DNA of 64,000 nucleotides. Origin: Terramyces sp. JEL0728 (lineage: Eukaryota > Chytridiomycota > Chytridiomycetes > Rhizophydiales > Terramycetaceae). Every line of letters starts with the position of its first letter. Position 1 is the stretch's first letter. Location of the stretch: positions 1-64,000 of the forward strand of contig JADIIU010000018.1 in the NCBI GenBank assembly GCA_027603945.1. Direction: 5' to 3'. This document shows positions 1 through 64,000 of the stretch, piece after piece. Below the pieces are notes generated by a model. That model was given only the letters and a program-made list of their open reading frames with translations, was not told where the DNA came from and did not search any database. The position numbers and the translations under genes were made by a program.

Positions 1-21
1 TTTCACCTGAAATAATCTCAA

Positions 22-976
22 ATGTCGGGAGCGCAAAAAGTTCTCCTAAAGCTACGCAAGAATGTGCAGGGTAATTGGCATTAACGAAAGATGGAGATTA
101 TTACGAAGCCTACCAAATGTACCACTCAGTGTCCCAGCGATTCATTAAACAGAAAAAACAGGATCAAGCTGTTTCTCTACTTATGGACGGGATCAAAACC
201 ATGAACCAGCATAGCCAGCATGCATCCGCACTTGATTTAGCAGACCGTTTGATGGAATTATATGCGACACCAAATACCGACGCAATTTCCCATTTAGCCC
301 AAGTATTTTACACTTTCCCGTTGGATTCAGCTCAATGTGATTTGTTCATCAAGAATGCGTTGAAATGGTCCAAAAACGATAATTCTTTGAATCATGCATT
401 TGGATGTCGGTATGCCAAAGGTTAGTGCGGTTTAATGTAGATGGGCAATATTATAACGCTGAAACCCATTTATTTAACGGGACATTGGATTCAATCAAAG
501 TATTGGCAAGGATGGAATTGGAATTCAGCAAACTAGGGTACTACGATGACATGGGCTACTTTATTGCACGCGCGAGTTTGCCTTTACTTGCGCTGGGTAA
601 ATATTCTGAAGCAAAAACTTGTCTGGACCTATTCACTGCAGGGTTGGACTCGGATTTCCAAGTGGAAAATGTCAATGATACTCCAATTTCCAGACACAAA
701 CTGTACAATTTTACGCAGTTGCTGATTGCATCGATTGGGAGGAACCAGGGACATTTATTCAGCACCATCGTGAACAACTATCAAACGGAACTATCTTTTG
801 ATTCATTTTTGTTGGAGGTGACTTGTCTGTTAACATAGTGCGTAGCTCAAATCGGCAAAGTTTACTTTGGAATTGGAATCAAGCAAAAGCAAGCTAATCC
901 ATTTGCTGAAATTATGAAAACTATGTTGAATCCAACTCAGCAGTTGCAGATCGCCGAAGATTTAGATATGGATTGA
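22..976 (+). CDS. GET4: Get4-like factor of tail-anchored protein insertion
   Basis: Four exons (22-70, 91-420, 441-817, 839-976) give 297 residues, close to the roughly 310 usual for Get4. The helical-repeat signature (GDYYEAYQMYHSV, QDQAVSLLMDG, then DGQYYNAETHLF and IGKVYFGIG) matches the Get4/C7orf20 family. Get4 bridges the tail-anchored chaperone Sgt2 to Get3 through Get5 in the cytosol. The introns are 20, 20 and 21 nt, and removing each keeps the conserved frame. The start at 22 is the first ATG and gives the short basic N-terminus expected. The TGA stop runs straight into AATAAA. No frame damage is seen. Identification comes from family pattern, not from a search. Confidence 0.85.
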
Positions 977-1115
977 ATAAAGTTGTTAATTAAATTGGCT
1001 ATTAGCTGGAATCATTCATCTTTTGGTACAGGCTTGATGTATCACCTTTTGCGACGATTTGATGAATGTTCTCGCGAATTAGAAGGCAGTAAACTGAATA
1101 AGAGATTACTGACAG

Positions 1116-1586
1116 CTAATAAATCAATTCTTTTATTTTCCCAATCCAAGTTGGTTTTGTCAATCGCTTTTCCAATTCTTTCTTGATTTCAACAATCGGG
1201 TTGACTCTTCTGGGATGAACTGATCCAGCAACCAAATCTATCTCCTGGCTTTTGAAATCCAAGTCGATTAAAGAGTATTTTTGAAACTCTACAATTTTCA
1301 AACGCATTAAAGTTTCCATGTATTCCTTTCGGAGTTTCACCAAACGATCATCATTCTTTAGCTGCTGCGGATTTTTTGTTTGAGTGTATTGCTTCAAGTG
1401 ATTACTAATTTCCTGATTTTGAACAACAAGTTCTGGATGGGATTTGATTTTTTCGTCAAACGCTTTCTTTATTACAGGGGAGGATAGTAGGATATACAAA
1501 TCGTTTGGCTCTGTTAATTTAAATGGTATCCAATTGCTGTTTAGCCGAATTTGTTTTGAAATGAATTTTGAGATCTGGAAATGCAT
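1116..1586 (-). CDS. Hypothetical basic protein, possibly mitochondrial
   Basis: An uninterrupted 156-residue ORF from an ATG at 1586. I do not recognise the family. The first 25 residues are rich in Lys, Arg, Ile and Phe with no acid, which could be a mitochondrial targeting helix. The rest is strongly charged and probably helical, ending in a Lys-rich tail. It converges on GET4 with a gap of about 140 bases. Small mitochondrial ribosomal or assembly factors often look like this, but that is only an analogy. An intron near the start cannot be excluded. Confidence 0.45.
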   Translation of the reverse strand: MHFQISKFISKQIRLNSNWIPFKLTEPNDLYILLSSPVIKKAFDEKIKSHPELVVQNQEISNHLKQYTQTKNPQQLKNDDRLVKLRKEYMETLMRLKIVEFQKYSLIDLDFKSQEIDLVAGSVHPRRVNPIVEIKKELEKRLTKPTWIGKIKELIY

Positions 1587-2643
1587 AAATACTGAAGAAT
1601 TTCCAAGTGCAAAACAGTTTGTAAATGAAATAGGAAATGGGCTGCCACAGTGGTCTATCCGGTAGTTGATCTACAGTCTCTAGTTAACTATTGATTGATT
1701 TAATACGAGATTTTAGCTGTGCTTCGTTCTCGTATCTATCGAGCTTCCATATTCGTAAACGACTGGGTATACCATGCACGGAAGCTGCAGTATCAATAAA
1801 GAAACTTTCCAAAACAGCACTGGTCAGATTCATCTTCTACGGTTCACTCTTCCCTGCCGCATATTTTCTTTTGGCATCGTTCCTGCTGAATCTTGGAATG
1901 TTTTTTCGAGGTTTAGTTCCGCACTCGCAAAATCAACATTTTTTATCCAAGAATACATCTTCATGCAATTTAGTAAATTATCCGCAAACTACCGCTTTTC
2001 GAGCGGTATTCTTCAGGCTGCACCGACTACACTACCAAAATTGTAAATGGTCGACAGAGTTGCTGATAATCAAGTGTTCATTTGGCTTCGGGGAGATATT
2101 TCCATAGTTAATTATCCACTCAATAATCCGACGTTTACTTGTGGAAAATGTGCTACCTATGGAATTTTCACCCAATCAGATCCTATGTGCTTCCTGTTTC
2201 AGCATGGTGGCAAATGTACAAACCACAGCGAAAACGCTGGAAAACAGAAAAGGAAATACACGAGGTTCCAGAAAAGGGGTAGTTTGCCCCTTCGAATTCT
2301 ACCTTAGATCCTGTTTCCTTCCCTGTATCAACCCACGATGCTCCCTGCATTCCACTAACCCTATTGTTGCAGGTCTCGACTTCGGAATTGTACGGAATAT
2401 TGTGTGGCTTATCACACCAACTTAGAACACGCTTGATCGGAGTAATGCCCGCCAACACCAAAAACGTGCAGAAATGATCAAAAAGTGCGTATTAAGTGGA
2501 AAGACATACATCGGACCGCCTTTTATTTAAAAACCCAATGTCGAAAAATCAGTTACAGTGAAATCATTCCACTAATTTTTTTGGTGTGTGGTGGCGTTAA
2601 TTTCGTGACATTTTCACCTTTGGAAATTCTTTACAAACTTTCG
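1587..2643. other. Unassigned stretch upstream of the velvet gene
   Basis: About 1 kb with overlapping open frames on both strands (for example 1691-2107 on + and 2183-2461 on -). None gives a protein I recognise, and I could not join them with the roughly 20-nt introns seen elsewhere. It may be 5' leader or promoter of the velvet gene, a fast-evolving small gene, or decayed sequence. Confidence 0.3.
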
Positions 2644-3292
2644 ATGCAAGAGTTTTCAGCAACCATCAGACAGCAACCTTCAAGAGGAAGGATGTGCGGA
2701 CTTGGCGACACCGTATCACGCAGAATGCTGTACAGATTTCATTAACCTAGCGATCCTCCCCTTATAATACAGCTTCTATTACCACAGCCAGCAAAGTGAT
2801 TGGATATTAACGTAGAACCTATCAGCCTTATGAGTTTATTTGCAACACTACAATTCTAGACGCCGAAGACGGGACGCACAATGGTCTGATTTGTTTTTCA
2901 AAGACTATTGGCCATAAAACTCTCAGCACTTCGATTAAATCTGTCCTGCTAGGCCAAACGGTTACTACGGGCGTTATGCTGAATGATATGAAATCAAACG
3001 AGCTTCAAATATTCTTTGTGTTTCCAGAATTGGCTGTCAGAATACAAGGCGACTTTAAACTGTGCTGCAACATTGGAAATCTAACAACGTAACTAAAACT
3101 AATTCTAGTGGACAGTCTATTTACTTGGAAACCAAACCGTTCCAGGTTTTCCCGCCGCAGTCTTATCCCGGAATTCTATCGCTAACTCAGCTCTCGAGGT
3201 CGTTTTTGATTCAAGGCGTGCCTATAAGATGCGGTTCAAACTATAGAAAAGATTTGAACTTTCACGAAGAAAAGGAGAATGAAACGTCCTAG
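2644..3292 (+). CDS. Velvet-domain regulatory protein, compact form
   Basis: Exons 2644-2729, 2751-2795, 2816-3088 and 3109-3292 give 195 residues that are almost only velvet domain. Visible hallmarks in order: IRQQPSRGRMCG near the N-terminus, DPPLIIQL, IFFVFPELAVRIQGDFKL, and FPPQSYPGILSLTQLSRSF followed by the basic QGVPIRCGSNYRK. Velvet proteins (VosA, VelB, VeA) are fungal NF-kB-fold DNA-binding regulators of development and secondary metabolism, working as homo- or heterodimers. The domain starts within a few residues of the first in-frame ATG and little follows it, unlike VosA or VeA with long disordered tails. Introns are 21, 20 and 20 nt. I cannot say which subfamily it belongs to. 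Confidence 0.85.
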
Positions 3293-3472
3293 ACATGAGC
3301 ATACAATACGCTCCTTGTACTAATTTATATCCTATAATTCTAATAATACTTAATTTCCTCTTCAATTGATATTTACATGTTTGCCAGCTTTTCGCGAATC
3401 ACATGATTTTCGTCGGTTTGGCGGGAGAATATCCGTCAAACCCGGACTCAAAGCAAAAATTAATCCAATTTA

Positions 3473-5540
3473 TTAAACAATCCGACTCTTGACCATGGTA
3501 AAGCGATCAATGGTGTCAAGTTTCTCATTGGACGTAGGACTAGTAAGATTACGCTTAACTGTAAACATTTCAGGCGGTAAAAAGTGGTTTGGTGTTTGAG
3601 CGCGCAGAACGCTTTCCATTGGCAATTCTTCCTTTTCTTGCTTCAAATCAATCAAGTTCTTTACGGCATAGTTTTGCAAAATGATTCCTAAAAGCAGTTT
3701 AAATACTAATAAGCTAGAATTAGCTAAATTGGTACATGATAAATAAGAGCACGAACGGCCACAAGCTTTTTGTAAATAGGGATAGCAATATTGGCGGTGA
3801 TTTTCTCTGAGACCTAGCGTTTTTTATCCACTGGTTAAGTTTATCCGGTAATCGCCAACTGCCAATCATTTCATCTGGTGAATCGCTGTTATCCCAAGTC
3901 TCCTCCATTAAAGTCTCGGGCATAATCCCAACGATACCCATAATTTGTATTACTACTCTGATCACCAAGCATGCAAGCGGTATACTGACAAATCCTATTC
4001 TTTTCGCTACAATTGGCGATCTATCTACTTGATTTACGTGTCTCTTGTTTAATTCCGTGGATGATATGCCTAATAAATCTCTGCACAAGCTTTCAGTGTA
4101 TCTTTGATATACCGTGGGAGATATTCCATTGAATTTCACGATAAAAGCGTGTTTTATCCAGTCAACCATAATTTCTGTGCCGTAAACTACAACTGCTGGA
4201 CCAATTATAATTTGCACAAGAGTAAACTGATTTGAATTAAATATTGCAATAATCGAATTATAAAATGATGAAGAGAGAGATGAAAAGTTGTCGATGGAGA
4301 GTGATGCATCGAATGTTGTCACAAAACTAGTAACAGAGCCCACTATTGTTGTGAATATCAACTGCGAATTGTCAATAATATCTCCTATCGCGCCGTTGCC
4401 TAAAATTTCCAAACAGTTTCTAATTGTGATTATAAAAAGAAAAGTGGACAGCTGGAATCGTTCAACAATATCGCTACATGACAACTGAAACAGATTCGCC
4501 TTTTCAAATTTTTTGAATACAGTGCCCTACAATTAGTATTTGCTACTTTGATTTCAGTAAACTGGTTGCTCATTAAAAGTGTTAATAATCCATTATTGTA
4601 TGAATTAACTGCTACATTTAACGCCATAACTTGGTAGAATAGGACAAGTGTGTGCAGGGTTATATAGAAACTGGCAACTATGAAATGAACTATGCGATTC
4701 AGCCTTCTCGTCGTAACTCTTTGATTTTCTGCTGTTGTTGCAAAAAGAGAATCTAATATATCATGCCCGAATGCACTGCACAGTTTATCTCCAATCTATT
4801 TTAGCTTCAATGTACCTCCAGTGCGTTGAATATAAAATACAGTTTGATGATTGCCTGTCCTCTAATCAAATGATACAACCGCGATGAGTCCACATTTTGG
4901 ATAAAATATGAACAGATGATGATCAACGTTCCCTTTATCAAATCTGTCTTTTGTGCCGGCTTGATATTCCCTCTAAAGAATGAAAATACTGCAACGACAA
5001 TTCGAATAGGAAGGATGGTAAAAATATACAGGAAAGAATCTAGACAGATGAAAAATCCTAGCAGCAAAAACTATCATTAAAATAATATACCCTTTCAAGC
5101 TGTCTTGGAACACTAATGAAATTCAATATTCGTTCGGTCTTGGCTTGCTGCTGTTCTGGCTGAAAGGTGCTCATGATTTCCGATATCAAATATTCCCATA
5201 ACGTAGCAATTCCAACAGTTTTGAACTTTAATTCCTGTTTTTGTGGTGTTGGCGTCAAAGGTCTTGAATCTGTTTGTGCATCATCTTCAATAGGACCAAC
5301 TCTGTCTTGCGCTGTTATTGGATCCTGCGACAATGTAGATCCGGGGTAGAATATGTTGCTTCCTTCGTCAATAGCGACAATCCTTTCATATCCTTCCTGA
5401 GAATCGATTGATTTTAAAGAATTGAGAGAGGCTTGCGGGAACAAATCCGGGACTGAATCATTCCGGTTTGCTTCGGTGTTTTTCCTTTTCTTTTTCTTCT
5501 TTTTTATGAGATTGTGGTTTTGGTGTTCTTTTATTACCAT
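3473..5540 (-). CDS. EMP65: TAPT1/Emp65 family ER membrane protein
   Basis: Five exons (5540-5091, 5070-4816, 4795-4547, 4526-3736, 3713-3473) code for 661 residues. Family hallmarks are consecutive: LERFLLLGFFICLDSFLYIF, the NALEIGDKL stretch, MALNVAVNSYNNGLLTLLMS, VFKKFEKANLFQLSCSDI and the most conserved YGTEIMVDWIKHAFIVKF. These define TAPT1/Emp65 (DUF747), a multi-span ER protein that in yeast partners Slp1 in protection of folding intermediates and in animals is needed for cilia. Introns are 20, 20, 20 and 22 nt. The start at 5540 is the first in-frame ATG after a Lys-rich segment. An upstream exon is possible because the N-terminus is disordered. Confidence 0.88.
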
Positions 5541-5784
5541 TTGTTTTGATTTGCAATGAGGAAGAAAAGCAAAAATAAGCAGCCTGAGCAAAACAGTCAA
5601 TGCATGTGAAATATTCGCAGATATATCAATTAGATACCAGTGCCATGCTGGAATTTATTGGTACATATGCACTGCTCGACTCGTTCCTGCTAGCACCAAT
5701 TCTTGTAACGAATGCAGATCAAGGGTATTATTCCAAGAATGTCCAAAAGCTTCCAGTGAAACATTTAAACTTGACAAAAAAAAT

Positions 5785-6094
5785 ATGGGGTGGGAAGTTG
5801 ACAGCTTGGGATACGCCGGAGGAGTAATACTATCGTTGGTAATGCCAAATTAATAAGTGTACATTGCCGCAAACATGGCAAATGTGGAAAACTAAATCCG
5901 CCAAAGATTTCTCTCTCATATTCGCAGTCTCATATGCAATTGGGTTGCTGTTGACAATGGTTTATCTGATTATACTGCAGGCTTGGCCAGCAGCAATTCC
6001 ATTGATGTTTGAATTCCTGCACAGTTTGATTCTAATTGTGTTAAAGATTTATATCACTGTCTACCATGAAAACGAGGAGAATAAAGGAGTTTGA
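5785..6094 (+). CDS. Small single PQ-loop membrane protein
   Basis: Two exons (5785-5838, 5858-6094) separated by a 19-nt intron give 96 residues. After MGWEVDSLGYAGGVILSL the splice produces CTLPQTWQMWKTKSAKDFSL, the classic PQ-loop motif, followed by two more hydrophobic segments. One PQ repeat with three helices is the half-unit seen in bacterial SemiSWEETs. Most eukaryotic members (SWEET, cystinosin, Ypq) carry two. It would need to dimerise to form a transport path. The cargo cannot be predicted. It lies 17 bases before the cytochrome b561 gene on the same strand. Without splicing neither exon is recognisable. Confidence 0.7.
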
Positions 6095-6111
6095 ATTTTT
6101 GAAATTTGGAA

Positions 6112-6735
6112 ATGAGCAATCTTGCAACTGCCCTTCGTATTACTAACCAAGTAGTATTTGGAACGATTGTATTTACCATCTATCAAACAAAGGCCTTCAA
6201 CCTGTTTGCACTCCATCCCATCTTGATGACATTAGTGTACTATTACGTTTGTGAAGCACTTGGGATACTAGTAACTTCAAAGCAGGTGCTCTCTAGAGTG
6301 CAATCGCATCAGGCACAACAAATGTTTGCTTCATTCTTGACAGTTATCGGATTCACTATTATTTACCTTGTTAAAGACTGGCAAAACAAACTTCACTTTC
6401 AAACTTACCACGGATTTCTGGGATCTTTAATCGCAACACTGCTTATTATCCAGACTATACTCAGTACTCTGATCTTTGCGAAATACAGCTTGTCTGCCAA
6501 GCTATTGTGGTATTTGCATGGGTTGAGCGGTTGCATTCTAATCTTTGGCTTATGGGCAACCTTGTGGTTACATTATGGTGCTCCAGATGGTTGGTTCGAT
6601 CACAATGCCGTAATCTTTAGACAGTTCTTTCCCTTGCTTGGAAAAGGAGCTTTGATTACCAGTTTAGGGCTGGTGTTGGCGCTGCTAACACAGATTTATA
6701 CAGCTAAAGGAACCCCAGTAAAAAAGTCCAAATAA
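6112..6735 (+). CDS. Cytochrome b561 domain protein
   Basis: Intronless, 207 residues, six hydrophobic segments. Four histidines sit where b561 proteins hold two hemes: LHPILM, SHQAQQ, YHGFLG and LHGLSG. The family carries electrons across endomembranes, usually from ascorbate to ferric or monodehydroascorbate acceptors. No DOMON or reductase extension is fused, so it resembles the short CYB561D2 type. The ATG at 6112 is used because the upstream in-frame codon is TTG. Its stop lies within AATAAA. Confidence 0.82.
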   Translation: MSNLATALRITNQVVFGTIVFTIYQTKAFNLFALHPILMTLVYYYVCEALGILVTSKQVLSRVQSHQAQQMFASFLTVIGFTIIYLVKDWQNKLHFQTYHGFLGSLIATLLIIQTILSTLIFAKYSLSAKLLWYLHGLSGCILIFGLWATLWLHYGAPDGWFDHNAVIFRQFFPLLGKGALITSLGLVLALLTQIYTAKGTPVKKSK

Positions 6736-6742
6736 ATTTATT
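6731..6742. terminator. Palindromic poly(A) signal shared by convergent genes
   Basis: aataaatttatt reads the same on both strands, giving AATAAA for the b561 gene (+) and for the WD40 gene (-). Both stop codons (6733-6735 on +, 6738-6740 on -) lie inside it. Poly(A) function is inferred from sequence only. Confidence 0.55.
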
Positions 6743-8011
6743 TTGTGGTTTCGATTTGTTCGTCCAACTCCAAAAGCATTACCAACTTGCCACCACCAGC
6801 GAGGGCAATCAGATTATCATCATTGCTTATAGCCACGGTATAAACTGCACAGTTCAAGTGCTCTACCGATCCTACGACTCTAAACGACTCAGTGCTGAAT
6901 AGCCGAACTTCATTCAACCCAGAGCCTGTATCAGCTATCCCTTACCTCCAGCTAGAACAAACCTATTTCTTTGGTGTAACATGTCGCCTGAATGAGCAGT
7001 GCCTTTGCTGTAAACCGCAGAGTAAAGCAAACAAGCAGGAATTTCAGGATCGGAATTCCAATTTACAGATTTTAGCAAGGACCCTGTTTGCCAGTCCCAC
7101 AGTTGAATAGATTGATCTCTAGTGTAAGACCCTGTCAAAATTGTGCTCCCAGAATCATTGAAATCGATTGCATCTCCACAAATATGAGGACCAAAGATTG
7201 AACGAACTGGATTTGGTTTTCTTATATCCCAAATCTACATTATAGCAAAGTACCAACAAATTATTATCCCAGCCACCACTAACAAGGTAATTACTGTCTT
7301 TTGGATGAAATTTGGCGCAAAATACTCTGTTGGTGTGACCAATATTTCCTTTTTCCTCCATTGTATTACCGTTAAAAGTAACTTGATTTGTGTTTGCATC
7401 ATAAATGCGAATACAATCGTCACTTCTACTGGTAACAAAGTTCAATCCAGTGGAATTATACGCGATATGGTGCAGCTGGATATCATCTCCAGGAATAGTG
7501 CTCATTAGCTGTCCAGATGTTGCGTGCCAGTGTCTTATCGAGCCATCCGAATCTCTAGTTAATCAAAGTTACATGTAGCACCCAAGACATTTTTGTTTTT
7601 CAGACTTTTGTTGTCTGGTCTAAAAGCAACCGAAGTACAAGGCGCATATACTTTTAAATCTGGAACAAGCGTAAATTCTTTTTGGTTGGTAGTTGTAGAG
7701 TAAATAAATATGTTTCCTTGTCCTCCTGTAGCTGCCAAATAAGCTGAGTCTGGAGAGAAATTCAAAGAATATATTTCTGTACTTTCTTTTTTCGACCATC
7801 TCCATTTTAGAATGCCGTTTAGGTCTGGTTCGCGTTCTGACTCTTCGCCTTCAAGCTGTTTCTTTAGTTTGTACGCCAGGGCATTTGATTGCGGGTTTGG
7901 TTTATCCACTGGTTGGACTTTCTTTTTTGATAAGGCGTCTCTTGAACTTGTTTTGTATAAATTCGATATCGATGTGCTGGATGTTGCTAGTCTCTGTGTT
8001 GATGTATCCAT
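6738..8011 (-). CDS. WD40 beta-propeller protein
   Basis: Exons 8011-7573, 7552-7254, 7234-6946 and 6925-6738 give 404 residues. WD-type blades are clear after splicing: YSLNFSPDSAYLAATGGQG, SDGSIRHWHATSGQL, SDDCIRIYDANTN, VFCAKFHPKDSNYLVSGGWD running into NNLLIWDIRKP, and IQLWDWQTGSLL. A segment FGPHICGDAIDF followed by STILTGSYTRDQ recalls a WD40 family common in ciliated protists, but I cannot name it. The first roughly 70 residues are Ser/Lys-rich and disordered. Introns are 20, 19 and 20 nt. It probably scaffolds a complex; its partners are unknown. Confidence 0.75.
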
Positions 8012-8384
8012 AGTTGGGAAAAACAAACGCGAAAATAATCTTTGAGTTTACATCTAGTACGTTTGAAGATGTATTGGTAGTCAACGCGAAATGATCTTCA
8101 TTGTGAGTTCTGATGTTGAAACAGCCGGCCTCCCTTTCCTTTTTGGGTTTCAGCTAAATAATTGCTATGGCCGCAAGCCATCAAGGGAATTATTAGCGAC
8201 AAGCGGATATAGAAAATAGTAACAGCCTAACCTGATGTTTGTTAAAGACTGCTCCGGATGACCAAAAGTAGGATATCGATGGTGATCAAGACCTGGTGTT
8301 TCATTGAATGGCGCCCTATCTAAACGCCATTGTGCCTCAAATAAAAGACCGTTTGAAAGGCTTGAAAATTCTTTGAACTTTAAA

Positions 8385-10028
8385 ATGTCTGATAGATTGT
8401 CATTTAGTTTGGATAACTTCAAGTCAGAGACTTCGGATTTTAGCACGTCACTACTAAGTAGTCTGGATTTGGATTTTGACAAGTTTGACCTCAGCTTAAA
8501 AAATGACGAAACTACGCTTACAAATAGCCCAGTATTAGCACCAGCAGTTCCTGAAAAGAAAACATCGCCAACTGGTGCTAAACCATCGCTACAAAGAAAG
8601 CCTGTGCATAGGTCGTCAATGCTTTCTGAACCAGAAATCACTTCTGCTGATTTAACATCTTCACCGGCTCTGCACAATGCCGATGCTATATTGCAGCACT
8701 TTGAAAGCTTCGCTTCCAGCCCTCGTTCAAGATTGTCCAGTCCTCCACTAGATTTGAAACTGGATGCTCCCCAAAGTCCTACAATTTTACCCCCACGTTC
8801 AAATAGTGTTTTATTGGTAAAGCGATTCTAATTACAGGGAAATGAAACTGCAAAGATACTCAGCAATGGAGATTTTGAAAAGATGTTGACATCCACAAGC
8901 ACAAAGCATATGTCTTCCACTCCTGATATTATGAGCTCCCTGGATGTAAATTCTGATTAATTTTAGATTCCGCCAGACCAATTTGAATTCAGTATGCCTT
9001 CCAGAAGATCCTCGTTGATTGACGGAGTGAAAGCCCAAGGCTTTAAGATATTTGGAAAACTTGGAGCAAAGAAAGCAAGACCTTCGTCAGGATTGGTCGT
9101 ATCCAATACAGGCTTCGCAGCAGAATCTGACACTCCACCAGCGCTCCCACCAAGAAACTCAAAATCAAAGCTATCAGAGCAAACAAACTCTGGAGAAGAA
9201 ATCATCCGTCCTTCTTCCCCGTTTAATCGACCAAATTCCCCCGTTCTTCGTTCAGAGCCAATTCAAAGGGCAAAATCGCCTTTTTCATTTGTAGAGGGAT
9301 CAGACCATCTGGAAAAGTTGGCGGCAGCGCTAATGCCTCCTGAGGTTGCCCAAGTTAGCTCCATCTTGCCTGCTGAAATTACAAGACCGATATCCCCTGC
9401 TCTGGAATCCGCCAGACCGTCTTCTATCCTGAGCTCGAAATTATCAGTCTCCAGCGGGAAACTAGAGCCAATTTCAGTCAAGAGTCCTAACGGTGAAAAA
9501 ACTGTACAGACTATGCTTGAATTTTTGTTGACAGAATCGGAAGGAGCAACCTCTCCAAGATCTCCAATGTCTCCATCTTTACCCCGCAAGCCAGATGCTC
9601 CTGCAACACCTACTAATCCGCTTGCGCGCTTGATTCCCGAACCAAATATTATTGCGAAACAGTTGCCTGGTGCAGAAGGTTGGCATGATATGGTTCCTGA
9701 TTTAAATCCAAAGCCAAAGACAGAATCAATTGAAATCCAGACTGATGACTTTGAATGCGAAAAGTGCAACGAACCGAAACCGGCTTGTGCAGAAATTGGA
9801 ACTGAAACGGATATGGTTTTGGAAGAAGCAGAAAAGGTGTCTGCACTGGAGGAAGAAAATGTCCGCCTTAGACAGGAGCTGCAAGCCATGAAATTAATGG
9901 TCCAGACTTCTAGATCACAGACCCAACAGATGAAGATTCTGAAAGAGGCTGCAGAAGCTAGATTCGAGCAATTGGCTAGAGTTGCACATAGAAAATTAGT
10001 TAGAGCAATGGTTGATCGTACAAATTAG
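8385..10028 (+). CDS. Ser/Pro-rich scaffold with C-terminal coiled coil
   Basis: Exons 8385-8816, 8838-8945 and 8967-10028 code for 533 residues. Most of it is low-complexity Ser/Pro sequence with many SP sites (RPSSPFNRPNSPV, SPRSPMSPSLPRKP) and a proline motif PPALPPRNSK that could bind SH3 domains. A basic IFGKLGAKKARP patch follows the second intron. Two QT/ET motifs (IEIQTDDF, EIGTETD) flank a CxxC pair, then a coiled coil of about 80 residues ends in ARFEQLARVAHRKLVRAMV. The gene at 32631-34372 has the same plan. This suggests a cortical or septal scaffold regulated by proline-directed kinases. I know no named family that fits. Confidence 0.65.
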
Positions 10029-10180
10029 CATATTTAATAAATCTACTCATGTAAAATGGAACACTTTTATATGCTGTTATTTTGGCTCTGTGTTTATCAT
10101 TGCACCATCTCCAATTGTGTTTCTGCCAACATTCATGAATACTGCTGTAATAAATCTTTTTTGCCTTTTTAAAATATTCA

Positions 10181-11617
10181 ATGGGACATGAAGTATTAAT
10201 AGCGTGCGTGGGGAAACCATCAGCAGGGAAAAGCTCAATGTTAAATGCGAGTACTTTATTATAATATTCAGTGTCCGAAGCTTCTGCAAAAGTGGGGAAT
10301 TTTCCGTTTACCACCATCAAAGTACTCAAAATTAATATAGCCAAACCACGGAGTTGCATATGTTAATTTGCCATGCCCTTGTGCAAAGTTCAACAAACAG
10401 GCGGATTGCAATCCTAGACAGGGTAAATGTAACAATGGTATCCGAGCAGTTCCGGTACAAATTTTAGATGTTGCAGGACTGGTACCAGGAGCTTCCACAG
10501 GTGCAGGATTAGGAAACCAATTTCTGGATGATTTGAGAACAGCAGATGCGTTAATTCATGTAGTTGACGCTTCAGGAACAACAGATGAAAATGGAAAAGT
10601 TACTGTTGGATATGACCCAATCAACGATATTGATTGGCTGCGTTCTGAAATTCATAGGTTAAGCTATCTAATGCAAGTTGGGTGTACAATAATCTGATGA
10701 AGAAATGGCCAAATATCGTTCGCAGACATGTTGCTACAAGTAGATTTTGTTAATTCAGAATCACCAGTCGTCGAAACTCTGCAAGCTCAGTTCAGTGGAT
10801 ACGGAACAAACCGATTGATTATGAATCAGATATTGGACAAATTTTCAAACAAAGAACAATTGGAAACATGGAATGAGGATGTAGTGCTGCAGCTAGTAGA
10901 TGTTTTCTTGGATGTCAGATTCCCGACAATCGTGGTACCTTACGGTTTATGTAGGCGCTGAACAAAATTGATTTGCCAGACTCTGACAAGAATATCGACA
11001 ATATTTCCAGAAAGTATGGCCAGGTACATTTATGTAATTCCAGTCTAGAATAGTTTTGATTAGTGCATTGGCTGAAAACTTTCTGCGTAAGCTTCATAAA
11101 CAAAAGTTTCTCAATTACTATGAGGGAACTGATGCTTTTGAAACTCTGGACGATGTACAAGTAAGGTCAGATGGAGAAAAGCTACTCCCTATGGACGATA
11201 AGACAAAGACGCGGCTAGAAAGAGTACAGGATTTAGTGCTATTTAGATTTGGACATACAGGCATCCAGGAATGCTTGAAAACAGTGGTGGACGAGCTGGG
11301 GTAACAACTTTCTGACTAAGGCTGATCCCAGTGTATCCTGTTCGAAATGTAAATAATTTCAGCAGTTCTACCGGTGCTAGACAGGGAGGGGTATTCCGCG
11401 ATTGTTTATTGATAAGGCCTGGCATTACTGTCCGGCAATTGGCAGGAATGGTCCATCCAGAGCTGGAAAAATACTATTTATATGCCGAAACGGTTGGTAA
11501 CATCAGGGTAATCAACCATTAATATAGCTGGGCGAAGACGACCTTATGTCGACGAACAACAATATCATATCATTCAAGACTTCTCAAGAAATCAGCAAGC
11601 CGAAGCTGACCAAATAA
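10181..11617 (+). CDS. Obg-type GTPase of the Ygr210c group
   Basis: Nine exons with eight introns of 19-21 nt (10251-10271, 10322-10340, 10658-10677, 10740-10758, 10935-10954, 11024-11043, 11301-11320, 11508-11527) give 425 residues, against about 411 in yeast Ygr210c. Motifs: G1 [10 protein letters not shown]2 NFPFTTI, G3 [11 protein letters not shown]4 NKID, G5 ISAL, and a C-terminal TGS-like [19 protein letters not shown] zinc-like cluster [19 protein letters not shown] sits between G2 and G3 as expected. The P-loop is formed only by splicing and the first exon starts at ATG 10181. Likely a ribosome- or translation-linked GTPase. The stop lies in AATAAA. Confidence 0.88.
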
Positions 11618-11790
11618 AAGTCGAGTATCAATAAATCATTACCTCAGCTGATTCTCATACCTTGTTTGCCAGATTCTACTTTAGGGATATTTCAATTCCA
11701 TGTTATCCGAAATCACGACATTTGCTTGCAACTGTTTATTTTACGCCTTGATTTTCTTGACGCGAATCTCTAATCAGTGAAACCAACAAG

Positions 11791-13096
11791 ATGTCGCTCA
11801 ACGTACTAGTACTAGGAGGAGTTGGATTTATCGGAAGAAATTTTGTCACCTATTTGATAGAAAACAATCTCGTCAACAGCGTCAGAGTCGTCGACAAAGT
11901 ATTACCAGCAACAGCATACCTTGCAGCAGCACACAAAAAGATTTTTGCGGACCCACGGGTGGAATTCAAACAAGCGAATCTTGTTAATGCTGGTACTTTT
12001 TCGTTCCTATTTAGTGAGCATTCACAGAAAAGGTTTTTACGCGCGAGGATGGTAAACAATTTGATATTGTATTCAATTTGGCTGCTGAAACCAAGTATGG
12101 ACAAGCTGAAGAAGTAATTATAAAGTAATGTAGGTCTATGATGAAAAAGTGTTTCAACTTTCTGTAACAGTCGCCAAAGAAGCCGCGAAACGAAAAATTC
12201 GTGCTTTTGTAGAAGTCAGCACTGGGCAAGTATATGAAGCTGGAAAGGTGAGCAGCTGTTAAACTAGAAACCATCCAATGAAGAATCGAAACTTAAACCG
12301 TGGACTTTGATTGCAAAAGCAAAGGCAAAGGCTGAAGACGAAATTACAAAAATCCCCGGGTAATAATCATTTAACAATAGTCTCAATTTGATTATTATCC
12401 GACCTGCGATTGTTTACGGTCCATTTGACGTTCACGGAGTCAGTAATTTCTTTTAACCCGCAGCCCCCAGATTGATTATCGGTGCAGTATACAGCCACTT
12501 GAAGGAAGAAATGAAGTTCTTGTGGACCAAGGATCTCAAGATCAACACTGTCCACGTTGCAGATGTAGTTAGAGCGTTATGGCACGTAACTGCCACCACT
12601 GCTGAAAAAGGTGGAAGAGAATCTGCAACTGTTGCATCGCCTGAAATCTATAACCTTGCAGACAAGGGTGATACAGGTAATCATCATCTAACGGCAGACC
12701 AAGGAACAGTCAATACTTTTATTGAAAAGATTTTCAGCATTTCAACCGGCTTTCAAGGAACTGTTGTCTCGCAATTTGCCAAGGTGATTATCAATTAACA
12801 TCAGTTGAATCTGGAATCAATTACCGAAGATGTCAACGAAAAGCATCTCCAACCTTGGTCTGAACTTTGCAAAGCCGGTGAAATCGCCAACACTCCATTG
12901 ACGCCATACTTGGACCGCGAATTATTAAAGGATAACGCTCTTTCCATAGATGGCAGCAAAGTAACCTTCACTAAAGTAGATTGAAAAGACTCTTAACTTT
13001 AAATACATTCATCCTGAAATGACCGAGGCACTTGTCAGACAAGTAATCGATGAATTTGTTGAAGCTAAAATCTGGCCTGCTGGAACCACAAAGTGA
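11791..13096 (+). CDS. Extended SDR (NAD-dependent epimerase-like), atypical active site
   Basis: Nine exons give 378 residues. The nucleotide site GGVGFIGRNF is at residues 9-18, and FNLAAETKYGQ, FVEVSTGQVYEAGK and IRPAIVYGP follow in epimerase order. The usual catalytic YxxxK is not seen. The matching stretch reads LIAKAKAKAED with no Tyr, so activity as an ordinary epimerase is doubtful. Introns are 20, 20, 21, 21, 21, 21 and 19 nt, plus a first one (11993-12018) that I place at 26 nt, the longest in the window and the least certain boundary. Related proteins occur widely in fungi without a named substrate. Confidence 0.78.
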
Positions 13097-13142
13097 TTTC
13101 AATAAATTGCTTCCACTGTTTATTTTAAAAAGCGATTGTTTA

Positions 13143-14363
13143 TTAGGCTGCGTCTTCAATAAACGACAAGTTTTCCAAAGCGTTGCCTGTAGAAATAGTG
13201 ACATATGCATCTGTTCCATACCCAAACATGCTGTACAGTGACAGAGAGCCGCCCCAGTAGTTAGCGTACACCCTTGACAAAGACAGCCCAATTCCTAAAG
13301 GTATATCTAATGGAATTGCATCTTCGATTTTCCCCAACAGCTTTTTTTGTTGGTACAATTCGCCGGCTGTCGGTTTTACGAAATTCCACAGATTTGACAT
13401 TGCATCTTTATCAATACCTCCGCCTTTGTTAAAATCAAATACCTTCATCCGAGACTCTAAACATCACTTGGTTGTCTCCGACCCCAATAGTTACTCTGAT
13501 AGGCGGCAAAATATCCTCATCAGCGTGGGATTTCAGAGTATATTTCATGCTGTTCTTGAATAATTCGTACATTATGTATTCAATGTGGTCTGGTATATAT
13601 ACAAATGAGGCATTTAGATGCCCATCAACAATTAATTCTGGTGCTTCCGCATCGTACGTCTTTGCAAACAATTCTCCAGCCAGCCGATAACATTTGTGTA
13701 CGACATCAGCAGCTTTACACGAAGTATTCAGTATTCCAATCATTCCTTCTGAAGTTGGGAGAGTGCCTTGCTGGACTGAAGATAGTGCGATATGCTGCTC
13801 GGCTAAAACTCTTCTGCTTATGCGAGATCGGAGTGTTTCATTCATGAATTTGTTGCAGTCAGTGGACAGAACGTGACTCTGCGATTCATACATACCAACA
13901 ACCAAGTGCGGAATGACGATTGCATGAACATTAAGTTGGTTTTGAACAAATTCGCAAAATTTGAGGTTTTCTTCCATGGTATGTACTGCAGGATAGTTTC
14001 TAAATTCCTCGAATGCTTCCCAATATAATTTATACACCATTTCAATGTGAGGATTAGTGCCTACAACAAACGGGAGCTGCTGGAACATCCTATCATTACC
14101 GATATTTACCTTATGCGATGAGCGAGCCGCACTGGCAGTTCTTCTCGAATATAATTCGCTGTTGTTAGACGCAAAATACCAGATCTGACTAATTTCTCTT
14201 CATTTAATAACTCTGTTCTTCCAAACTTCGTCAATTGTCTCAAAGTAACTGCCACAACATTCTTTGCTGCGTATTTTTCCAGGACTCTGTTCTTGTAAAA
14301 ATCAATATGAAGCCTCCTTTGATTCTGCACTTGTATTGGATTTTTTATCAGCCGCGAAAGCAT
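13143..14363 (-). CDS. Mitochondrial pyruvate (or branched-chain) dehydrogenase kinase
   Basis: Exons 14363-14110, 14089-13443 and 13423-13143 give 393 residues, the usual PDK length. The N-terminus is a basic presequence. GHKL ATPase boxes are present: N box YELFKNSMK, G1 DEGGGI (formed across the second intron), and G2 GIGLSLSRVYANYWGG. The four-helix N-domain carries FVVGTNPHIEMVY. PDKs phosphorylate the E1 subunit in the matrix and switch off the dehydrogenase complex. The PDK and BCKDK branches cannot be separated by eye. Introns are 20 and 19 nt. The stop is TAATAAA. Confidence 0.87.
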
Positions 14364-15225
14364 TAAGAGGTTTTGTAAAGTTTTTAGAATATGAGGGAAA
14401 ATATATTGATTGGCTGGCTGACTCAGAAGACATGCGGGGCCGCTGGTGATGAAGAAATGTGAATGAATTGATGAACCTGGCCACGAATCAAATGAATGCC
14501 AGGTCTGGATAAATCTTATTCAATTCGCTTGTGCTTCCTGTTTGTTTCTTTCTCATTACCGAGTGCGAACCTGGACAAATAAATCTCACAGAAGCAATTT
14601 GGTTCTCAACGAGATCAGTTGTGGAATGATTAGCAGTCCTGGTCTTATGTTCAAGTTGAGCTAGAGTCGGAGTACATCTTGGGAGTGTCTACTTGTATAA
14701 TAGCCAGACCTTTGCTGAAATCATGGGCTGGCATTGTGATTAGTAGCATCCAAAGTTCAAAGAATATTCAACTGCTGCCGATAGCAAGGATATATAAGCG
14801 AATATCAAAAAGATTATCTTTTATAACATGTGCTATTTTCATCAGCAGCATAGTCTGATGACATTTGTACCACCAAATTCACCAAGAGAACAACCAGTTT
14901 CAATCCACCAGCACAAGCGGAACACTCATCAACTTGCCGTTTACTTGTCCTCGCATCAGGGATCCATCTGGTTGCTGGGTTTTCCTTTTTCAGCATCGCA
15001 GAAGCACTTTATATTTTTAAAAGATAAACCAGCACAGTATTTGAGAAGGGCAGTCCTAATTGTAAAAGACTACACGCAGATTTGGTTTCTGAGCCCAGCC
15101 ATTTGATTTATTAAGCATTCAAAAGTTGTGAAATTGTGGATCGGGCCACCCTCGTTTGGTAAGTGACTGTAGCACAAAGTCTTTTCAACGCTTTCGAAAA
15201 AGGTCCTCGCTAGTTTCCAGCTCTA
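14364..15225. other. Intergenic region without a supported gene
   Basis: About 860 bases between the divergently transcribed PDK and C2H2 genes. Short ORFs (14828-15106 on +, 14814-14996 on -) are not recognisable and lack splice-linked partners. A TATA-like tatataagcg lies near 14790. It is the second-longest gap in the window and may hold promoters for both neighbours. Confidence 0.35.
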
Positions 15226-15948
15226 ATGGAAAGAGAAGATCATTCAAAGGATTGGATGAGCTCTATGCACAAACAGCTCTCTTCAAATCAAATACTGCGG
15301 GACCAGCAGTTGACACTGCCAGCACCAAACCTATCACCACTGTTAATAAACTCGACGATTCCATACGAAAACCAAAACTACATGTACGATATGCTAAACT
15401 CGCCGGTTGACGATTTACAAAATATTTCAAAAGTAACGTATAAATACAACTTTGACAAGCAAGAAAGTCCAAGTTCACTAGAAAGCCCTGTATTTAATAA
15501 TGGAGATTTTAAAGGATCCAAATATATAATAATGCCTGAAAACCAACAGCCAGCAAATTATCAATCATACAGTTATAATAATTCCGTAATGCCAAGCGAA
15601 TACTACCAGCAATCATCAAAGGACTTTAATCCGATCCAAATGCCTGTCACATCGTTTGAACCGCCAAACACTTTCAACTGTTTTTGTGGTTTGACATTTG
15701 ACTCGCAAAAGGAATTCACAAAGCATGAAAAGACCCATAAGCCTGTGGTAAGGCCGCATGTCTGTGAGACCTGCCTTGTAAGGTTGTATTTAACTTAGCG
15801 CGCATTTACTCGTCGGCAGGATTTAAAAAGACATCAGGCAACACATACGCAAACTGTCAAGCCTTACAAATGTCAAAAATGCAGTACTACTTTTACTCGC
15901 AGTGATGCTTTACACCGACATGTTAAAGCCAAGAGATGTGGAAATTAA
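15226..15948 (+). CDS. C2H2 zinc-finger transcription factor
   Basis: Exons 15226-15777 and 15799-15948 give 233 residues. The first 150 are Gln/Asn/Ser/Pro-rich, like an activation region. Three fingers follow: CFCGLTFDSQKEFTKHEKTH, then CETCLRAFTRRQDLKRHQATH, formed exactly across the 21-nt intron, then CQKCSTTFTRSDALHRHVKA with a terminal Cys. The last two are typical DNA-binding Kruppel-like fingers. Target genes are unknown. A start further upstream is possible. Confidence 0.8.
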
Positions 15949-16067
15949 TTGTGCATATTTGATGCTTGTTAATAAACGATTAGAATAGACAAGCTAATCC
16001 TTTAGCTGTCTTGCCAATTGCTGTTGCTTCATAAATGCTTTCATGAGCTGATTTATTGGTGAATAAA

Positions 16068-17874
16068 TTAAATCTGATTGAAAAAGATGCCATCTACATC
16101 TCCTTGTGCTTCAATATCACATAAACTAAACCACGCATGCGATAATTGAGTTCCAAATGTAGACATCATAGCATAACCCCAGGTAAATGTTTCGGCATTG
16201 AAATGTTCAGGAGGAAACAGCTTTGGCGATTCCTGGAAAACAATTTCCACCTCTACGTATAGTCCATTTACCAATTCCAAGTCTTCACTATTGTTAGCTG
16301 TAATTTACAATAACAGTTCTTCGCATTTGTCAAAGGGGAAATCTTGATAGTATTTGGCGAGGATCGGCTTCCACGAGGACTTTGGCGAATACAGTGAATG
16401 GATAAGACTTAAAATTAGCATTACATCCTCATCCAGGTATTCGTTGCTCTTTAGTTTTCCCAACTTCTTTACAAATTTCTTTTCCACGCCAGAGTGCATA
16501 ATGTGAAAGAACGTTTTTGATTTTGCAACGTCGGCGCCTTGCAAAACACTGGGATACTCTTGTAGAATTAGCTTCATTGCGTTTTGAATAATTTTGATTT
16601 GGCCTGTCCTGTAAATTTGAGCCAATTGCAAAGGGGTTTGATCGCCTTGTAAGATGTAGTTGTTCATTTGAATTTCTCCTGCAAAGTGATTTCGTAACTT
16701 TTGGTCTAATAACTGATACAGCGTAATTAGTGCTATAGATTGGTTTCGTCCAAGGGTGATTTTATCCAATTCCCCCTCACGCTGTTCAAAATATTCCAAT
16801 TCAAATTCATTCGCAACAAATATACAAGCGGCAATTAGCAATTCTCCTTTTAGCTGAACATCATCTTCATAAAGCATATGAAATCGCGAAATGGAATTGG
16901 TTTGAAACAAATCTCTACGCTTCAATAATAAAGGATCTTGCAAACTGTTGTTTAAAGTTATTTTGAAATAATTTTCAGGATTTGGATCTAATACAAATCC
17001 ATAATTTCCGAGCAAGTTCTGGCATTAGTTTAACAAACCTCATTTCCTTTTGGGCCATAGTTATTGTACACATCTGATCCTTCCGGTATCTCTTCTCTAG
17101 CAATAAATGCTACACCATCATCTTTCATTCGCCATTCAATTTTGAATCCTCTTTTGTGATTCAGCTGCATAAATCTCAGATTACCATATCTAGAACAGGG
17201 TACAAACAAAGCTCGGAAATTGAAATCCAGTCCGATTCAATTGTTGAAGAGTCAATTCCAAATCTCTCTTCCTTTTTTGCCTTTGGAAATGCTCTTGATG
17301 TTATCGATGCATATGCCCACAAAAACGTTTCAAAAGTCCAATTGCCATTAAACAAGTGTCCGGCGCATTCCTCTATAGCAGGAACTATCTGCTGAAACCA
17401 CCTTAATCTATCGAATGTAATGAATTCTAAATTAGTGCCTCCAAGTAGTCCTGCAATCATCTCTGGCTCCCAGCACACAGGCAAATTATAATCCTTGGGC
17501 AAGGAATTTAAATATGCGGACCAATGCGAATCGACTTTATACTTTTCATAAACCATAAAAACAGCCATGCAAATGATTTCTTTTCCGTGAGGATAATGTT
17601 CTGGCGCAATCAATTCAGGATGAGAATCATTCAAGTGGCTCTCCACCAATCTTCCTATCTTTGAAGTCATTGCCACTGATTCTGACAGCAATATTGCATT
17701 TGGAATAAAGCATATTTCATCCCCGCCAGCAATCGTTTTCCTCGCTTTCACTCCTCTATCTGCTTCCTTTCCTGCATCTTCACTATGTATTTGCAAATTT
17801 GACACTGTTGCTCCGTTATCCCGTGCCCATTCCAACAAATCCTCCCCTACTGGGTTGACTTTGACTTTTTTCAT
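16068..17874 (-). CDS. SET-domain protein lysine methyltransferase, Rubisco-LSMT/SETD type
   Basis: Exons 17874-17185, 17164-17039, 17018-16309 and 16287-16068 give 581 residues. A split SET domain is visible: RGVKARKTIAGGDEI, WSAYLNSLPKDYNLPVCW, WAYASITSRAF, then DMLNHKRGFKIEW formed across the first intron and NNYGPKGNENLLGNYGFVLD across the second. The alpha-helical substrate-binding region follows. Such enzymes methylate ribosomal or translation proteins. The last roughly 100 residues (SPKSSWKPILAKYYQDFP, then FNAETFTWGYAMMSTFG) look like a second, truncated copy of the SET N-half. Introns are 20, 20 and 21 nt. Confidence 0.8.
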
Positions 17875-17917
17875 AAGATTTTGCCAGCCACTTGGCCTCA
17901 AAGAGTCATATGAAGAA

Positions 17918-18753
17918 ATGCCTGAGAATTTTGCAGAATCAATCTTACATATGTCGCAAGAACGAAATACGGAACCAAATCCACCGCCAAATAATCTGGA
18001 AGAAGAAACCCCATCAGTAGGAGAATTCGTTATTACATTTCAAATATTTTATCCAACAGAAGAGGATATCCCGACAAGGAGAATGAATTTAAGACCTCGT
18101 AGTCACAGAAGACCCCCAATTCCAGATTTATTTGAACAGAGCTATATTGGGGGACTAGCCCATTTTATTATCCAGGTATTTATTATCATAACCAAGCAAT
18201 TTCTATTACGCCGACTCGACGCCTCTGGAAATAGAACATATCCTGCCTCGGAAACGGCATTAGAAGCACTGCAAAAATTCCCTCATTTGTCTGAAAAGAG
18301 AAGACAGAAACATAAACTGTGTGCTATTTGCCAAGAGGATTTTCCAGAAGGACCATATCCAGTCACAACAAGCGCTTCTGAACAGACTAATGAAACCAAA
18401 GATAGTGAAAATAGTGAAATTAATTATGAAGAAATAGTCCGAATGCCCTGCCACCACGTATTTCATCGTACTTGTATTTATAAATGGCTTAATTCCAACT
18501 CGTCGTGTCCAACATGCCGCTATGAAGTAAGTTCCTCTTAATCTAGATTTCCACAAACGACGAAGAATATAACGAAGGAATTAATACCAGAATGAAAGAT
18601 AGAAATGAAAAGTTGAATACGGAAGGAGATACCGATGATGAAAGCGAAGAACCCGAAAGTATACCGTCAAGTCTAAAGAGAAAGCGATCCTCATCTACCG
18701 TCGATGTATCGCAGAAGAAGATAAAAGTGTCAGAAGAAGAAAGTAATTTGTAA
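17918..18753 (+). CDS. RING-H2 E3 ubiquitin ligase
   Basis: Exons 17918-18175, 18197-18526 and 18547-18753 give 264 residues. The RING-H2 reads CAICQEDFPEGPY, a Ser/Glu insert of about 25 residues, then CHHVFHRTCIYKWLNSNSSCPTC with all eight ligands in C3H2C3 order. An acidic then basic C-terminal tail (KRKRSS) may be a nuclear signal. The first intron (21 nt, no stop) is read through in frame, so its removal is inferred from pattern. The second (20 nt) is certain from its stop codon. The start is 43 bases from the divergent SET gene, so the promoters must be shared. Confidence 0.8.
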
Positions 18754-18927
18754 GTTTAGTATCATGTTCCGTTAGCCTTAGTATCTATACCATTCTAATA
18801 AACATGCTTAGTACAGTACTTGCATTCTGTGTTGGATTGTGGTCCAATAGTGGCATTCAATATGGCAGACTAATCAAATGGTAAAAGTAAACATATTTAT
18901 CTAAGCAGCCTCGATTGTAAAGTAGAA

Positions 18928-20331
18928 TTATTTGGTAAGGTCCTTGACGAGGAAATAGATGAATGGTAGGGAGAAGGTCATCAACCCCCAGTTAACTACT
19001 AATTGAACCAAGTAACTAGTTCCGACGGCGTCCATTCTCCATGAAATAGCACCACCTGCGCTTTGGAAACCTTTGTATACACCAACGAATCTTGCCAATT
19101 CCCCAGAATCATTCGACATGGTACCAAGTAGCCAATAAATGTAGTTTTGGTAAATGGCGTCTAATAAACCGTACAAGAGGTAGACTACAATAGGGAAAGC
19201 CGCTTTAGCACTTTGATAGTCGATACCATGGTTAGCATCATCTCTGGTGAATGATGATTGAAGGAGTAGCCCAAGAGCCCAAGCGAGAGTTGAAGTCAAC
19301 GCGACGATAGCAAGACCGACAGTGCCTCTCTTCTTGAACGACCAGGAATGTTTGTCAAGCACAAAGGTGCCAAACAAGTATGCGCCAAGCATCTGTGCTC
19401 CCCAGTACAAGCAGTTGTTTAGACCTAAATGAAAAAGCGGTTACCTCTAGTTCTAAGGTTGAAAAGCATACCGTTGACGGCATTAAACTGATACCCATAA
19501 AAGAAATTAGAGGTGAAAAATGCAGGGATAAGCACAATGATTCGCTTGTCCAAAAGAGCTTTCCAAAAGTTGTGCATTTCATCTTTGACGTTGTTGTGCT
19601 TTGGGAACTGCACCTTTGATCCATCAGATTTGACAATGGCACTAGCAGGCTTCAAAAACAGGGCCAAAACACTACCGCCCAACATCATTACGATGAAAGC
19701 AATGTAAGTGGCATTGTTAACACTGCCAGAGTCGGAATTGTAGTTTGCAATAAATGGAATCAGACCGCCTAATACACCACCAAGGTTGAATATGATCCAA
19801 AACGTGGCAATGTACTCTCCTTTTACTTCTTCAGTTGGATAGGACAAGAGAATAGATCCTTGAGAAGTCCAAAGCATTGCTGCACCGAGACCGAGTACCC
19901 CACCAGCGAGAACAACAAGGAAATCAGAGCTGTTGATGTTGTAGTTCAAGAGGGAGGCTGCATACAAAGCGTAGGTAGATCCGCCAACAAGGAGACACAA
20001 TCTTGGCCCCAGAAAGTTGTTCAAGGCACTGGAAAAGTAAAAGGAAAAGAGAGCGAAACAAGTGTACAGCGCAGCGTTTGCGTTGGAAGCTACGGTTTGA
20101 TCAACCTGACCTAAAACTTAGGATATAAATACCTCCACCTCCCATCCCGTTAAGGACGTTAAACATCCCAGGGCAAGCGAAACAAATGAAACCAATCAAG
20201 ATGATTTGATTGTAGGCGTTTGATTGCACATTTTCTGGTTGCTTTTCGTGATCAACCTCTTCCAAAGATGTAGCGTCAACCTTATGAGTAACTGGCTCTT
20301 CGTTTGGTAACTGCATATACTTTCTTGCCAT
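18928..20331 (-). CDS. UNC93-like (DUF895) major facilitator transporter
   Basis: Exons 20331-20133, 20110-19445 and 19424-18928 give 453 residues with about eleven hydrophobic segments. The family motif GMGGGGQVDQTVASNANAAL is created across the first intron (22 nt) and LRTRGLNNCLYWGAQM across the second (20 nt). PFIANYN and LLSYPTEEVKGEYIATFW are typical of fungal DUF895 members. Substrates are unknown for the family. The first 35 residues are a charged cytosolic tail. Confidence 0.85.
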
Positions 20332-20666
20332 AGGTGGTCTTTTTATACTCTTCTTTAGTTTCTTTATTTAGCGACACAAACCAAGCGTGACCAAAAATAG
20401 TTACCACCACCACAGGTGGCAGTGAATCTCAGGGATATGCAGGTGCAATCCAGGTGTTGTGATTAGAAAAAGCAGAGCAACAGATACCGATTGCAGTTTT
20501 TGGCTTTACACTTGCTGATTTATTAGTGTACTTGGTCTGTGGATGATCACTGGGAACGCCTTCTTGGCCGCATCGATCAAATTTAATATCTCAAGAGCAC
20601 ATTATATTTTGATGTAAAGATTATTTGATATTTCACAGAACTTGAAAATAATAGTTGGAATTTTGC
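20332..20666. other. Divergent promoter region
   Basis: 335 bases between the start codons of the UNC93-like gene (-) and the large unknown gene (+). No ORF or RNA gene is seen. It contains a CCACCACCACAGGTGG block near 20405 with inverted symmetry, which might be a factor site. Confidence 0.35.
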
Positions 20667-23600
20667 ATGCAAAATTTACAGGAAATCATAAAGAGGGGTG
20701 ACTTTTATGCAATAAAAGCGAAAACTCCGTTAAGCGGTAGTTGGGGTTAGTGATTTCTAATTCAAGGTAGTGGGCCTGGATTTACATTTGTAAACGACCC
20801 TGGAACACCAATTGCGCTGCATTCATGGACTGAAGTGCGAAACTATTTGGGATCAGGAGAACTAAAAAAACTCGAGTTTCAAGAAAGGATGAAATCAGAG
20901 TCGTTTCTATTGATTATTTTATATATTGGATACCATTCTTACAAGACTCCAGAGATTGAGTCGATGTTTGCTGATTACAACGTCAACGATTCATCAATCA
21001 AAGCGATATGGGAAAACGCAGTTAAATCAGTCAACCTTCAAATCAGGCCGAGCCTGAATTCGACAAAAGAATGGACATTGGGAATTGCATTTGAGCTGGA
21101 GAAAATCAGACATTGCAACTTGAAGGAAAAAGGGTTTTACAACTCTGCGTCTAGTCTCAAGAAACCTGAATTGGCTGCCTATTTGTCTTCCAGTTATTTT
21201 GCAATCTTGGAATTTCAAGATTTGTCACCTGAAATTGTAAGTCTTGCTAATCCAGATGCACTTGAACTTTTCTTTCTTTTCATTATATTCAAATGCGCTA
21301 CCGAATTCTTGGTTTACTGAGGCATTTATAAAAGTGCTTTCAAAATATTTGAAAACAACAAAGGATCAGGAAAGTCTGGGCAAGATTTTGGTTATTGTTA
21401 GATCGCATGCGCTTTTAGATGGGTCCTGTGCGCAATTGGAAATCATGCAAACACTCAGGGACATCATTGCAGGTAGTTTGACTCTGGAAACCAAAATTGA
21501 CTCTTCAATTGCTCTGATTGCATATTCATGTAATCGATACTAATATAGTGAAAATTGGCGAACTTGATGCACTTTCAAACATATTGCAGCATGTACCGCC
21601 ATCTAGGTAGATAATAATTGACGTAGTTTTGGAAATACACATTTTTCTAGAATAGTATCTCAAGTCTTGCTTAAATCTGATGGTCCAGAGATAGTAAAGT
21701 TTTCCCGAGCATTGCTGAATCCTACTGTAAAGCTGGACATTAGCGAATTGCTTCGGATATTACAAATATTTTATTATGTGACAGATACGAAGGCACAAAA
21801 CTTTGAACAAGCGATTCAATATATGCAACTTGGAAAATGTTTAACCCATATTGCTAGCGGAGCATGGATGGATGAGAACGACTCTCCACAATTTCTAAAA
21901 GACTTGCTGGATGGCACAAATCGAGATGGGGAAAGATGTGCCTTTGCACTAACTGGGATCATCCGCGCATTGCAGAATAGAAGGGATAAACACCAAAAAG
22001 CATCTCGCAGATTGTTGATTAAATCGGAAACTGAATTGTTACAAAAAATATCAATCCTGGACAATAAGGATTATACCGCGCTTTTATTTGGGGAGATTAT
22101 GGCTAAAAGCAACCTAGACTTTATTGATTTACGTGGTAAAATCAATACATTGGTAATGTGTTCTTAATGCTAGCAATTTGTTGATTCGTGTGTTGGAACC
22201 ATTACAGGCTCTGAAAACTTTTTGCTCTTGAATGATACTGTGTTCCGTAAACTAGAAAAACTCGGCAGTTCAAATATCAAAGAGATCTTTGACTTTTTTG
22301 ACGGCAAAACCAAGCCAGATTCTGTATTTTTCTCTACTCTGGGACGTGCTTCAAAAGCAATCTCCTCTGCTGTTGCTGACCTGCTAGAAGAAGGAAAATA
22401 CGAGCAATTGCACGTTATTTTTGAGAAATTCCACAGATACTGTAGCAATCTCTCTATTAAATGGCAAGAGTGTTCTTTTTCTTCTGCTGAAACGGATAAA
22501 GGTAGCTTATTTTTAATTTAGATAGCGAAATGTTGACCAAAAAGATTTGGAAATATTTCCAAGTAGTCTTGTTCAGTTATTTGGTTATTGTCGAACCGTT
22601 TGCGAATAATATCAAGAGGAGATTCCTTAAGCAGGGCAGAGTCGAGCCAAAAGTCATTTTGCCGACAATTAATTCCATATTGGTGAATATGCAAAACCTA
22701 AACTTCATTATTGCTCGGTTCGGATCTGGTGGACTGCCTCAATTTGAATCACAATACGCAGTACTCGTTTCAGCGATACTCAAAATATCCACGATCCCAG
22801 CTTTTAAATCGCAGAACAGACAAACCCTAGAATCGATGTTTGATAATATCTACTCTGTCGAAATTGGTACATACTGCTTGATTTCAGGTACAAATCCTAC
22901 ACTATTGTCAAGGCAAGCATTTTACTTGCAAACTTGTGGAAAGTTTATGGACTTTATTGAGGATGACTACATGCACAAAATACTTGAATTTGCAAAGCCG
23001 AGATTAATACCAGCAAGTACTCCAAAGAGTACGGCTACATTATCTGAAAACGAAATTGCATTGTTGGACTTGACTGAAGCAGCCCATTCGGTTATATTGG
23101 ACTTGTTTTCCACTAGCACCTTGCATCAAAAGATTGTATCCGATTTCACTATCCCATACATTGAACTGCTGCTAACTGTACTTTGCAATTAACTGTAGAA
23201 TCTCAAGTACTTGGATTATGATTTGGTCAAGGATTCATTCAAAAGAGTGGTAAGAGGACTGTGCGATTTCTCTGGAATATACGACCATCCAATCCAAAAG
23301 AAACGCTCCTTGCTCGTAATTGAAGATGATTCATTTAAATTCAATATCATTGAAGAGCCGGATTATGAATTTAAAGCGCACGTCGATGATTTAGCACATG
23401 AACTCTGGGCTAAAACGGCAACAGAACTTGCCTGGAAGTCAATTCTTTTACTTGCGGACTATATTAAAGAGCCTTTGAAAATCTCCCCCAAAGAAACTAC
23501 TAAAACAAGCTCCAAGCCAGTCGATAATTTGCTGAATTTCAACAGCGAAATGATTGCGAGTGTAAATCAAAACCAACTGTTGGGGATTCTATTTGAACAG

Positions 23601-23894
23601 ATATCAGCAATATCGCTAACGAAATTACCAGAGTTGTTGGAACTGATTAGAAAGTTGATGATATATGGGATAAAGATGGGAGGCGAACAAGAAGGGTTTG
23701 GAGTATCCCTGGATATTGCCAATTCTGTAGTTTGGAATAATCTGTTTGATGCTATTTCTGATCACTCTAGAGTGGATTATACGAGAAGGTATGATGTTGC
23801 AGTGTGGTACTCTGCCCTATATAAGGAAGCAATATCAATCAGACCAAAACTAAAGAAATCGAACCAAACTAATGAAATAAAAGCCAGATTGTAA
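20667..23894 (+). CDS. Large helical protein of unknown family
   Basis: Eight exons (20667-20745, 20767-21236, 21256-21529, 21549-21606, 21627-22152, 22174-22501, 22522-23177, 23199-23894) sum to 1028 residues with no frame conflict. Introns are 19-21 nt. The translation is leucine/lysine-rich and looks all-helical with repeated amphipathic blocks, like HEAT or nucleoporin-type solenoids. The N-terminal block (ESFLLIILYIGYHS) faintly recalls Nup188-like scaffolds, but I cannot support a name. No transmembrane segment or catalytic motif is visible. It ends in a basic tail. Confidence 0.6.
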
Positions 23895-24047
23895 TTTTTA
23901 TCAATTGTCGCAGTTCAAGTATCCCTCAATGGACTGCGACAATCCTTTCTCTCCATTGTAAAGTTACCAGACGCAGTTAATACTCCAACCTAATAAACTG
24001 TGATGACAAATTCAAGATCGAATTGCAAATATTTTTTTTTACCAAAG

Positions 24048-25411
24048 ATGAAAAGGGCACTGCAAGTTTTAAAGTCAAGGCCAGCAATTGGATTGAATAT
24101 CCAGAGACAACGATTCATAAATGTTCAGAATGCATTCTACTCTACAAAAGATAATTCAAATGATTTATTCCAACAAGCTTTAAATGAGCAGAAAAAAAGA
24201 GAAGAGGAGCAACAAAAACCTCCAGAAAAGGAAGAAGCAAAAGAAAGCGACTCTGGGGAAGATTTGGATGCAAAAACAAAGTCCGGAGCTGGATGGGCTA
24301 TTGGACTTGGTATACTGTCTTCATATTTATACTTGGGTTTCGCTCATGAATCGGAAGATGTAGAAGGGGAAAACTTTTTCCAAGCACATAATAGAAGAGC
24401 AATGGAGTCTATCAAGGAATCTTACGACTACTTTATGAATCCTCCGAAAAAAAAGCTATTACCACCATTACCTCCGCAGTTAGCCAGAGATTATACTATT
24501 TGTGTAGAATTAACTGATGCATTGACTCATTTGGCTTGGGATGTAAGAGTATATTAACGTTAGCGTGATTTAGGATGGAGAATTGCGATTCGTCCTGGCG
24601 CAAAGCAATTGCTATTCATGTTGACTCAATTCTTTGAAGTTGTAGTGTACACAAATACTCCGCATCACTTGGGCACACCAGTTGTAGACGCAATCGACAA
24701 TTTTGGGATGGTTCACTACCGATTATTCCGTGAACATCACAGATTACAGGGGGATGTACACTTGAAGGATTTGGAATTTTTGAACAGAGATTTGTCCAAA
24801 GTCATCGTCCTTGATATTGATCCAAAAGCGTTGGCAACTCACCCTGATAACGGGCTGCTTTTGAAAAGGTGGGAAGGGGAAAAGGGAGATGATGAACTAT
24901 TTAAATATGCAGATTCTCTTCATGGTAATTATTTATTGATTTAGAAATGCTCATGTTTATGGAAACCAACAAGATCAAGGATATTAGACCATTATTGAAA
25001 ACCATCAAGCAATACGATGAAAAGGATTTCCCCAAAGCTTGGAAGATGCACAAGGACCATTTGCGTAGTATAGCAAACAATATTTATGGTGGCTCCTCGA
25101 CTTCATCCTCATTTGAACAAATTGGTTCAGTTTTGAAATCATTGGTCGGCATGAATGGTGGTGCTTTATCGTCAAGTCAACAAAAAACAGATGAAATTGG
25201 AGCCTTCTCTGTAAACCAGATTGAGAGTTACTCTGCACACGTCAAAAAGATCTTGGGCAAGGAGTACGAAAAGCAGTTGAAGAATCTAGAAAAACACCGT
25301 AAAGAACAAGAAGAAATGATTCAAAAGCAACTCGATGAAATGAAAAAGAGCGATTATAAATTAATTGATCATATTATGGGAAATGTTCCTCAGCCTGGAC
25401 AAAATCAATAA
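24048..25411 (+). CDS. TIM50: Tim50, presequence receptor of the TIM23 complex
   Basis: Exons 24048-24542, 24564-24924 and 24945-25411 give 440 residues. Order: basic mitochondrial presequence to about residue 30, charged linker, one membrane helix (GWAIGLGILSSYLYLGF), then an FCP1-like domain starting YTICVELTDALTHLAWD and GWRIAIRPGAKQLL. Tim50 keeps this phosphatase fold without the DxDx(T/V) catalytic motif, as here, and captures presequences in the intermembrane space. Introns are 21 and 20 nt, both inside the FCP1-like domain. A C-terminal coiled coil (QLKNLEKHRKEQEEM) follows. The stop lies in AATAAA. Confidence 0.9.
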
Positions 25412-25420
25412 AGTGCAATT

Positions 25421-26306
25421 TTACTGTGATTTGTTGTTCAGCCAGCTGAAATAAGAAAAAATGAATTTCTCTTGCTTGGCGGTTTCAATAGCTTTTGGAC
25501 TTCTCCTCTCCCTGATCAATGCCACGCTGTCCTCTGGAGATGTGCAATATCCTTTTCGGATCAAGTAGCAACAGGCTATCACTGCCGCCCTCCCAATTCC
25601 TACGTTCAGTTCAATATACCTCCTCTGCAGTGGCAAAGGACATTGCTGTTGGCCGGACTATTTCTGTCCAGATCTACCAGCAGATTATCTATATCTTTGA
25701 CTGAATCTGGAGCACAGCCCTCTACAATTGGATATCGAACGACATGAATGTTGTTTCTCTTTGCAGCTTTACTAGTTTAACGATAATTACTAGTATTTCT
25801 CCCATGGTGCTCCAAGATAATCAAGCTCGTCGTTACCAAGACAGCTATATGAGTGTTAAATACCATATAATAGTTTTAATGTTGAGTCGTGCGATCCTTT
25901 GAAAGTCTAAATCCAGATCCCTGGCAATCATTGCTTTACCTCTTGTTGGTCCAGTCGCTAGGCGTACTTTTTTGCCTGGACATGAAGATAAGGCAAAATT
26001 ACCATGGCTTAATTTGATAGCTGGGAGCTTAGTTGCAGATGGAAGGCCGAGCGCTTCTTCAATTTCGAATTCTTCTCGTAATTGAGTTTCATGCGCAGCA
26101 TTTCTATGTATTATTTGTGGAATGAGCGTCTCCTCTGAGTCATCTACTCGTTTCTGATCGTTTTCATTTAATATCCAAGATATATTCAGCGGGTGCGATG
26201 TGGATGTTCTTGGAAACTTGATTCCAATATCACGGTCGGTTGGATATGCTATAGGGCCAGAATGGCGTTTTAAGCTTGGAATTGAGCCTGGTTTGATATC
26301 GGTCAT
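25421..26306 (-). CDS. CDKN3-like dual-specificity phosphatase
   Basis: Exons 26306-25864, 25844-25791, 25771-25620 and 25599-25421 give 275 residues. The signature CHCRGGIGRAAVIACCYL (HCx5R) is completed across the last 20-nt intron. The preceding general-acid region reads VVRYPIVEGCAPDS. Upstream LALSSCPGKK-type sequence and the tail RRSPKAIETAKQEKF match the CDKN3/KAP family that dephosphorylates CDKs at the T-loop Thr. Ala follows the catalytic Arg, as in some bacterial and plant relatives, instead of Ser/Thr. About 100 N-terminal residues are disordered. The start is 47 bases from the divergent carboxypeptidase gene. Confidence 0.82.
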
Positions 26307-26353
26307 CCGCGCCAGGAATTCCTTTCGTCACTCAAATATAACCGCACGTTCCA

Positions 26354-28220
26354 ATGAAATATTCCTTTGCTAATTTTGCTATAAATTCAGATTTTGATTC
26401 GGGAAATCTAGATAAGATTGAAATCGGACCCGAAGTTTCTGAAAATACCACACCTCAAATATCACCGAAATTATCCTTAAAGAGAGACCAACACATCAAG
26501 TCATCAGATACTCTGGTAGCTGGATTATCTAGGCAGCCATCTAATCTCAGCCGACAGAGTTCGCAATTGTCGAAAGATGAAACTTTGAAATTGGTTGTTG
26601 ACGCCGATTATTACTTTCGAATGTGGACAAAAGCAGACGGATTGAAGGGTGCAGAAACAAAAAATCGAACATGGTTTCATTTCTCTATTGAATTCAATCC
26701 GACTACCGAAAATTATGAAACCGACAAACCAACCACTGTCCTATTCCACTTTAAGAATCTAAACAAAGTCCAGAGATTGTTCACAATGGGATTAAAGCCG
26801 GTATATAGAAATGCAAAAGAAAAACACTGGAGACGAATTCCTTCAACTCCAATTACGCGAATGATCGATGGGTCATTGGAGATGCAATTTCAATTTGTAT
26901 TTGCTGGACAAAAATGCTCCTACAGCAGAGAGCAGCTGAGCATTTCTGGAAGTAAAAGCATTCCGGCAAATCCAGGGACGTATTATTTCGCCTACTGTTT
27001 GCCGTATTCATACACTGGACTCCAAAACTATTTAACCGCATTGCAAAATCGATTTCGGGGCAAGGAAACCGGCAGTAAAAGTTTGATACCGATTCTAAAA
27101 TCCCTCCATGTTAGTGGACAAGAACTGTATTTTCATCGGGATGTGCTTATCAAATCTTTGGATGGGCATAATCTTGATGTTCTGACTATATCATCCAAGG
27201 ATGGAATACTCGCGGATCACGAATCCGCAATTGATGGTCTGTTTCCAGTTGAAAAGTCTAGAAGCAGATTGTTCAGAAACGAAAAGCGGTATTTTGTAAT
27301 ATCAGCACGGGTCCACCCCGCAGAAACAAATTCGTCGTTCATGCTAGAAGGCTTTTTGGATTTCATTACATCAAACGATCCTCAAGCAGCACTGTTACGA
27401 TCAAGATTTGTATTTAAAGTCATCCCCATGTTGAATCCTGATGGGGTTGCATCAGGAAACTATCGGGGCGATAAATATGGCGTGAATCTGAACAGAGTAT
27501 ACGCATATCCATCAATAGATGCACATCCCACAATCTGGGCCACACGAACGTACGTTGAATACCTGACACAAATCGGAAAGGTTCACTACTATATTGATTT
27601 ACATGGACATGCCAACAAAGCCGGAAGCTTCTTGTTTGGCAATTGGTTGCCACACTTGAAACAGCAATATGAGCAACTGCTATTTGCAAAGTACTGCATG
27701 ATCAACAATCCGCTATTTGATTGCAGCGAGTGTGATTTTGCCCCAAAAGCAATGCTTCCAACCACTGAGCAACCACCGAAAGAGCAACTCAAAGGTATAT
27801 AATATTAATGTAGACAATCCTGAAATGACAAAGGATGGGACGGGAAGAGTTGCCATCTACCGGATAACAGGTGCCGTCCATTGTTATACATTTGAAGCAA
27901 ATTATCACGGCACTAAATTGGAAAGACGACCACCTTACTCTTCCAAATGTAAATTCTATGACAAAAATACAAAAGCGCCTTTGGATAAAAGGTTCACTTT
28001 GTCCGACATGAAATCAATGGGTAGATCTTTGGCAATTGCGGTTTTTGACATGGAATTTCCGTCCCATCAATTAACATCAATGAGGATTACAGACCAATCC
28101 GGAAAAGTGAAGCTACACGACTGGGTTATAGAAAAACTAAAGCGGATGTACAGCAAATCACATATACCTCTCACCGAAGAAGCTTTGGCAACACTGGAAT
28201 ACGAAAAGTCTCGATTATGA
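26354..28220 (+). CDS. Cytosolic carboxypeptidase (M14 tubulin deglutamylase type)
   Basis: Exons 26354-27794 and 27814-28220 give 615 residues. An N-terminal beta domain (WFHFSIEF through PYSYTGLQNYL) precedes the M14 catalytic unit: HPAETNSSF with zinc His and Glu, NPDGVASGNYRG, GVNLNRVY, DLHGHANK with the third zinc ligand, and the catalytic Glu in YTFEANYHG. The order and sequence suit CCP/AGBL enzymes, closest by eye to AGBL5, which trim polyglutamate or branch-point glutamates from tubulin. The single intron is 19 nt. Most non-flagellated fungi lack this family, so its presence suggests retained centriole/flagellum biology. Confidence 0.87.
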
Positions 28221-28270
28221 ATAAATTGCAGTTTGTGGTAATATCTGTTTAAGTGAATACAAAGAATATA

Positions 28271-28621
28271 TTAATCATGAATAAATTTGGCCATATGGGG
28301 TCTGTCGTCTGGATACAGCTGTCCATAATCTGAATACAAATCGTCATCGTATAAATCCATTTCTGTATTTGGGACAAGCTGGCTACTTTGATCCATCCAA
28401 AGCTGGCACTGCACCAGATTATTTATGGTATAATTTGAAGGGGATACACATGCGTTGTTGATACATGTTTGCAGGAAGCTTTGATTGTCTTTACCACTAG
28501 AAGCCTGTCTGAAATTATTGCAGATATCCGCATAATCCTGAGCCGTGAGCTGAATATTCAGACTGCTAACCGATCGCCCCAAATTTGCAGCTGTAATTTG
28601 TATGAAAAGCGCAGTTCTCAT
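28271..28621 (-). CDS. Small cysteine-containing hypothetical protein
   Basis: Intronless 116-residue ORF from ATG 28621. The first 15 residues are hydrophobic but short for a signal peptide. Four cysteines (CNNF, CINNAC, CQLW) and an acidic Asp/Tyr-rich tail suggest a secreted protein. No family is recognised. It ends 51 bases from the carboxypeptidase stop. An upstream exon carrying a fuller signal peptide is possible. Confidence 0.4.
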   Translation of the reverse strand: MRTALFIQITAANLGRSVSSLNIQLTAQDYADICNNFRQASSGKDNQSFLQTCINNACVSPSNYTINNLVQCQLWMDQSSQLVPNTEMDLYDDDLYSDYGQLYPDDRPHMAKFIHD

Positions 28622-29016
28622 TTAATTATCAAACTTTTTTAGACTGCAGTAGTTGGTTCAGCCTTGAAATGTGGGCAACAAGTGCAGAAAGGAATACCAA
28701 GGCAATCCCATTTAAAGAAATACCAAGGCAATCCCATTTAAAGAAATACCAAGGCAATCCCATTTAAAGAAATACCAAGGCAATCCCATTTAAAGAAATA
28801 CTGCAGATTCAATTGAGCTCACCAAGAAAGTAGCATCCAATTTGAGAAATTTGAATGGATAAATCGGATATTGCAATATGATTCGCTTGCGGTGATTTCA
28901 GCTGTTTTCATTGTGCAAACTTTATGTATTGAGTTATCAAGATATCACATCACTTTGGTTGGAAATTTGCAATTTTCCTCCCGAATTGCATTGATAGTGA
29001 CCACAGTTTTTAGAAA
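28622..29016. other. Upstream region of the acetyltransferase gene
   Basis: 395 bases with the 26-bp tandem array in the first half. I see no gene in the remainder. It must contain the promoters of both flanking divergent genes. Confidence 0.4.
28691..28801. repeat. 26-bp tandem repeat, four copies
   Basis: Four head-to-tail copies of a 26-base unit (gaaataccaaggcaatccca plus tttaaa) at 28691-28716, 28717-28742, 28743-28768 and 28769-28794, then a 7-base remnant. Only the second base of copy 1 differs. It lies between the small ORF and the acetyltransferase gene. Confidence 0.9.
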
Positions 29017-30357
29017 ATGTTCAGACTACAACGAACCATAGCAAGGCAGTTCCATAAGAATACTCCTAAAAAGCTGGAAAGGAACCCAATCGTACGCACT
29101 CCGTTGAATGCCAAGATCGATGCAAGAACAAAAGCAGTTGAAGGAGGTCCAGAACCAAGCTACGAAAATATTGTATCCGGATACTCTGTCTCTACACACA
29201 AAGAACCTCTGCAGATGATACACGGCGGAGTATTGCCAGAATTCAACATTGCATATGAATCTTGGGGCGAATTGAACAAAGACAAGTCTAATGCGATTTT
29301 GTTGCATACAGGTCTTTCCGGAAGCTCGCATGCAAAATCACACTCTAAAAACGGAAATCCAGGTTGGTGGGAAAAGTTTATTGGGCCTGGATTAGCGCTC
29401 GACACCGACAAATTCCATATTATTTGTACAAATGTCATTGGCGGATGTTATGGCAGCACTGGGCCATCTAGCGTGGATCCATTGGCTCAGAATGGAGAGC
29501 GATTTGCTACAAGATTTCCAATTATTACCTTATTTGATATGGTGCGTGCACAATTCAAGATGTTGGATGCGATGGGAATTAACAAGTTGCACGCAAGTGT
29601 TGGTAGTTCCATGGGTGGAATGCAATCGATTGCTGCAGCTGCATTATTCCCAGACAGAGTGAGTAGACTGATTAGTATCTCTGCGGCTGCTAGATCCCAC
29701 CCAGTATCTATTGCCATGAGATTTGCACAGCGTCAGGGTAAATAGTAATTTATTATAGTTTTAATGGCTGATCCGAACTGGGCGAATGGCTACTATTATC
29801 AATCTGCGCAACCGCATGTTGGGATGAAGCTTGCCAGAACCATCGCCACTATTACTTATCGAAGCGGTCCTGAATGGGAAGAAAGATTTGGAAGAGTTAG
29901 AGCAAACCCAGAAGAAGAACCATCATTTGTACCAGACTTTTTGATTGAAACTTACCTAAACCATCAAGGAGAAAAGTTTTGTTCAACCTACGATGCCAAC
30001 TCGCTGATTTACATTTCAAAGGCAATGGACATGTTTGATATGAGCTATCCGATCCCAACAAGCGACGGTGTCCTTGGTTCTCAGGAAGAAGCTCCTAATT
30101 GCAGCAAAGCTTCCACCATGGAAAGACTGCAAAAAGGAATGTCCGCAATCACCATGCCAACACTAATATTAGGGGTGCAATCAGATATTCTGTTCCCTGT
30201 CTGGCAACAAAAGGAAATTGCAGACTGTCTAAAGAAGAATGGCAATGAAAAAGTAACGTACTATGAACTTGATGCTAAATACGGCCACGATACTTTCTTG
30301 ATTGATACCGTCAACGTTGGCAGTGCTGTAAAAGGTCACCTTGAAATGGATTACTAA
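29017..30357 (+). CDS. Serine O-acetyltransferase, fungal CysA/Cys2 type (MetX family)
   Basis: Exons 29017-29737 and 29759-30357 give 439 residues. It is an alpha/beta hydrolase of the homoserine acetyltransferase family: [23 protein letters not shown], nucleophile Ser in VGSSMGGMQ, and the catalytic His in [20 protein letters not shown] in place of the ALTG of Met2, and a basic presequence-like N-terminus ([20 protein letters not shown]), point to the fungal mitochondrial serine O-acetyltransferases (Aspergillus cysA, fission yeast cys2) that feed cysteine synthesis. A homoserine enzyme cannot be excluded by eye. The 21-nt intron creates [12 protein letters not shown]. Confidence 0.82.
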
Positions 30358-30605
30358 TATGATTAAGATCCACGCTTTGATTTGAATAAAAACCAATTTC
30401 GCCGACAACTCAATTTTTAACTGTACATTCAGTATTATCTCAACAAGGACCGGTCCGAGTCGCAGCATAGCTCGAATTTCAAAGAAAGCACCTATTTAGG
30501 CTTGTTTGGTCAAGCAAAAATGACATGGCGAAGTTGAGGGCCTGATAAACATAACCGAGTGTTTCACATTCCAATAATAAATATCGAAAAAAGCCAGGAC
30601 ACACC

Positions 30606-31031
30606 ATGAAAAAAGTTTGTGTATTCGTAGACGATACTCGCACATCATTCGACACTCTGAAATGGGTTGTCGGCAAATTCGACTTTGAAACAGAGGTAGT
30701 ACTCTTGCACGCCAGACCCTTGGATTCGCAATTCCCAAAGGAAGCAGAAGCAATATTCCAGAAATCTATAAAGCTGTTGCGGGAGTTGGTTAAAATGGTT
30801 TCGTTCAGGGTCATAGATTTAATTTCCGTGCAGGGTGGGATTCCCATGCTGCTAGATAAAGCTAAAGAACTCTGTGCGGATGTAGTGATAGTTGGACAGC
30901 ACAAGAAAAACATTTTTCGTCCAAGGCACCATACTTGCGATCTGATTGCCCAGACCTTAGATATTCCAGTGATAATTGTTCAAAGCCAAAAAGTCATTAA
31001 AGATGTAAATATGAAAATAAACGCAAAATGA
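30606..31031 (+). CDS. Universal stress protein (UspA) domain protein
   Basis: Intronless, 141 residues, one Usp domain. VCVFVDDTRTSFDTLKWVV matches strand 1 and helix 1 of the fold, ISVQGGIPMLLDKAKELCADVVIVGQH matches the nucleotide-binding half, and IPVIIVQ the last strand. The usual GxxGxxxxxxxxxGS ATP loop is degenerate (GQHKKNIFRPRHHTCD), so ATP binding is doubtful. The role is unknown. It converges tightly on the thioesterase gene with 5 bases between stop codons. Confidence 0.72.
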   Translation: MKKVCVFVDDTRTSFDTLKWVVGKFDFETEVVLLHARPLDSQFPKEAEAIFQKSIKLLRELVKMVSFRVIDLISVQGGIPMLLDKAKELCADVVIVGQHKKNIFRPRHHTCDLIAQTLDIPVIIVQSQKVIKDVNMKINAK

Positions 31032-31036
31032 TATTT

Positions 31037-32380
31037 TTAATCTTCGAGCCCTTTAAATTTCTTTTGTCGACGTCTGCCTTCAATATAAAGGACTGATTCC
31101 GCGTACGACTGCGGTAAAATGTGTGGGAATCTTTCAATGTCCTTGCAAGTAAAAGTAAAGTAAAAGTCGTTTGAAGTTTTCCTTTCCCCGGTAACGACAT
31201 CCAAAATATCTACAATGACAGATATTTGAAACGTGTTTTTTGACGAATAGACAAACTTTGATGATAATGCAATGATGGAGCCGATAGGGACTGGAAGTCT
31301 GAATGTAAGATCATCCAAAGCTAAAAATTCAATGTTGTAACTCTTGCACGCCATGACTGCAGTGGTATATGCAAGTTCGTAAGCAACCCTCATCAAGAAA
31401 CCACCTGCATTAAACTTCAAGTACCAAAAATCTTGTGGTATAGATTTCTATCTTGGATTTGCGTTAGGATAAGTGATTTTTGCAAAGTATCGCTCATAAA
31501 TACGATATTTTCTGGTTTTGGTTCCTGGCCCAAGCTGTGTTTGCGCGATTGGAGGTACAAATCATGCACAAGGTACATTTCTTCCACGTTTGGTGGTTTC
31601 TTGGTTAGCGAAATGGCAATAGCGGCTTGTTTTCTCGCCTTATGTTCAGATCCTGCTACATACAGTGCATGATCTTCTTCGGTTTCAAATTTCAGTGGAA
31701 TTACAGGGAACGACTTTATGGTTTCCTTATTGATTGCAACCTAGAATGAGGATCAGGTACCATGATAAACTTTGCGGTCAAGATTGGGACTCCTTTTCTG
31801 TCTACTAGTGATGCTTCGTATCCAACACCTTCTTTTCCAGGCTCTGGTGCAGCTTCCGGCAATGCTTCCACCACAATCGATATTTCCATTGATGACGACC
31901 CTACAAATGTAACAAAGCCAGATAATTTAATATCCTTGTCTATTGGAAACTTTCTTAGCATATCAATGCGATCTAACGACGCTGTTACAACCTGAACAAT
32001 ATCCTTGTTTGTCTCATTTAATGCGTGGGTAAATCCGATCATTCCAGCCAGCGCATCAATGTCTTCCAAGATTTTACCAACCCTTGCAAGTAAAATCGGT
32101 ATTACCTAATGGTTGTTCCGGAAATATCTTTGTACTCTTCCAATGCATCCGGATCAGTGCTGAAACGCAAAAAATCTTCGACATAGGAATCCCTCATCCT
32201 CTTTGGTTCATCTTTGCTTACTGCAGTGATGTAATTGGCCCGTAGTTTCGTTAAAAACGTTGCTACTTTGTTTTCGTGGGCGAAATTCGAAGCCTTCTTG
32301 GGGAACAAAGAAGATAATACAACTTTGCTCGTGCTCGAATATCGAGTTTGTTTCAACAAACCCAGCGCGAACCTGTGCAT
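31037..32380 (-). CDS. Mitochondrial double-hotdog acyl-CoA thioesterase, Acot9-like
   Basis: Exons 32380-32106, 32082-31761, 31740-31425 and 31404-31037 give 426 residues. A basic presequence (MHRFALGLLKQTRYSST) is followed by the first hotdog with RVGKILEDIDALAG, formed across a 23-nt intron, and the second with GGFLMRVAYELAYTTAV, formed across a 20-nt intron. The linker TEEDHALY is typical of Acot9. The family hydrolyses fatty acyl-CoAs in the matrix. The catalytic motifs look intact. Confidence 0.85.
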
Positions 32381-32630
32381 CCTTTTTGGGTTTTTTTGGA
32401 AAAGTGGCGAAACAACTTGATTGGTGGGGGAATGGCAAAAAAGAGCGGGAAAATAAATAAATATCCAACTGGAAATCGGATATGGGAATGCTTCAAGATT
32501 TATTAGTTTATGAGCAAGATGGCCGTTTGAGACAATTTGCCACCTTGTGAAACCAGAATACTGAAAGCCTCATTTGCAGCGGCGCTCTGTGGCGCAACAC
32601 ATAAAAAGCGCAAGGACCATTCTCTGCTAG

Positions 32631-34372
32631 ATGTCATATAGTAACAAACCAATGAACATTGGCTTTCCTCCAAAGAAAGGCAAGGTTCTAGATGAAGAAG
32701 ATTTCGACAAGCAAATAGCCCAAAATTCAACCACCCGCATTAAATTATCCTCATTCAACGAATCCTCAATGATTGGAAACGAATTGAACAAGGCAAACTC
32801 TCCGGAATTACAAAATCTCTTAAACAACATAGAATATTCAGAACCTCAGATTGAGAAAAAGAAGCTCGCCAACAAAGCCTCAGTTGATTCATTTTTAAGC
32901 GATGAAGAAAATGCAAACAAGAAAAGCGATACAATGATGCTCGCAGACTTTCTGAAGGCTGGCCCTCCTCCAGGTTTCAATACACCTCCACCATCTCCTC
33001 CTAGCACCAAGAGAGGGACTGGATTTTTTGGATTTAAAAAAAAGGACAAGAAAAAGGACATACAACCACAGCAGAATGGCTTTGTTCAAGTAATTATTAC
33101 TAATGATAGCCCGCTAAACCGCCATCCAATTATGGCTATGTCCCTGCAAAGGTTTCAAAGCAGTCCCCTCCTATGAATGCCGCTCCTCAATTTGAACAAG
33201 CACCAACTCCCCAAAATACTCAGCAATATGAAATGCAAAGACAGATGCAAATGCAATATGAAATGCAACAGCAGTATGAGCAGCAACAAATAGAGCTGCA
33301 GAAATTGGAAATGCAAAAGCAGTATGAAGCACAACAAAAACAACAATTAGAGCAGCAAAGGTTGCAAAGTGAAGCACAGCAACAAGAACAGGTGCAGTAT
33401 TCCCCAGAAGAAGAGTATCCACCACAAACCATCAATTATGAAGAACAAGGATATCCATTTGAAAACAACGATAATAGGGAATCTCTGCTGGTGTTTGATC
33501 GCGAGGTTATTGAAAATACCGACTTTAACGCTTCGTTCATTGATGTTCCAGACAATATTAGGAATTTGAAAATCAAAGCATCCCATGGCAAGGGAGTTTC
33601 TTTTGCCCCTTCACCAGTATTGTCTGATGATGAATATTCGGATAATCCCCAACCGCAAGCTGCAGATCGTATTTCCCAAGACTTTGCTGATTACTATGAT
33701 TCATACAACGGCGGTAGCCAAGATGATCTAAAAGACGATAGAGTGGCTTTCCAAATGCGCAAGCCAAACATTGGGTCTAGACAATCTTCTCTGAGAAACT
33801 TGGGGCAAGGAGATAGATCTTCTATGCCACCTTCTCAGCTTTCAAGATCATCTTCACTTGAAAGCAATATCAGACAAGCTCCAGTCAATGTGGTTCCACC
33901 TCCAAGATCCGAAAAAGAAGATGCTCCTCGACAAGAGTCTTACACTGAAATGGAACAACAAACGCCAGAAGAAGAGAATAAGGAAAGAAAAAAGAAAAAA
34001 GTAAGACATGTGCAATTACAAACCAAGCCAATGTCAATCCCAACTCAGCACGTGAATGTTCAAACAGAACCTGTACAAATTGGAAATGGAAACCAAGACC
34101 AGCTGTTGGCAGAGATCGAGAGACTAAAAGCAGAACTCGCGACCGCTAGAACTGAAAATGAAAATACAGTTTCGTTAATGCAAGAGCAGAAACGCGGGTT
34201 TGACAAACTCTCTGCTCAAGCTTATAAAAAGATTAAAGAATTATTGACAGATCGTAACATTATGACCATAGAAATCAAAAGTTTAAAGTCTCAGGTAAAT
34301 TAAAACTAACAGCAGATGGATAAAATGGAAATACAGTTTGAAGACTGGGCTGAACAAGAAGTTGAACCATAA
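32631..34372 (+). CDS. Gln-rich scaffold with C-terminal coiled coil
   Basis: Exons 32631-33089, 33110-34294 and 34316-34372 give 566 residues. Order: acidic N-terminus, PPPGFNTPPPSPP, a basic FFGFKKKDKKK patch, a 70-residue Gln/Met/Glu stretch (about 33205-33400), Ser-rich linkers, three QT motifs (HVQLQTKP, VNVQTEPV), and a coiled coil ending KLSAQAYKKIKELLTDRN. The architecture mirrors 8385-10028, suggesting paralogs. The last acceptor is CAGCAG, so the intron may be 18 or 21 nt (566 or 567 residues). I do not recognise a named family. Confidence 0.65.
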
Positions 34373-34400
34373 TTCTTTATAAACTTATTGACTTTAAAAT

Positions 34401-35127
34401 CTATTCTTCAGTGAATTGTTCCAAGTTAAATTTCTTTAGGCGGTTATAGTCGCTTACAATAGAAACCCCGCAAACGTTATTCATGATTTCAATCATAATT
34501 GAATATTCCGCACCATTAATATCTACCTTGTGCTTGGTAGGCACAATATCTGCAACGATTTTGATCAGCTCATCCCTCGCATTCTTCAAACTGGTATTAT
34601 TACGAATTTTTGGAATTATTACAAATGTAGATGGTGGCAAGTCGTCGAAATGCGCATGAATTAGTTTTGACGCCATTTCCTTTATATCCTTCATCAGAGC
34701 AAAGCAAGTATCTGTTATTGGGATTATTCTTGAAGTGTACCTGGTGTTCTTGATTTTAGAGTCGATAAAGTCGTTCATTAGCTTCAGTATAAAACTGACT
34801 GGCTCTATAGTGTCGTTAGTCTATATTAAAGCCAATTACCTTGATAAACAGCGTGCAAGGAATATTTGTGGGGATCATGGAGAATATCTTTTTTTTAGTA
34901 GATTTAATCGAGTTCAGCTCTTGCTGCAAAAGATCCTCAATTGATTTTGATTCATCCACTTGCTCGTCTTGGTTGGTGTATGATTCAAATATACTTGTTA
35001 TTTCTGTGGTTGATTGTCGTTCTTTTCCTCGATGGCAGGTAACCAGAAATCCTTTAGTTCCTGTTGGGAGAGTGAAACTTCTGTTGGTATCAGATCGTTG
35101 AGGTTTGAATGCTTTTTGTTTTCCCAT
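34401..35127 (-). CDS. TAN1: Tan1/THUMPD1 adaptor for tRNA cytidine acetylation
   Basis: Exons 35127-34840 and 34820-34401 give 235 residues. GTKGFLVTCHRGKERQSTTE is the family N-terminal signature, and a THUMP RNA-binding domain follows (IPCTLFIKTNDTIEP across the 19-nt intron, then RYTSRIIPITDTC). Tan1 delivers tRNA to the acetyltransferase Kre33/NAT10 for ac4C formation. The start is set by MGKQKAFKP, which matches the family. Confidence 0.87.
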
Positions 35128-35949
35128 TTTATAAAGTTTTTTGGAAAAAAATATATTGCAGAATACATCAATAAATGAGGCTGGAAGAACAACGTCTTCA
35201 ATTGGTGGGCTGATACAAAGTCCCATTACTGTTTATCCAATCCTGCTGCCCGACTTTCATTTAAAGTTGCGTCAAATTAGTTTGGTTCATGCACAGATCA
35301 ACCACAGGTATTCAAAGCGATAATACCAAACGATAGAATCTTAAATGTCTCACTTGACTGATATTTTTGTACTCGAGAATCTTAAGGGCTTGTCAAGTTA
35401 TTAATTTGGACTTTTTGAGATCAGTTGGATTAAGCCGCATTTAGATGAGCAAAGGCAAATGTTTCTGCCAGCAACTTGACGACTTTGTTACTTTGCAAAG
35501 ACGGCTGAATTTCTTTGCTTGTTCTATGATCAAGAACTGTCTGTGCTGTAAACTCTTTGGTAACATTGCAATATTTTTCTATTTGGTACTCGAGGAATAA
35601 CTGGCTAAAATTGATCAAAGGATTCAGTTAGCATCTGCTATTTCCAAGGTTTTAAATTTAGTACTATTGTCCGAGTTTCGTTCATCAAAGAATCGGGGCA
35701 AGATCTTTTGTCTTTAACACAAAGCCGAAAGCAGTATAGAAACATTAAACCTGATTTAGTTGCTATTTCAAAGGATTCATAAAGAATTGATTACAGCAAT
35801 TGAATAACGGTGGCTTTAATCATCTTTTGGTTGATGTCATAGCCTCGCTCCCATTTCGACGATCTTTTTCATTGGCGAAGCTTCGGAAAAATCTGCCCCT
35901 GTAACGCCTTTCGTTCGGTTGCAACGTAAAGAGCAAAAAACAGGTATAA
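35128..35949. other. Unresolved region with coding-like fragments
   Basis: About 820 bases. On + 35168-35323 an open segment reads SPITVYPILLPDFHLKLRQI and ends in a stop. On - 35618-35430 another reads LFLEYQIEKYCNVTKEFTAQ and ends LAETFAFAHLNAA, with an adjoining open stretch (35710-35632) in the next frame. Neither has an ATG in frame nor a convincing short intron to link it, so these may be small genes I could not splice, or broken ones. Confidence 0.3.
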
Positions 35950-36579
35950 ATGGCCAGCCATCCCCACTTTCGAAATAAAATGGAATACAAAATAGCAGGA
36001 AAGTACACAGTCCAAGAACAAACTCCTCCTCCAGAATATAAACCTCAGCCTCTGCCAACTGGTTCAACTCAAACTGCAGAATTCCTAGGGTTTCTAATGT
36101 ACAAAATCTGGCATTCAAAAGGCGGCCAAGAACAACAAATTTCTCTAGATCAAAACAACAACGTCTGCCTACCAGGAACCGAATCTTGGTTTGCAGATTT
36201 TGTATTGAAAACAAGGAAAATTTTAAAGATATCAAGAATACCATTTCCAGTCATTTTCACTGCTTTCCTATACATTGCGCAATTACGTAGAATTATTCCA
36301 CAACATATCGGCTCTGGATCTGAAGTCCGGCTATTGATTGCCTCGATGATGATATCCCATAAACAAAACACAGATCATACATACAAGAACTCTGCTTGGG
36401 CTAATATGACTGGCATCCCGCCTCAAGGCATTAATTTGATTGAAATTGATTTTTTGAAAGGCTTGAATTGGCGTACTCATGTTCCTTCTGGCAAGTACAA
36501 GCAGTGGATTGTAATCATTGATAAACTGCACAAAGAATATACCAACTGGCGTACTAATGGCGAAATTATTAATTTATAA
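35950..36579 (+). CDS. Pho80/PCL-type cyclin
   Basis: Intronless, 209 residues. A cyclin box runs from about residue 70 (WFADFVLKTRKILKISRIP) through VIFTAFLYIAQLRRI, RLLIASMMISHKQNTDHTYKNSAWANMTGI and EIDFLKGLNWRTHV, the arrangement of Pho80-like cyclins that partner Pho85/CDK5-type kinases. The target process cannot be inferred. The stop is TAATAAA. Confidence 0.8.
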   Translation: MASHPHFRNKMEYKIAGKYTVQEQTPPPEYKPQPLPTGSTQTAEFLGFLMYKIWHSKGGQEQQISLDQNNNVCLPGTESWFADFVLKTRKILKISRIPFPVIFTAFLYIAQLRRIIPQHIGSGSEVRLLIASMMISHKQNTDHTYKNSAWANMTGIPPQGINLIEIDFLKGLNWRTHVPSGKYKQWIVIIDKLHKEYTNWRTNGEIINL

Positions 36580-36597
36580 TAAATTGTATATATACCT

Positions 36598-37392
36598 TTA
36601 TTTGGTTTTTGTTACAATTGCTCCAATTAAGCTAGCAGTTTTTGGATCTGTGATTGGCAGGATGTCAAGACCATTAATTGACTGGATATTTGCAACTGAT
36701 TCTTGTTCCAGGAATTGCACCAGCACTTTCCCTTCATCTCTAATATACCTTTGTAAATTCGCAATCTGTGTTTTGTCAAACTTGGTTTGTTGGCTGAATA
36801 TCAGCAAATGCCGGGAATGAAATTCATTCGCGTGTGTGCATTTGAAATTGCCCAGACCCGCTTTGGTTCTTAGCCATTCAATCGCAAAACATAAATCATT
36901 ATCACTAGTAACTGTGCGAATATTCTTTGCAAAATTAAGTAAATACACTGACGATGTAATTGATTGGGGTTCGTAATTGATAATCACATCATCGAATGGG
37001 ATATATTCGCTTATGTATGCTTCGAAATCAGTATTGAAGCCGTAATCGCATTCCAAAGAAAGTTTGTTTTGCAGATACAAATCCGTTTTACTCGTACCTG
37101 ATGTTACAAATGTTTTCAGCGATTGGCAAGTAGCCCGCATTGAATAAAGAATCGCTAATGGCTTGACTTGAGGAAAATCCGAATGCGGGATGGCAACTAT
37201 AGTCTTTTCTGGAACTGCGAATACGAAATACCCCGATATGCACAGCATCACAACCATCAGAAATTTGATGTATGGAAAACAGCTCTTGATTTTCTTGCGG
37301 AATATAAAGTAAGTGATGAAGCTGCCTATAAACAATTTGCTGGCTGGTTTCATTGAAAAAAGTTGAAATTGATGACGTTGCGTTGATGGCAT
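36598..37392 (-). CDS. Single-pass membrane protein of unknown function
   Basis: 264 residues from ATG 37392; an internal ATG at 37353 is an alternative start. A basic segment (FRKKIKSCFPYIK) precedes one membrane helix (FLMVVMLCISGYFVFAV) near residue 40, then about 200 soluble residues, probably in the lumen or cell exterior. The domain contains LQRYIRDEGKVLVQFLEQE and ends KTK. No family is recognised. Confidence 0.45.
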   Translation of the reverse strand: MPSTQRHQFQLFSMKPASKLFIGSFITYFIFRKKIKSCFPYIKFLMVVMLCISGYFVFAVPEKTIVAIPHSDFPQVKPLAILYSMRATCQSLKTFVTSGTSKTDLYLQNKLSLECDYGFNTDFEAYISEYIPFDDVIINYEPQSITSSVYLLNFAKNIRTVTSDNDLCFAIEWLRTKAGLGNFKCTHANEFHSRHLLIFSQQTKFDKTQIANLQRYIRDEGKVLVQFLEQESVANIQSINGLDILPITDPKTASLIGAIVTKTK

Positions 37393-37621
37393 GAAGCTAT
37401 TGTACCATAGAAATATATTTAATAAGTCCCTTAGTATAGTTCCAAGTTGAGTGGAGCATGGATTTATCTGTGGATTCAATCAACTTTGAATCTACACCGA
37501 TTTAATTTGGTTCAAAGTGGAAACTCGGCATATAGTTTCAACTGATAGTGTGCTTGCCTTTCACTCTTGATTTCCTCAGCAGTTTTCGGAGTTGGCAATC
37601 TCGCAAAATTAGAAAGCAAAA

Positions 37622-39054
37622 ATGATACTTAGACGTTCAGTACATACTACTAACCCAGCTCATACTACTAATACTAATAACAATAACCGCAATGGTAATA
37701 ATCTTCAACGTATATTTCCCAGCAACTGTGACAGAAAATCTAAAATACGTAATATCGCTTTCAAGTATTATTCTTTCTGGAATTATCGGGGCGAAATGTG
37801 CAATATATTTAAAGATTGATCAGATGCTAGGGATGCTAGTATCTGGAATAATAGTGCGAAATATCTTGCCTACTGTTATTATTGATCTTCCACATACTTG
37901 GACAGCAGTAATCTGGACAATCGCTTTAGCATCAGTTGTTTCAAGGGCCGGTACGTTAAAATAACATAGGATTATCACTGCAACAGAGTGTGGTGTTTCA
38001 TAACTGGATGGAGTCACTTTTATTAGGAACCTTGCCTATATTGACTGAAGCGTCGTTGCTGGCTTATGTGACCAAAGCCGCTTTTAATTTACCTACCTCT
38101 TGGGCATTTACTCTTGCTTTTGGAGTAGCAACAATCAGTCCTGGTGTTGTTGTTCCCCTGCTATTAAAACTAATGGATAATGGATGGCAAAAGAGTAGAT
38201 TGCCGCCAATGATGTTGGCAGGAGTAGGTATGGATGTATTACTAGGGACATGTGGGTTTGGAATATCGCTAGCATCGTGTTTTGGACATAGTCATGAAAT
38301 TGAACACGAAAGCTGGATCATTAGAGGAATTGAAGAAATTGGGATGGGGTTCTTGCTAGGAATTACACTTGGATTAACTGCGTTTGCTTACAGTCGGCTA
38401 AGGATCCCAGAAGGCATTTCAACACCAATTGTTTTTGTTTGCAGCTGTCTGACAATGTTTTGGTGTAAAACTCACGGATTCACTGGTGCAGCGTCTTGTT
38501 CAACATTCTTAACTTGGAGTGCGATCGGTAATAGTTGGCTCAAGAAAGACATTGAAGCTGCCGATGACAAGTACGTTTAAAGTAACTAGATTGAAACATA
38601 TTTGGAAAATGTTCAAGTATGGGCTATTTCCTGTCATTGGAGCAACGATATCATTTGACAAAATCTCACTTGCACTACTGTTTAGGGCACTACTGATTGT
38701 TCTATTTTCAGTTGTTGTGAAAATGAGTGCTGCGTACCTGACAGCACAACTAGCTGATTTATCAGAAGAAGAAGCATTCTTTATAGCTGGTATCTGGACA
38801 GGCAAAGCTAGTATACAGGTAAATAAAGGTAATGCTAGGCGACATTGTGCGGGGTTGCGTTGGAAAAGGTACATGAACATCATCTGGAAGGAAAACCGGA
38901 AGAGAAATACGCACAAATAGTATTTTTATGTCTAGTTTGTGCAATCATTATCGGGGTTCCATTCGCATCGATTTGGGTTGGACTGTTTGGCAAAGTGCAG
39001 ATTGGCCCAGATCTTGTAGATACAATTCAAGAGGTTAATAAAGAAGAAGGCTAG
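37622..39054 (+). CDS. NHA/SLC9B-type cation/proton antiporter
   Basis: Exons 37622-37639, 37659-37950, 37970-38570, 38590-38817 and 38838-39054 give 451 residues with about twelve hydrophobic segments. GMLVSGIIVRNILP, SRAGLSLQQ (across an intron), FGVATISPGVVVPLLL and EEAFFIAGIWTGKASIQ are typical of the NHA1/NHA2 branch of CPA2 exchangers. At the ion site the family Asp-Asp pair appears as Met-Asp (GVGMDVLLG). The first exon is only 18 nt. Splicing it to the second turns an open but meaningless N-terminus into a clean membrane helix. Introns are 19, 19, 19 and 20 nt. Confidence 0.83.
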
Positions 39055-39105
39055 TCCAAGCTGGACGTATACCGCACTCAAACATGGAAAATAGAGATAA
39101 TATAT

Positions 39106-39588
39106 TCAACCTAGGATACCATTCAATTCCTTTTTCATTTCAACTATTTCTTCCTCCGATCTCCACAATTCCTTTGGAATATTGAATTTAGTTCTAATTT
39201 CATGATAATCCTTGCACTGCTTAATATGCCAAGCGACAGTTCTACATCCAATATCCAACAGCCCAGGTATATCCAAGTAATTAGCTGCAAGAATAACATC
39301 CGCCATGATATCGAAATCCAACTTCATCAAGTCCTTGTCTTCTTCAATCATATCATCTACCGCTTTTTCAACTGGCTTTTCAGGTGCTGGTGGATCGTCT
39401 TTATGGATATTCAAGTATTTAACTACAAAGTCGAGGATGCTGCTGGATACGTTTGGGAGTGGAATTGCCGAATCGAAAACGTCCAAATCGGTCACCATGT
39501 TTTTGATTAGATTCGATTGGAATATCAGATCTTTTTCTAGAATGTATTCCTTTTCATCGGAAGTCGTTAGTTTCACTGTTGTGCTCAT
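39106..39588 (-). CDS. SKP1-family protein, divergent paralog A
   Basis: Intronless, 160 residues. BTB/POZ half: VKLTTSDEKEYILEKDL, SNLIKNMVTDLDV, IPLPNVSSSIL. Dimerisation helices: DIMADVILAANYLDIPGLLDIGCRTVA. The true SKP1 tail that contacts F-box proteins ([21 protein letters not shown]) is replaced by FNIPKELWRSEEEIVEMKKE and a C-terminal ELNGILG. Nearly the same tail is in paralog C at 40419-40901, so the two are sister copies. It may bind a restricted set of F-box proteins or none. Confidence 0.85.
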   Translation of the reverse strand: MSTTVKLTTSDEKEYILEKDLIFQSNLIKNMVTDLDVFDSAIPLPNVSSSILDFVVKYLNIHKDDPPAPEKPVEKAVDDMIEEDKDLMKLDFDIMADVILAANYLDIPGLLDIGCRTVAWHIKQCKDYHEIRTKFNIPKELWRSEEEIVEMKKELNGILG

Positions 39589-39680
39589 TGGCAAGTTTTT
39601 TGGTTTTTGCACAGCACTTTATAGCCTGAATGAGTCAGCCAGCAAGATAAACTGAAATCAGGACAAGATGAAATTAAAAT

Positions 39681-40231
39681 TTACATTTTATTAAGCTGCT
39701 GATCCATTAGCCCATTTAATTTCCTACAGTTAACAACAATCACCTCATCAATAAGCTTTCTTTGTTCTGGTGTATACCATCGTTCCTGCGGTACATTGAA
39801 TTCTTCAATGACTTGATCAATCGATTTGCCTTTAATCAACAATGCGACCGTCTTGCATCCAAGATCTAGTAATCCAGGAATATCCAAGTAGTTAGCAGCA
39901 GTAATTATATCAAATAAGGTTTGGTTGTCTACTTTGAGCAACTGGGAATCTTCCTCGCTTATATCGTCAAGAGTCTTGTACAATGGTGGTTCTTCCGGTA
40001 CTGGATCATCTTTGTGCATTTGGGCATACTTGATTACTGGATTAGAAAAACCGTACCGATTTCAAGGATTTTCGAAGATACGTTTGGAAGTGGAATCACT
40101 GCATCGCTGATATCCAAATCCATCAACATATTCTTGATCAAATTCGATTGAGTCACTACATCCTTTTGCAGTATGTATTCCACATCATCGCTGGTCTTTA
40201 ATTTGACTTGAGTTTGTGGGTCGAAAGCCAT
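39681..40231 (-). CDS. SKP1-family protein, divergent paralog B
   Basis: Exons 40231-40057 and 40036-39681 give 176 residues, the longest of the five. KLKTSDDVEYILQKDV and SNLIKNMLMDLDI are followed by EIVIKYAQMHKDDP across a 20-nt intron, then AANYLDIPGLLDLGCKTVALLI. The tail diverges after FNVPQERWYTPEQR and adds a unique VNCRKLNGLMDQQLNKM extension. The intron position is not shared with the canonical copy, whose intron is further downstream. Confidence 0.83.
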
Positions 40232-40418
40232 TTGAGAAAAAAGACAAGAAATTAAATCACAGATTTGGAATGTGTGCTTCAAAACATTGAAGATTTGAGA
40301 ATGCGCATCAGACATGATTCCCATTCGGAGAGTGTACTGAATGGCATGAAAGTAATCCAATTGCTCTCAAAAGCTATCAAACCCAATTCTTAAACCAAGG
40401 TAAAAGTCATAATATTTA

Positions 40419-40901
40419 TTATCCAAGGATGCCATTTAATTCTTTCTTCATTTCTGCAATTTCCTCTTCAGATCTCCACAACTCTTTGGGAATATTAAAT
40501 TCCTGTCTGATTTGATGATAGTCCTTTCCTTTGATTTTCATTGCAACGGTTCTGCAGCCAATATCCAATAATCCAGGAACATCCAAGTAATTTGAAGCGA
40601 GGATTAAATCAAACATGACTGGATACTCTAGTTTCATTAATTCCTTGTCTTCGTCAATCATATCGTCAACAGCCCTTTCAATTGGTTTTTCTGGGACTAC
40701 TTCTCCTCTGTGAATTTCCATATACTTTAGTACCAAATCAAGAATATCTGAGCGGACGTTTGGCAGTGGAATAGTAGCATCAGCAACATCCAAATCCGTC
40801 ACCATATTCTTGATTAGGTTTGATTGGAAAATCAAGTCTCTTTCAATAGAGTACTCCTTGTCATCCGATGTTTTGATTTTGATGGGTGCACCTGGATTCA
40901 T
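40419..40901 (-). CDS. SKP1-family protein, divergent paralog C
   Basis: Intronless, 160 residues, very like paralog A (shared NMVTDLDV, KELWRSEEEI, EMKKELNGILG). KIKTSDDKEYSIERDL opens the BTB half and ASNYLDVPGLLDIGCRTVA marks the SKP1 core. It has no canonical WCEDR-type tail. The stop is TAATAAA. The copies A and C flank B, which suggests successive tandem duplication. Confidence 0.85.
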   Translation of the reverse strand: MNPGAPIKIKTSDDKEYSIERDLIFQSNLIKNMVTDLDVADATIPLPNVRSDILDLVLKYMEIHRGEVVPEKPIERAVDDMIDEDKELMKLEYPVMFDLILASNYLDVPGLLDIGCRTVAMKIKGKDYHQIRQEFNIPKELWRSEEEIAEMKKELNGILG

Positions 40902-41123
40902 TTAGGCAAAGAATCTGGCCGCCACTTTTCGATCCTAGCCTGATGCCAACCTTAATGCAGCAGGACCAGTCCTTTGCCGGCCAAAACTAATTGTTCCACC
41001 GATATCTTGCACATATTCTGCATTGGGTTGTTTATTGATTGCAATCCTTTCGCGGTTGGCATATGAAACAAACCTGGGACAAAAGTCTCGTTCGGCAAAA
41101 CAATAATTTACCCAATAGAAGCA

Positions 41124-41533
41124 ATGGTGAGCATCATCTGCAGCGACGATAAACCAATTCAAATACCACCAAAGATGGCAAAGCTGTCAAAATTCGTTCA
41201 GCGTAACGAATCGCTTTCAGAAATCACAGTCCCTGAATTATCCTCAGCAGCTCTACTCAAAGGCAAGTAAAGCTAACAATAGTCCTCGAATGGGTTGATT
41301 TCCACTCTGAGCATACAGAGCATGACCAAGAAGAAATTGACTGGGACAAGAAATTCCTCAAAGTTGATACTCTAGTATTATTTGAAATTATTGAAGCTGC
41401 AAATTCACTGGAAATTGAAGAGTTGACTCTTTTGTGTGCAAAGAACATGGAAGATTTCCTTGGAGAACATGAACAGGATTTGGATGCCGTATGCAAGGAA
41501 TTTGAAATTCCTGTAGATTTGCAGGGCATGTAA
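41124..41533 (+). CDS. Highly diverged SKP1-like protein D
   Basis: Exons 41124-41262 and 41283-41533 give 129 residues. It lies on the opposite strand inside the SKP1 cluster and is visible only after splicing. VSIICSDDKPIQIPPKMAKL, then SLSEITVPELSSAALLKVLE, then FLKVDTLVLFEIIEAANSLE match the BTB, hinge and helix regions of SKP1 position by position, but identity is low. The F-box-binding tail is lost: the protein stops at FEIPVDLQGM. The intron is GC-AG (20 nt). Probably a decaying or specialised copy. The stop is TAATAAA. Confidence 0.65.
41263..41282 (+). other. GC-AG intron of 20 nt
   Basis: gcaagtaaagctaacaatag joins CTC AAA G to TC CTC GAA, restoring the SKP1-like frame LLKVLEWVDF. 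The donor GCAAGT is the usual partner of GC-AG introns and the branch motif is CTAAC. It is the only non-GT donor I found among about 110 introns. Confidence 0.6.
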
Positions 41534-41758
41534 TAAAGGCAGTTAGAGGTCGTTGAATGATTTTTGTACAGCCAGATATTTCTGTGTTGTGATTCACTCC
41601 AGTCATCGCTGCAACGAATGGTCGAATGCAGTGCGAGCACTATTCTTGTAACTCTATCTCACTATGCCGAGGTGCTGGTCGGGAGATTTTATCCCTGGCA
41701 CAATATTTAGGAACTTGACGACACTCGATATTCGGTTAAACAGCAATTAAGAATTTAT

Positions 41759-42252
41759 TTAACGGTCTTCGCACCATTCATTTTCCTTGCGGATTTGCTC
41801 TTCTTCTTCAGGAGTAAAGTCGTTAGTAATATTGAAAGTCTTTCTAATTTCTTCTACTGATTTACCCTTGATCATATTGGCAACAGTCTTGCATCCTAAT
41901 TTTAAAAACACTTACCAAGATCTAATAAGCCTTGCATATCCATGTAGTTGGCTGCGAGAATAATTTCAAAAAGAGTTCCTTGATCGACTGCAATAAAATC
42001 TCTATCCCATTCATCAATATCATCAGAGGATTTTGCCTTCATTTCGTCTTCTAGAGGTGGAGGAGTATCATTCTTGTGGTGAGTGGCATATTCGATGATT
42101 TTGGTGAGGATATGAGCAGTAACATTAGGGAGTGGAATTGCAGCTTCACCAACTTCCAAGTCGCTGAGCATATTTTTAATTAGCTGAGACTGGGTGATAA
42201 TATCTTCGGCGACATTAAACTCTTGACCGTCACTGCTTGTTAACTTTACCAT
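41759..42252 (-). CDS. SKP1: SKP1, canonical SCF ubiquitin-ligase adaptor
   Basis: Exons 42252-41916 and 41895-41759 give 157 residues, the normal SKP1 length. [54 protein letters not shown] and the full F-box-binding tail [20 protein letters not shown], ending WCEDR, are all present. This is the copy expected to serve the SCF core, linking Cul1 to F-box proteins. The 20-nt intron sits in LGCKT. The stop runs into AATAAA. Confidence 0.93.
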
Positions 42253-42486
42253 TGTGAGATTTGGGGAAATAGAAAAAGTCCCGCCACTGGCTATCAACAA
42301 TGTGACTAAACAAATTTGAAGAGTCATTCATACTTTCTCTTTCATTTGAGTCACAAACGGCACCACTGCATCTTTACTTTGCCGAGTAATTCCACAAGAC
42401 AGCATGTTATATATCACGGCGCCATACATTGCCAATTCCCTTATTCAATGAAACATGAACCAAACAATATTGGGCGATAAGTTATA

Positions 42487-43621
42487 TTAAAAGAATACCC
42501 GGACTGCCTGTGCAGCAGTGGAATCAACAGGACAGTATGGACACTTGAACCTTGAATTCAAGCTGCCTTTGCTTAGCCTAGTCAAACTTTCACCAGAAAT
42601 AACGTGTCCACATACCATCATCATGGGCGGATTGGTTTCCGTGCCTTGTTCTTTTGTAACTGGGCAAACAAACACAGAATGGTACTTTTGCTTATCTAGC
42701 AACGGGATGGTTACGGGCAATTCACCCGATTGAGACCACTCTAATGCTTTGTCTTTCATCAGCGAAGATATTTTCATAATCATTGGGAGTGCGGTAGACC
42801 CAACTGTAACACAAGTGAATAGCGGCGATTCACAAGACTGGCCCAATACATTACAAAAGTCTCTAGAGAATTGCGATTGGATATCGCTCCATAAATGGTT
42901 ATCTGCAAACTGGGGATAAGGCGAATTTGCTAATCGTTTATGGTAGAGAATCGAACACATTAGTTGCTGAATATCTGCATTAGCAACAAATACCTTTAAT
43001 ATGTTTGGTAGCAAATGGCGCAAAATGTTGCTTCGCGTACGCTAATGCCGGTTTGATCTCTCCTCTTTTTACAAATCCAAGGTATCGAAGTTTATGAAGG
43101 TTAAATTCAAAGGTAGATCCGCTTTCAACAAGTGATTTGCGATGCAAAAATGCCCAATCCAATGCCAGCGAAATATCCTCATTCCTTAAAGCTTCTTGAA
43201 TATGGAACATTCCTTCAAATTGAGCATGTAATCCTTCTTCAAATTCTATGCCAGCTTCCTTGGCAAACATTTTAGCAAGATCAAATCTTCCTTCGCGTAC
43301 AAAATGCATGACCAAGATCTGGTATACAATATACTCTTTTCCTTCCAGCGCTTTGGGATCCCAGATTCCATCCAAATCGGTTTTAAACTTTTTCTCAATT
43401 GCTTTTGAATATTTGCCTATTGTATTGTGGAAATCTTTGGCGCTTTCTGTTAATTTTGAAGCCATTGCTCGTGTGTTTGATAATAATTGCGCTACTGCCT
43501 GCGGGTTGTCTTGACAAGAGTTGAGATTCGCAATCATTGCATCCAAACATGAATCTGTTTCTACTGCCAACAAGCGCTGTTTTTTGGCGACTTTTTCAAA
43601 TGATTCCGTGATTGTATTCAT
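42487..43621 (-). CDS. RMD5: Rmd5/RMND5, catalytic RING subunit of the GID/CTLH ligase
   Basis: Exons 43621-42994 and 42974-42487 give 371 residues. N-terminal helices are followed by LisH-CTLH (VYQILVMHFVREGRFDLAKMFAKEAGIEFEE, EALRNEDISLALDWA), a CRA region, and a degenerate RING: FVCPVTKEQ, PPMMMVCGHVISGESLTRLS, FKCPYCP. That RING is the hallmark of the Gid2/Rmd5 family, which with Gid9 ubiquitinates gluconeogenic enzymes. The start is the first in-frame ATG and a short upstream exon is possible. The intron is 19 nt. Confidence 0.9.
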
Positions 43622-43839
43622 AAGGGCAACTTTTCCGTCACGAAATTCAGTCAACAGTTACACATGAACGCTAGTATAAGCAGGAACTTGTGAGCTAGCC
43701 GGATAGTTTTGATATGCAATAATCAATAATACCAGATGCAATTAGACATAATGTAGGTCGGCAACGAATCCTGATTGCGATCACTAGATAACTCTGGCGT
43801 TGTTATCGTAACTGGCTGCATATCAGCAAATTTCTGGTG

Positions 43840-44662
43840 ATGGCGCCTCAATCCTTTCGCGAAATGTTTGAGCAAGAATCACTGATTTCAGTTCCTCTCA
43901 AAGAAACTGGATTGGAGCTTTACGAGAACTACGTTGAAAGGTTTGTAGCCGAGCAGTCTGTAATATCCCACCAGGCTGCCTACAAAGATCCATTCAACCA
44001 ACCAATAGAGTTTGAATATTCCTTGTCGTCGGATTCCAGCATTCAAATAGTCAAGAAAGTGATAAAGAAACCAAAAAAGACTTTGCGTAAAGAAAAGAAA
44101 GTCGACTCTCTGAAACTGCTAAAGACCAACAAGGTAACCATCGTTCACGTAGAATTTCCAGACTACATTCGCAAAACGGTTAACCATCAAAGCACAGTTT
44201 CGCTCACAAACAACTCAAAGAATGCTTGCGCTTTCAACAAAGCATACTCCAAATCTTGAATGTCAGACTATGAGTGCAAATCCAATCCAAGTTGACCAAA
44301 GCGAAAGCGAGCCGAAATTCAACCATCAAGATAACGAAGCAACTGGAATGGGATGGGAAGATACTGAAAATATTATGGAGGAGCCTGTATTTGATCAAAT
44401 TGTAATTCCAAGTCCAATCACGCACTTTTGTTCAAAATCTCTCTCCACCTTTTGGGACACTGTAAGAGATGTTATTGATGAATCTGTCAGCATTTCTTTG
44501 AGTACCAAGAGTGTTGATCACTATATCCGCCCTAAAACCGATGGTTCTTCAAACTACAACACAAAGAGCCTGTCTTCTGAAAACTATAATTTCAATGAAA
44601 CAGAATCCACAAGATCACTGGACGACATGCAGTTCTCATATCCAAAGCATCGATTACACTAA
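43840..44662 (+). CDS. Hypothetical protein with basic and acidic halves
   Basis: Exons 43840-44133 and 44153-44662 give 267 residues. The frame is continuous after removing a 19-nt intron. The first half is basic (VKKVIKKPKKTLRKEKK) and the second Ser/Asn/Asp-rich with GMGWEDTENIMEEPVF. It is probably disordered with a short linear motif. No family is recognised. It is divergent from RMD5 with about 220 bases between the starts. The stop is TAATAAA. Confidence 0.5.
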
Positions 44663-44785
44663 TAAATTTCTTTCGTGAAAATTGAGCAGCTCACGACAGA
44701 CTGCGCTGTAGTCCACATAATTTGAATGCACAGAAATTCTCTAGGTGCCTTCAAGCTAAATTAAGAATTAAATGTAGAATTTTAT

Positions 44786-45445
44786 TCAAATAGATGCAGC
44801 GAAAATGGCAAATGGCAAGAGAATTGCAAAAAATGAGGAAACAGCTGCTTTGGTACCAGCGGTGACAGTGGCAGTAGGAGCGGCGGTCTTGGTAGAGGTT
44901 CCACATGCTTTCATCAACAAACCTCCAGCAGATTGAAGACTAGGTCCAATTGAAGCATCCAAATCATTAAGAGAAGAAATGGCAGTGAATTGCTTTTGTA
45001 CACAGGTGGAGCACAAAAGAGTAGTGTTGGAAGTAAGGTAGGTTACAACGTTAGTGAATGCATCAGGACCAGTAACTTGGACTCCGGCTGATTGAATTGT
45101 CGCCATTTCTTGAGTGTAACAGTAAGACCCACTGTCCTTTACGCAAGCGAATGCATTAATCAATTCAACGTAAGAGTAGAATAAAGTGCCATTGGTACTG
45201 CTAGAAGGGTCTAAAACTACGGTACCACATGTTCCTAAGGTGCTTTTGAAGGTGGAAATGGCGGATGAGCAGTCGCTTCCGCAGAGCTGGTCGAGGTTGG
45301 AGGCAGTTACAATCTCGCTTGTTGGAAGAGAGGTTGAGCCATAGCATTTGTTTGCAATGTTGAGGGCAGCTTGGGCACAGACAGTTGGGATGGTTGGGAC
45401 AGTTCCAGTTACCCCTCCAGAAGAACCTATAGTGTTGTTGGACAT
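44786..45445 (-). CDS. Secreted GPI-anchored fungal protein, DUF7729-like
   Basis: 219 residues. Regularly spaced cysteines (YGS-preceded CYG, LCGSDC, TCGT, SYCYTQ, LCSTCVQ, KACG) match the small fungal family of cysteine-rich surface proteins. The last residues are a Thr/Ala stretch and a hydrophobic tail (FFAILLPFAIFAASI), a GPI-attachment signal. The N-terminus from the first ATG lacks a signal peptide, which conflicts with a GPI anchor. A short upstream exon may be missing from my model. Confidence 0.65.
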   Translation of the reverse strand: MSNNTIGSSGGVTGTVPTIPTVCAQAALNIANKCYGSTSLPTSEIVTASNLDQLCGSDCSSAISTFKSTLGTCGTVVLDPSSSTNGTLFYSYVELINAFACVKDSGSYCYTQEMATIQSAGVQVTGPDAFTNVVTYLTSNTTLLCSTCVQKQFTAISSLNDLDASIGPSLQSAGGLLMKACGTSTKTAAPTATVTAGTKAAVSSFFAILLPFAIFAASI

Positions 45446-45790
45446 TTTTGCAGAGACATTTTTTGGAATCTCTTTTTGGATATTTCCTGTGGCGCGGTTA
45501 CGGAAGGTACCATGAACTTACAATTTAGGATATAAGGAGATAACTATGAATGGTGAGTTGAATTACAAGGAGCAAAGGAGATAACTATGAACGGTGAGTT
45601 GAATTACAAAGGAGCAAAGGAGAAGGGGACTGCCCACTAATGACACAGCTGCATATGGCACTATGGGGTTTGAGCCGTAGCATGTCCAAACCCTATGATT
45701 CGATTAAATAGATTAATTGCCAGTGCAATTAGGTGATCAAAAACGGCAATATTTGACTAATTTTTGCGGTAATTTTCAAGTTAATCTAAA
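45446..45790. other. Divergent upstream region
   Basis: 345 bases between the GPI-protein gene (-) and the first aminopeptidase (+). Apart from the 41-bp duplication listed separately, I see no gene. A missing signal-peptide exon of the GPI gene might lie here but could not be located. Confidence 0.35.
45536..45618. repeat. 41-42 bp tandem duplication
   Basis: Two adjacent copies of a unit that begins ggagataactatgaa and ends ggagcaaa, at 45536-45576 and 45577-45618. They differ by one substitution (t/c) and one inserted a. It lies in the upstream region of the GPI-protein gene. Confidence 0.88.
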
Positions 45791-46978
45791 ATGCTCAAGT
45801 TGCTTTTTGCTTCAATAATTTCTGCTTCACCTTTGCAACAGCGACCTTTATTCTCTCCGGAAGATCGTTTAATTTCCACCAGCGAAGGACAATCACAATG
45901 GATGTCGGAAATGCAAGTAATGCTTTGTTTAACGAGATTTTTGAACTATACAAGGACGGCGTAAAGTTCATTGACTTGACTGATGGTGATTTCGATTATT
46001 TGGAGCAGCACGCTGCAATTAATATTGCTTCCAACCCTGGTAATTTTTAGTTTATCAGATTTCCCAACTAAACCATCGTACCAAAACATTGCAAACCCGC
46101 TTATTGAGAAAATTGATACAAATAGAATGGAAGAGTTTTTGACTGCATTTTCAGGATTTCATACTCGTTACTTCAAGTCTGATTCCGGAAAAGAGTCTTC
46201 CCAATGGTTGTTTGATCAATTGGAATCGCTCGCTGAAAATAATCCTAGAGACGATGTCAAGTTTACTGTTACCAAAGTTATCCACACCTGGAAACAATTC
46301 TCTGTTATTGCGCGATTTGAAAGCGTAGAATCTGACAAAGAGGATATTGTTGTGCTCTCTGCTCATCAAGATTCCGTCAACCAATGGAATCCATGGTTTG
46401 GTCGCAGCCCGTAATCCTTGCTAATCTAGTGGTGCTGATGACGATGGTTCCGGAACAACAACCGTTTTCGAAGCATTAACTGTTTTGTGGAACCACGGAT
46501 TTGTTCCAAAGCGTCCATTGGAATTCCACTTTTACTCTGCAGAAGAAGGCGGGTTGCTTGGAAGCCAAAAAGTAGTAGCGCAATATGTCAAGGAAAAGAT
46601 TCCTGTTTACGGAGTTTTCCACAACGATATGACTGGATATCAGCCAGAGGATACAAAGCCAATTGTTGCTGTTAATACTGATAACGTCAACGGCCCACTC
46701 ACAAAGACTTTTGAAATGATTGCAAGCACTTATGCTGGAGTCCCGTGGGAATATACAAAGTGCGGCTATGCCTGCTCTGGTAATTATATGATGACCTAGA
46801 TCATGCTTCATGGACCAAGGCTGGCATTCCTTCTACATTTACTTTTGAAGCCAAGTTTGAAAAGCATTCGCCATTTATTCACACCACTCAAGACACAGTT
46901 GAGCATATTGATTTCAAGCACATGGCTTCCTTTGTCAACAACGTTATTGGGTTTGCTGTAGAGTTATCCTACTACTAA
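45791..46978 (+). CDS. Secreted M28 aminopeptidase, copy 1
   Basis: Exons 45791-45916, 45937-46039, 46059-46410, 46430-46779 and 46800-46978 give 369 residues. A signal peptide (MLKLLFASIISASPLQQRP) and a propeptide-like segment precede the M28 fold. Zinc ligands and catalytic Glu appear in [31 protein letters not shown] and [10 protein letters not shown], all intact. Fungal relatives are extracellular leucine aminopeptidases that digest peptides. The Cys pair CGYACSD, formed across the last intron, is a conserved disulfide. A tandem copy follows 183 bases downstream. Confidence 0.88.
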
Positions 46979-47160
46979 AGATAATCCTTAAATTTTGTTT
47001 TACACCGTGTGCAGTGAGCAAGTCTATGGAATTAAACTGTTGAGTGCCGCAGAACTTATTGTGAAAGTCCAAATCTTTATCACCCCATATTATCAATATT
47101 CACCCAATGTGAGTGCAGTGACCAGGCTTATCAAACAGCGTGATCCATTAAACTTTCAAA

Positions 47161-48361
47161 ATGAAGCTGCTCCTAGCATACTCAGTTCTAGCCGCACCAG
47201 CACATCGTCCACTCTTTTTCCAAAACGATAATTTAGATGTAGGAGTCACCAAATTCAATCCCAATCACCGCTTAATTTCCACGGCACCAGGAAAGCAGGA
47301 ATGGATGACCGAACAACAAGTATTTGCTATTAACTAGATCTTTAAACTGTACCGATCAAAGACTAAATTTATTGATTTGACTGACGGCGAATATACTTTA
47401 TTCAATCAAAAGAAGCGCAATCCTGTGTATCCAACCAAAACAAACGAAGCGCAATCAGTAAACGATCTGATCAAGCAAGTATCTACTGATCGCATGGAAA
47501 CCTTCCTGTCGTCATTTTCTGGTTTCCATACGCGCTACTACAACTCCAAATCCGGTAAAGAATCAAGCCAATGGCTATACGATCAACTATCAGATATTAG
47601 CGGTAGATCCGATGTTACGTTAACTGTAACTAAATTTGAACATTCCTGGGAACAATTTTCTGTAATTGCTCGATTTGAAAAAGTTGGTAATACGAACGAC
47701 GAGATTGTGATCTTGTCCGCTCATCAAGATTCTGTTAACCAATGGAACCCATGGTTTGGTCGCAGCCCGTAATCCTTGCTAATCTAGTGGTGCTGATGAC
47801 GATGGATCTGGCACTACAACTATCATTGAAGCATTGACTGTTTTGTATGAAAATGGTTTCGTACCCGATAGACCTTTAGAATTTCATTTCTACTCTGGTG
47901 AAGAGGGTGGTCTGTTGGGCAGCCAAAAAGTGGTTAAAAAATACACTGACGATGATATCAACGTTTACGCTGTTCTCCACAACGATATGACTGTGATAAT
48001 ACATTAATTTAGGGCTACCAGCCGGACGGTATCTCGCCAGTCATAGGGATATCGACGGATAACGTTGACAAGAAGCTCTCAAAAGTTCTTCAAATCATTT
48101 CCGAAGAGTACGCTGGGATAAAATGGGTAAACACTAAATGTGGTTACGCATGTTCAGATCATGCATCTTGGACTAAAGCTGGTGTACCTGCTGCATTTAC
48201 TTTTGAAGCTGCGTTCGAAAATCAAAGGTACCAATCATTAACCAAGCCCATTCTTGCACACTACTCAAGATACAGTCGAACATATTGATTTTAACCATAT
48301 GGCTTCGTTTGTGAATAACGTTATCGGGTTTGCGGTTGAACTGTCGAAATTTCAGCAATAA
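47161..48361 (+). CDS. Secreted M28 aminopeptidase, copy 2
   Basis: Exons 47161-47319, 47338-47768, 47788-47992, 48013-48227 and 48247-48361 give 374 residues. It has a signal peptide ([17 protein letters not shown]) and the same intact M28 ligands as copy 1 ([42 protein letters not shown]). Introns are 18, 19, 20 and 19 nt. The first and second match copy-1 introns 1 and 3; the last two have no counterpart there, and copy-1 introns 2 and 4 are missing here. A 57-base block around the shared intron is identical in both genes. Confidence 0.88.
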
Positions 48362-48876
48362 GATTTTTTTGGTAATCTTTTTTTCAATTTGCCTTTTAAA
48401 GCGAATTTGCGAAAGCTTAATTTCGGAGATGCTTTGTAATACTTGCACCACGGCAATCAACTGGTTTGGTGATTTATTGCACTTTCACACTCCAATTTCA
48501 ATATTTATCAGTCCCCCACGTGTCGCTTATCGGGCAGCTAAACGTTCAGCTGCTAGTCCTACGTGTATATACCAGGGGTATCTGGTGTATGGTGGTTTGT
48601 TCCTATACTAGTATTAACAATGCACTGGCGTCTTTGCTTTGACCAAAGTTTTGGCCTCTGCTTCTTGCAAGTAGCCAGTATCGGATATGCTATGCACGCT
48701 CTAGCACCATTAGTTTGCAATTAATCCCCCAAATTTCAATATTATTGTTGTGCTATCCCCCATCTGATTGTTTCAAAAATGATTTTTGGCGAAGTCTGTT
48801 ACCCCCTGTGCCAGCAGTCACCTGACATAGTCATCTGCTTGCAATTAATCGCAATAATTTTTCAAAAAAACAAAAA
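48362..48876. other. Intergenic region with short repeated words
   Basis: 515 bases. I found no gene. ttgcaattaat occurs twice (near 48715 and 48840) and aatttcaatatt twice (near 48495 and 48732), with several runs of CCCCC. Possibly promoter elements of the downstream C2H2 gene. Confidence 0.35.
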
Positions 48877-49373
48877 ATGAGTTCGTTGTTATGGTACAAG
48901 GTAAATATCTTTAAAACCAGGATTCAAGCTACGATTCAGAAGAAGATAAGCAAGATTTATCTGAACAAATGCTTTCAATTACGATAAATTCCCCAACGAT
49001 GACTGTACAACCCTCCATGCCAATCCCCATCACTCCAACTCTGAAGCGAAGACAGTCAGCTCCCTACCACGTCAAAAAGCTATCTGCATCCAAAAGCCCG
49101 CCAAACGATTTTGGATTACCGACACCTTCATCCTACAGCCCAAAAGACAAACTAAAACAGAAATGGATTTGTGATGCCTGCGGAAAGACTTACAAGCATC
49201 CAAATTGTCTTTCTAAGCACAAGTGGGAACATACGGATTATTGGAAGGAAACTTCTAAATTGGCAATTTCGAAACATGCGCAAGTTCAATTGCTAGAGGC
49301 TGCGTCTGTATTAATTGGATTTCAGAAAGATGAAGATTTAGAATATGTTAATGGGCAAGTATGGGATAAATGA
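48877..49373 (+). CDS. Single C2H2 zinc-finger protein
   Basis: Exons 48877-48900 and 48921-49373, separated by a 20-nt intron, give 158 residues. The first exon is only 8 codons. One C2H2 finger (CDACGKTYKHPNCLSKHKWEH) is followed by TDYWKETSKLAISKHAQVQL and LEAASVLIGF. The finger plus this helical extension is a combination found in many fungal nuclear proteins. The N-terminal part is Ser/Pro-rich with RRQSAPYHVKKLS. Probably a transcriptional regulator; target unknown. Confidence 0.75.
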
Positions 49374-49625
49374 TTGTAAATAAAAACCTAATTTCTTTTG
49401 TAGTGGCTCGCCTCTCTATTAGCTGTATTGCCATAAAGATGCAGCCTGTATGCATCCTACGACTTTGAGTGTAGTTGGTTTCGGTGCCAAGAATACCGCG
49501 CAGTTACAGTGGCCATACAGCCCGCCCTGAAACATTGGCAAGAAAGTAATAACGCTATGCCCAATATGAATAGCCAATCCTTGCATGAGTTATGGCCAGT
49601 GATGCAAAAATCCTCTTTTAAAAAA

Positions 49626-51533
49626 ATGGAAATCAAAGTAGAAAAAAGTTTAATGTAGAACGTTCGAATAGATCAAATAAAACCACCGCAGTCAATAAAC
49701 GGAAACCTGCAGATTACCAAACACCACCTGATTCTGGACGAATACCAAGTACTTTTACTTAACAAAAGCTACCACATTCACTCCTGCTCTCAATAATCAA
49801 AAAGCCCTGTAGCATTTATATTACTTATCGGCACTTTCTCGCAATCATTATTACATTCCAAATGGAGAGAGAGGTCAATGAAGCCTTTCAGCTAATTCAG
49901 AAATACATCAATATCAGTAACTATCGTTAACAAAAGGTTCTATTGAGGAACTGTATTGTTTTGAAAAACAAGTTATTTACAATACTCCTTGGTATGTGTT
50001 TGATCCAAGAGTAGATTTTGCCAGGATGGGATTAGGCGTAAACACAAACTGGAGGATTTCAACCATTAATGAAGCTTACAATTTCTCATCAACTTACCCC
50101 AGATACCTTGGAGTGCCTCAGAAAATTAGTGATAATACTCTTCGACATATTGGGAAATTCCGAAGTAAATCTCGTATCCCTGCGCTGTCATATATACACA
50201 AGAATCAAGTAAGTAGGTTTAATATAGGTTACTATAACTAGATCAGCTCAGCCAATGATTGGATTAAAACAGAACCGTTCAATCCAGGATGAAAAGTTAA
50301 TTGAAGCCATATTCAACACTAGCACTTGCCAATCGGACGGGATGCATCTGATTATAGATGCCCGACCTTTGGCAAACGCATTAGCACAGACTGCAATGGG
50401 TGCAGGAACAGAAAACTCTGACAATTACCAAGCCAAGATTGTGTTTCTAGGTATAGACAACATTCACGTTGTGCGAGATTCATTAAACAAATTGTATGAT
50501 GGTAATTATTTTTAATTGCAGCCTGTGTTTCCTTTGATAACCCTGTTATATCAAAAAGTGCTCTTGAGCGATCTGGCTGGCTAAAACACATTAAAAATAT
50601 TCTTGACGGCACATTAATGATTGTGCAGAGTGTCCATGTGCAGAACGAACATACCCTTGTTCATTGTAGGTAATATATTTTAATGAAAGCGATGGATGGG
50701 ACCGCACAGCTCAATTGTCATCCCTGGCGCAGGTGTGTTTAGATCCATACTACAGGACAATTGATGGATTCCAAGTGCTGTTAGAAAAAGAATGGATATC
50801 CTTTGGACACAAATTCCAAGACAGATGCGGCCATTTGTCGAGAGATTCAATGACTACTGAGCAAACACCAGAAAAGTCTTGGCAGCAGGCAAGTAAAAGT
50901 ATGCTAGGAGCTGCAACAAAGTTATTTGGAAATACATTCAACGCCCCATTAAACAATAGCACCATGTCTTCAGAAACTTCAACCCCAAACAATTTGGCAC
51001 CCAAAGAAATATCTCCAGTGTTTTTACAGTTTTTAGATTGCATGTACCAAATATGGACTCAATATCCAACTGAATTTGAATATGATCAACGATTATTAGA
51101 ATTTCTCTTTATATCTGCTTACTCTTGTCAATTTGGAAACTTTTTATTCAATAATGAACGCGAATTGCGGCAATTCACAAAAAAACCTGGCTATGGCGGC
51201 CAATCCATAGAAGAATGCACAGTATCCCTTTGGCAGTATCTCCAAGCACACAAAGAGACCTACTACAATGCAGTTTATACGCCTTCGGATGAAGAGAAAA
51301 TCCTATTCCCAAACACAAATAATCTAAAATACTGGTCTAAACTATACAAGCTATCTACTTTAGAAGAGCGCATGGAAAAGGCAGAGTCTCCATATGCTAC
51401 ACGGAAATCAACTTTTAGTGAAATGGACACTACGCCAAGAATGGAAAATGAGCCGCAGGTTGAAATGATTGATTTGCAAGATGCAAGCATACCTTCGCAC
51501 CCTTTGATGACTTCTGATAATCCTTGGCAATAA
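49626..51533 (+). CDS. Myotubularin-family phosphoinositide 3-phosphatase
   Basis: Seven exons (49626-49637, 49659-49748, 49769-49916, 49937-50208, 50228-50501, 50522-50669, 50690-51533) give 595 residues. Two tiny 5' exons complete the PH-GRAM domain (GNLQITKHHLILDEYQLPHS, then CSIYITYRHFLAIIITF). The phosphatase follows: FDPRVDFARMGLG, TYPRYLGVPQKISD, ITRSAQPMIGL, and the active site HCSDGWDRT, assembled across a 20-nt intron, so Cys and Arg are intact. It removes the 3-phosphate of PI3P and PI(3,5)P2 on endosomes, as yeast Ymr1 does. Introns are 19-21 nt. Confidence 0.9.
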
Positions 51534-51678
51534 ACTACTACCATATATTAATTTTTTTGGAAAGAAGCAGCAGTCAGAATATAGTATTACCTGCAGAAGC
51601 ATACAATCATAATTATCCAATAGTTCATTGTGTGTATGTGTCAACTCGATTTTATCGAATGACGTGAATTTACCTAAA

Positions 51679-52298
51679 ATGCACAAGTCAGAAAAGCACA
51701 CTGTCCAGGAATGGCTAGCAAAAATCAACCTGATCAATCTAGTCCCAATATTTGAAAAAGAGCAGTTATTGGGCTGGGACACACTCCAACTTGTCACCAT
51801 TACACAACTGCAATCAATAAATATTCCATTAGGAAACTGCTTACTATTTCAAAAACTATTTGTGGGTAATTTGTCTTGACAAAGAAATGTATCCAAAGAG
51901 CAAGCTGTCACAGGAGCCTGTCAAAGTTCTTTTAGATTGGTTGAAAGATCAAAATAAACCTGAAAGGAAAGCGCTGAAACGACCGCCTTGGTGTGGGACA
52001 TTGGATAGGACCCATTCATTGCCGATAATGGAGGCAGGAAAGACGGAACAGAAGCGCAAAGCCAAAAAGGATAAAGCACTTGAAAATCCTGGAGAAAAAG
52101 CACATATTACCAAAGTACTTTCTTTCCCAGAGACTAAGCTCACTGTCGTGCAAGAAGATATACGGGAAGAAAGTGTTGCTTTGGCAGCAGAAAGAAAGGA
52201 GGAACAGCCAATCGAAATGGTTTCGCGAAAGGGCCATCCTAAAATCAGTAATGCAATTTAACCTAGTTGATCCTTTTAAAAAAGTACCAAGAAAATAG
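51679..52298 (+). CDS. SAM-domain protein
   Basis: Exons 51679-51865, 51885-52247 and 52267-52298 give 193 residues. Residues 5-62 form a SAM domain (TVQEWLAKINLINLVPIFEK, then WDTLQLVTITQLQSINIPLG). The rest is charged and disordered. The last intron (19 nt) replaces an apparent stop and adds IDPFKKVPRK. It lies beside, and converges on, the four-kinase array with 41 bases between stops. SAM domains commonly mediate oligomerisation. No specific family is recognised. Confidence 0.65.
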
Positions 52299-52339
52299 TA
52301 AATAAAATTATGGTGTTATATTCAATTACTATTCTATTT

Positions 52340-54459
52340 CTAAACCTTGTCTGCCAATTCACCTGCTAAATCGAGCTTGGCTATGACGGAATGGTACAAC
52401 CTCTTGAACTCCCAGATATCACCACTGGCCCTCTTCAAGTCAACAATCAACAAGCCTTCAAGATTCTTGATCCTATGCACCATTACAAAGAATTTGAGGT
52501 CTGTTGTAGCTTCTTTGCGATTTTGATTGAGAATAGGAGGTAATGCACTTGTCCCATCAAACCCGCGATTATATTGTAATCCAAATTGTCTAATATATCG
52601 GAGTTTCAGCATCATGTTTGTGAATGGAGACCCAGCTTTCTTTTTCGGTTGGCGTACATCAGCGTGTTTTAACACACTCAACTTGTACGGATTGTCAGTC
52701 ATAGCAACATCCAAATCCATTTGTTTTAATGTCTGCACAACAATGGTTAACAGTCGGCTGGGAGGCAAGGTAGAAAGCGCATGTTGATCAATCGGTCCGG
52801 AATGATATTTGATACTTCGAATAGACTCCATGGAGCCATAGTGAGAAAGAGACTTGCTTTCGCTACGAGAATAAGATCGCGAATTCCTGTTCGCATAATC
52901 TATGATTAGTTAGCTATTACCTGTGGAGAATTTTGGTCTGTGGTCCATACTCTGCGCTCTTTTTGCTTCTTCTTGGAACTTTGATCGTTTGGAATCAAGT
53001 TGAACACTATTTCTTGAAGTTGCTTGTTTTGGACGGCTATAATTAATTTCACTCTGGGTAATTGCTGGGGAATGTTTAACTGTGTCTGTGGTCGAAAAGG
53101 AGGTAATACTTGCATTTGATTTACCGCTAACAAACGATACCTTGCTCTTTATGTCTGTTGGCAGCTCAGGCACTAAATCATCAGTCTCCACGGCAACTGT
53201 CATTTCGGGTACAGCTTCTGCAATATTTTCTTGCTCGCTGCCAGCTTCAGGGACTGTTTCCAATGGATTCAAAGCGGGCTGCACTTCCACAACCTCCACT
53301 TTGACTGGCTCTTCTTCCAACACCATCATATCTTGCAGGGAATAACTGATGGTAGGGATATCTTCCTCCATGTTAACAATAGACAGATCTTCATCGAATT
53401 CAACAGGCTCTTCAGGAACTTCATGTTGACGCACTCCATTAATTGGGATTGGTGAAGCGGGTACTTCTTGAACACCATATTCTACAGGTTTCAGTAGTCC
53501 AAGATGTTCAGGTAATGGAGTAAACATAGCCCAATACGGCTGCAGCCATCTACAATTAAAGAACTATTACTTATGAGACTTGATTTCTTCCATGGTAGCT
53601 CTTTCATTCGGGTTGGTGTTCAAAATTCGCTTCAGTAAATGCTTGCACTCTGACGTCAGTTTGACCGGGAAGGTCAATTCGGATTCGTAAATGTGTTTGT
53701 ACAACTGTGCCATGTTTTCGCCATCCTCGTTTTCGGGATCATCATCAAAAGGCAATGAGCCACAAACCATTGCATACAAGATAACACCACAACTCCAGAT
53801 ATCCGCTAGCTCCCCAATGTATTCGTCATTAACCACCAATTCTGGCGCGGCATAAACCGGTGAACCGCAGCTAGTGGATAATATACGGTCGCCCATAGGC
53901 TGATAAAAATTTGCAAACCCAAAATCTGTGATAATCATATTGCGGTTTTTGTCCAAAAGCAAGTTTTCCAGTTTCAAATCACGATGAACGTATCCGTTGT
54001 GGTGCAAAAAGGATACACCTAAGATTAAATCTATCGAGAACCATCAATCAATTGGAAAAAGAATTTGGCAGCTTCTTTTTCAGACAGGTTTTGTCTCGAC
54101 AGGATATATTCAAACAGTTCACCTCCGGATGCATATTCCAAAACCATTCCAATATGAGTATCATTTTCAATTACTTCAATCAGGTGAACCAAGTTGGGAT
54201 GGCTCACAGTTCTTAGAATGCCAATTTCTCTTTGCAATTTAAATCTCTTTTCTGTAGTAGTAACAGAATCCTTTTTGATAAACTTGATGGCAACCTAAAT
54301 TTAAGCGCTAAATACTTCTTCTCCGCTAGTTATATGATATCCAAGTTTAACTTTTCCGAATTCACCTTCTCCGATAGTTCTGCCAAGCCTGTAAGGGCCA
54401 AAGGTCCCTGTATTTTTATGCGAGTATGCTAAGTATAAGTTTGCGGATTTACTAGACAT
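52340..54459 (-). CDS. Kin1/MARK-like Ser/Thr kinase with KA1 tail, copy 1
   Basis: Exons 54459-54316, 54294-54042, 54018-53571, 53549-52921 and 52899-52340 give 677 residues. Kinase residues are intact: GEGEFGKV loop, VAIK lysine (at an exon start), HRDLKLEN, DFGFAN and AAPE. After a long acidic linker comes the array-specific YHSGPIDQHALST motif and a KA1 domain ending GDIWEFKRLYHSVI, which in Kin1/MARK kinases binds anionic lipid and restrains the kinase. Introns are 21, 23, 21 and 21 nt. This copy lacks the HYNxFGPY N-terminal motif of the other three and is the most diverged. Confidence 0.86.
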
Positions 54460-54627
54460 TGAAAATACTGTCAAAGGCGATGATCAATTGGCCAATTCAA
54501 GAACTTTTTCTGGTCTGCTTTTCATGCCCCTTTTAACGGAGGACGCCACCCACTTTGGCTGCGATGGTAGTAAATGAAAACTGTAAATGGAAAAAGTGAT
54601 GGATATGGTATATTAAAGAGGAAGCGC

Positions 54628-56392
54628 TTATATTTCTCCCTCAATTTCAAAGACAAAGTCCTTGTAAAATCGCTTGAATTCCCAAATGTCACCGTCGTAC
54701 CTTTTCATATCGACAGTGAAGAGACCATCCAAATTTTTCAGTCTGTGAATCGCTACCGTGAATTTCAAGCCGCTTTCTGCAGCTGTATTGGTTGGCTTGT
54801 CTGGTATTGGCTTTCCATCGTATGCATGGTTAAACTGGAGACCAAATTTCCCCATGTATATCAGGTTTTGAACCATTATTCCTGGAAAAGACATTAGCGA
54901 GTTGGCCAATTTGTTTTTAGCCTCAGATCTTGGATGGTCGGGAGATTTCTTGACTTTAATTTTGTATGGATCTAGAGTTTCTCTGTACTGTAGCTGCATA
55001 TGCTCGAGTACTTTGACGATCTTGAGTTTGATCTCATCTGGATGCATCTTACTTAGCGTTCTTTGATCGATTGGACCAGAGTGGAATTTTAGATTTTCGG
55101 TCGTTGACTTTGAAACGACGCTGTCCACTGCAGTATTTGTCCAAGCAGGAATATGGTTCTTGCTCAAGGTCGCACTGCGGATCAGCTCTGATTTTTCTTT
55201 CACTAAATTAATAAGAAATACTTTGGAAGACCGCGCTGTTGCTTTCGTCCATGCTCTTAGACCGGATCGGTTCAGGGATATCTTCCACATTGGCTTGAAC
55301 GTGAGGAACCTCCATAGGCAATACAGACGTTTGGCCAATCAGCGACATCGGCACAATAGAACTTTCGCTAACTGATTCTTCAATTTCGCTATCAAAAGGA
55401 AAATGGGACTCTTCATCCCATACGAGATCATAAGGAAAATACTTTACGTAATACGGCTTGCACCATCTAGGTTAGAATTGAGTACGGATGATTCTTGATT
55501 CCCTCTATATTAAGTCTGTATTTTGGATCAGGAACCAAAATGCTGCTGGCTAATGATCTGGCACTAGTTGATACATGCGATGGGTACATTAGAGTTGTGT
55601 TCATTATATACTTGTATAGTTTAACAGCATCTTCACCATCCAAATTTGTGCTGTCATCGTCGTATGGCAAATAACCACATAACATTGCGTACAAAATAAC
55701 TCCGCAACTCCAAATATCAACGGTTTCTCCCATATATTGGTTGTTCATCACCAGTTCAGGGGCTGCATAATGCAAACTGCCGCAGCTCGTAGATAACAGG
55801 TCTGCAGACCCCTTTTCAAACCAATTAGCGAATCCAAAATCAATAATAACAATATTCTTATCCTTGTCCAATAGCAGATTTTCCAATTTCAAATCACGGT
55901 GTGCAATACCCACACTTAGTAAGTATTCAACACCTTGAATTAACGAGAAGTACCAATGATTAGCTGTGAGAAATATTTTGCAGCTTCATTCTCTTTCAGA
56001 TACTGGCGCTCCTGCGAGATCATGTATTGAAACAGTTCCCCACCACAGGCATATTCCATAACCATTCCTACATACCTCTCTGTCTCCAATACTTCATATA
56101 GTTTAGCTACATATGGATAGTTAATTTGCTATGGTTAAATATGAATACCCTCAGGATTTCTATCTCCCGAACTAGCTTTTTGGTTAAATCCGGCGTCTTG
56201 ATATCCTCCTTTTTCACCAATTTAATTGCAACCTGCATTAGAAGCTGTTACTTCAGTATTGGTATCGAAATGGTACGCAAGTTTAACTTTTCCAAATCCT
56301 CCCTGTCCGATTGTTTTCAACAGCTTGTAAGGACCAAATGCATTGTAATGCATCTTGCGAGGTTTCTGTTCTGGAGTGCTGTGATCAACCAT
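54628..56392 (-). CDS. Kin1/MARK-like Ser/Thr kinase with KA1 tail, copy 2
   Basis: Exons 56392-56252, 56232-56149, 56128-55954, 55933-55486, 55466-55222 and 55202-54628 give 555 residues, the shortest of the four. GQGGFGKVKLAYH, VAIKLVKKEDI, AHRDLKLENLLLD, DFGFANWF and AAPELV are intact; the linker is short. FHSGPIDQRTLSK and the KA1 end GDIWEFKRFYKDF match its neighbours. Introns are 19, 20, 20, 19 and 19 nt, more than in any sister copy. It probably acts in polarity or the cell cycle like other Kin1/MARK enzymes (inference). Confidence 0.86.
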
Positions 56393-56507
56393 TTGAAACT
56401 TTCTGTATTACCCGACGCATTAAGTGTCTTTGTGCTCAAGTTGCACAGACTCGTAAATACAGGAACTGGGGAACTTGGAACCGCCTCAAAATATAAAGAA
56501 ATTCAGT

Positions 56508-58444
56508 TTATTCTTCCTTCAAATCTACTTTTTCGGATGCTTTTCCCTTTTCTAGTTCTATTTGTAATCGACCGATAAAGTCGTTGTAGAGATGCTTGAA
56601 TTCCCAAATATCTCCCTTCAATCTCTTGCAGTCGACAGTATAGAGTCCTTCCAGACTCTTTATCCTATGAATGGCCACATAGAATTTCAGTTTCTTCAGC
56701 ACCGGGTCCCTATTAGCTGGGACTGGAGGAATTGGTTTCCCATCAAACCCTCTATTGTATTGAAGCCCAAATTTCCCCATATACATTAGATTTTGTAGTA
56801 TTAGAGCAGGGAATTCAGCCAGTGCAGACGCAATCTTGGCGCTTTTTGATTTACCCGAATAGTTTGATTTAGCATTTGCACGGATCGTATGCGTTACTGG
56901 TGCTGCAGTGGAGCTGACCACAGTAGATTCAAAATCTGATTCTGAATCTTCTCCAAAATCTTTTTCAGTGTGCTGAACGATTTTCATCTTGTATACATTT
57001 GCAGTCAATAAAACATCCATCCCCATTTCTGTGAATACTTTTATAACGCGCTCCATTATCAATCCCGGTTCCAAGCTGGAAATAGCACGTTGATCAATCG
57101 GTCCTGAATGCAATTTAATCTTGTCTGCAGTTTCTTTTGCAGGAGGAATAAAGGTGACCACGTTTCTGGCAGCTCTGCTAACAGTGCTGGAACGAGACAT
57201 GAAATCGTTTGCTGATATTAAATCAAAAGTACTTTTTGGAATAAAATTGCCTCTGTCCAAGCTCATTGCTCTTATAGGTAAATCAGAGTCGTCAGTGCGA
57301 GTAGCTTTAGACTTTTCTGGACCAAATTGAAAGTTTTCCTTTTTGGTTTGAACCTGCATGACAGGGATAGCAGCTGGCTCATCCTTGTCTTCAGTTGTTT
57401 CTTCTAATGTGTTTATATCCGTCTTTGCTGCCTCTGCCGGCAATTCCTGGGCCGCAACAACTTCTTCAGGCACAGGAGAGATTGACTGCTTTGAAATTTT
57501 ATATTTTTCATAGTACAATTTGATCCAGCTAAATTAAATCAATTTACCTATGGGTCTTAATTTCATCAATGTTGGCCCGAATGGTTGGATCTGGCACTAG
57601 AATCCTGTTGACCAGAGATTTGGCTCCGTGGGATACATGGCTGGGAAAAGTGAGCTTGGTTTCCAAAATATACTTGTAAAGCTTCTGAGTATCTTCAGAG
57701 GTATTTGGATCGTCGTCGTACGGTAAATATCCGCACAGCATTGCGTAAAGAATAACCCCGCAACTCCAAATATCCACTGAAGCTGCAACATAAGAATCAT
57801 TAATAACCAATTCCGGTGCTGCATAGCATAAACTGCCGCAATTCGTATTCAACATATTCTTTGTCTCTTGTCCAAATTTATTGGCGAATCCGAAATCAAT
57901 AATTACAATATTCTTGTTTTCATCTAGAAGCAAGTTTTCCAATTTCAAATCCCTGTGGACAATTCCAAGATTTAAGAGATATTCCACTCCAACTACTAAC
58001 TGCGCAAAGTATTTTGCTGCTTCGTGCTCTTTTAGATACTGCCGATGCTTTTGGGTAATCATGTATTTGAACAGCTCACCTCCGGAAGCAAAAGCAGTGA
58101 CAATCCCTACGTATCTCTCTGTCTCCAACACTTCGTAAAGTTTTACAATGTATGGGTTGTCCAAACTCTACAGTTCAAATTTGAAGTACCTTGAGGATGT
58201 CGATTTCTCTGATTAATTTTTCTGTTCTCCCGGGTTTCTGAATATCTTCCTTTTTTACAAGTTTAATAGCGACCTATATTAGAGACCTGTACCTCGTTGC
58301 CAGTGTTTACATGGTGTGCCAGCTTAACCTTACCGAATTCTCCCTGTCCGACGGTCTTGGAAAGTCTGTATGGCCCAAATGAATTGTAATGCACCTTACG
58401 AGGAGCAGCTTTGTTAGTATTTCTGTACCTTGCTCCACTGGCAT
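56508..58444 (-). CDS. Kin1/MARK-like Ser/Thr kinase with KA1 tail, copy 3
   Basis: Exons 58444-58429, 58408-58293, 58273-58190, 58167-57550 and 57530-56508 give 618 residues. The first exon is only 16 nt. GQGEFGKVKLAHH, VAIKLVKKEDIQ, VHRDLKLENLLLD, DFGFANKFG and AAPELV are intact. The linker is Glu/Ala-rich, then LHSGPIDQRAISS and KA1 ending GDIWEFKHLYNDFIGRL. Introns are 20, 19, 22 and 19 nt. The catalytic part is closest by eye to copy 2. Confidence 0.86.
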
Positions 58445-58540
58445 AATGAAAGTGAAAAGTTCAAAAGCGGTTTCCATGTTTCAAGGTCCCAGACCCGATA
58501 TGGAAGTGCACAAACGAAAAAAATCATAGAACTATTTATA

Positions 58541-60876
58541 TTACTTATTTTCCACTTTTAAATTCAACAGAGTTATAAATTCGTGGTACAGCTTCTTGAA
58601 TTCCCATATATCACCACGGTATCTCTTTAAATCCACCGTCAGAAGCCCATCTAGATTCCTAATCTTGTGCACCATTACGTAGAATTTCAGTTTCTTTTCG
58701 CTTGGAACATGTGCGGCAGATGCACCCGGTAATGGCTTTCCATCATAACCGCGGTTATACTGCAATCCAAACTGGCCGACATTCTTTATACTCTGTACCA
58801 AACTGAAGGGAAACGAAGCCAAGACATTGCCAATTTTACTTTTTTTCTGAGGTACTTTGGGGTTAGCATTTACTAGCCTAGTGGAAGGCGCTGTAGAAAC
58901 CACTGATCGGCCAACACTAAAGTTTGATTCCGCAAAATCAGATTCAGAATTTGAATGGTCATCAATGTGTTCATCGCCTTGACGCACCGCCTTCAGTTTG
59001 TAAGGGTCATCAGTGTACAAAACTTCAAAGCCCATTTCATTCAAAACCTTTACAATCTTTACCAGCAATTCGCTAGCAGATGCGCTAGAGAGTGCTCTAT
59101 GGTCGATTGGTCCAGAATGGTGCTTCATTCTTTCTAATTCTGTGGTGGTGAATGGGAATGCAACTCCCATATCAGACTTCAAATGTGCACGAGTATTGTT
59201 TGAGCTTTTCCGTCCATATGTACTTTTAACAAACTCTTTGAACGATTGGGCTATGTTAATTAACAATTACTTTCTCCTCTAGTACTGTAACTTCTAGGTT
59301 GGTCAACACTTTTGGCCCTTGTAAAATCTTTAGGTAATTCTGGCTCCTGTGGAATTTCTGGGACTTTGAGCTTTTCTAATTTTTCTAGGGATTGCCGTAA
59401 CTTTTCCAACTTTTCTTGTGATTTTTCTTCCTTGATTTTGGAAGCGATGAGGTTATTTTTCAGCAAGTCGGGTGATTTTGGCATATCTTCCCTAGAGAGT
59501 GTTCTAGAAATTCGTTTGCTCTTTGATTGAGGTCTTGCAAGCTTCTCATCTGACTGCGATTTCACTGCTACTGGCTCCTTTTCTTTGGGTTGTTCTTTTG
59601 ATGATTTGGCCGGCTCTGTAGTGCTCTCTTGAGTCGCTGGTTCAGGGACCGACATTTTTTCTCTTGATTGAGGAGAAGCTATAGGTGATTCTTGTTTTGG
59701 TTGAGGTTCTACATTTTTAACATCTTCAAACTTGCCCCCAGCAATTGAGTTTGTAGGAGACGGTTCTTGCAATTTTACAGCATCAAAATTCTCCACCACA
59801 GTATCCAAGCTCGAATTCATAGGGACTGTCGGTTGCGCTCCAAAAAAAGGTGTCTTTACAGGAATCGGAGCGACTAACGGAACATTTGAATTGTTTACAA
59901 CGTCAGGCACGATAGCAGAATCGCTAGTCTTTGGCTTAACTGTTTTAGGATCAATGAACAAATGACGAAAATCCTGCAGGAATGGATGCTGTTTCATCTG
60001 CTGCATATTTGCACGCAGCTTAGGGTCGGTAACTAATATGATGCTGATCAAGTGTTTTGGAATTGAACGGACATGCGGCGGATAATCCAATTTGGCCTCC
60101 AGAATGTACTGATACAATTTGTTTACACTGTCTGCTGCATTTGCCATTTCATCGTCAAATGGCAGATATCCGCAAAGCATCGCATAAAGAATTACACCAC
60201 AACTCCAAATATCCGCGGATTCTCCAACATAGCAGTCGTTAACAACCAACTCTGGTGCGGCATAACATGGACTGCCGCAGCTAGTAGAAAGGTATTCTTT
60301 TCCGCCTCCCCTGGAAAACCTGTTTGCGAATCCAAAATCAGTAATTATAATCTTCTTGTTTTTGTCCAACAGTAAATTTTCCAGTTTCAAGTCTCTGTGC
60401 ACAATTCCGTTATCATGCAAAAAACTAACACCAACCAATAGCTGAGCAAAGAAATTGGCTGCTTCAAAGTCCTTCAAATACGTCCTGGCAAGGATATGTT
60501 CAAACAACTCGCCGCCTGAATTAGCAACAACAGTACCTGAGGCAAACTCCATTACCATTCCAATGTACCCCTCGGTTTCGATTACTTCATACAACTTAAC
60601 TACATGGTGGTGGTTAATTGATTTCAGAATGTCAATTTCCCTTATTAACTTTTCCCTTCGAGTGGGATTCTGGATATTTTCCTTTTTGATGAGCTTGATT
60701 GCAATCTTGCGTTAATTAATCCTTACCTCTTTGTTTGTTCGAATATGGTATGCTAATTTCACTTTGCCAAATTCTGCTGTTAGTTAATTGTCACCTCCTT
60801 GTCCAATGGTGCGGGCAAGGCGATACGGCCCAAAGGCATTATAATGAACTTTACGAGGCCCTTCTGCTGTCTGCAT
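58541..60876 (-). CDS. Kin1/MARK-like Ser/Thr kinase with KA1 tail, copy 4
   Basis: Exons 60876-60795, 60773-60727, 60705-60537, 60515-59271 and 59250-58541 give 750 residues, the longest copy. GQGEFGKVKLAYH is formed across the first intron. IAIKLIKKENIQ, VHRDLKLENLLLD, DFGFANRFSRGG and AAPELV are intact. A 300-residue Ser/Pro/Glu/Lys linker precedes HHSGPIDHRALSS and KA1 ending GDIWEFKKLYHEFI. The third intron (60516-60536) is 21 nt without a stop. Leaving it in would insert seven residues into the conserved FASGGELF turn, so I remove it. The stop is followed by 96 bases to copy 3. Confidence 0.87.
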
Positions 60877-61480
60877 GTACAAGATAGAGTTTCCCTAGTT
60901 TTAAAAAGAGGAAGATGGCTGAAGTCAGTTCCTGCCCCCTCTCTGCAAACCAAGGTGGCTAATACCCTTCTGCCCCGCACTTTTAGTCCCAAAGAAAATT
61001 GAAGGGGAAGCCCTCGCCTCATCTCTAACATGAATCAATTTGAAACATACTCGAAAAACTATTATTTCCAATTAGATTATAGTAGTATGGACCACTGACA
61101 AGGCATGCGAACAGTGTGAATATTGCGATTGCTGCGTTAGGTTGAGCCACGGTGGGACAAGAACCAGATGACTGAATCACAACTGGCGAGCAAAAAATTT
61201 GTATTTGAGGTGATTGCAAACAAATGCTCGACTTTATCGAGTTGGCTCTGCTAGGATACTCTTAACCAATCTGTGGACAATGCCCCGACGATGACTTGAA
61301 ACAGTCCAAACCCAGTCATTATTGTGGCAACTGCAAACCAGAACCTAAAAGATACCGACTTGACTAATAATGGAATACAGCCGAATTAGATCAGAATCAG
61401 ATCTCTAGTAATTCAAGCCTGCTCCATTTAATGGTTCTTTTGAAAAAAAAAGTACAAGAAAAATCTCTACAAATCTGAAA
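60877..61480. other. Gap with possible small membrane-protein exons on -
   Basis: About 600 bases. On the minus strand, 61380-61250 reads FRFWFAVATIMTGFGLFQVI and 61210-61025 reads AAIAIFTLFACLVSGPYYYN, both hydrophobic and helix-like. They could be exons of a small multi-span protein, but no complete gene with consistent junctions and start could be built. Confidence 0.25.
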
Positions 61481-61862
61481 ATGGCATCCGTTCTATTTTG
61501 CTCAGAATGGTAATAGATCAATTTAAATCAGTAATAATATGCTATATCCAAAGGAAGACAGACAAACCAGACATTTACTTTTCGCATGTAGAAATTGCGA
61601 CCATCAGGAGGATGCAGCACAATTTACAGTTTTTAAGCATGTAATTACACATACCCCGTTAGAACAGAGTTCAGCCACTGTAGATTTATCTGGAGATCCA
61701 ACGTTTCCTAGATCAAATAAACCATGTCCAGTGTGTGGACACCCCGAATCTATATTCTTTCAAAGTAGAAGTAAAGGAAAAGATGCCACCATGAAGCTGT
61801 ACTTTGCCTGCTGTAATAGAGAATGCAAGCATCGGTGGGAGGAAGGTGGTGGTTTAAATTGA
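61481..61862 (+). CDS. RPB9: RNA polymerase II subunit Rpb9
   Basis: Exons 61481-61509 and 61532-61862 give 119 residues (yeast Rpb9 has 122). The N-terminal zinc ribbon CSECNNMLYPKEDRQTRHLL is formed across a 22-nt intron and closes with CRNC. The C-terminal ribbon is CPVCGHPESIFFQSRSK with CCNREC. Both ribbons are complete. Rpb9 tunes start-site choice and transcript fidelity. Confidence 0.95.
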
Positions 61863-61906
61863 ATAATATAATCATAATTTTCCTTTTGTTTTTTCTTTCA
61901 AAAAAG

Positions 61907-62359
61907 ATGGATGATGAACTTGCGCAACTCAGAGCCAAAAGAATGGCAGAAATGAAAGCTCAAGTAGTTTAGACTTGATATTAGAGCGGACAAAGCATGG
62001 GATTACCAGCAGGAATGGCTGGACAACCTCAAAAGGAAGATCAGGAAAAGCAGAGGCAAATGGAGGATATGAGACACAATATGGTAATACGAATGTAACA
62101 GCAGTTGGCGCAAATCTTGAGCGGTGAAGCTAGAGAACGTTTGGCTCGTATCCGTATTGTAAAGGAAGACAAGGCAAGAGGCGTGGAAGATATGATCATT
62201 AGAATGGCGCAAACTGGACAAATCAGAGGAAAAGTATCGGAATCCCAACTAGTGGATTTATTAAGCCAAATCAGCGGGCAGCAGACGAAATCTACAAAAA
62301 TCCAGTTTAGTCGCAGAAGATCTGGGGATGATTCTGAAGATGACGATTTTGGACTTTAA
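61907..62359 (+). CDS. PDCD5-family DNA-binding/apoptosis-related protein
   Basis: Exons 61907-61963, 61985-62083 and 62105-62359 give 136 residues. MDDELAQLRAKRMAEMKAQ, LAQILSGEARERLARIRIVK, KVSESQLVDLLSQI and the acidic C-terminus match the PDCD5/TFAR19 family found from archaea to humans. In fungi (Sdd2/Ymr074c) it is a small chaperone-linked protein. The second intron ends CAGCAG, allowing one extra Gln; the family alignment favours the 21-nt form. It lies 44 bases after RPB9. The stop is TAATAAA. Confidence 0.9.
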
Positions 62360-62378
62360 TAAAACTGCTTGTTTTTAT

Positions 62379-63271
62379 TTACAATATTGAAATTACTCGC
62401 CAGTAATACTCTGGTTCCCATTCAAATTCAAATTCACCGCCATAGGATATCAATAAGGTGTCTTTGCCGATATCTGATGATAAAGTTGCAATCCCACCAT
62501 AGTTTTGGACGGCTATAACCATACTCTCGTCCTCATCGCTCGAATCCACAACAATTTTGATTTTTTCCCTTACTTCTGTCGGTACAAAACTCGATATTTT
62601 TGACATGAACCCCCAACAACTGTTTGGATTCACCACGTACAGCCTAAACAGCCGCTACCGTTAAATATCGCTTACTTCTGGATAGTGGTCTCTAAAGATC
62701 TCTATTAGATCTTGTAATTGTGCAAGTGAAGGATAGGTACCAATGTTTACCAGGTCCAAAACGATAGTGATTTTTTCTATTCCCTTGGGCATAATTCTGT
62801 GTTAGAGATTGGATACCTAATGCATCTTTCTATGTGAAATGCTAATAAACGCGTTTGTAATTCAAATTTGATCCAGTGCAAAGGAACAAGGTAAAGTATC
62901 GGATGTCCGCTGCTATCAAACCCATTAATGAATTGCTTCCCGTACTGCGAGGCGGCTTTATAATCCTCATAGCTGATTTCATTGGGTTTAAAAGTTCTTC
63001 TCCAACTCAATGTCTGTCCAAGTTTCCTTGTAGCTATTTTATGGCTCCATCCTGAAGAAAGTAATAGTCGCAGAAGGCAAAATGTATTACAATACGAAAG
63101 CTCTTGCTTCCTTTCCTTTATATCCGTCGACAATAAATTTATGCTAGCCTCTCTGAGGGTTTGGTATCCTTCCATCTGAGATTTATTTATAAACTGGATA
63201 TATTCTGGCTCCGCTGGATATTCACTCTTTGTCGCTGTGACAATAGGCAGGCTATTTTTGATCCCAAACAT
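62379..63271 (-). CDS. CRAL-TRIO (Sec14-like) lipid-transfer protein
   Basis: Exons 63271-62817, 62796-62676 and 62654-62379 give 283 residues. A CRAL-TRIO-N helix bundle (CLLRLLLSSGWSHKIATRKL) precedes the pocket: GFDSSGHPILYLVPLHW, then IEKITIVLDLVNIGTYP, then HYPERLFRLYVVNPNSCWGF, the last two spanning introns of 20 and 21 nt. Such proteins exchange phosphatidylinositol or other lipids between membranes. The ligand cannot be told. The start is 23 bases from the divergent GTPase gene. Confidence 0.82.
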
Positions 63272-63294
63272 AGTCGTGGAGTGTCTTTTTTTAA

Positions 63295-64000
63295 ATGGCA
63301 AGTGTGAAATCCCACCACAAAAGTAGAGGTGCACCAAAGCAGGACAAGAAAAATGGAGAGACAGAGGTTAAAACAATGCCAAGGACAGAACCAAATCTAA
63401 CCTCGATATTTGCGAAACTGACTGTTGAACAAACTGAAGAGAAAAAGATGCTTTCACAACTACCAATTATTCGTAATCCATCCAATCTCCTGGTTGATAT
63501 CGACCCAGACAACACATTCCTCGATATCCCAAAGCGACCACCGTGGACTATGGACGAAACCGCGCAAGAATTGAACAAAATTGAAACCAACTATTTCCAA
63601 GATTATCTGGCAAATATCAATGTTGATTCGTACTTTGAAAGAAATCTAGAAGTATGGAGACAATTATGGAGAGTTGTGGAAATGTCTGAAATCATTCTCA
63701 ATGTAGTCGATATTAGAAATCCGTTAATCCACTTTTCGATTCCATTATATAATTATGTAAAAGATATGGGAAAGCGGATGGTACTTGTATTCAACAAGAT
63801 TGATTTGGTACCAGAGGCTAATGTTGAACTTTGGAAAAGATATTTCAGTGATAAATTTCCAGATATAGCCGTTACTTGTTTCTCATGCAATCCAAAAATC
63901 AATTCAAAGAATGTATCAAACCGATATTACTATTCGGTTGGAGTTACCGAGGTAATTGCAGCATGTAGAGATATGAATGTGGATAAAGTAAGTGTAGATT
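63295..64000 (+). CDS. GNL1-like circularly permuted GTPase (3' truncated)
   Basis: About 230 residues are in the window and the gene continues beyond 64000. A basic N-terminus precedes RPPWTMDETAQELNKIE, FERNLEVWRQLWRVVEMSEI and DIRNPLIHF. LVFNKIDLVP is the G4 motif, which comes first in this permuted family (HSR1/GNL1, Lsg1, Nog2 relatives). LEVWRQLWRV and DIRNPL are typical of GNL1. G1 and G3 should lie beyond the end. A GTAAGT near 63987 could start another short intron. Confidence 0.83.
   Translation, partial: MASVKSHHKSRGAPKQDKKNGETEVKTMPRTEPNLTSIFAKLTVEQTEEKKMLSQLPIIRNPSNLLVDIDPDNTFLDIPKRPPWTMDETAQELNKIETNYFQDYLANINVDSYFERNLEVWRQLWRVVEMSEIILNVVDIRNPLIHFSIPLYNYVKDMGKRMVLVFNKIDLVPEANVELWKRYFSDKFPDIAVTCFSCNPKINSKNVSNRYYYSVGVTEVIAACRDMNVDKVSVD

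Follow-up and report, generated by a model that had tools for sequence, protein, structure and literature searches.

The locus considered here, a stretch of 64,000 nt analysed as a whole (the window), contains genes whose reading frames are interrupted by segments of about 20 nt; the question it raises is whether these segments are spliceosomal introns and whether such a length is the norm in the genome from which they come. The DNA is nuclear and belongs to Terramyces sp. JEL0728 (Chytridiomycota, Rhizophydiales), as indicated by a 100% protein match, on the basis of which an origin from a nucleomorph, a ciliate or a rhizarian was rejected; since the organism is a chytrid, the preliminary description was correct in calling it a fungus. 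The evidence makes it very probable that major (U2) type spliceosomal introns, shrunk to about 20 nt, are the standard form in this nuclear genome, the removal of the segments from mRNA being predicted from the continuity of the proteins and from one GenBank model.

A home-made gene finder, with a flat length prior of 10-150 nt and GT..AG as the sole requirement, placed 32 of the 64 window introns at 18-21 nt, where the length distribution peaks. In a control on the window, the 17-22 nt class numbered 33 for GT..AG vs 2-8 for each of the 15 other dinucleotide pairs. A refined model yielded 127 introns in 51 gene models, and 118 of them measured 17-24 nt (18 nt, 3; 19 nt, 30; 20 nt, 48; 21 nt, 29; 22 nt, 4; 23 nt, 3; 24 nt, 1); the earlier estimate of about 110 introns in about 38 genes, nearly all of 18-23 nt, is therefore approximately right. 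The refined model contains some known errors: intron 4 of the GTPase gene (g9) is misplaced, introns 9 and 10 at the 3′ end of g10 are false, the intron of the phosphatase gene is correct but the frame on its flanks is not, and in the Rpb9 gene 61799-61821 is false, 61510-61531 is missed and the next gene is fused on. A raw count of GT..YTRAY..AG, set against that in reversed sequence, gave no information, owing to the compositional bias of the motif. Intron-like strings are depleted in exons (35 observed vs 50.1 expected), but equally so at a spacing of 31-35 nt (31 vs 51.3), so that no conclusion on 20 nt follows from the depletion; with a stricter pattern the cases were too few (0 vs 2.6 expected).

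Forty introns of the window were verified by means of homologous or paralogous proteins, the support being judged by eye on alignments (Table 1). They are a non-random sample, picked for having homologs or paralogs and with the known gene-finder errors excluded; the intron at position 103 of the myotubularin protein was omitted, the local alignment being weak. Their lengths are narrowly distributed (19 nt, 11; 20 nt, 14; 21 nt, 11; 22 nt, 2; 23 nt, 1; 26 nt, 1), 39 of the 40 falling between 19 and 23 nt, with a maximum of 26 nt. The preliminary description had stated that splicing restores conserved motifs, and this was borne out: removal of the Rpb9 intron restores the FCSEC of the zinc ribbon, the myotubularin active site HCSDGWDR and the dual-specificity phosphatase signature HCRGGIGR (the latter by eye) are each divided by an intron, and the GTPase P-loop, GKPSAGKSS, lies four residues upstream of the first intron of its gene. 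In the tandem kinases g45-g48, one intron is found at the same position and in the same phase in all four genes (21, 19, 19 and 21 nt, respectively), while the remaining positions vary among the paralogs.

Table 1. Verified introns of the window, with the support for each placement.
Gene	Position	Strand	Length (nt)	Support
GTPase (YGR210-like), intron 1	10251..10271	+	21	unbroken vs those chytrid orthologs with models covering the site
GTPase (YGR210-like), intron 2	10322..10340	+	19	ortholog alignment
GTPase (YGR210-like), intron 3	10658..10677	+	20	corrected protein vs orthologs, by eye
GTPase (YGR210-like), intron 4	10740..10758	+	19	finder's placement wrong; ortholog-corrected, by eye
GTPase (YGR210-like), intron 5	10935..10954	+	20	ortholog alignment
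GTPase (YGR210-like), intron 6	11024..11043	+	20	ortholog alignment
GTPase (YGR210-like), intron 7	11301..11320	+	20	ortholog alignment
GTPase (YGR210-like), intron 8	11508..11527	+	20	ortholog alignment
NAD-dependent epimerase, intron 1	11993..12018	+	26	homolog alignment; sole verified intron >23 nt
NAD-dependent epimerase, intron 2	12114..12133	+	20	homolog alignment
NAD-dependent epimerase, intron 3	12248..12267	+	20	homolog alignment
NAD-dependent epimerase, intron 4	12360..12380	+	21	homolog alignment
NAD-dependent epimerase, intron 5	12443..12463	+	21	homolog alignment
NAD-dependent epimerase, intron 6	12677..12697	+	21	homolog alignment
NAD-dependent epimerase, intron 7	12784..12804	+	21	homolog alignment
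NAD-dependent epimerase, intron 8	12961..12979	+	19	homolog alignment
Dual-specificity phosphatase	25600..25619	-	20	inside signature HCRGG/IGR; frames read by eye
Homoserine O-acetyltransferase	29738..29758	+	21	spliced protein identical to GenBank HDV01_002414
M28 peptidase g40	46411..46429	+	19	position and sequence common to g41
M28 peptidase g40	46780..46799	+	20	absent from paralog g41
M28 peptidase g41	47769..47787	+	19	common to g40
M28 peptidase g41	47993..48012	+	20	absent from paralog g40
M28 peptidase g41	48228..48246	+	19	not in g40; second copy of locus has 1 nt more
Myotubularin-like phosphatase	50209..50227	+	19	protein alignment
Myotubularin-like phosphatase	50502..50521	+	20	local alignment gapless, conservation weak
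Myotubularin-like phosphatase	50670..50689	+	20	within active-site motif HCSDGWDR; protein alignment
Kinase g45	53550..53570	-	21	position common to g46, g47
Kinase g45	54019..54041	-	23	position common to g46
Kinase g45	54295..54315	-	21	position common to all four kinases
Kinase g46	55467..55485	-	19	common to g45, g47
Kinase g46	55934..55953	-	20	common to g45
Kinase g46	56129..56148	-	20	common to g47
Kinase g46	56233..56251	-	19	common to all four kinases
Kinase g47	57529..57547	-	19	common to g45, g46
Kinase g47	58168..58189	-	22	common to g46
Kinase g47	58274..58292	-	19	common to all four kinases
Kinase g48	60516..60536	-	21	g48 alone
Kinase g48	60706..60726	-	21	common to all four kinases
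Kinase g48	60774..60794	-	21	g48 alone
Rpb9	61510..61531	+	22	inside first zinc ribbon FCSEC/NN; removal restores it

All 40 verified introns have GT..AG ends, which were also demanded by the finder that proposed most of them. A YTRAY-like branch motif is present in 35, while in the other five a clear motif is absent from the scored interval; among chance strings of 18-23 nt in the window that begin with GT and end with AG, a set that includes the true introns, 391 of 2162 have it. Where the motif occurs, the branch A is at nt 14-15 in 31 of 35 introns and is followed by a 3′ tail of 5-6 nt in 32. At donor position +5, 24 of the 40 have T and 3 have G, and a motif-blind run on the window gave T in 19 and G in 5 of 33. 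A G at this position is typical, though not defining, of major (U2-type) introns; the minor (U12-type) donor is RTATCCTT, which was seen by eye in none of the 40 verified donors, and U12-type introns were rejected.

The contig carries a second copy of the locus (61.8 kb, 98.7% identical). Codon positions 1, 2 and 3 have diverged between the copies by 0.47, 0.29 and 1.94%, respectively; third positions thus change 4-7 times faster than the other two, indicating that the genes are under selection. Intron interiors differ at 28 of 1751 positions (1.6%) and intergenic sequence by 1.46%, while changes at the intron signals number 0/236 for GT, 1/236 for AG and 1/327 for the branch TAA; as judged from the two copies, intron interiors diverge near-neutrally, and the ends and the branch are conserved. 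A single verified intron differs in length between the copies, by 1 nt. Among 65 indels, 47 fall in 9,787 nt of intergenic sequence vs 17 in 49,273 nt of predicted coding sequence; 14 of these 17 are not multiples of three, suggesting that some gene models, or the sequence itself, are wrong there.

Genome-wide occurrence, as claimed earlier, was supported by 13 samples, each of 10 kb, taken from 12 further contigs, which together with the window cover about 1.3% of the genome (15 Mb, in a 231-contig assembly). With the refined model, 227 of 263 introns in these samples were of 17-24 nt, and no sample lacked the class; the flat-prior run placed 34 of 81 at 18-22 nt, distributed over nine samples, the other four containing none of this length. 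The intron lengths, a plot of which had been proposed as a check, have a narrow peak below 25 nt both in the window and in the samples.

Annotation of the splicing machinery, proposed as well, succeeded in part: the genome yielded the snRNAs U2 and U5 along with a U2AF65-like gene; U1 was not found. Covariance models identified U2 (140 bits) and U5 (86 bits) in the genome, with intact and canonical functional loops; U2 bears GTGTAGTATCTG, and its GUAGUA, complementary to the branch site, is intact. The U2AF65-like match scores 252 bits, under the curated cut-off of 310 bits, and includes four in-frame stops; two bacteria used as controls also gave matches below the cut-off. No U1 snRNA was obtained from the genome by covariance model, even at E<=10, or by pattern, in searches that no fungal control had validated; one run was silent in the controls, while another gave below-cut-off matches in nine prokaryotes. 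Similarly, U6 snRNA was not found in the genome by covariance model or short patterns, in searches likewise not validated by a fungal control, and an intron-tolerant U6 pattern had no match. Weak matches to the U6 model (C199 and C111; 27 bits, gathering score 44) were rejected, being located in what looks by eye like a membrane-protein gene, and none of the pattern matches read (8 of 13, 1 of 1 and 5 of 8 in three runs) resembles U6.

These data bear on other explanations of the interrupted frames. Sequencing or assembly indels, or pseudogenes, could mimic introns if randomly broken frames were stitched together, and the short open frames (57 of at least 150 codons on both strands of the window), the suspicious 61.8-kb repeat and the frame-shifting indels in predicted coding sequence would agree with this; the verified breaks, however, consist of inserted segments of 19-26 nt that have GT..AG ends and mostly a branch motif, not of 1-2 nt indels, the control dinucleotide pairs give no such class, codon positions display selection, and predicted coding sequence is far poorer in indels than intergenic sequence. 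Fixed length, motifs and paralog comparison also speak against random damage, which was rejected and is considered practically negligible. Just as little credence can be given to segments kept in mRNA and skipped by the ribosome: such bypassing elements are described in some yeast mitochondria, and uniform short frame-breaking inserts would look alike in DNA, but the genes are nuclear, GT..AG and a branch site complementary to U2 are spliceosomal signals, the paralogs share intron positions, and the genome has U2, U5 and a U2AF65-like gene; this reading was rejected too. The identification of the segments as spliceosomal introns of about 20 nt, already made in the preliminary description, appears well founded, being favoured by their ends and branch site, the restored proteins, presence or absence among paralogs, the near-neutral divergence of the interiors between frozen ends and the U2, U5 and U2AF65-like components.

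It is very unlikely that the ultrashort class, although real, is a minority, with most introns of ordinary fungal length and missed by a short-intron model. Longer calls do exist, since 34 of the 420 introns predicted by the refined finder measure at least 28 nt, and the flat-prior runs gave 28 of 145 at 37-60 nt and 33 longer, the longer calls being unevenly spread; yet those of 37-60 nt mostly lack the motifs of the 18-22 nt class (A at +3, 10/28 vs 56/67; YTRAY, 7/28 vs 50/67; GTA with T at +5, 1/28 vs 32/67). Moreover, of the 28 window flat-prior calls above 22 nt, 14 coincide in part with a short intron of the refined model and many look like mis-spans of short ones, no protein-verified intron exceeds 26 nt, and the refined samples are dominated by the 17-24 nt class. 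One could also suppose a spliceosome that is degraded or has diverged, comparable to those of reduced parasites and with U1 function scant or lacking, in which donors are chosen by U6 or U5 alone and the +5 G disappeared as a consequence. This would be in line with the missing U1 match and the rarity of +5 G; it is regarded as improbable, since U6, which is hardly truly absent, was likewise not found, pointing to the search or the assembly, at least for U6, and the behaviour of the U1 search in controls without a fungal positive tells against reading its silence as absence.

For U2-type introns of this size, the following steps may be envisaged. The entire intron would be recognised as a single unit, with the branch site paired by U2 through the intact GUAGUA and the donor recognised mainly via GTA and a T-rich stretch, the usual +5 G being absent; because the tail is so short, the first AG past the branch would be used, and the products would be a lariat of about 14-15 nt and a tail of 5-6 nt. 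Little room is left for an ordinary polypyrimidine tract, so that U2AF presumably must bind differently or be less needed, and the length is probably maintained by two factors, deletion bias and a minimum imposed by the spliceosome. A further proposal, unlikely but conceivable, is that Rhizophydiales near Terramyces rebuilt donor recognition along with the shrinkage, with +5 G lost and U1, and possibly U6, changed or interrupted by their own 20-nt introns beyond the reach of standard models; if true, the spliceosome of a cultured fungus would be a re-tuned one that processes 20-nt introns by the tens of thousands.

Such introns are likely common to close relatives, e.g., Boothiomyces. The GenBank epimerase of Boothiomyces macroporosus has seven extra residues (GNQSLTI) at the site of the sixth epimerase intron of Terramyces, which seem to be a retained 21-nt intron. 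In the two genes aligned, several GenBank models of related chytrids start late, skip a stretch or seemingly retain an intron, while others are intact; models broken at introns of about 20 nt touch comparative work on early fungi. Terramyces is a genus of free-living saprobes: its case uncouples ultrashort introns from both the genome reduction of parasites and the nuclear biology of ciliates, and it extends the question of the minimum intron to the kingdom to which the yeast spliceosome structures belong. Its introns of about 20 nt are near the lower extreme known for cells, and this chytrid could become a new organism in which to study the smallest intron that splicing tolerates. JEL strains are part of a culture collection (PMC7537106), so that a fungus may offer a means of testing the size limit of introns, lariats of about 15 nt, and whether U2AF and +5 G are needed.

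In the accounts drawn upon, introns of 25 nt or less are described as the standard form in the relic nuclei of algae, in some ciliates and in the parasitic mikrocytids (PMC10245619, PMC5014332, PMC9505925); no report of them as the standard form in fungi was found in the part of the literature covered, in agreement with the earlier remark that no well-described fungal case is known, and Terramyces is a new and apparently independent one. A fungal survey, whose Table 1 takes in two Chytridiomycota, reports that chytrids kept a high intron density; other fungi also have spliceosomal introns, but its short example is Cryptococcus, with a mean of 63 bp (PMC8476143). In Paramecium, a ciliate, ultrashort introns (about 25 nt) are standard as in Terramyces, but are longer, at 25-45 nt (PMC5014332). 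The heterotrich ciliate Stentor coeruleus, which retains U2AF1 and U2AF2 homologs, has introns of 15-16 nt in 18% of its genes, mostly one per gene; like Terramyces it has a near-fixed branch A and a short tail (5 nt vs 5-6 nt), but its branch A is at nt 10 rather than mostly at nt 14-15, and its branch motif is weak, not YTRAY-like (PMC9505925). The introns of Mikrocytos mackini (16-17 nt) share with those of Terramyces a narrow length and conserved motifs, but mikrocytids are rhizarian parasites with a reduced spliceosome, and M. mackini has 224 predicted introns, compared with the 127 modelled in our window alone (PMC10245619). Chlorarachniophyte nucleomorphs, with more than 800 introns of 18-21 nt in about 300 genes (cited in PMC10245619), have many per genome and a nearly identical length range; unlike these relic algal nuclei, which are extremely reduced, Terramyces, with about 2.3 introns per kb of modelled coding sequence, carries its introns in a 15-Mb fungal genome.

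The ultrashort intron class of about 20 nt, proposed in the preliminary description, is real: a peak at 18–21 nt emerged from a flat-prior run of a home-made gene finder, it was absent with 15 control dinucleotide pairs, and the continuity of the encoded proteins agrees. Training of the finder started from 46 long open frames and continued with its own output; in the window, the flat-prior run held intron lengths of 10–150 nt equally likely and required only GT..AG. It called 64 introns, 32 of them of 18–21 nt, and in its repeats the 17–22 nt class counted 33 introns with GT..AG versus 2–8 with each of the 15 other pairs. Two signals unused by the run accompany these 33 introns: T occupies position +5 in 19, and YTRAY lies near the 3′ end in 22. 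When the window was joined with thirteen 10-kb stretches sampled from 12 other contigs (ten arbitrary, three around zinc-ribbon hits), 28/145 flat-prior calls measured 37–60 nt and 33/145 were longer, with an uneven spread; YTRAY was present in 50/67 calls of 18–22 nt, in 7/28 of 37–60 nt and in 587/8469 chance strings. Half of the window calls above 22 nt (14/28) share bases with a short intron in the refined, donor-aware set; with some errors, this set comprises 51 gene models with 127 introns, of which 118 measure 17–24 nt.

Forty window introns were verified by proteins, inclusion requiring that, once the intron was removed, the protein aligned without interruption to conserved sequence of homologs or paralogs; the intron of the dual-specificity phosphatase was judged by eye at the family signature. 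All 40 are GT..AG, with lengths of 19 nt (11), 20 nt (14), 21 nt (11), 22 nt (2), 23 nt (1) and 26 nt (1). One intron position is common to all four kinase copies, in the same phase and with lengths of 21, 19, 19 and 21 nt, while the remaining positions occur in some copies only; the best solved structures for one of these kinases indicate a MARK/Snf1-like family. The homoserine O-acetyltransferase matches a Terramyces sp. JEL0728 GenBank protein at 439 residues with 100% identity, and the 21-nt intron is already absent from that protein; this match, together with the chytrid taxonomy (Chytridiomycota, Rhizophydiales, Terramycetaceae), bears out that the organism is a fungus. Searches with two intron-rich genes gave no Terramyces protein among the best 120 clusters listed. 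Gaps at verified intron sites occur only in some broken-looking Rhizophydiales GenBank models.

Verified introns by gene, and other features with their positions (window coordinates unless a contig, C, or a genomic stretch, L, is named)
Feature	Position	Introns	Basis or remark
YGR210-like GTPase		8	chytrid orthologs
NAD-dependent epimerase		8	protein alignment
Homoserine O-acetyltransferase	29017-30357; intron 29738-29758	1	GenBank HDV01_002414
Myotubularin		3	protein alignment
Two M28 peptidases		5	protein/paralog alignment
Four tandem kinases	52340-60876 (-)	13	protein/paralog alignment; shared and private intron positions
Rpb9	61539-62359 (fused model)	1	protein alignment; refined model joins it with the next gene, presumably PDCD5
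Dual-specificity phosphatase		1	frames judged by eye
About five short paralogs, presumably SKP1-like	39106-42327		clustered, both strands; 20-nt introns modelled in some, not in others
62-bp direct repeat	28688-28801		two copies
61.8-kb repeat	35312-64000		window share; continues to C18:158891
U2AF65-like gene	C2:44938-46279
Two tRNA genes	L032:1901-1982, 2330-2411		equal scores; close behind the U5 snRNA gene

The claim of genome-wide occurrence holds for the stretches sampled from the 15.0-Mb assembly (231 contigs): the refined model placed 227/263 introns at 17–24 nt, in 13/13 sampled stretches, and a flat prior of 10–400 nt placed 34/81 at 18–22 nt, in 9/13. Longer introns are a minority of the refined calls (34/420) and may be real or false alike. 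The modelled coding sequence has 2.3 introns per kb, and extrapolation, model errors included, would give roughly 26,000 such introns in the genome.

In C18, the contig containing the window, two copies of a 61.8-kb unit directly follow one another (35312-97113 and 97114-158891; 98.74% identity); this is either a tandem duplication of recent origin or the result of an assembler joining two haplotypes. With gene calls made on one copy only, divergence between copies was 0.47, 0.29 and 1.94% at codon positions 1, 2 and 3, 1.46% in intergenic sequence, 1.60% (28/1751) in short-intron interiors and 0.96% (5/519) in the few longer intron calls. The short-intron ends are nearly unchanged (GT 0/236, AG 1/236), the probability of at most one change at the interior rate being 0.0075, and the sole AG change belongs to a doubtful call that lacks a clear branch motif; the branch TAA changed in 1/327 (P = 0.013 against spacer and positions +4 to +6). 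In the other copy, the verified intron 48228-48246 has one additional base; were this segment coding sequence, the frame would be lost. Predicted coding sequence is touched by 17/65 indels, several of them in two tight groups, and 14 of these 17 are not multiples of three; therefore, some gene models or bases are wrong.

The annotation of snRNAs and splicing factors, suggested in the preliminary description, was successful in part: U2 (140 bits) and U5 (86 bits) snRNAs have canonical form, the branch-pairing sequence of U2 and the exon-pairing sequence of U5 being intact, and a U2AF65-like gene is present, but U1 was not found. The U2AF65-like match scores 252 bits, below the curated cut-off of 310, the next best match reaching 58, and holds four in-frame stops, a pattern expected from unspliced short introns. 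Covariance models and short patterns detected neither U1 nor U6 in the 231 contigs; the missing U6 can hardly be a true absence, and therefore nothing is concluded for U1 from its non-detection.

In Boothiomyces macroporosus, the GenBank epimerase contains an additional stretch of seven residues, GNQSLTI, precisely where Terramyces has the 21-nt intron 12677-12697; since the back-translation of these residues is compatible with GTAATC...YTNAC...ATAG in the phase of the Terramyces intron, this model likely retains an ultrashort intron. Other Boothiomyces, Globomyces and Kappamyces models show late starts, lost stretches, and pieces gained or lost at 20-nt intron sites: the relatives' proteins P0121, P0126, P0129, P0242, P0243 and P0283 are truncated, skip a stretch or apparently retain an intron, and P0241 and P0245 are intact. 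Thus, ultrashort introns are probably common to part of the Rhizophydiales, some annotations of which they have damaged.

The impression that no well-described fungal case exists agrees with the open papers searched, in which ultrashort introns were not found reported for chytrids or any other fungi, though an earlier mention may exist in subscription journals; the name JEL0728, in that spelling, is absent from the open papers searched. Terramyces apparently adds an independent case, from a fungus, to a known rare class; if it proves to be more than a member, this would lie in its unusual donor and in the missing U1 and U6. The donor begins with GTA and continues with T-rich positions; G at +5, the usual donor feature elsewhere, occurs in only 3/40 verified introns and in 16% of 375 introns from the donor-aware model. 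A branch motif is present in 35 verified introns; its A falls on nt 14 or 15 in 31 of them, and the tail following it is 5–6 nt in 32, a length that would leave little space for a normal-sized polypyrimidine tract. For Stentor, PMC9505925 (section 2.1) gives a branch A at nt 10 and a tail of 5 nt; the tails are alike, and therefore the difference between Stentor and Terramyces lies in the distance from donor to branch.
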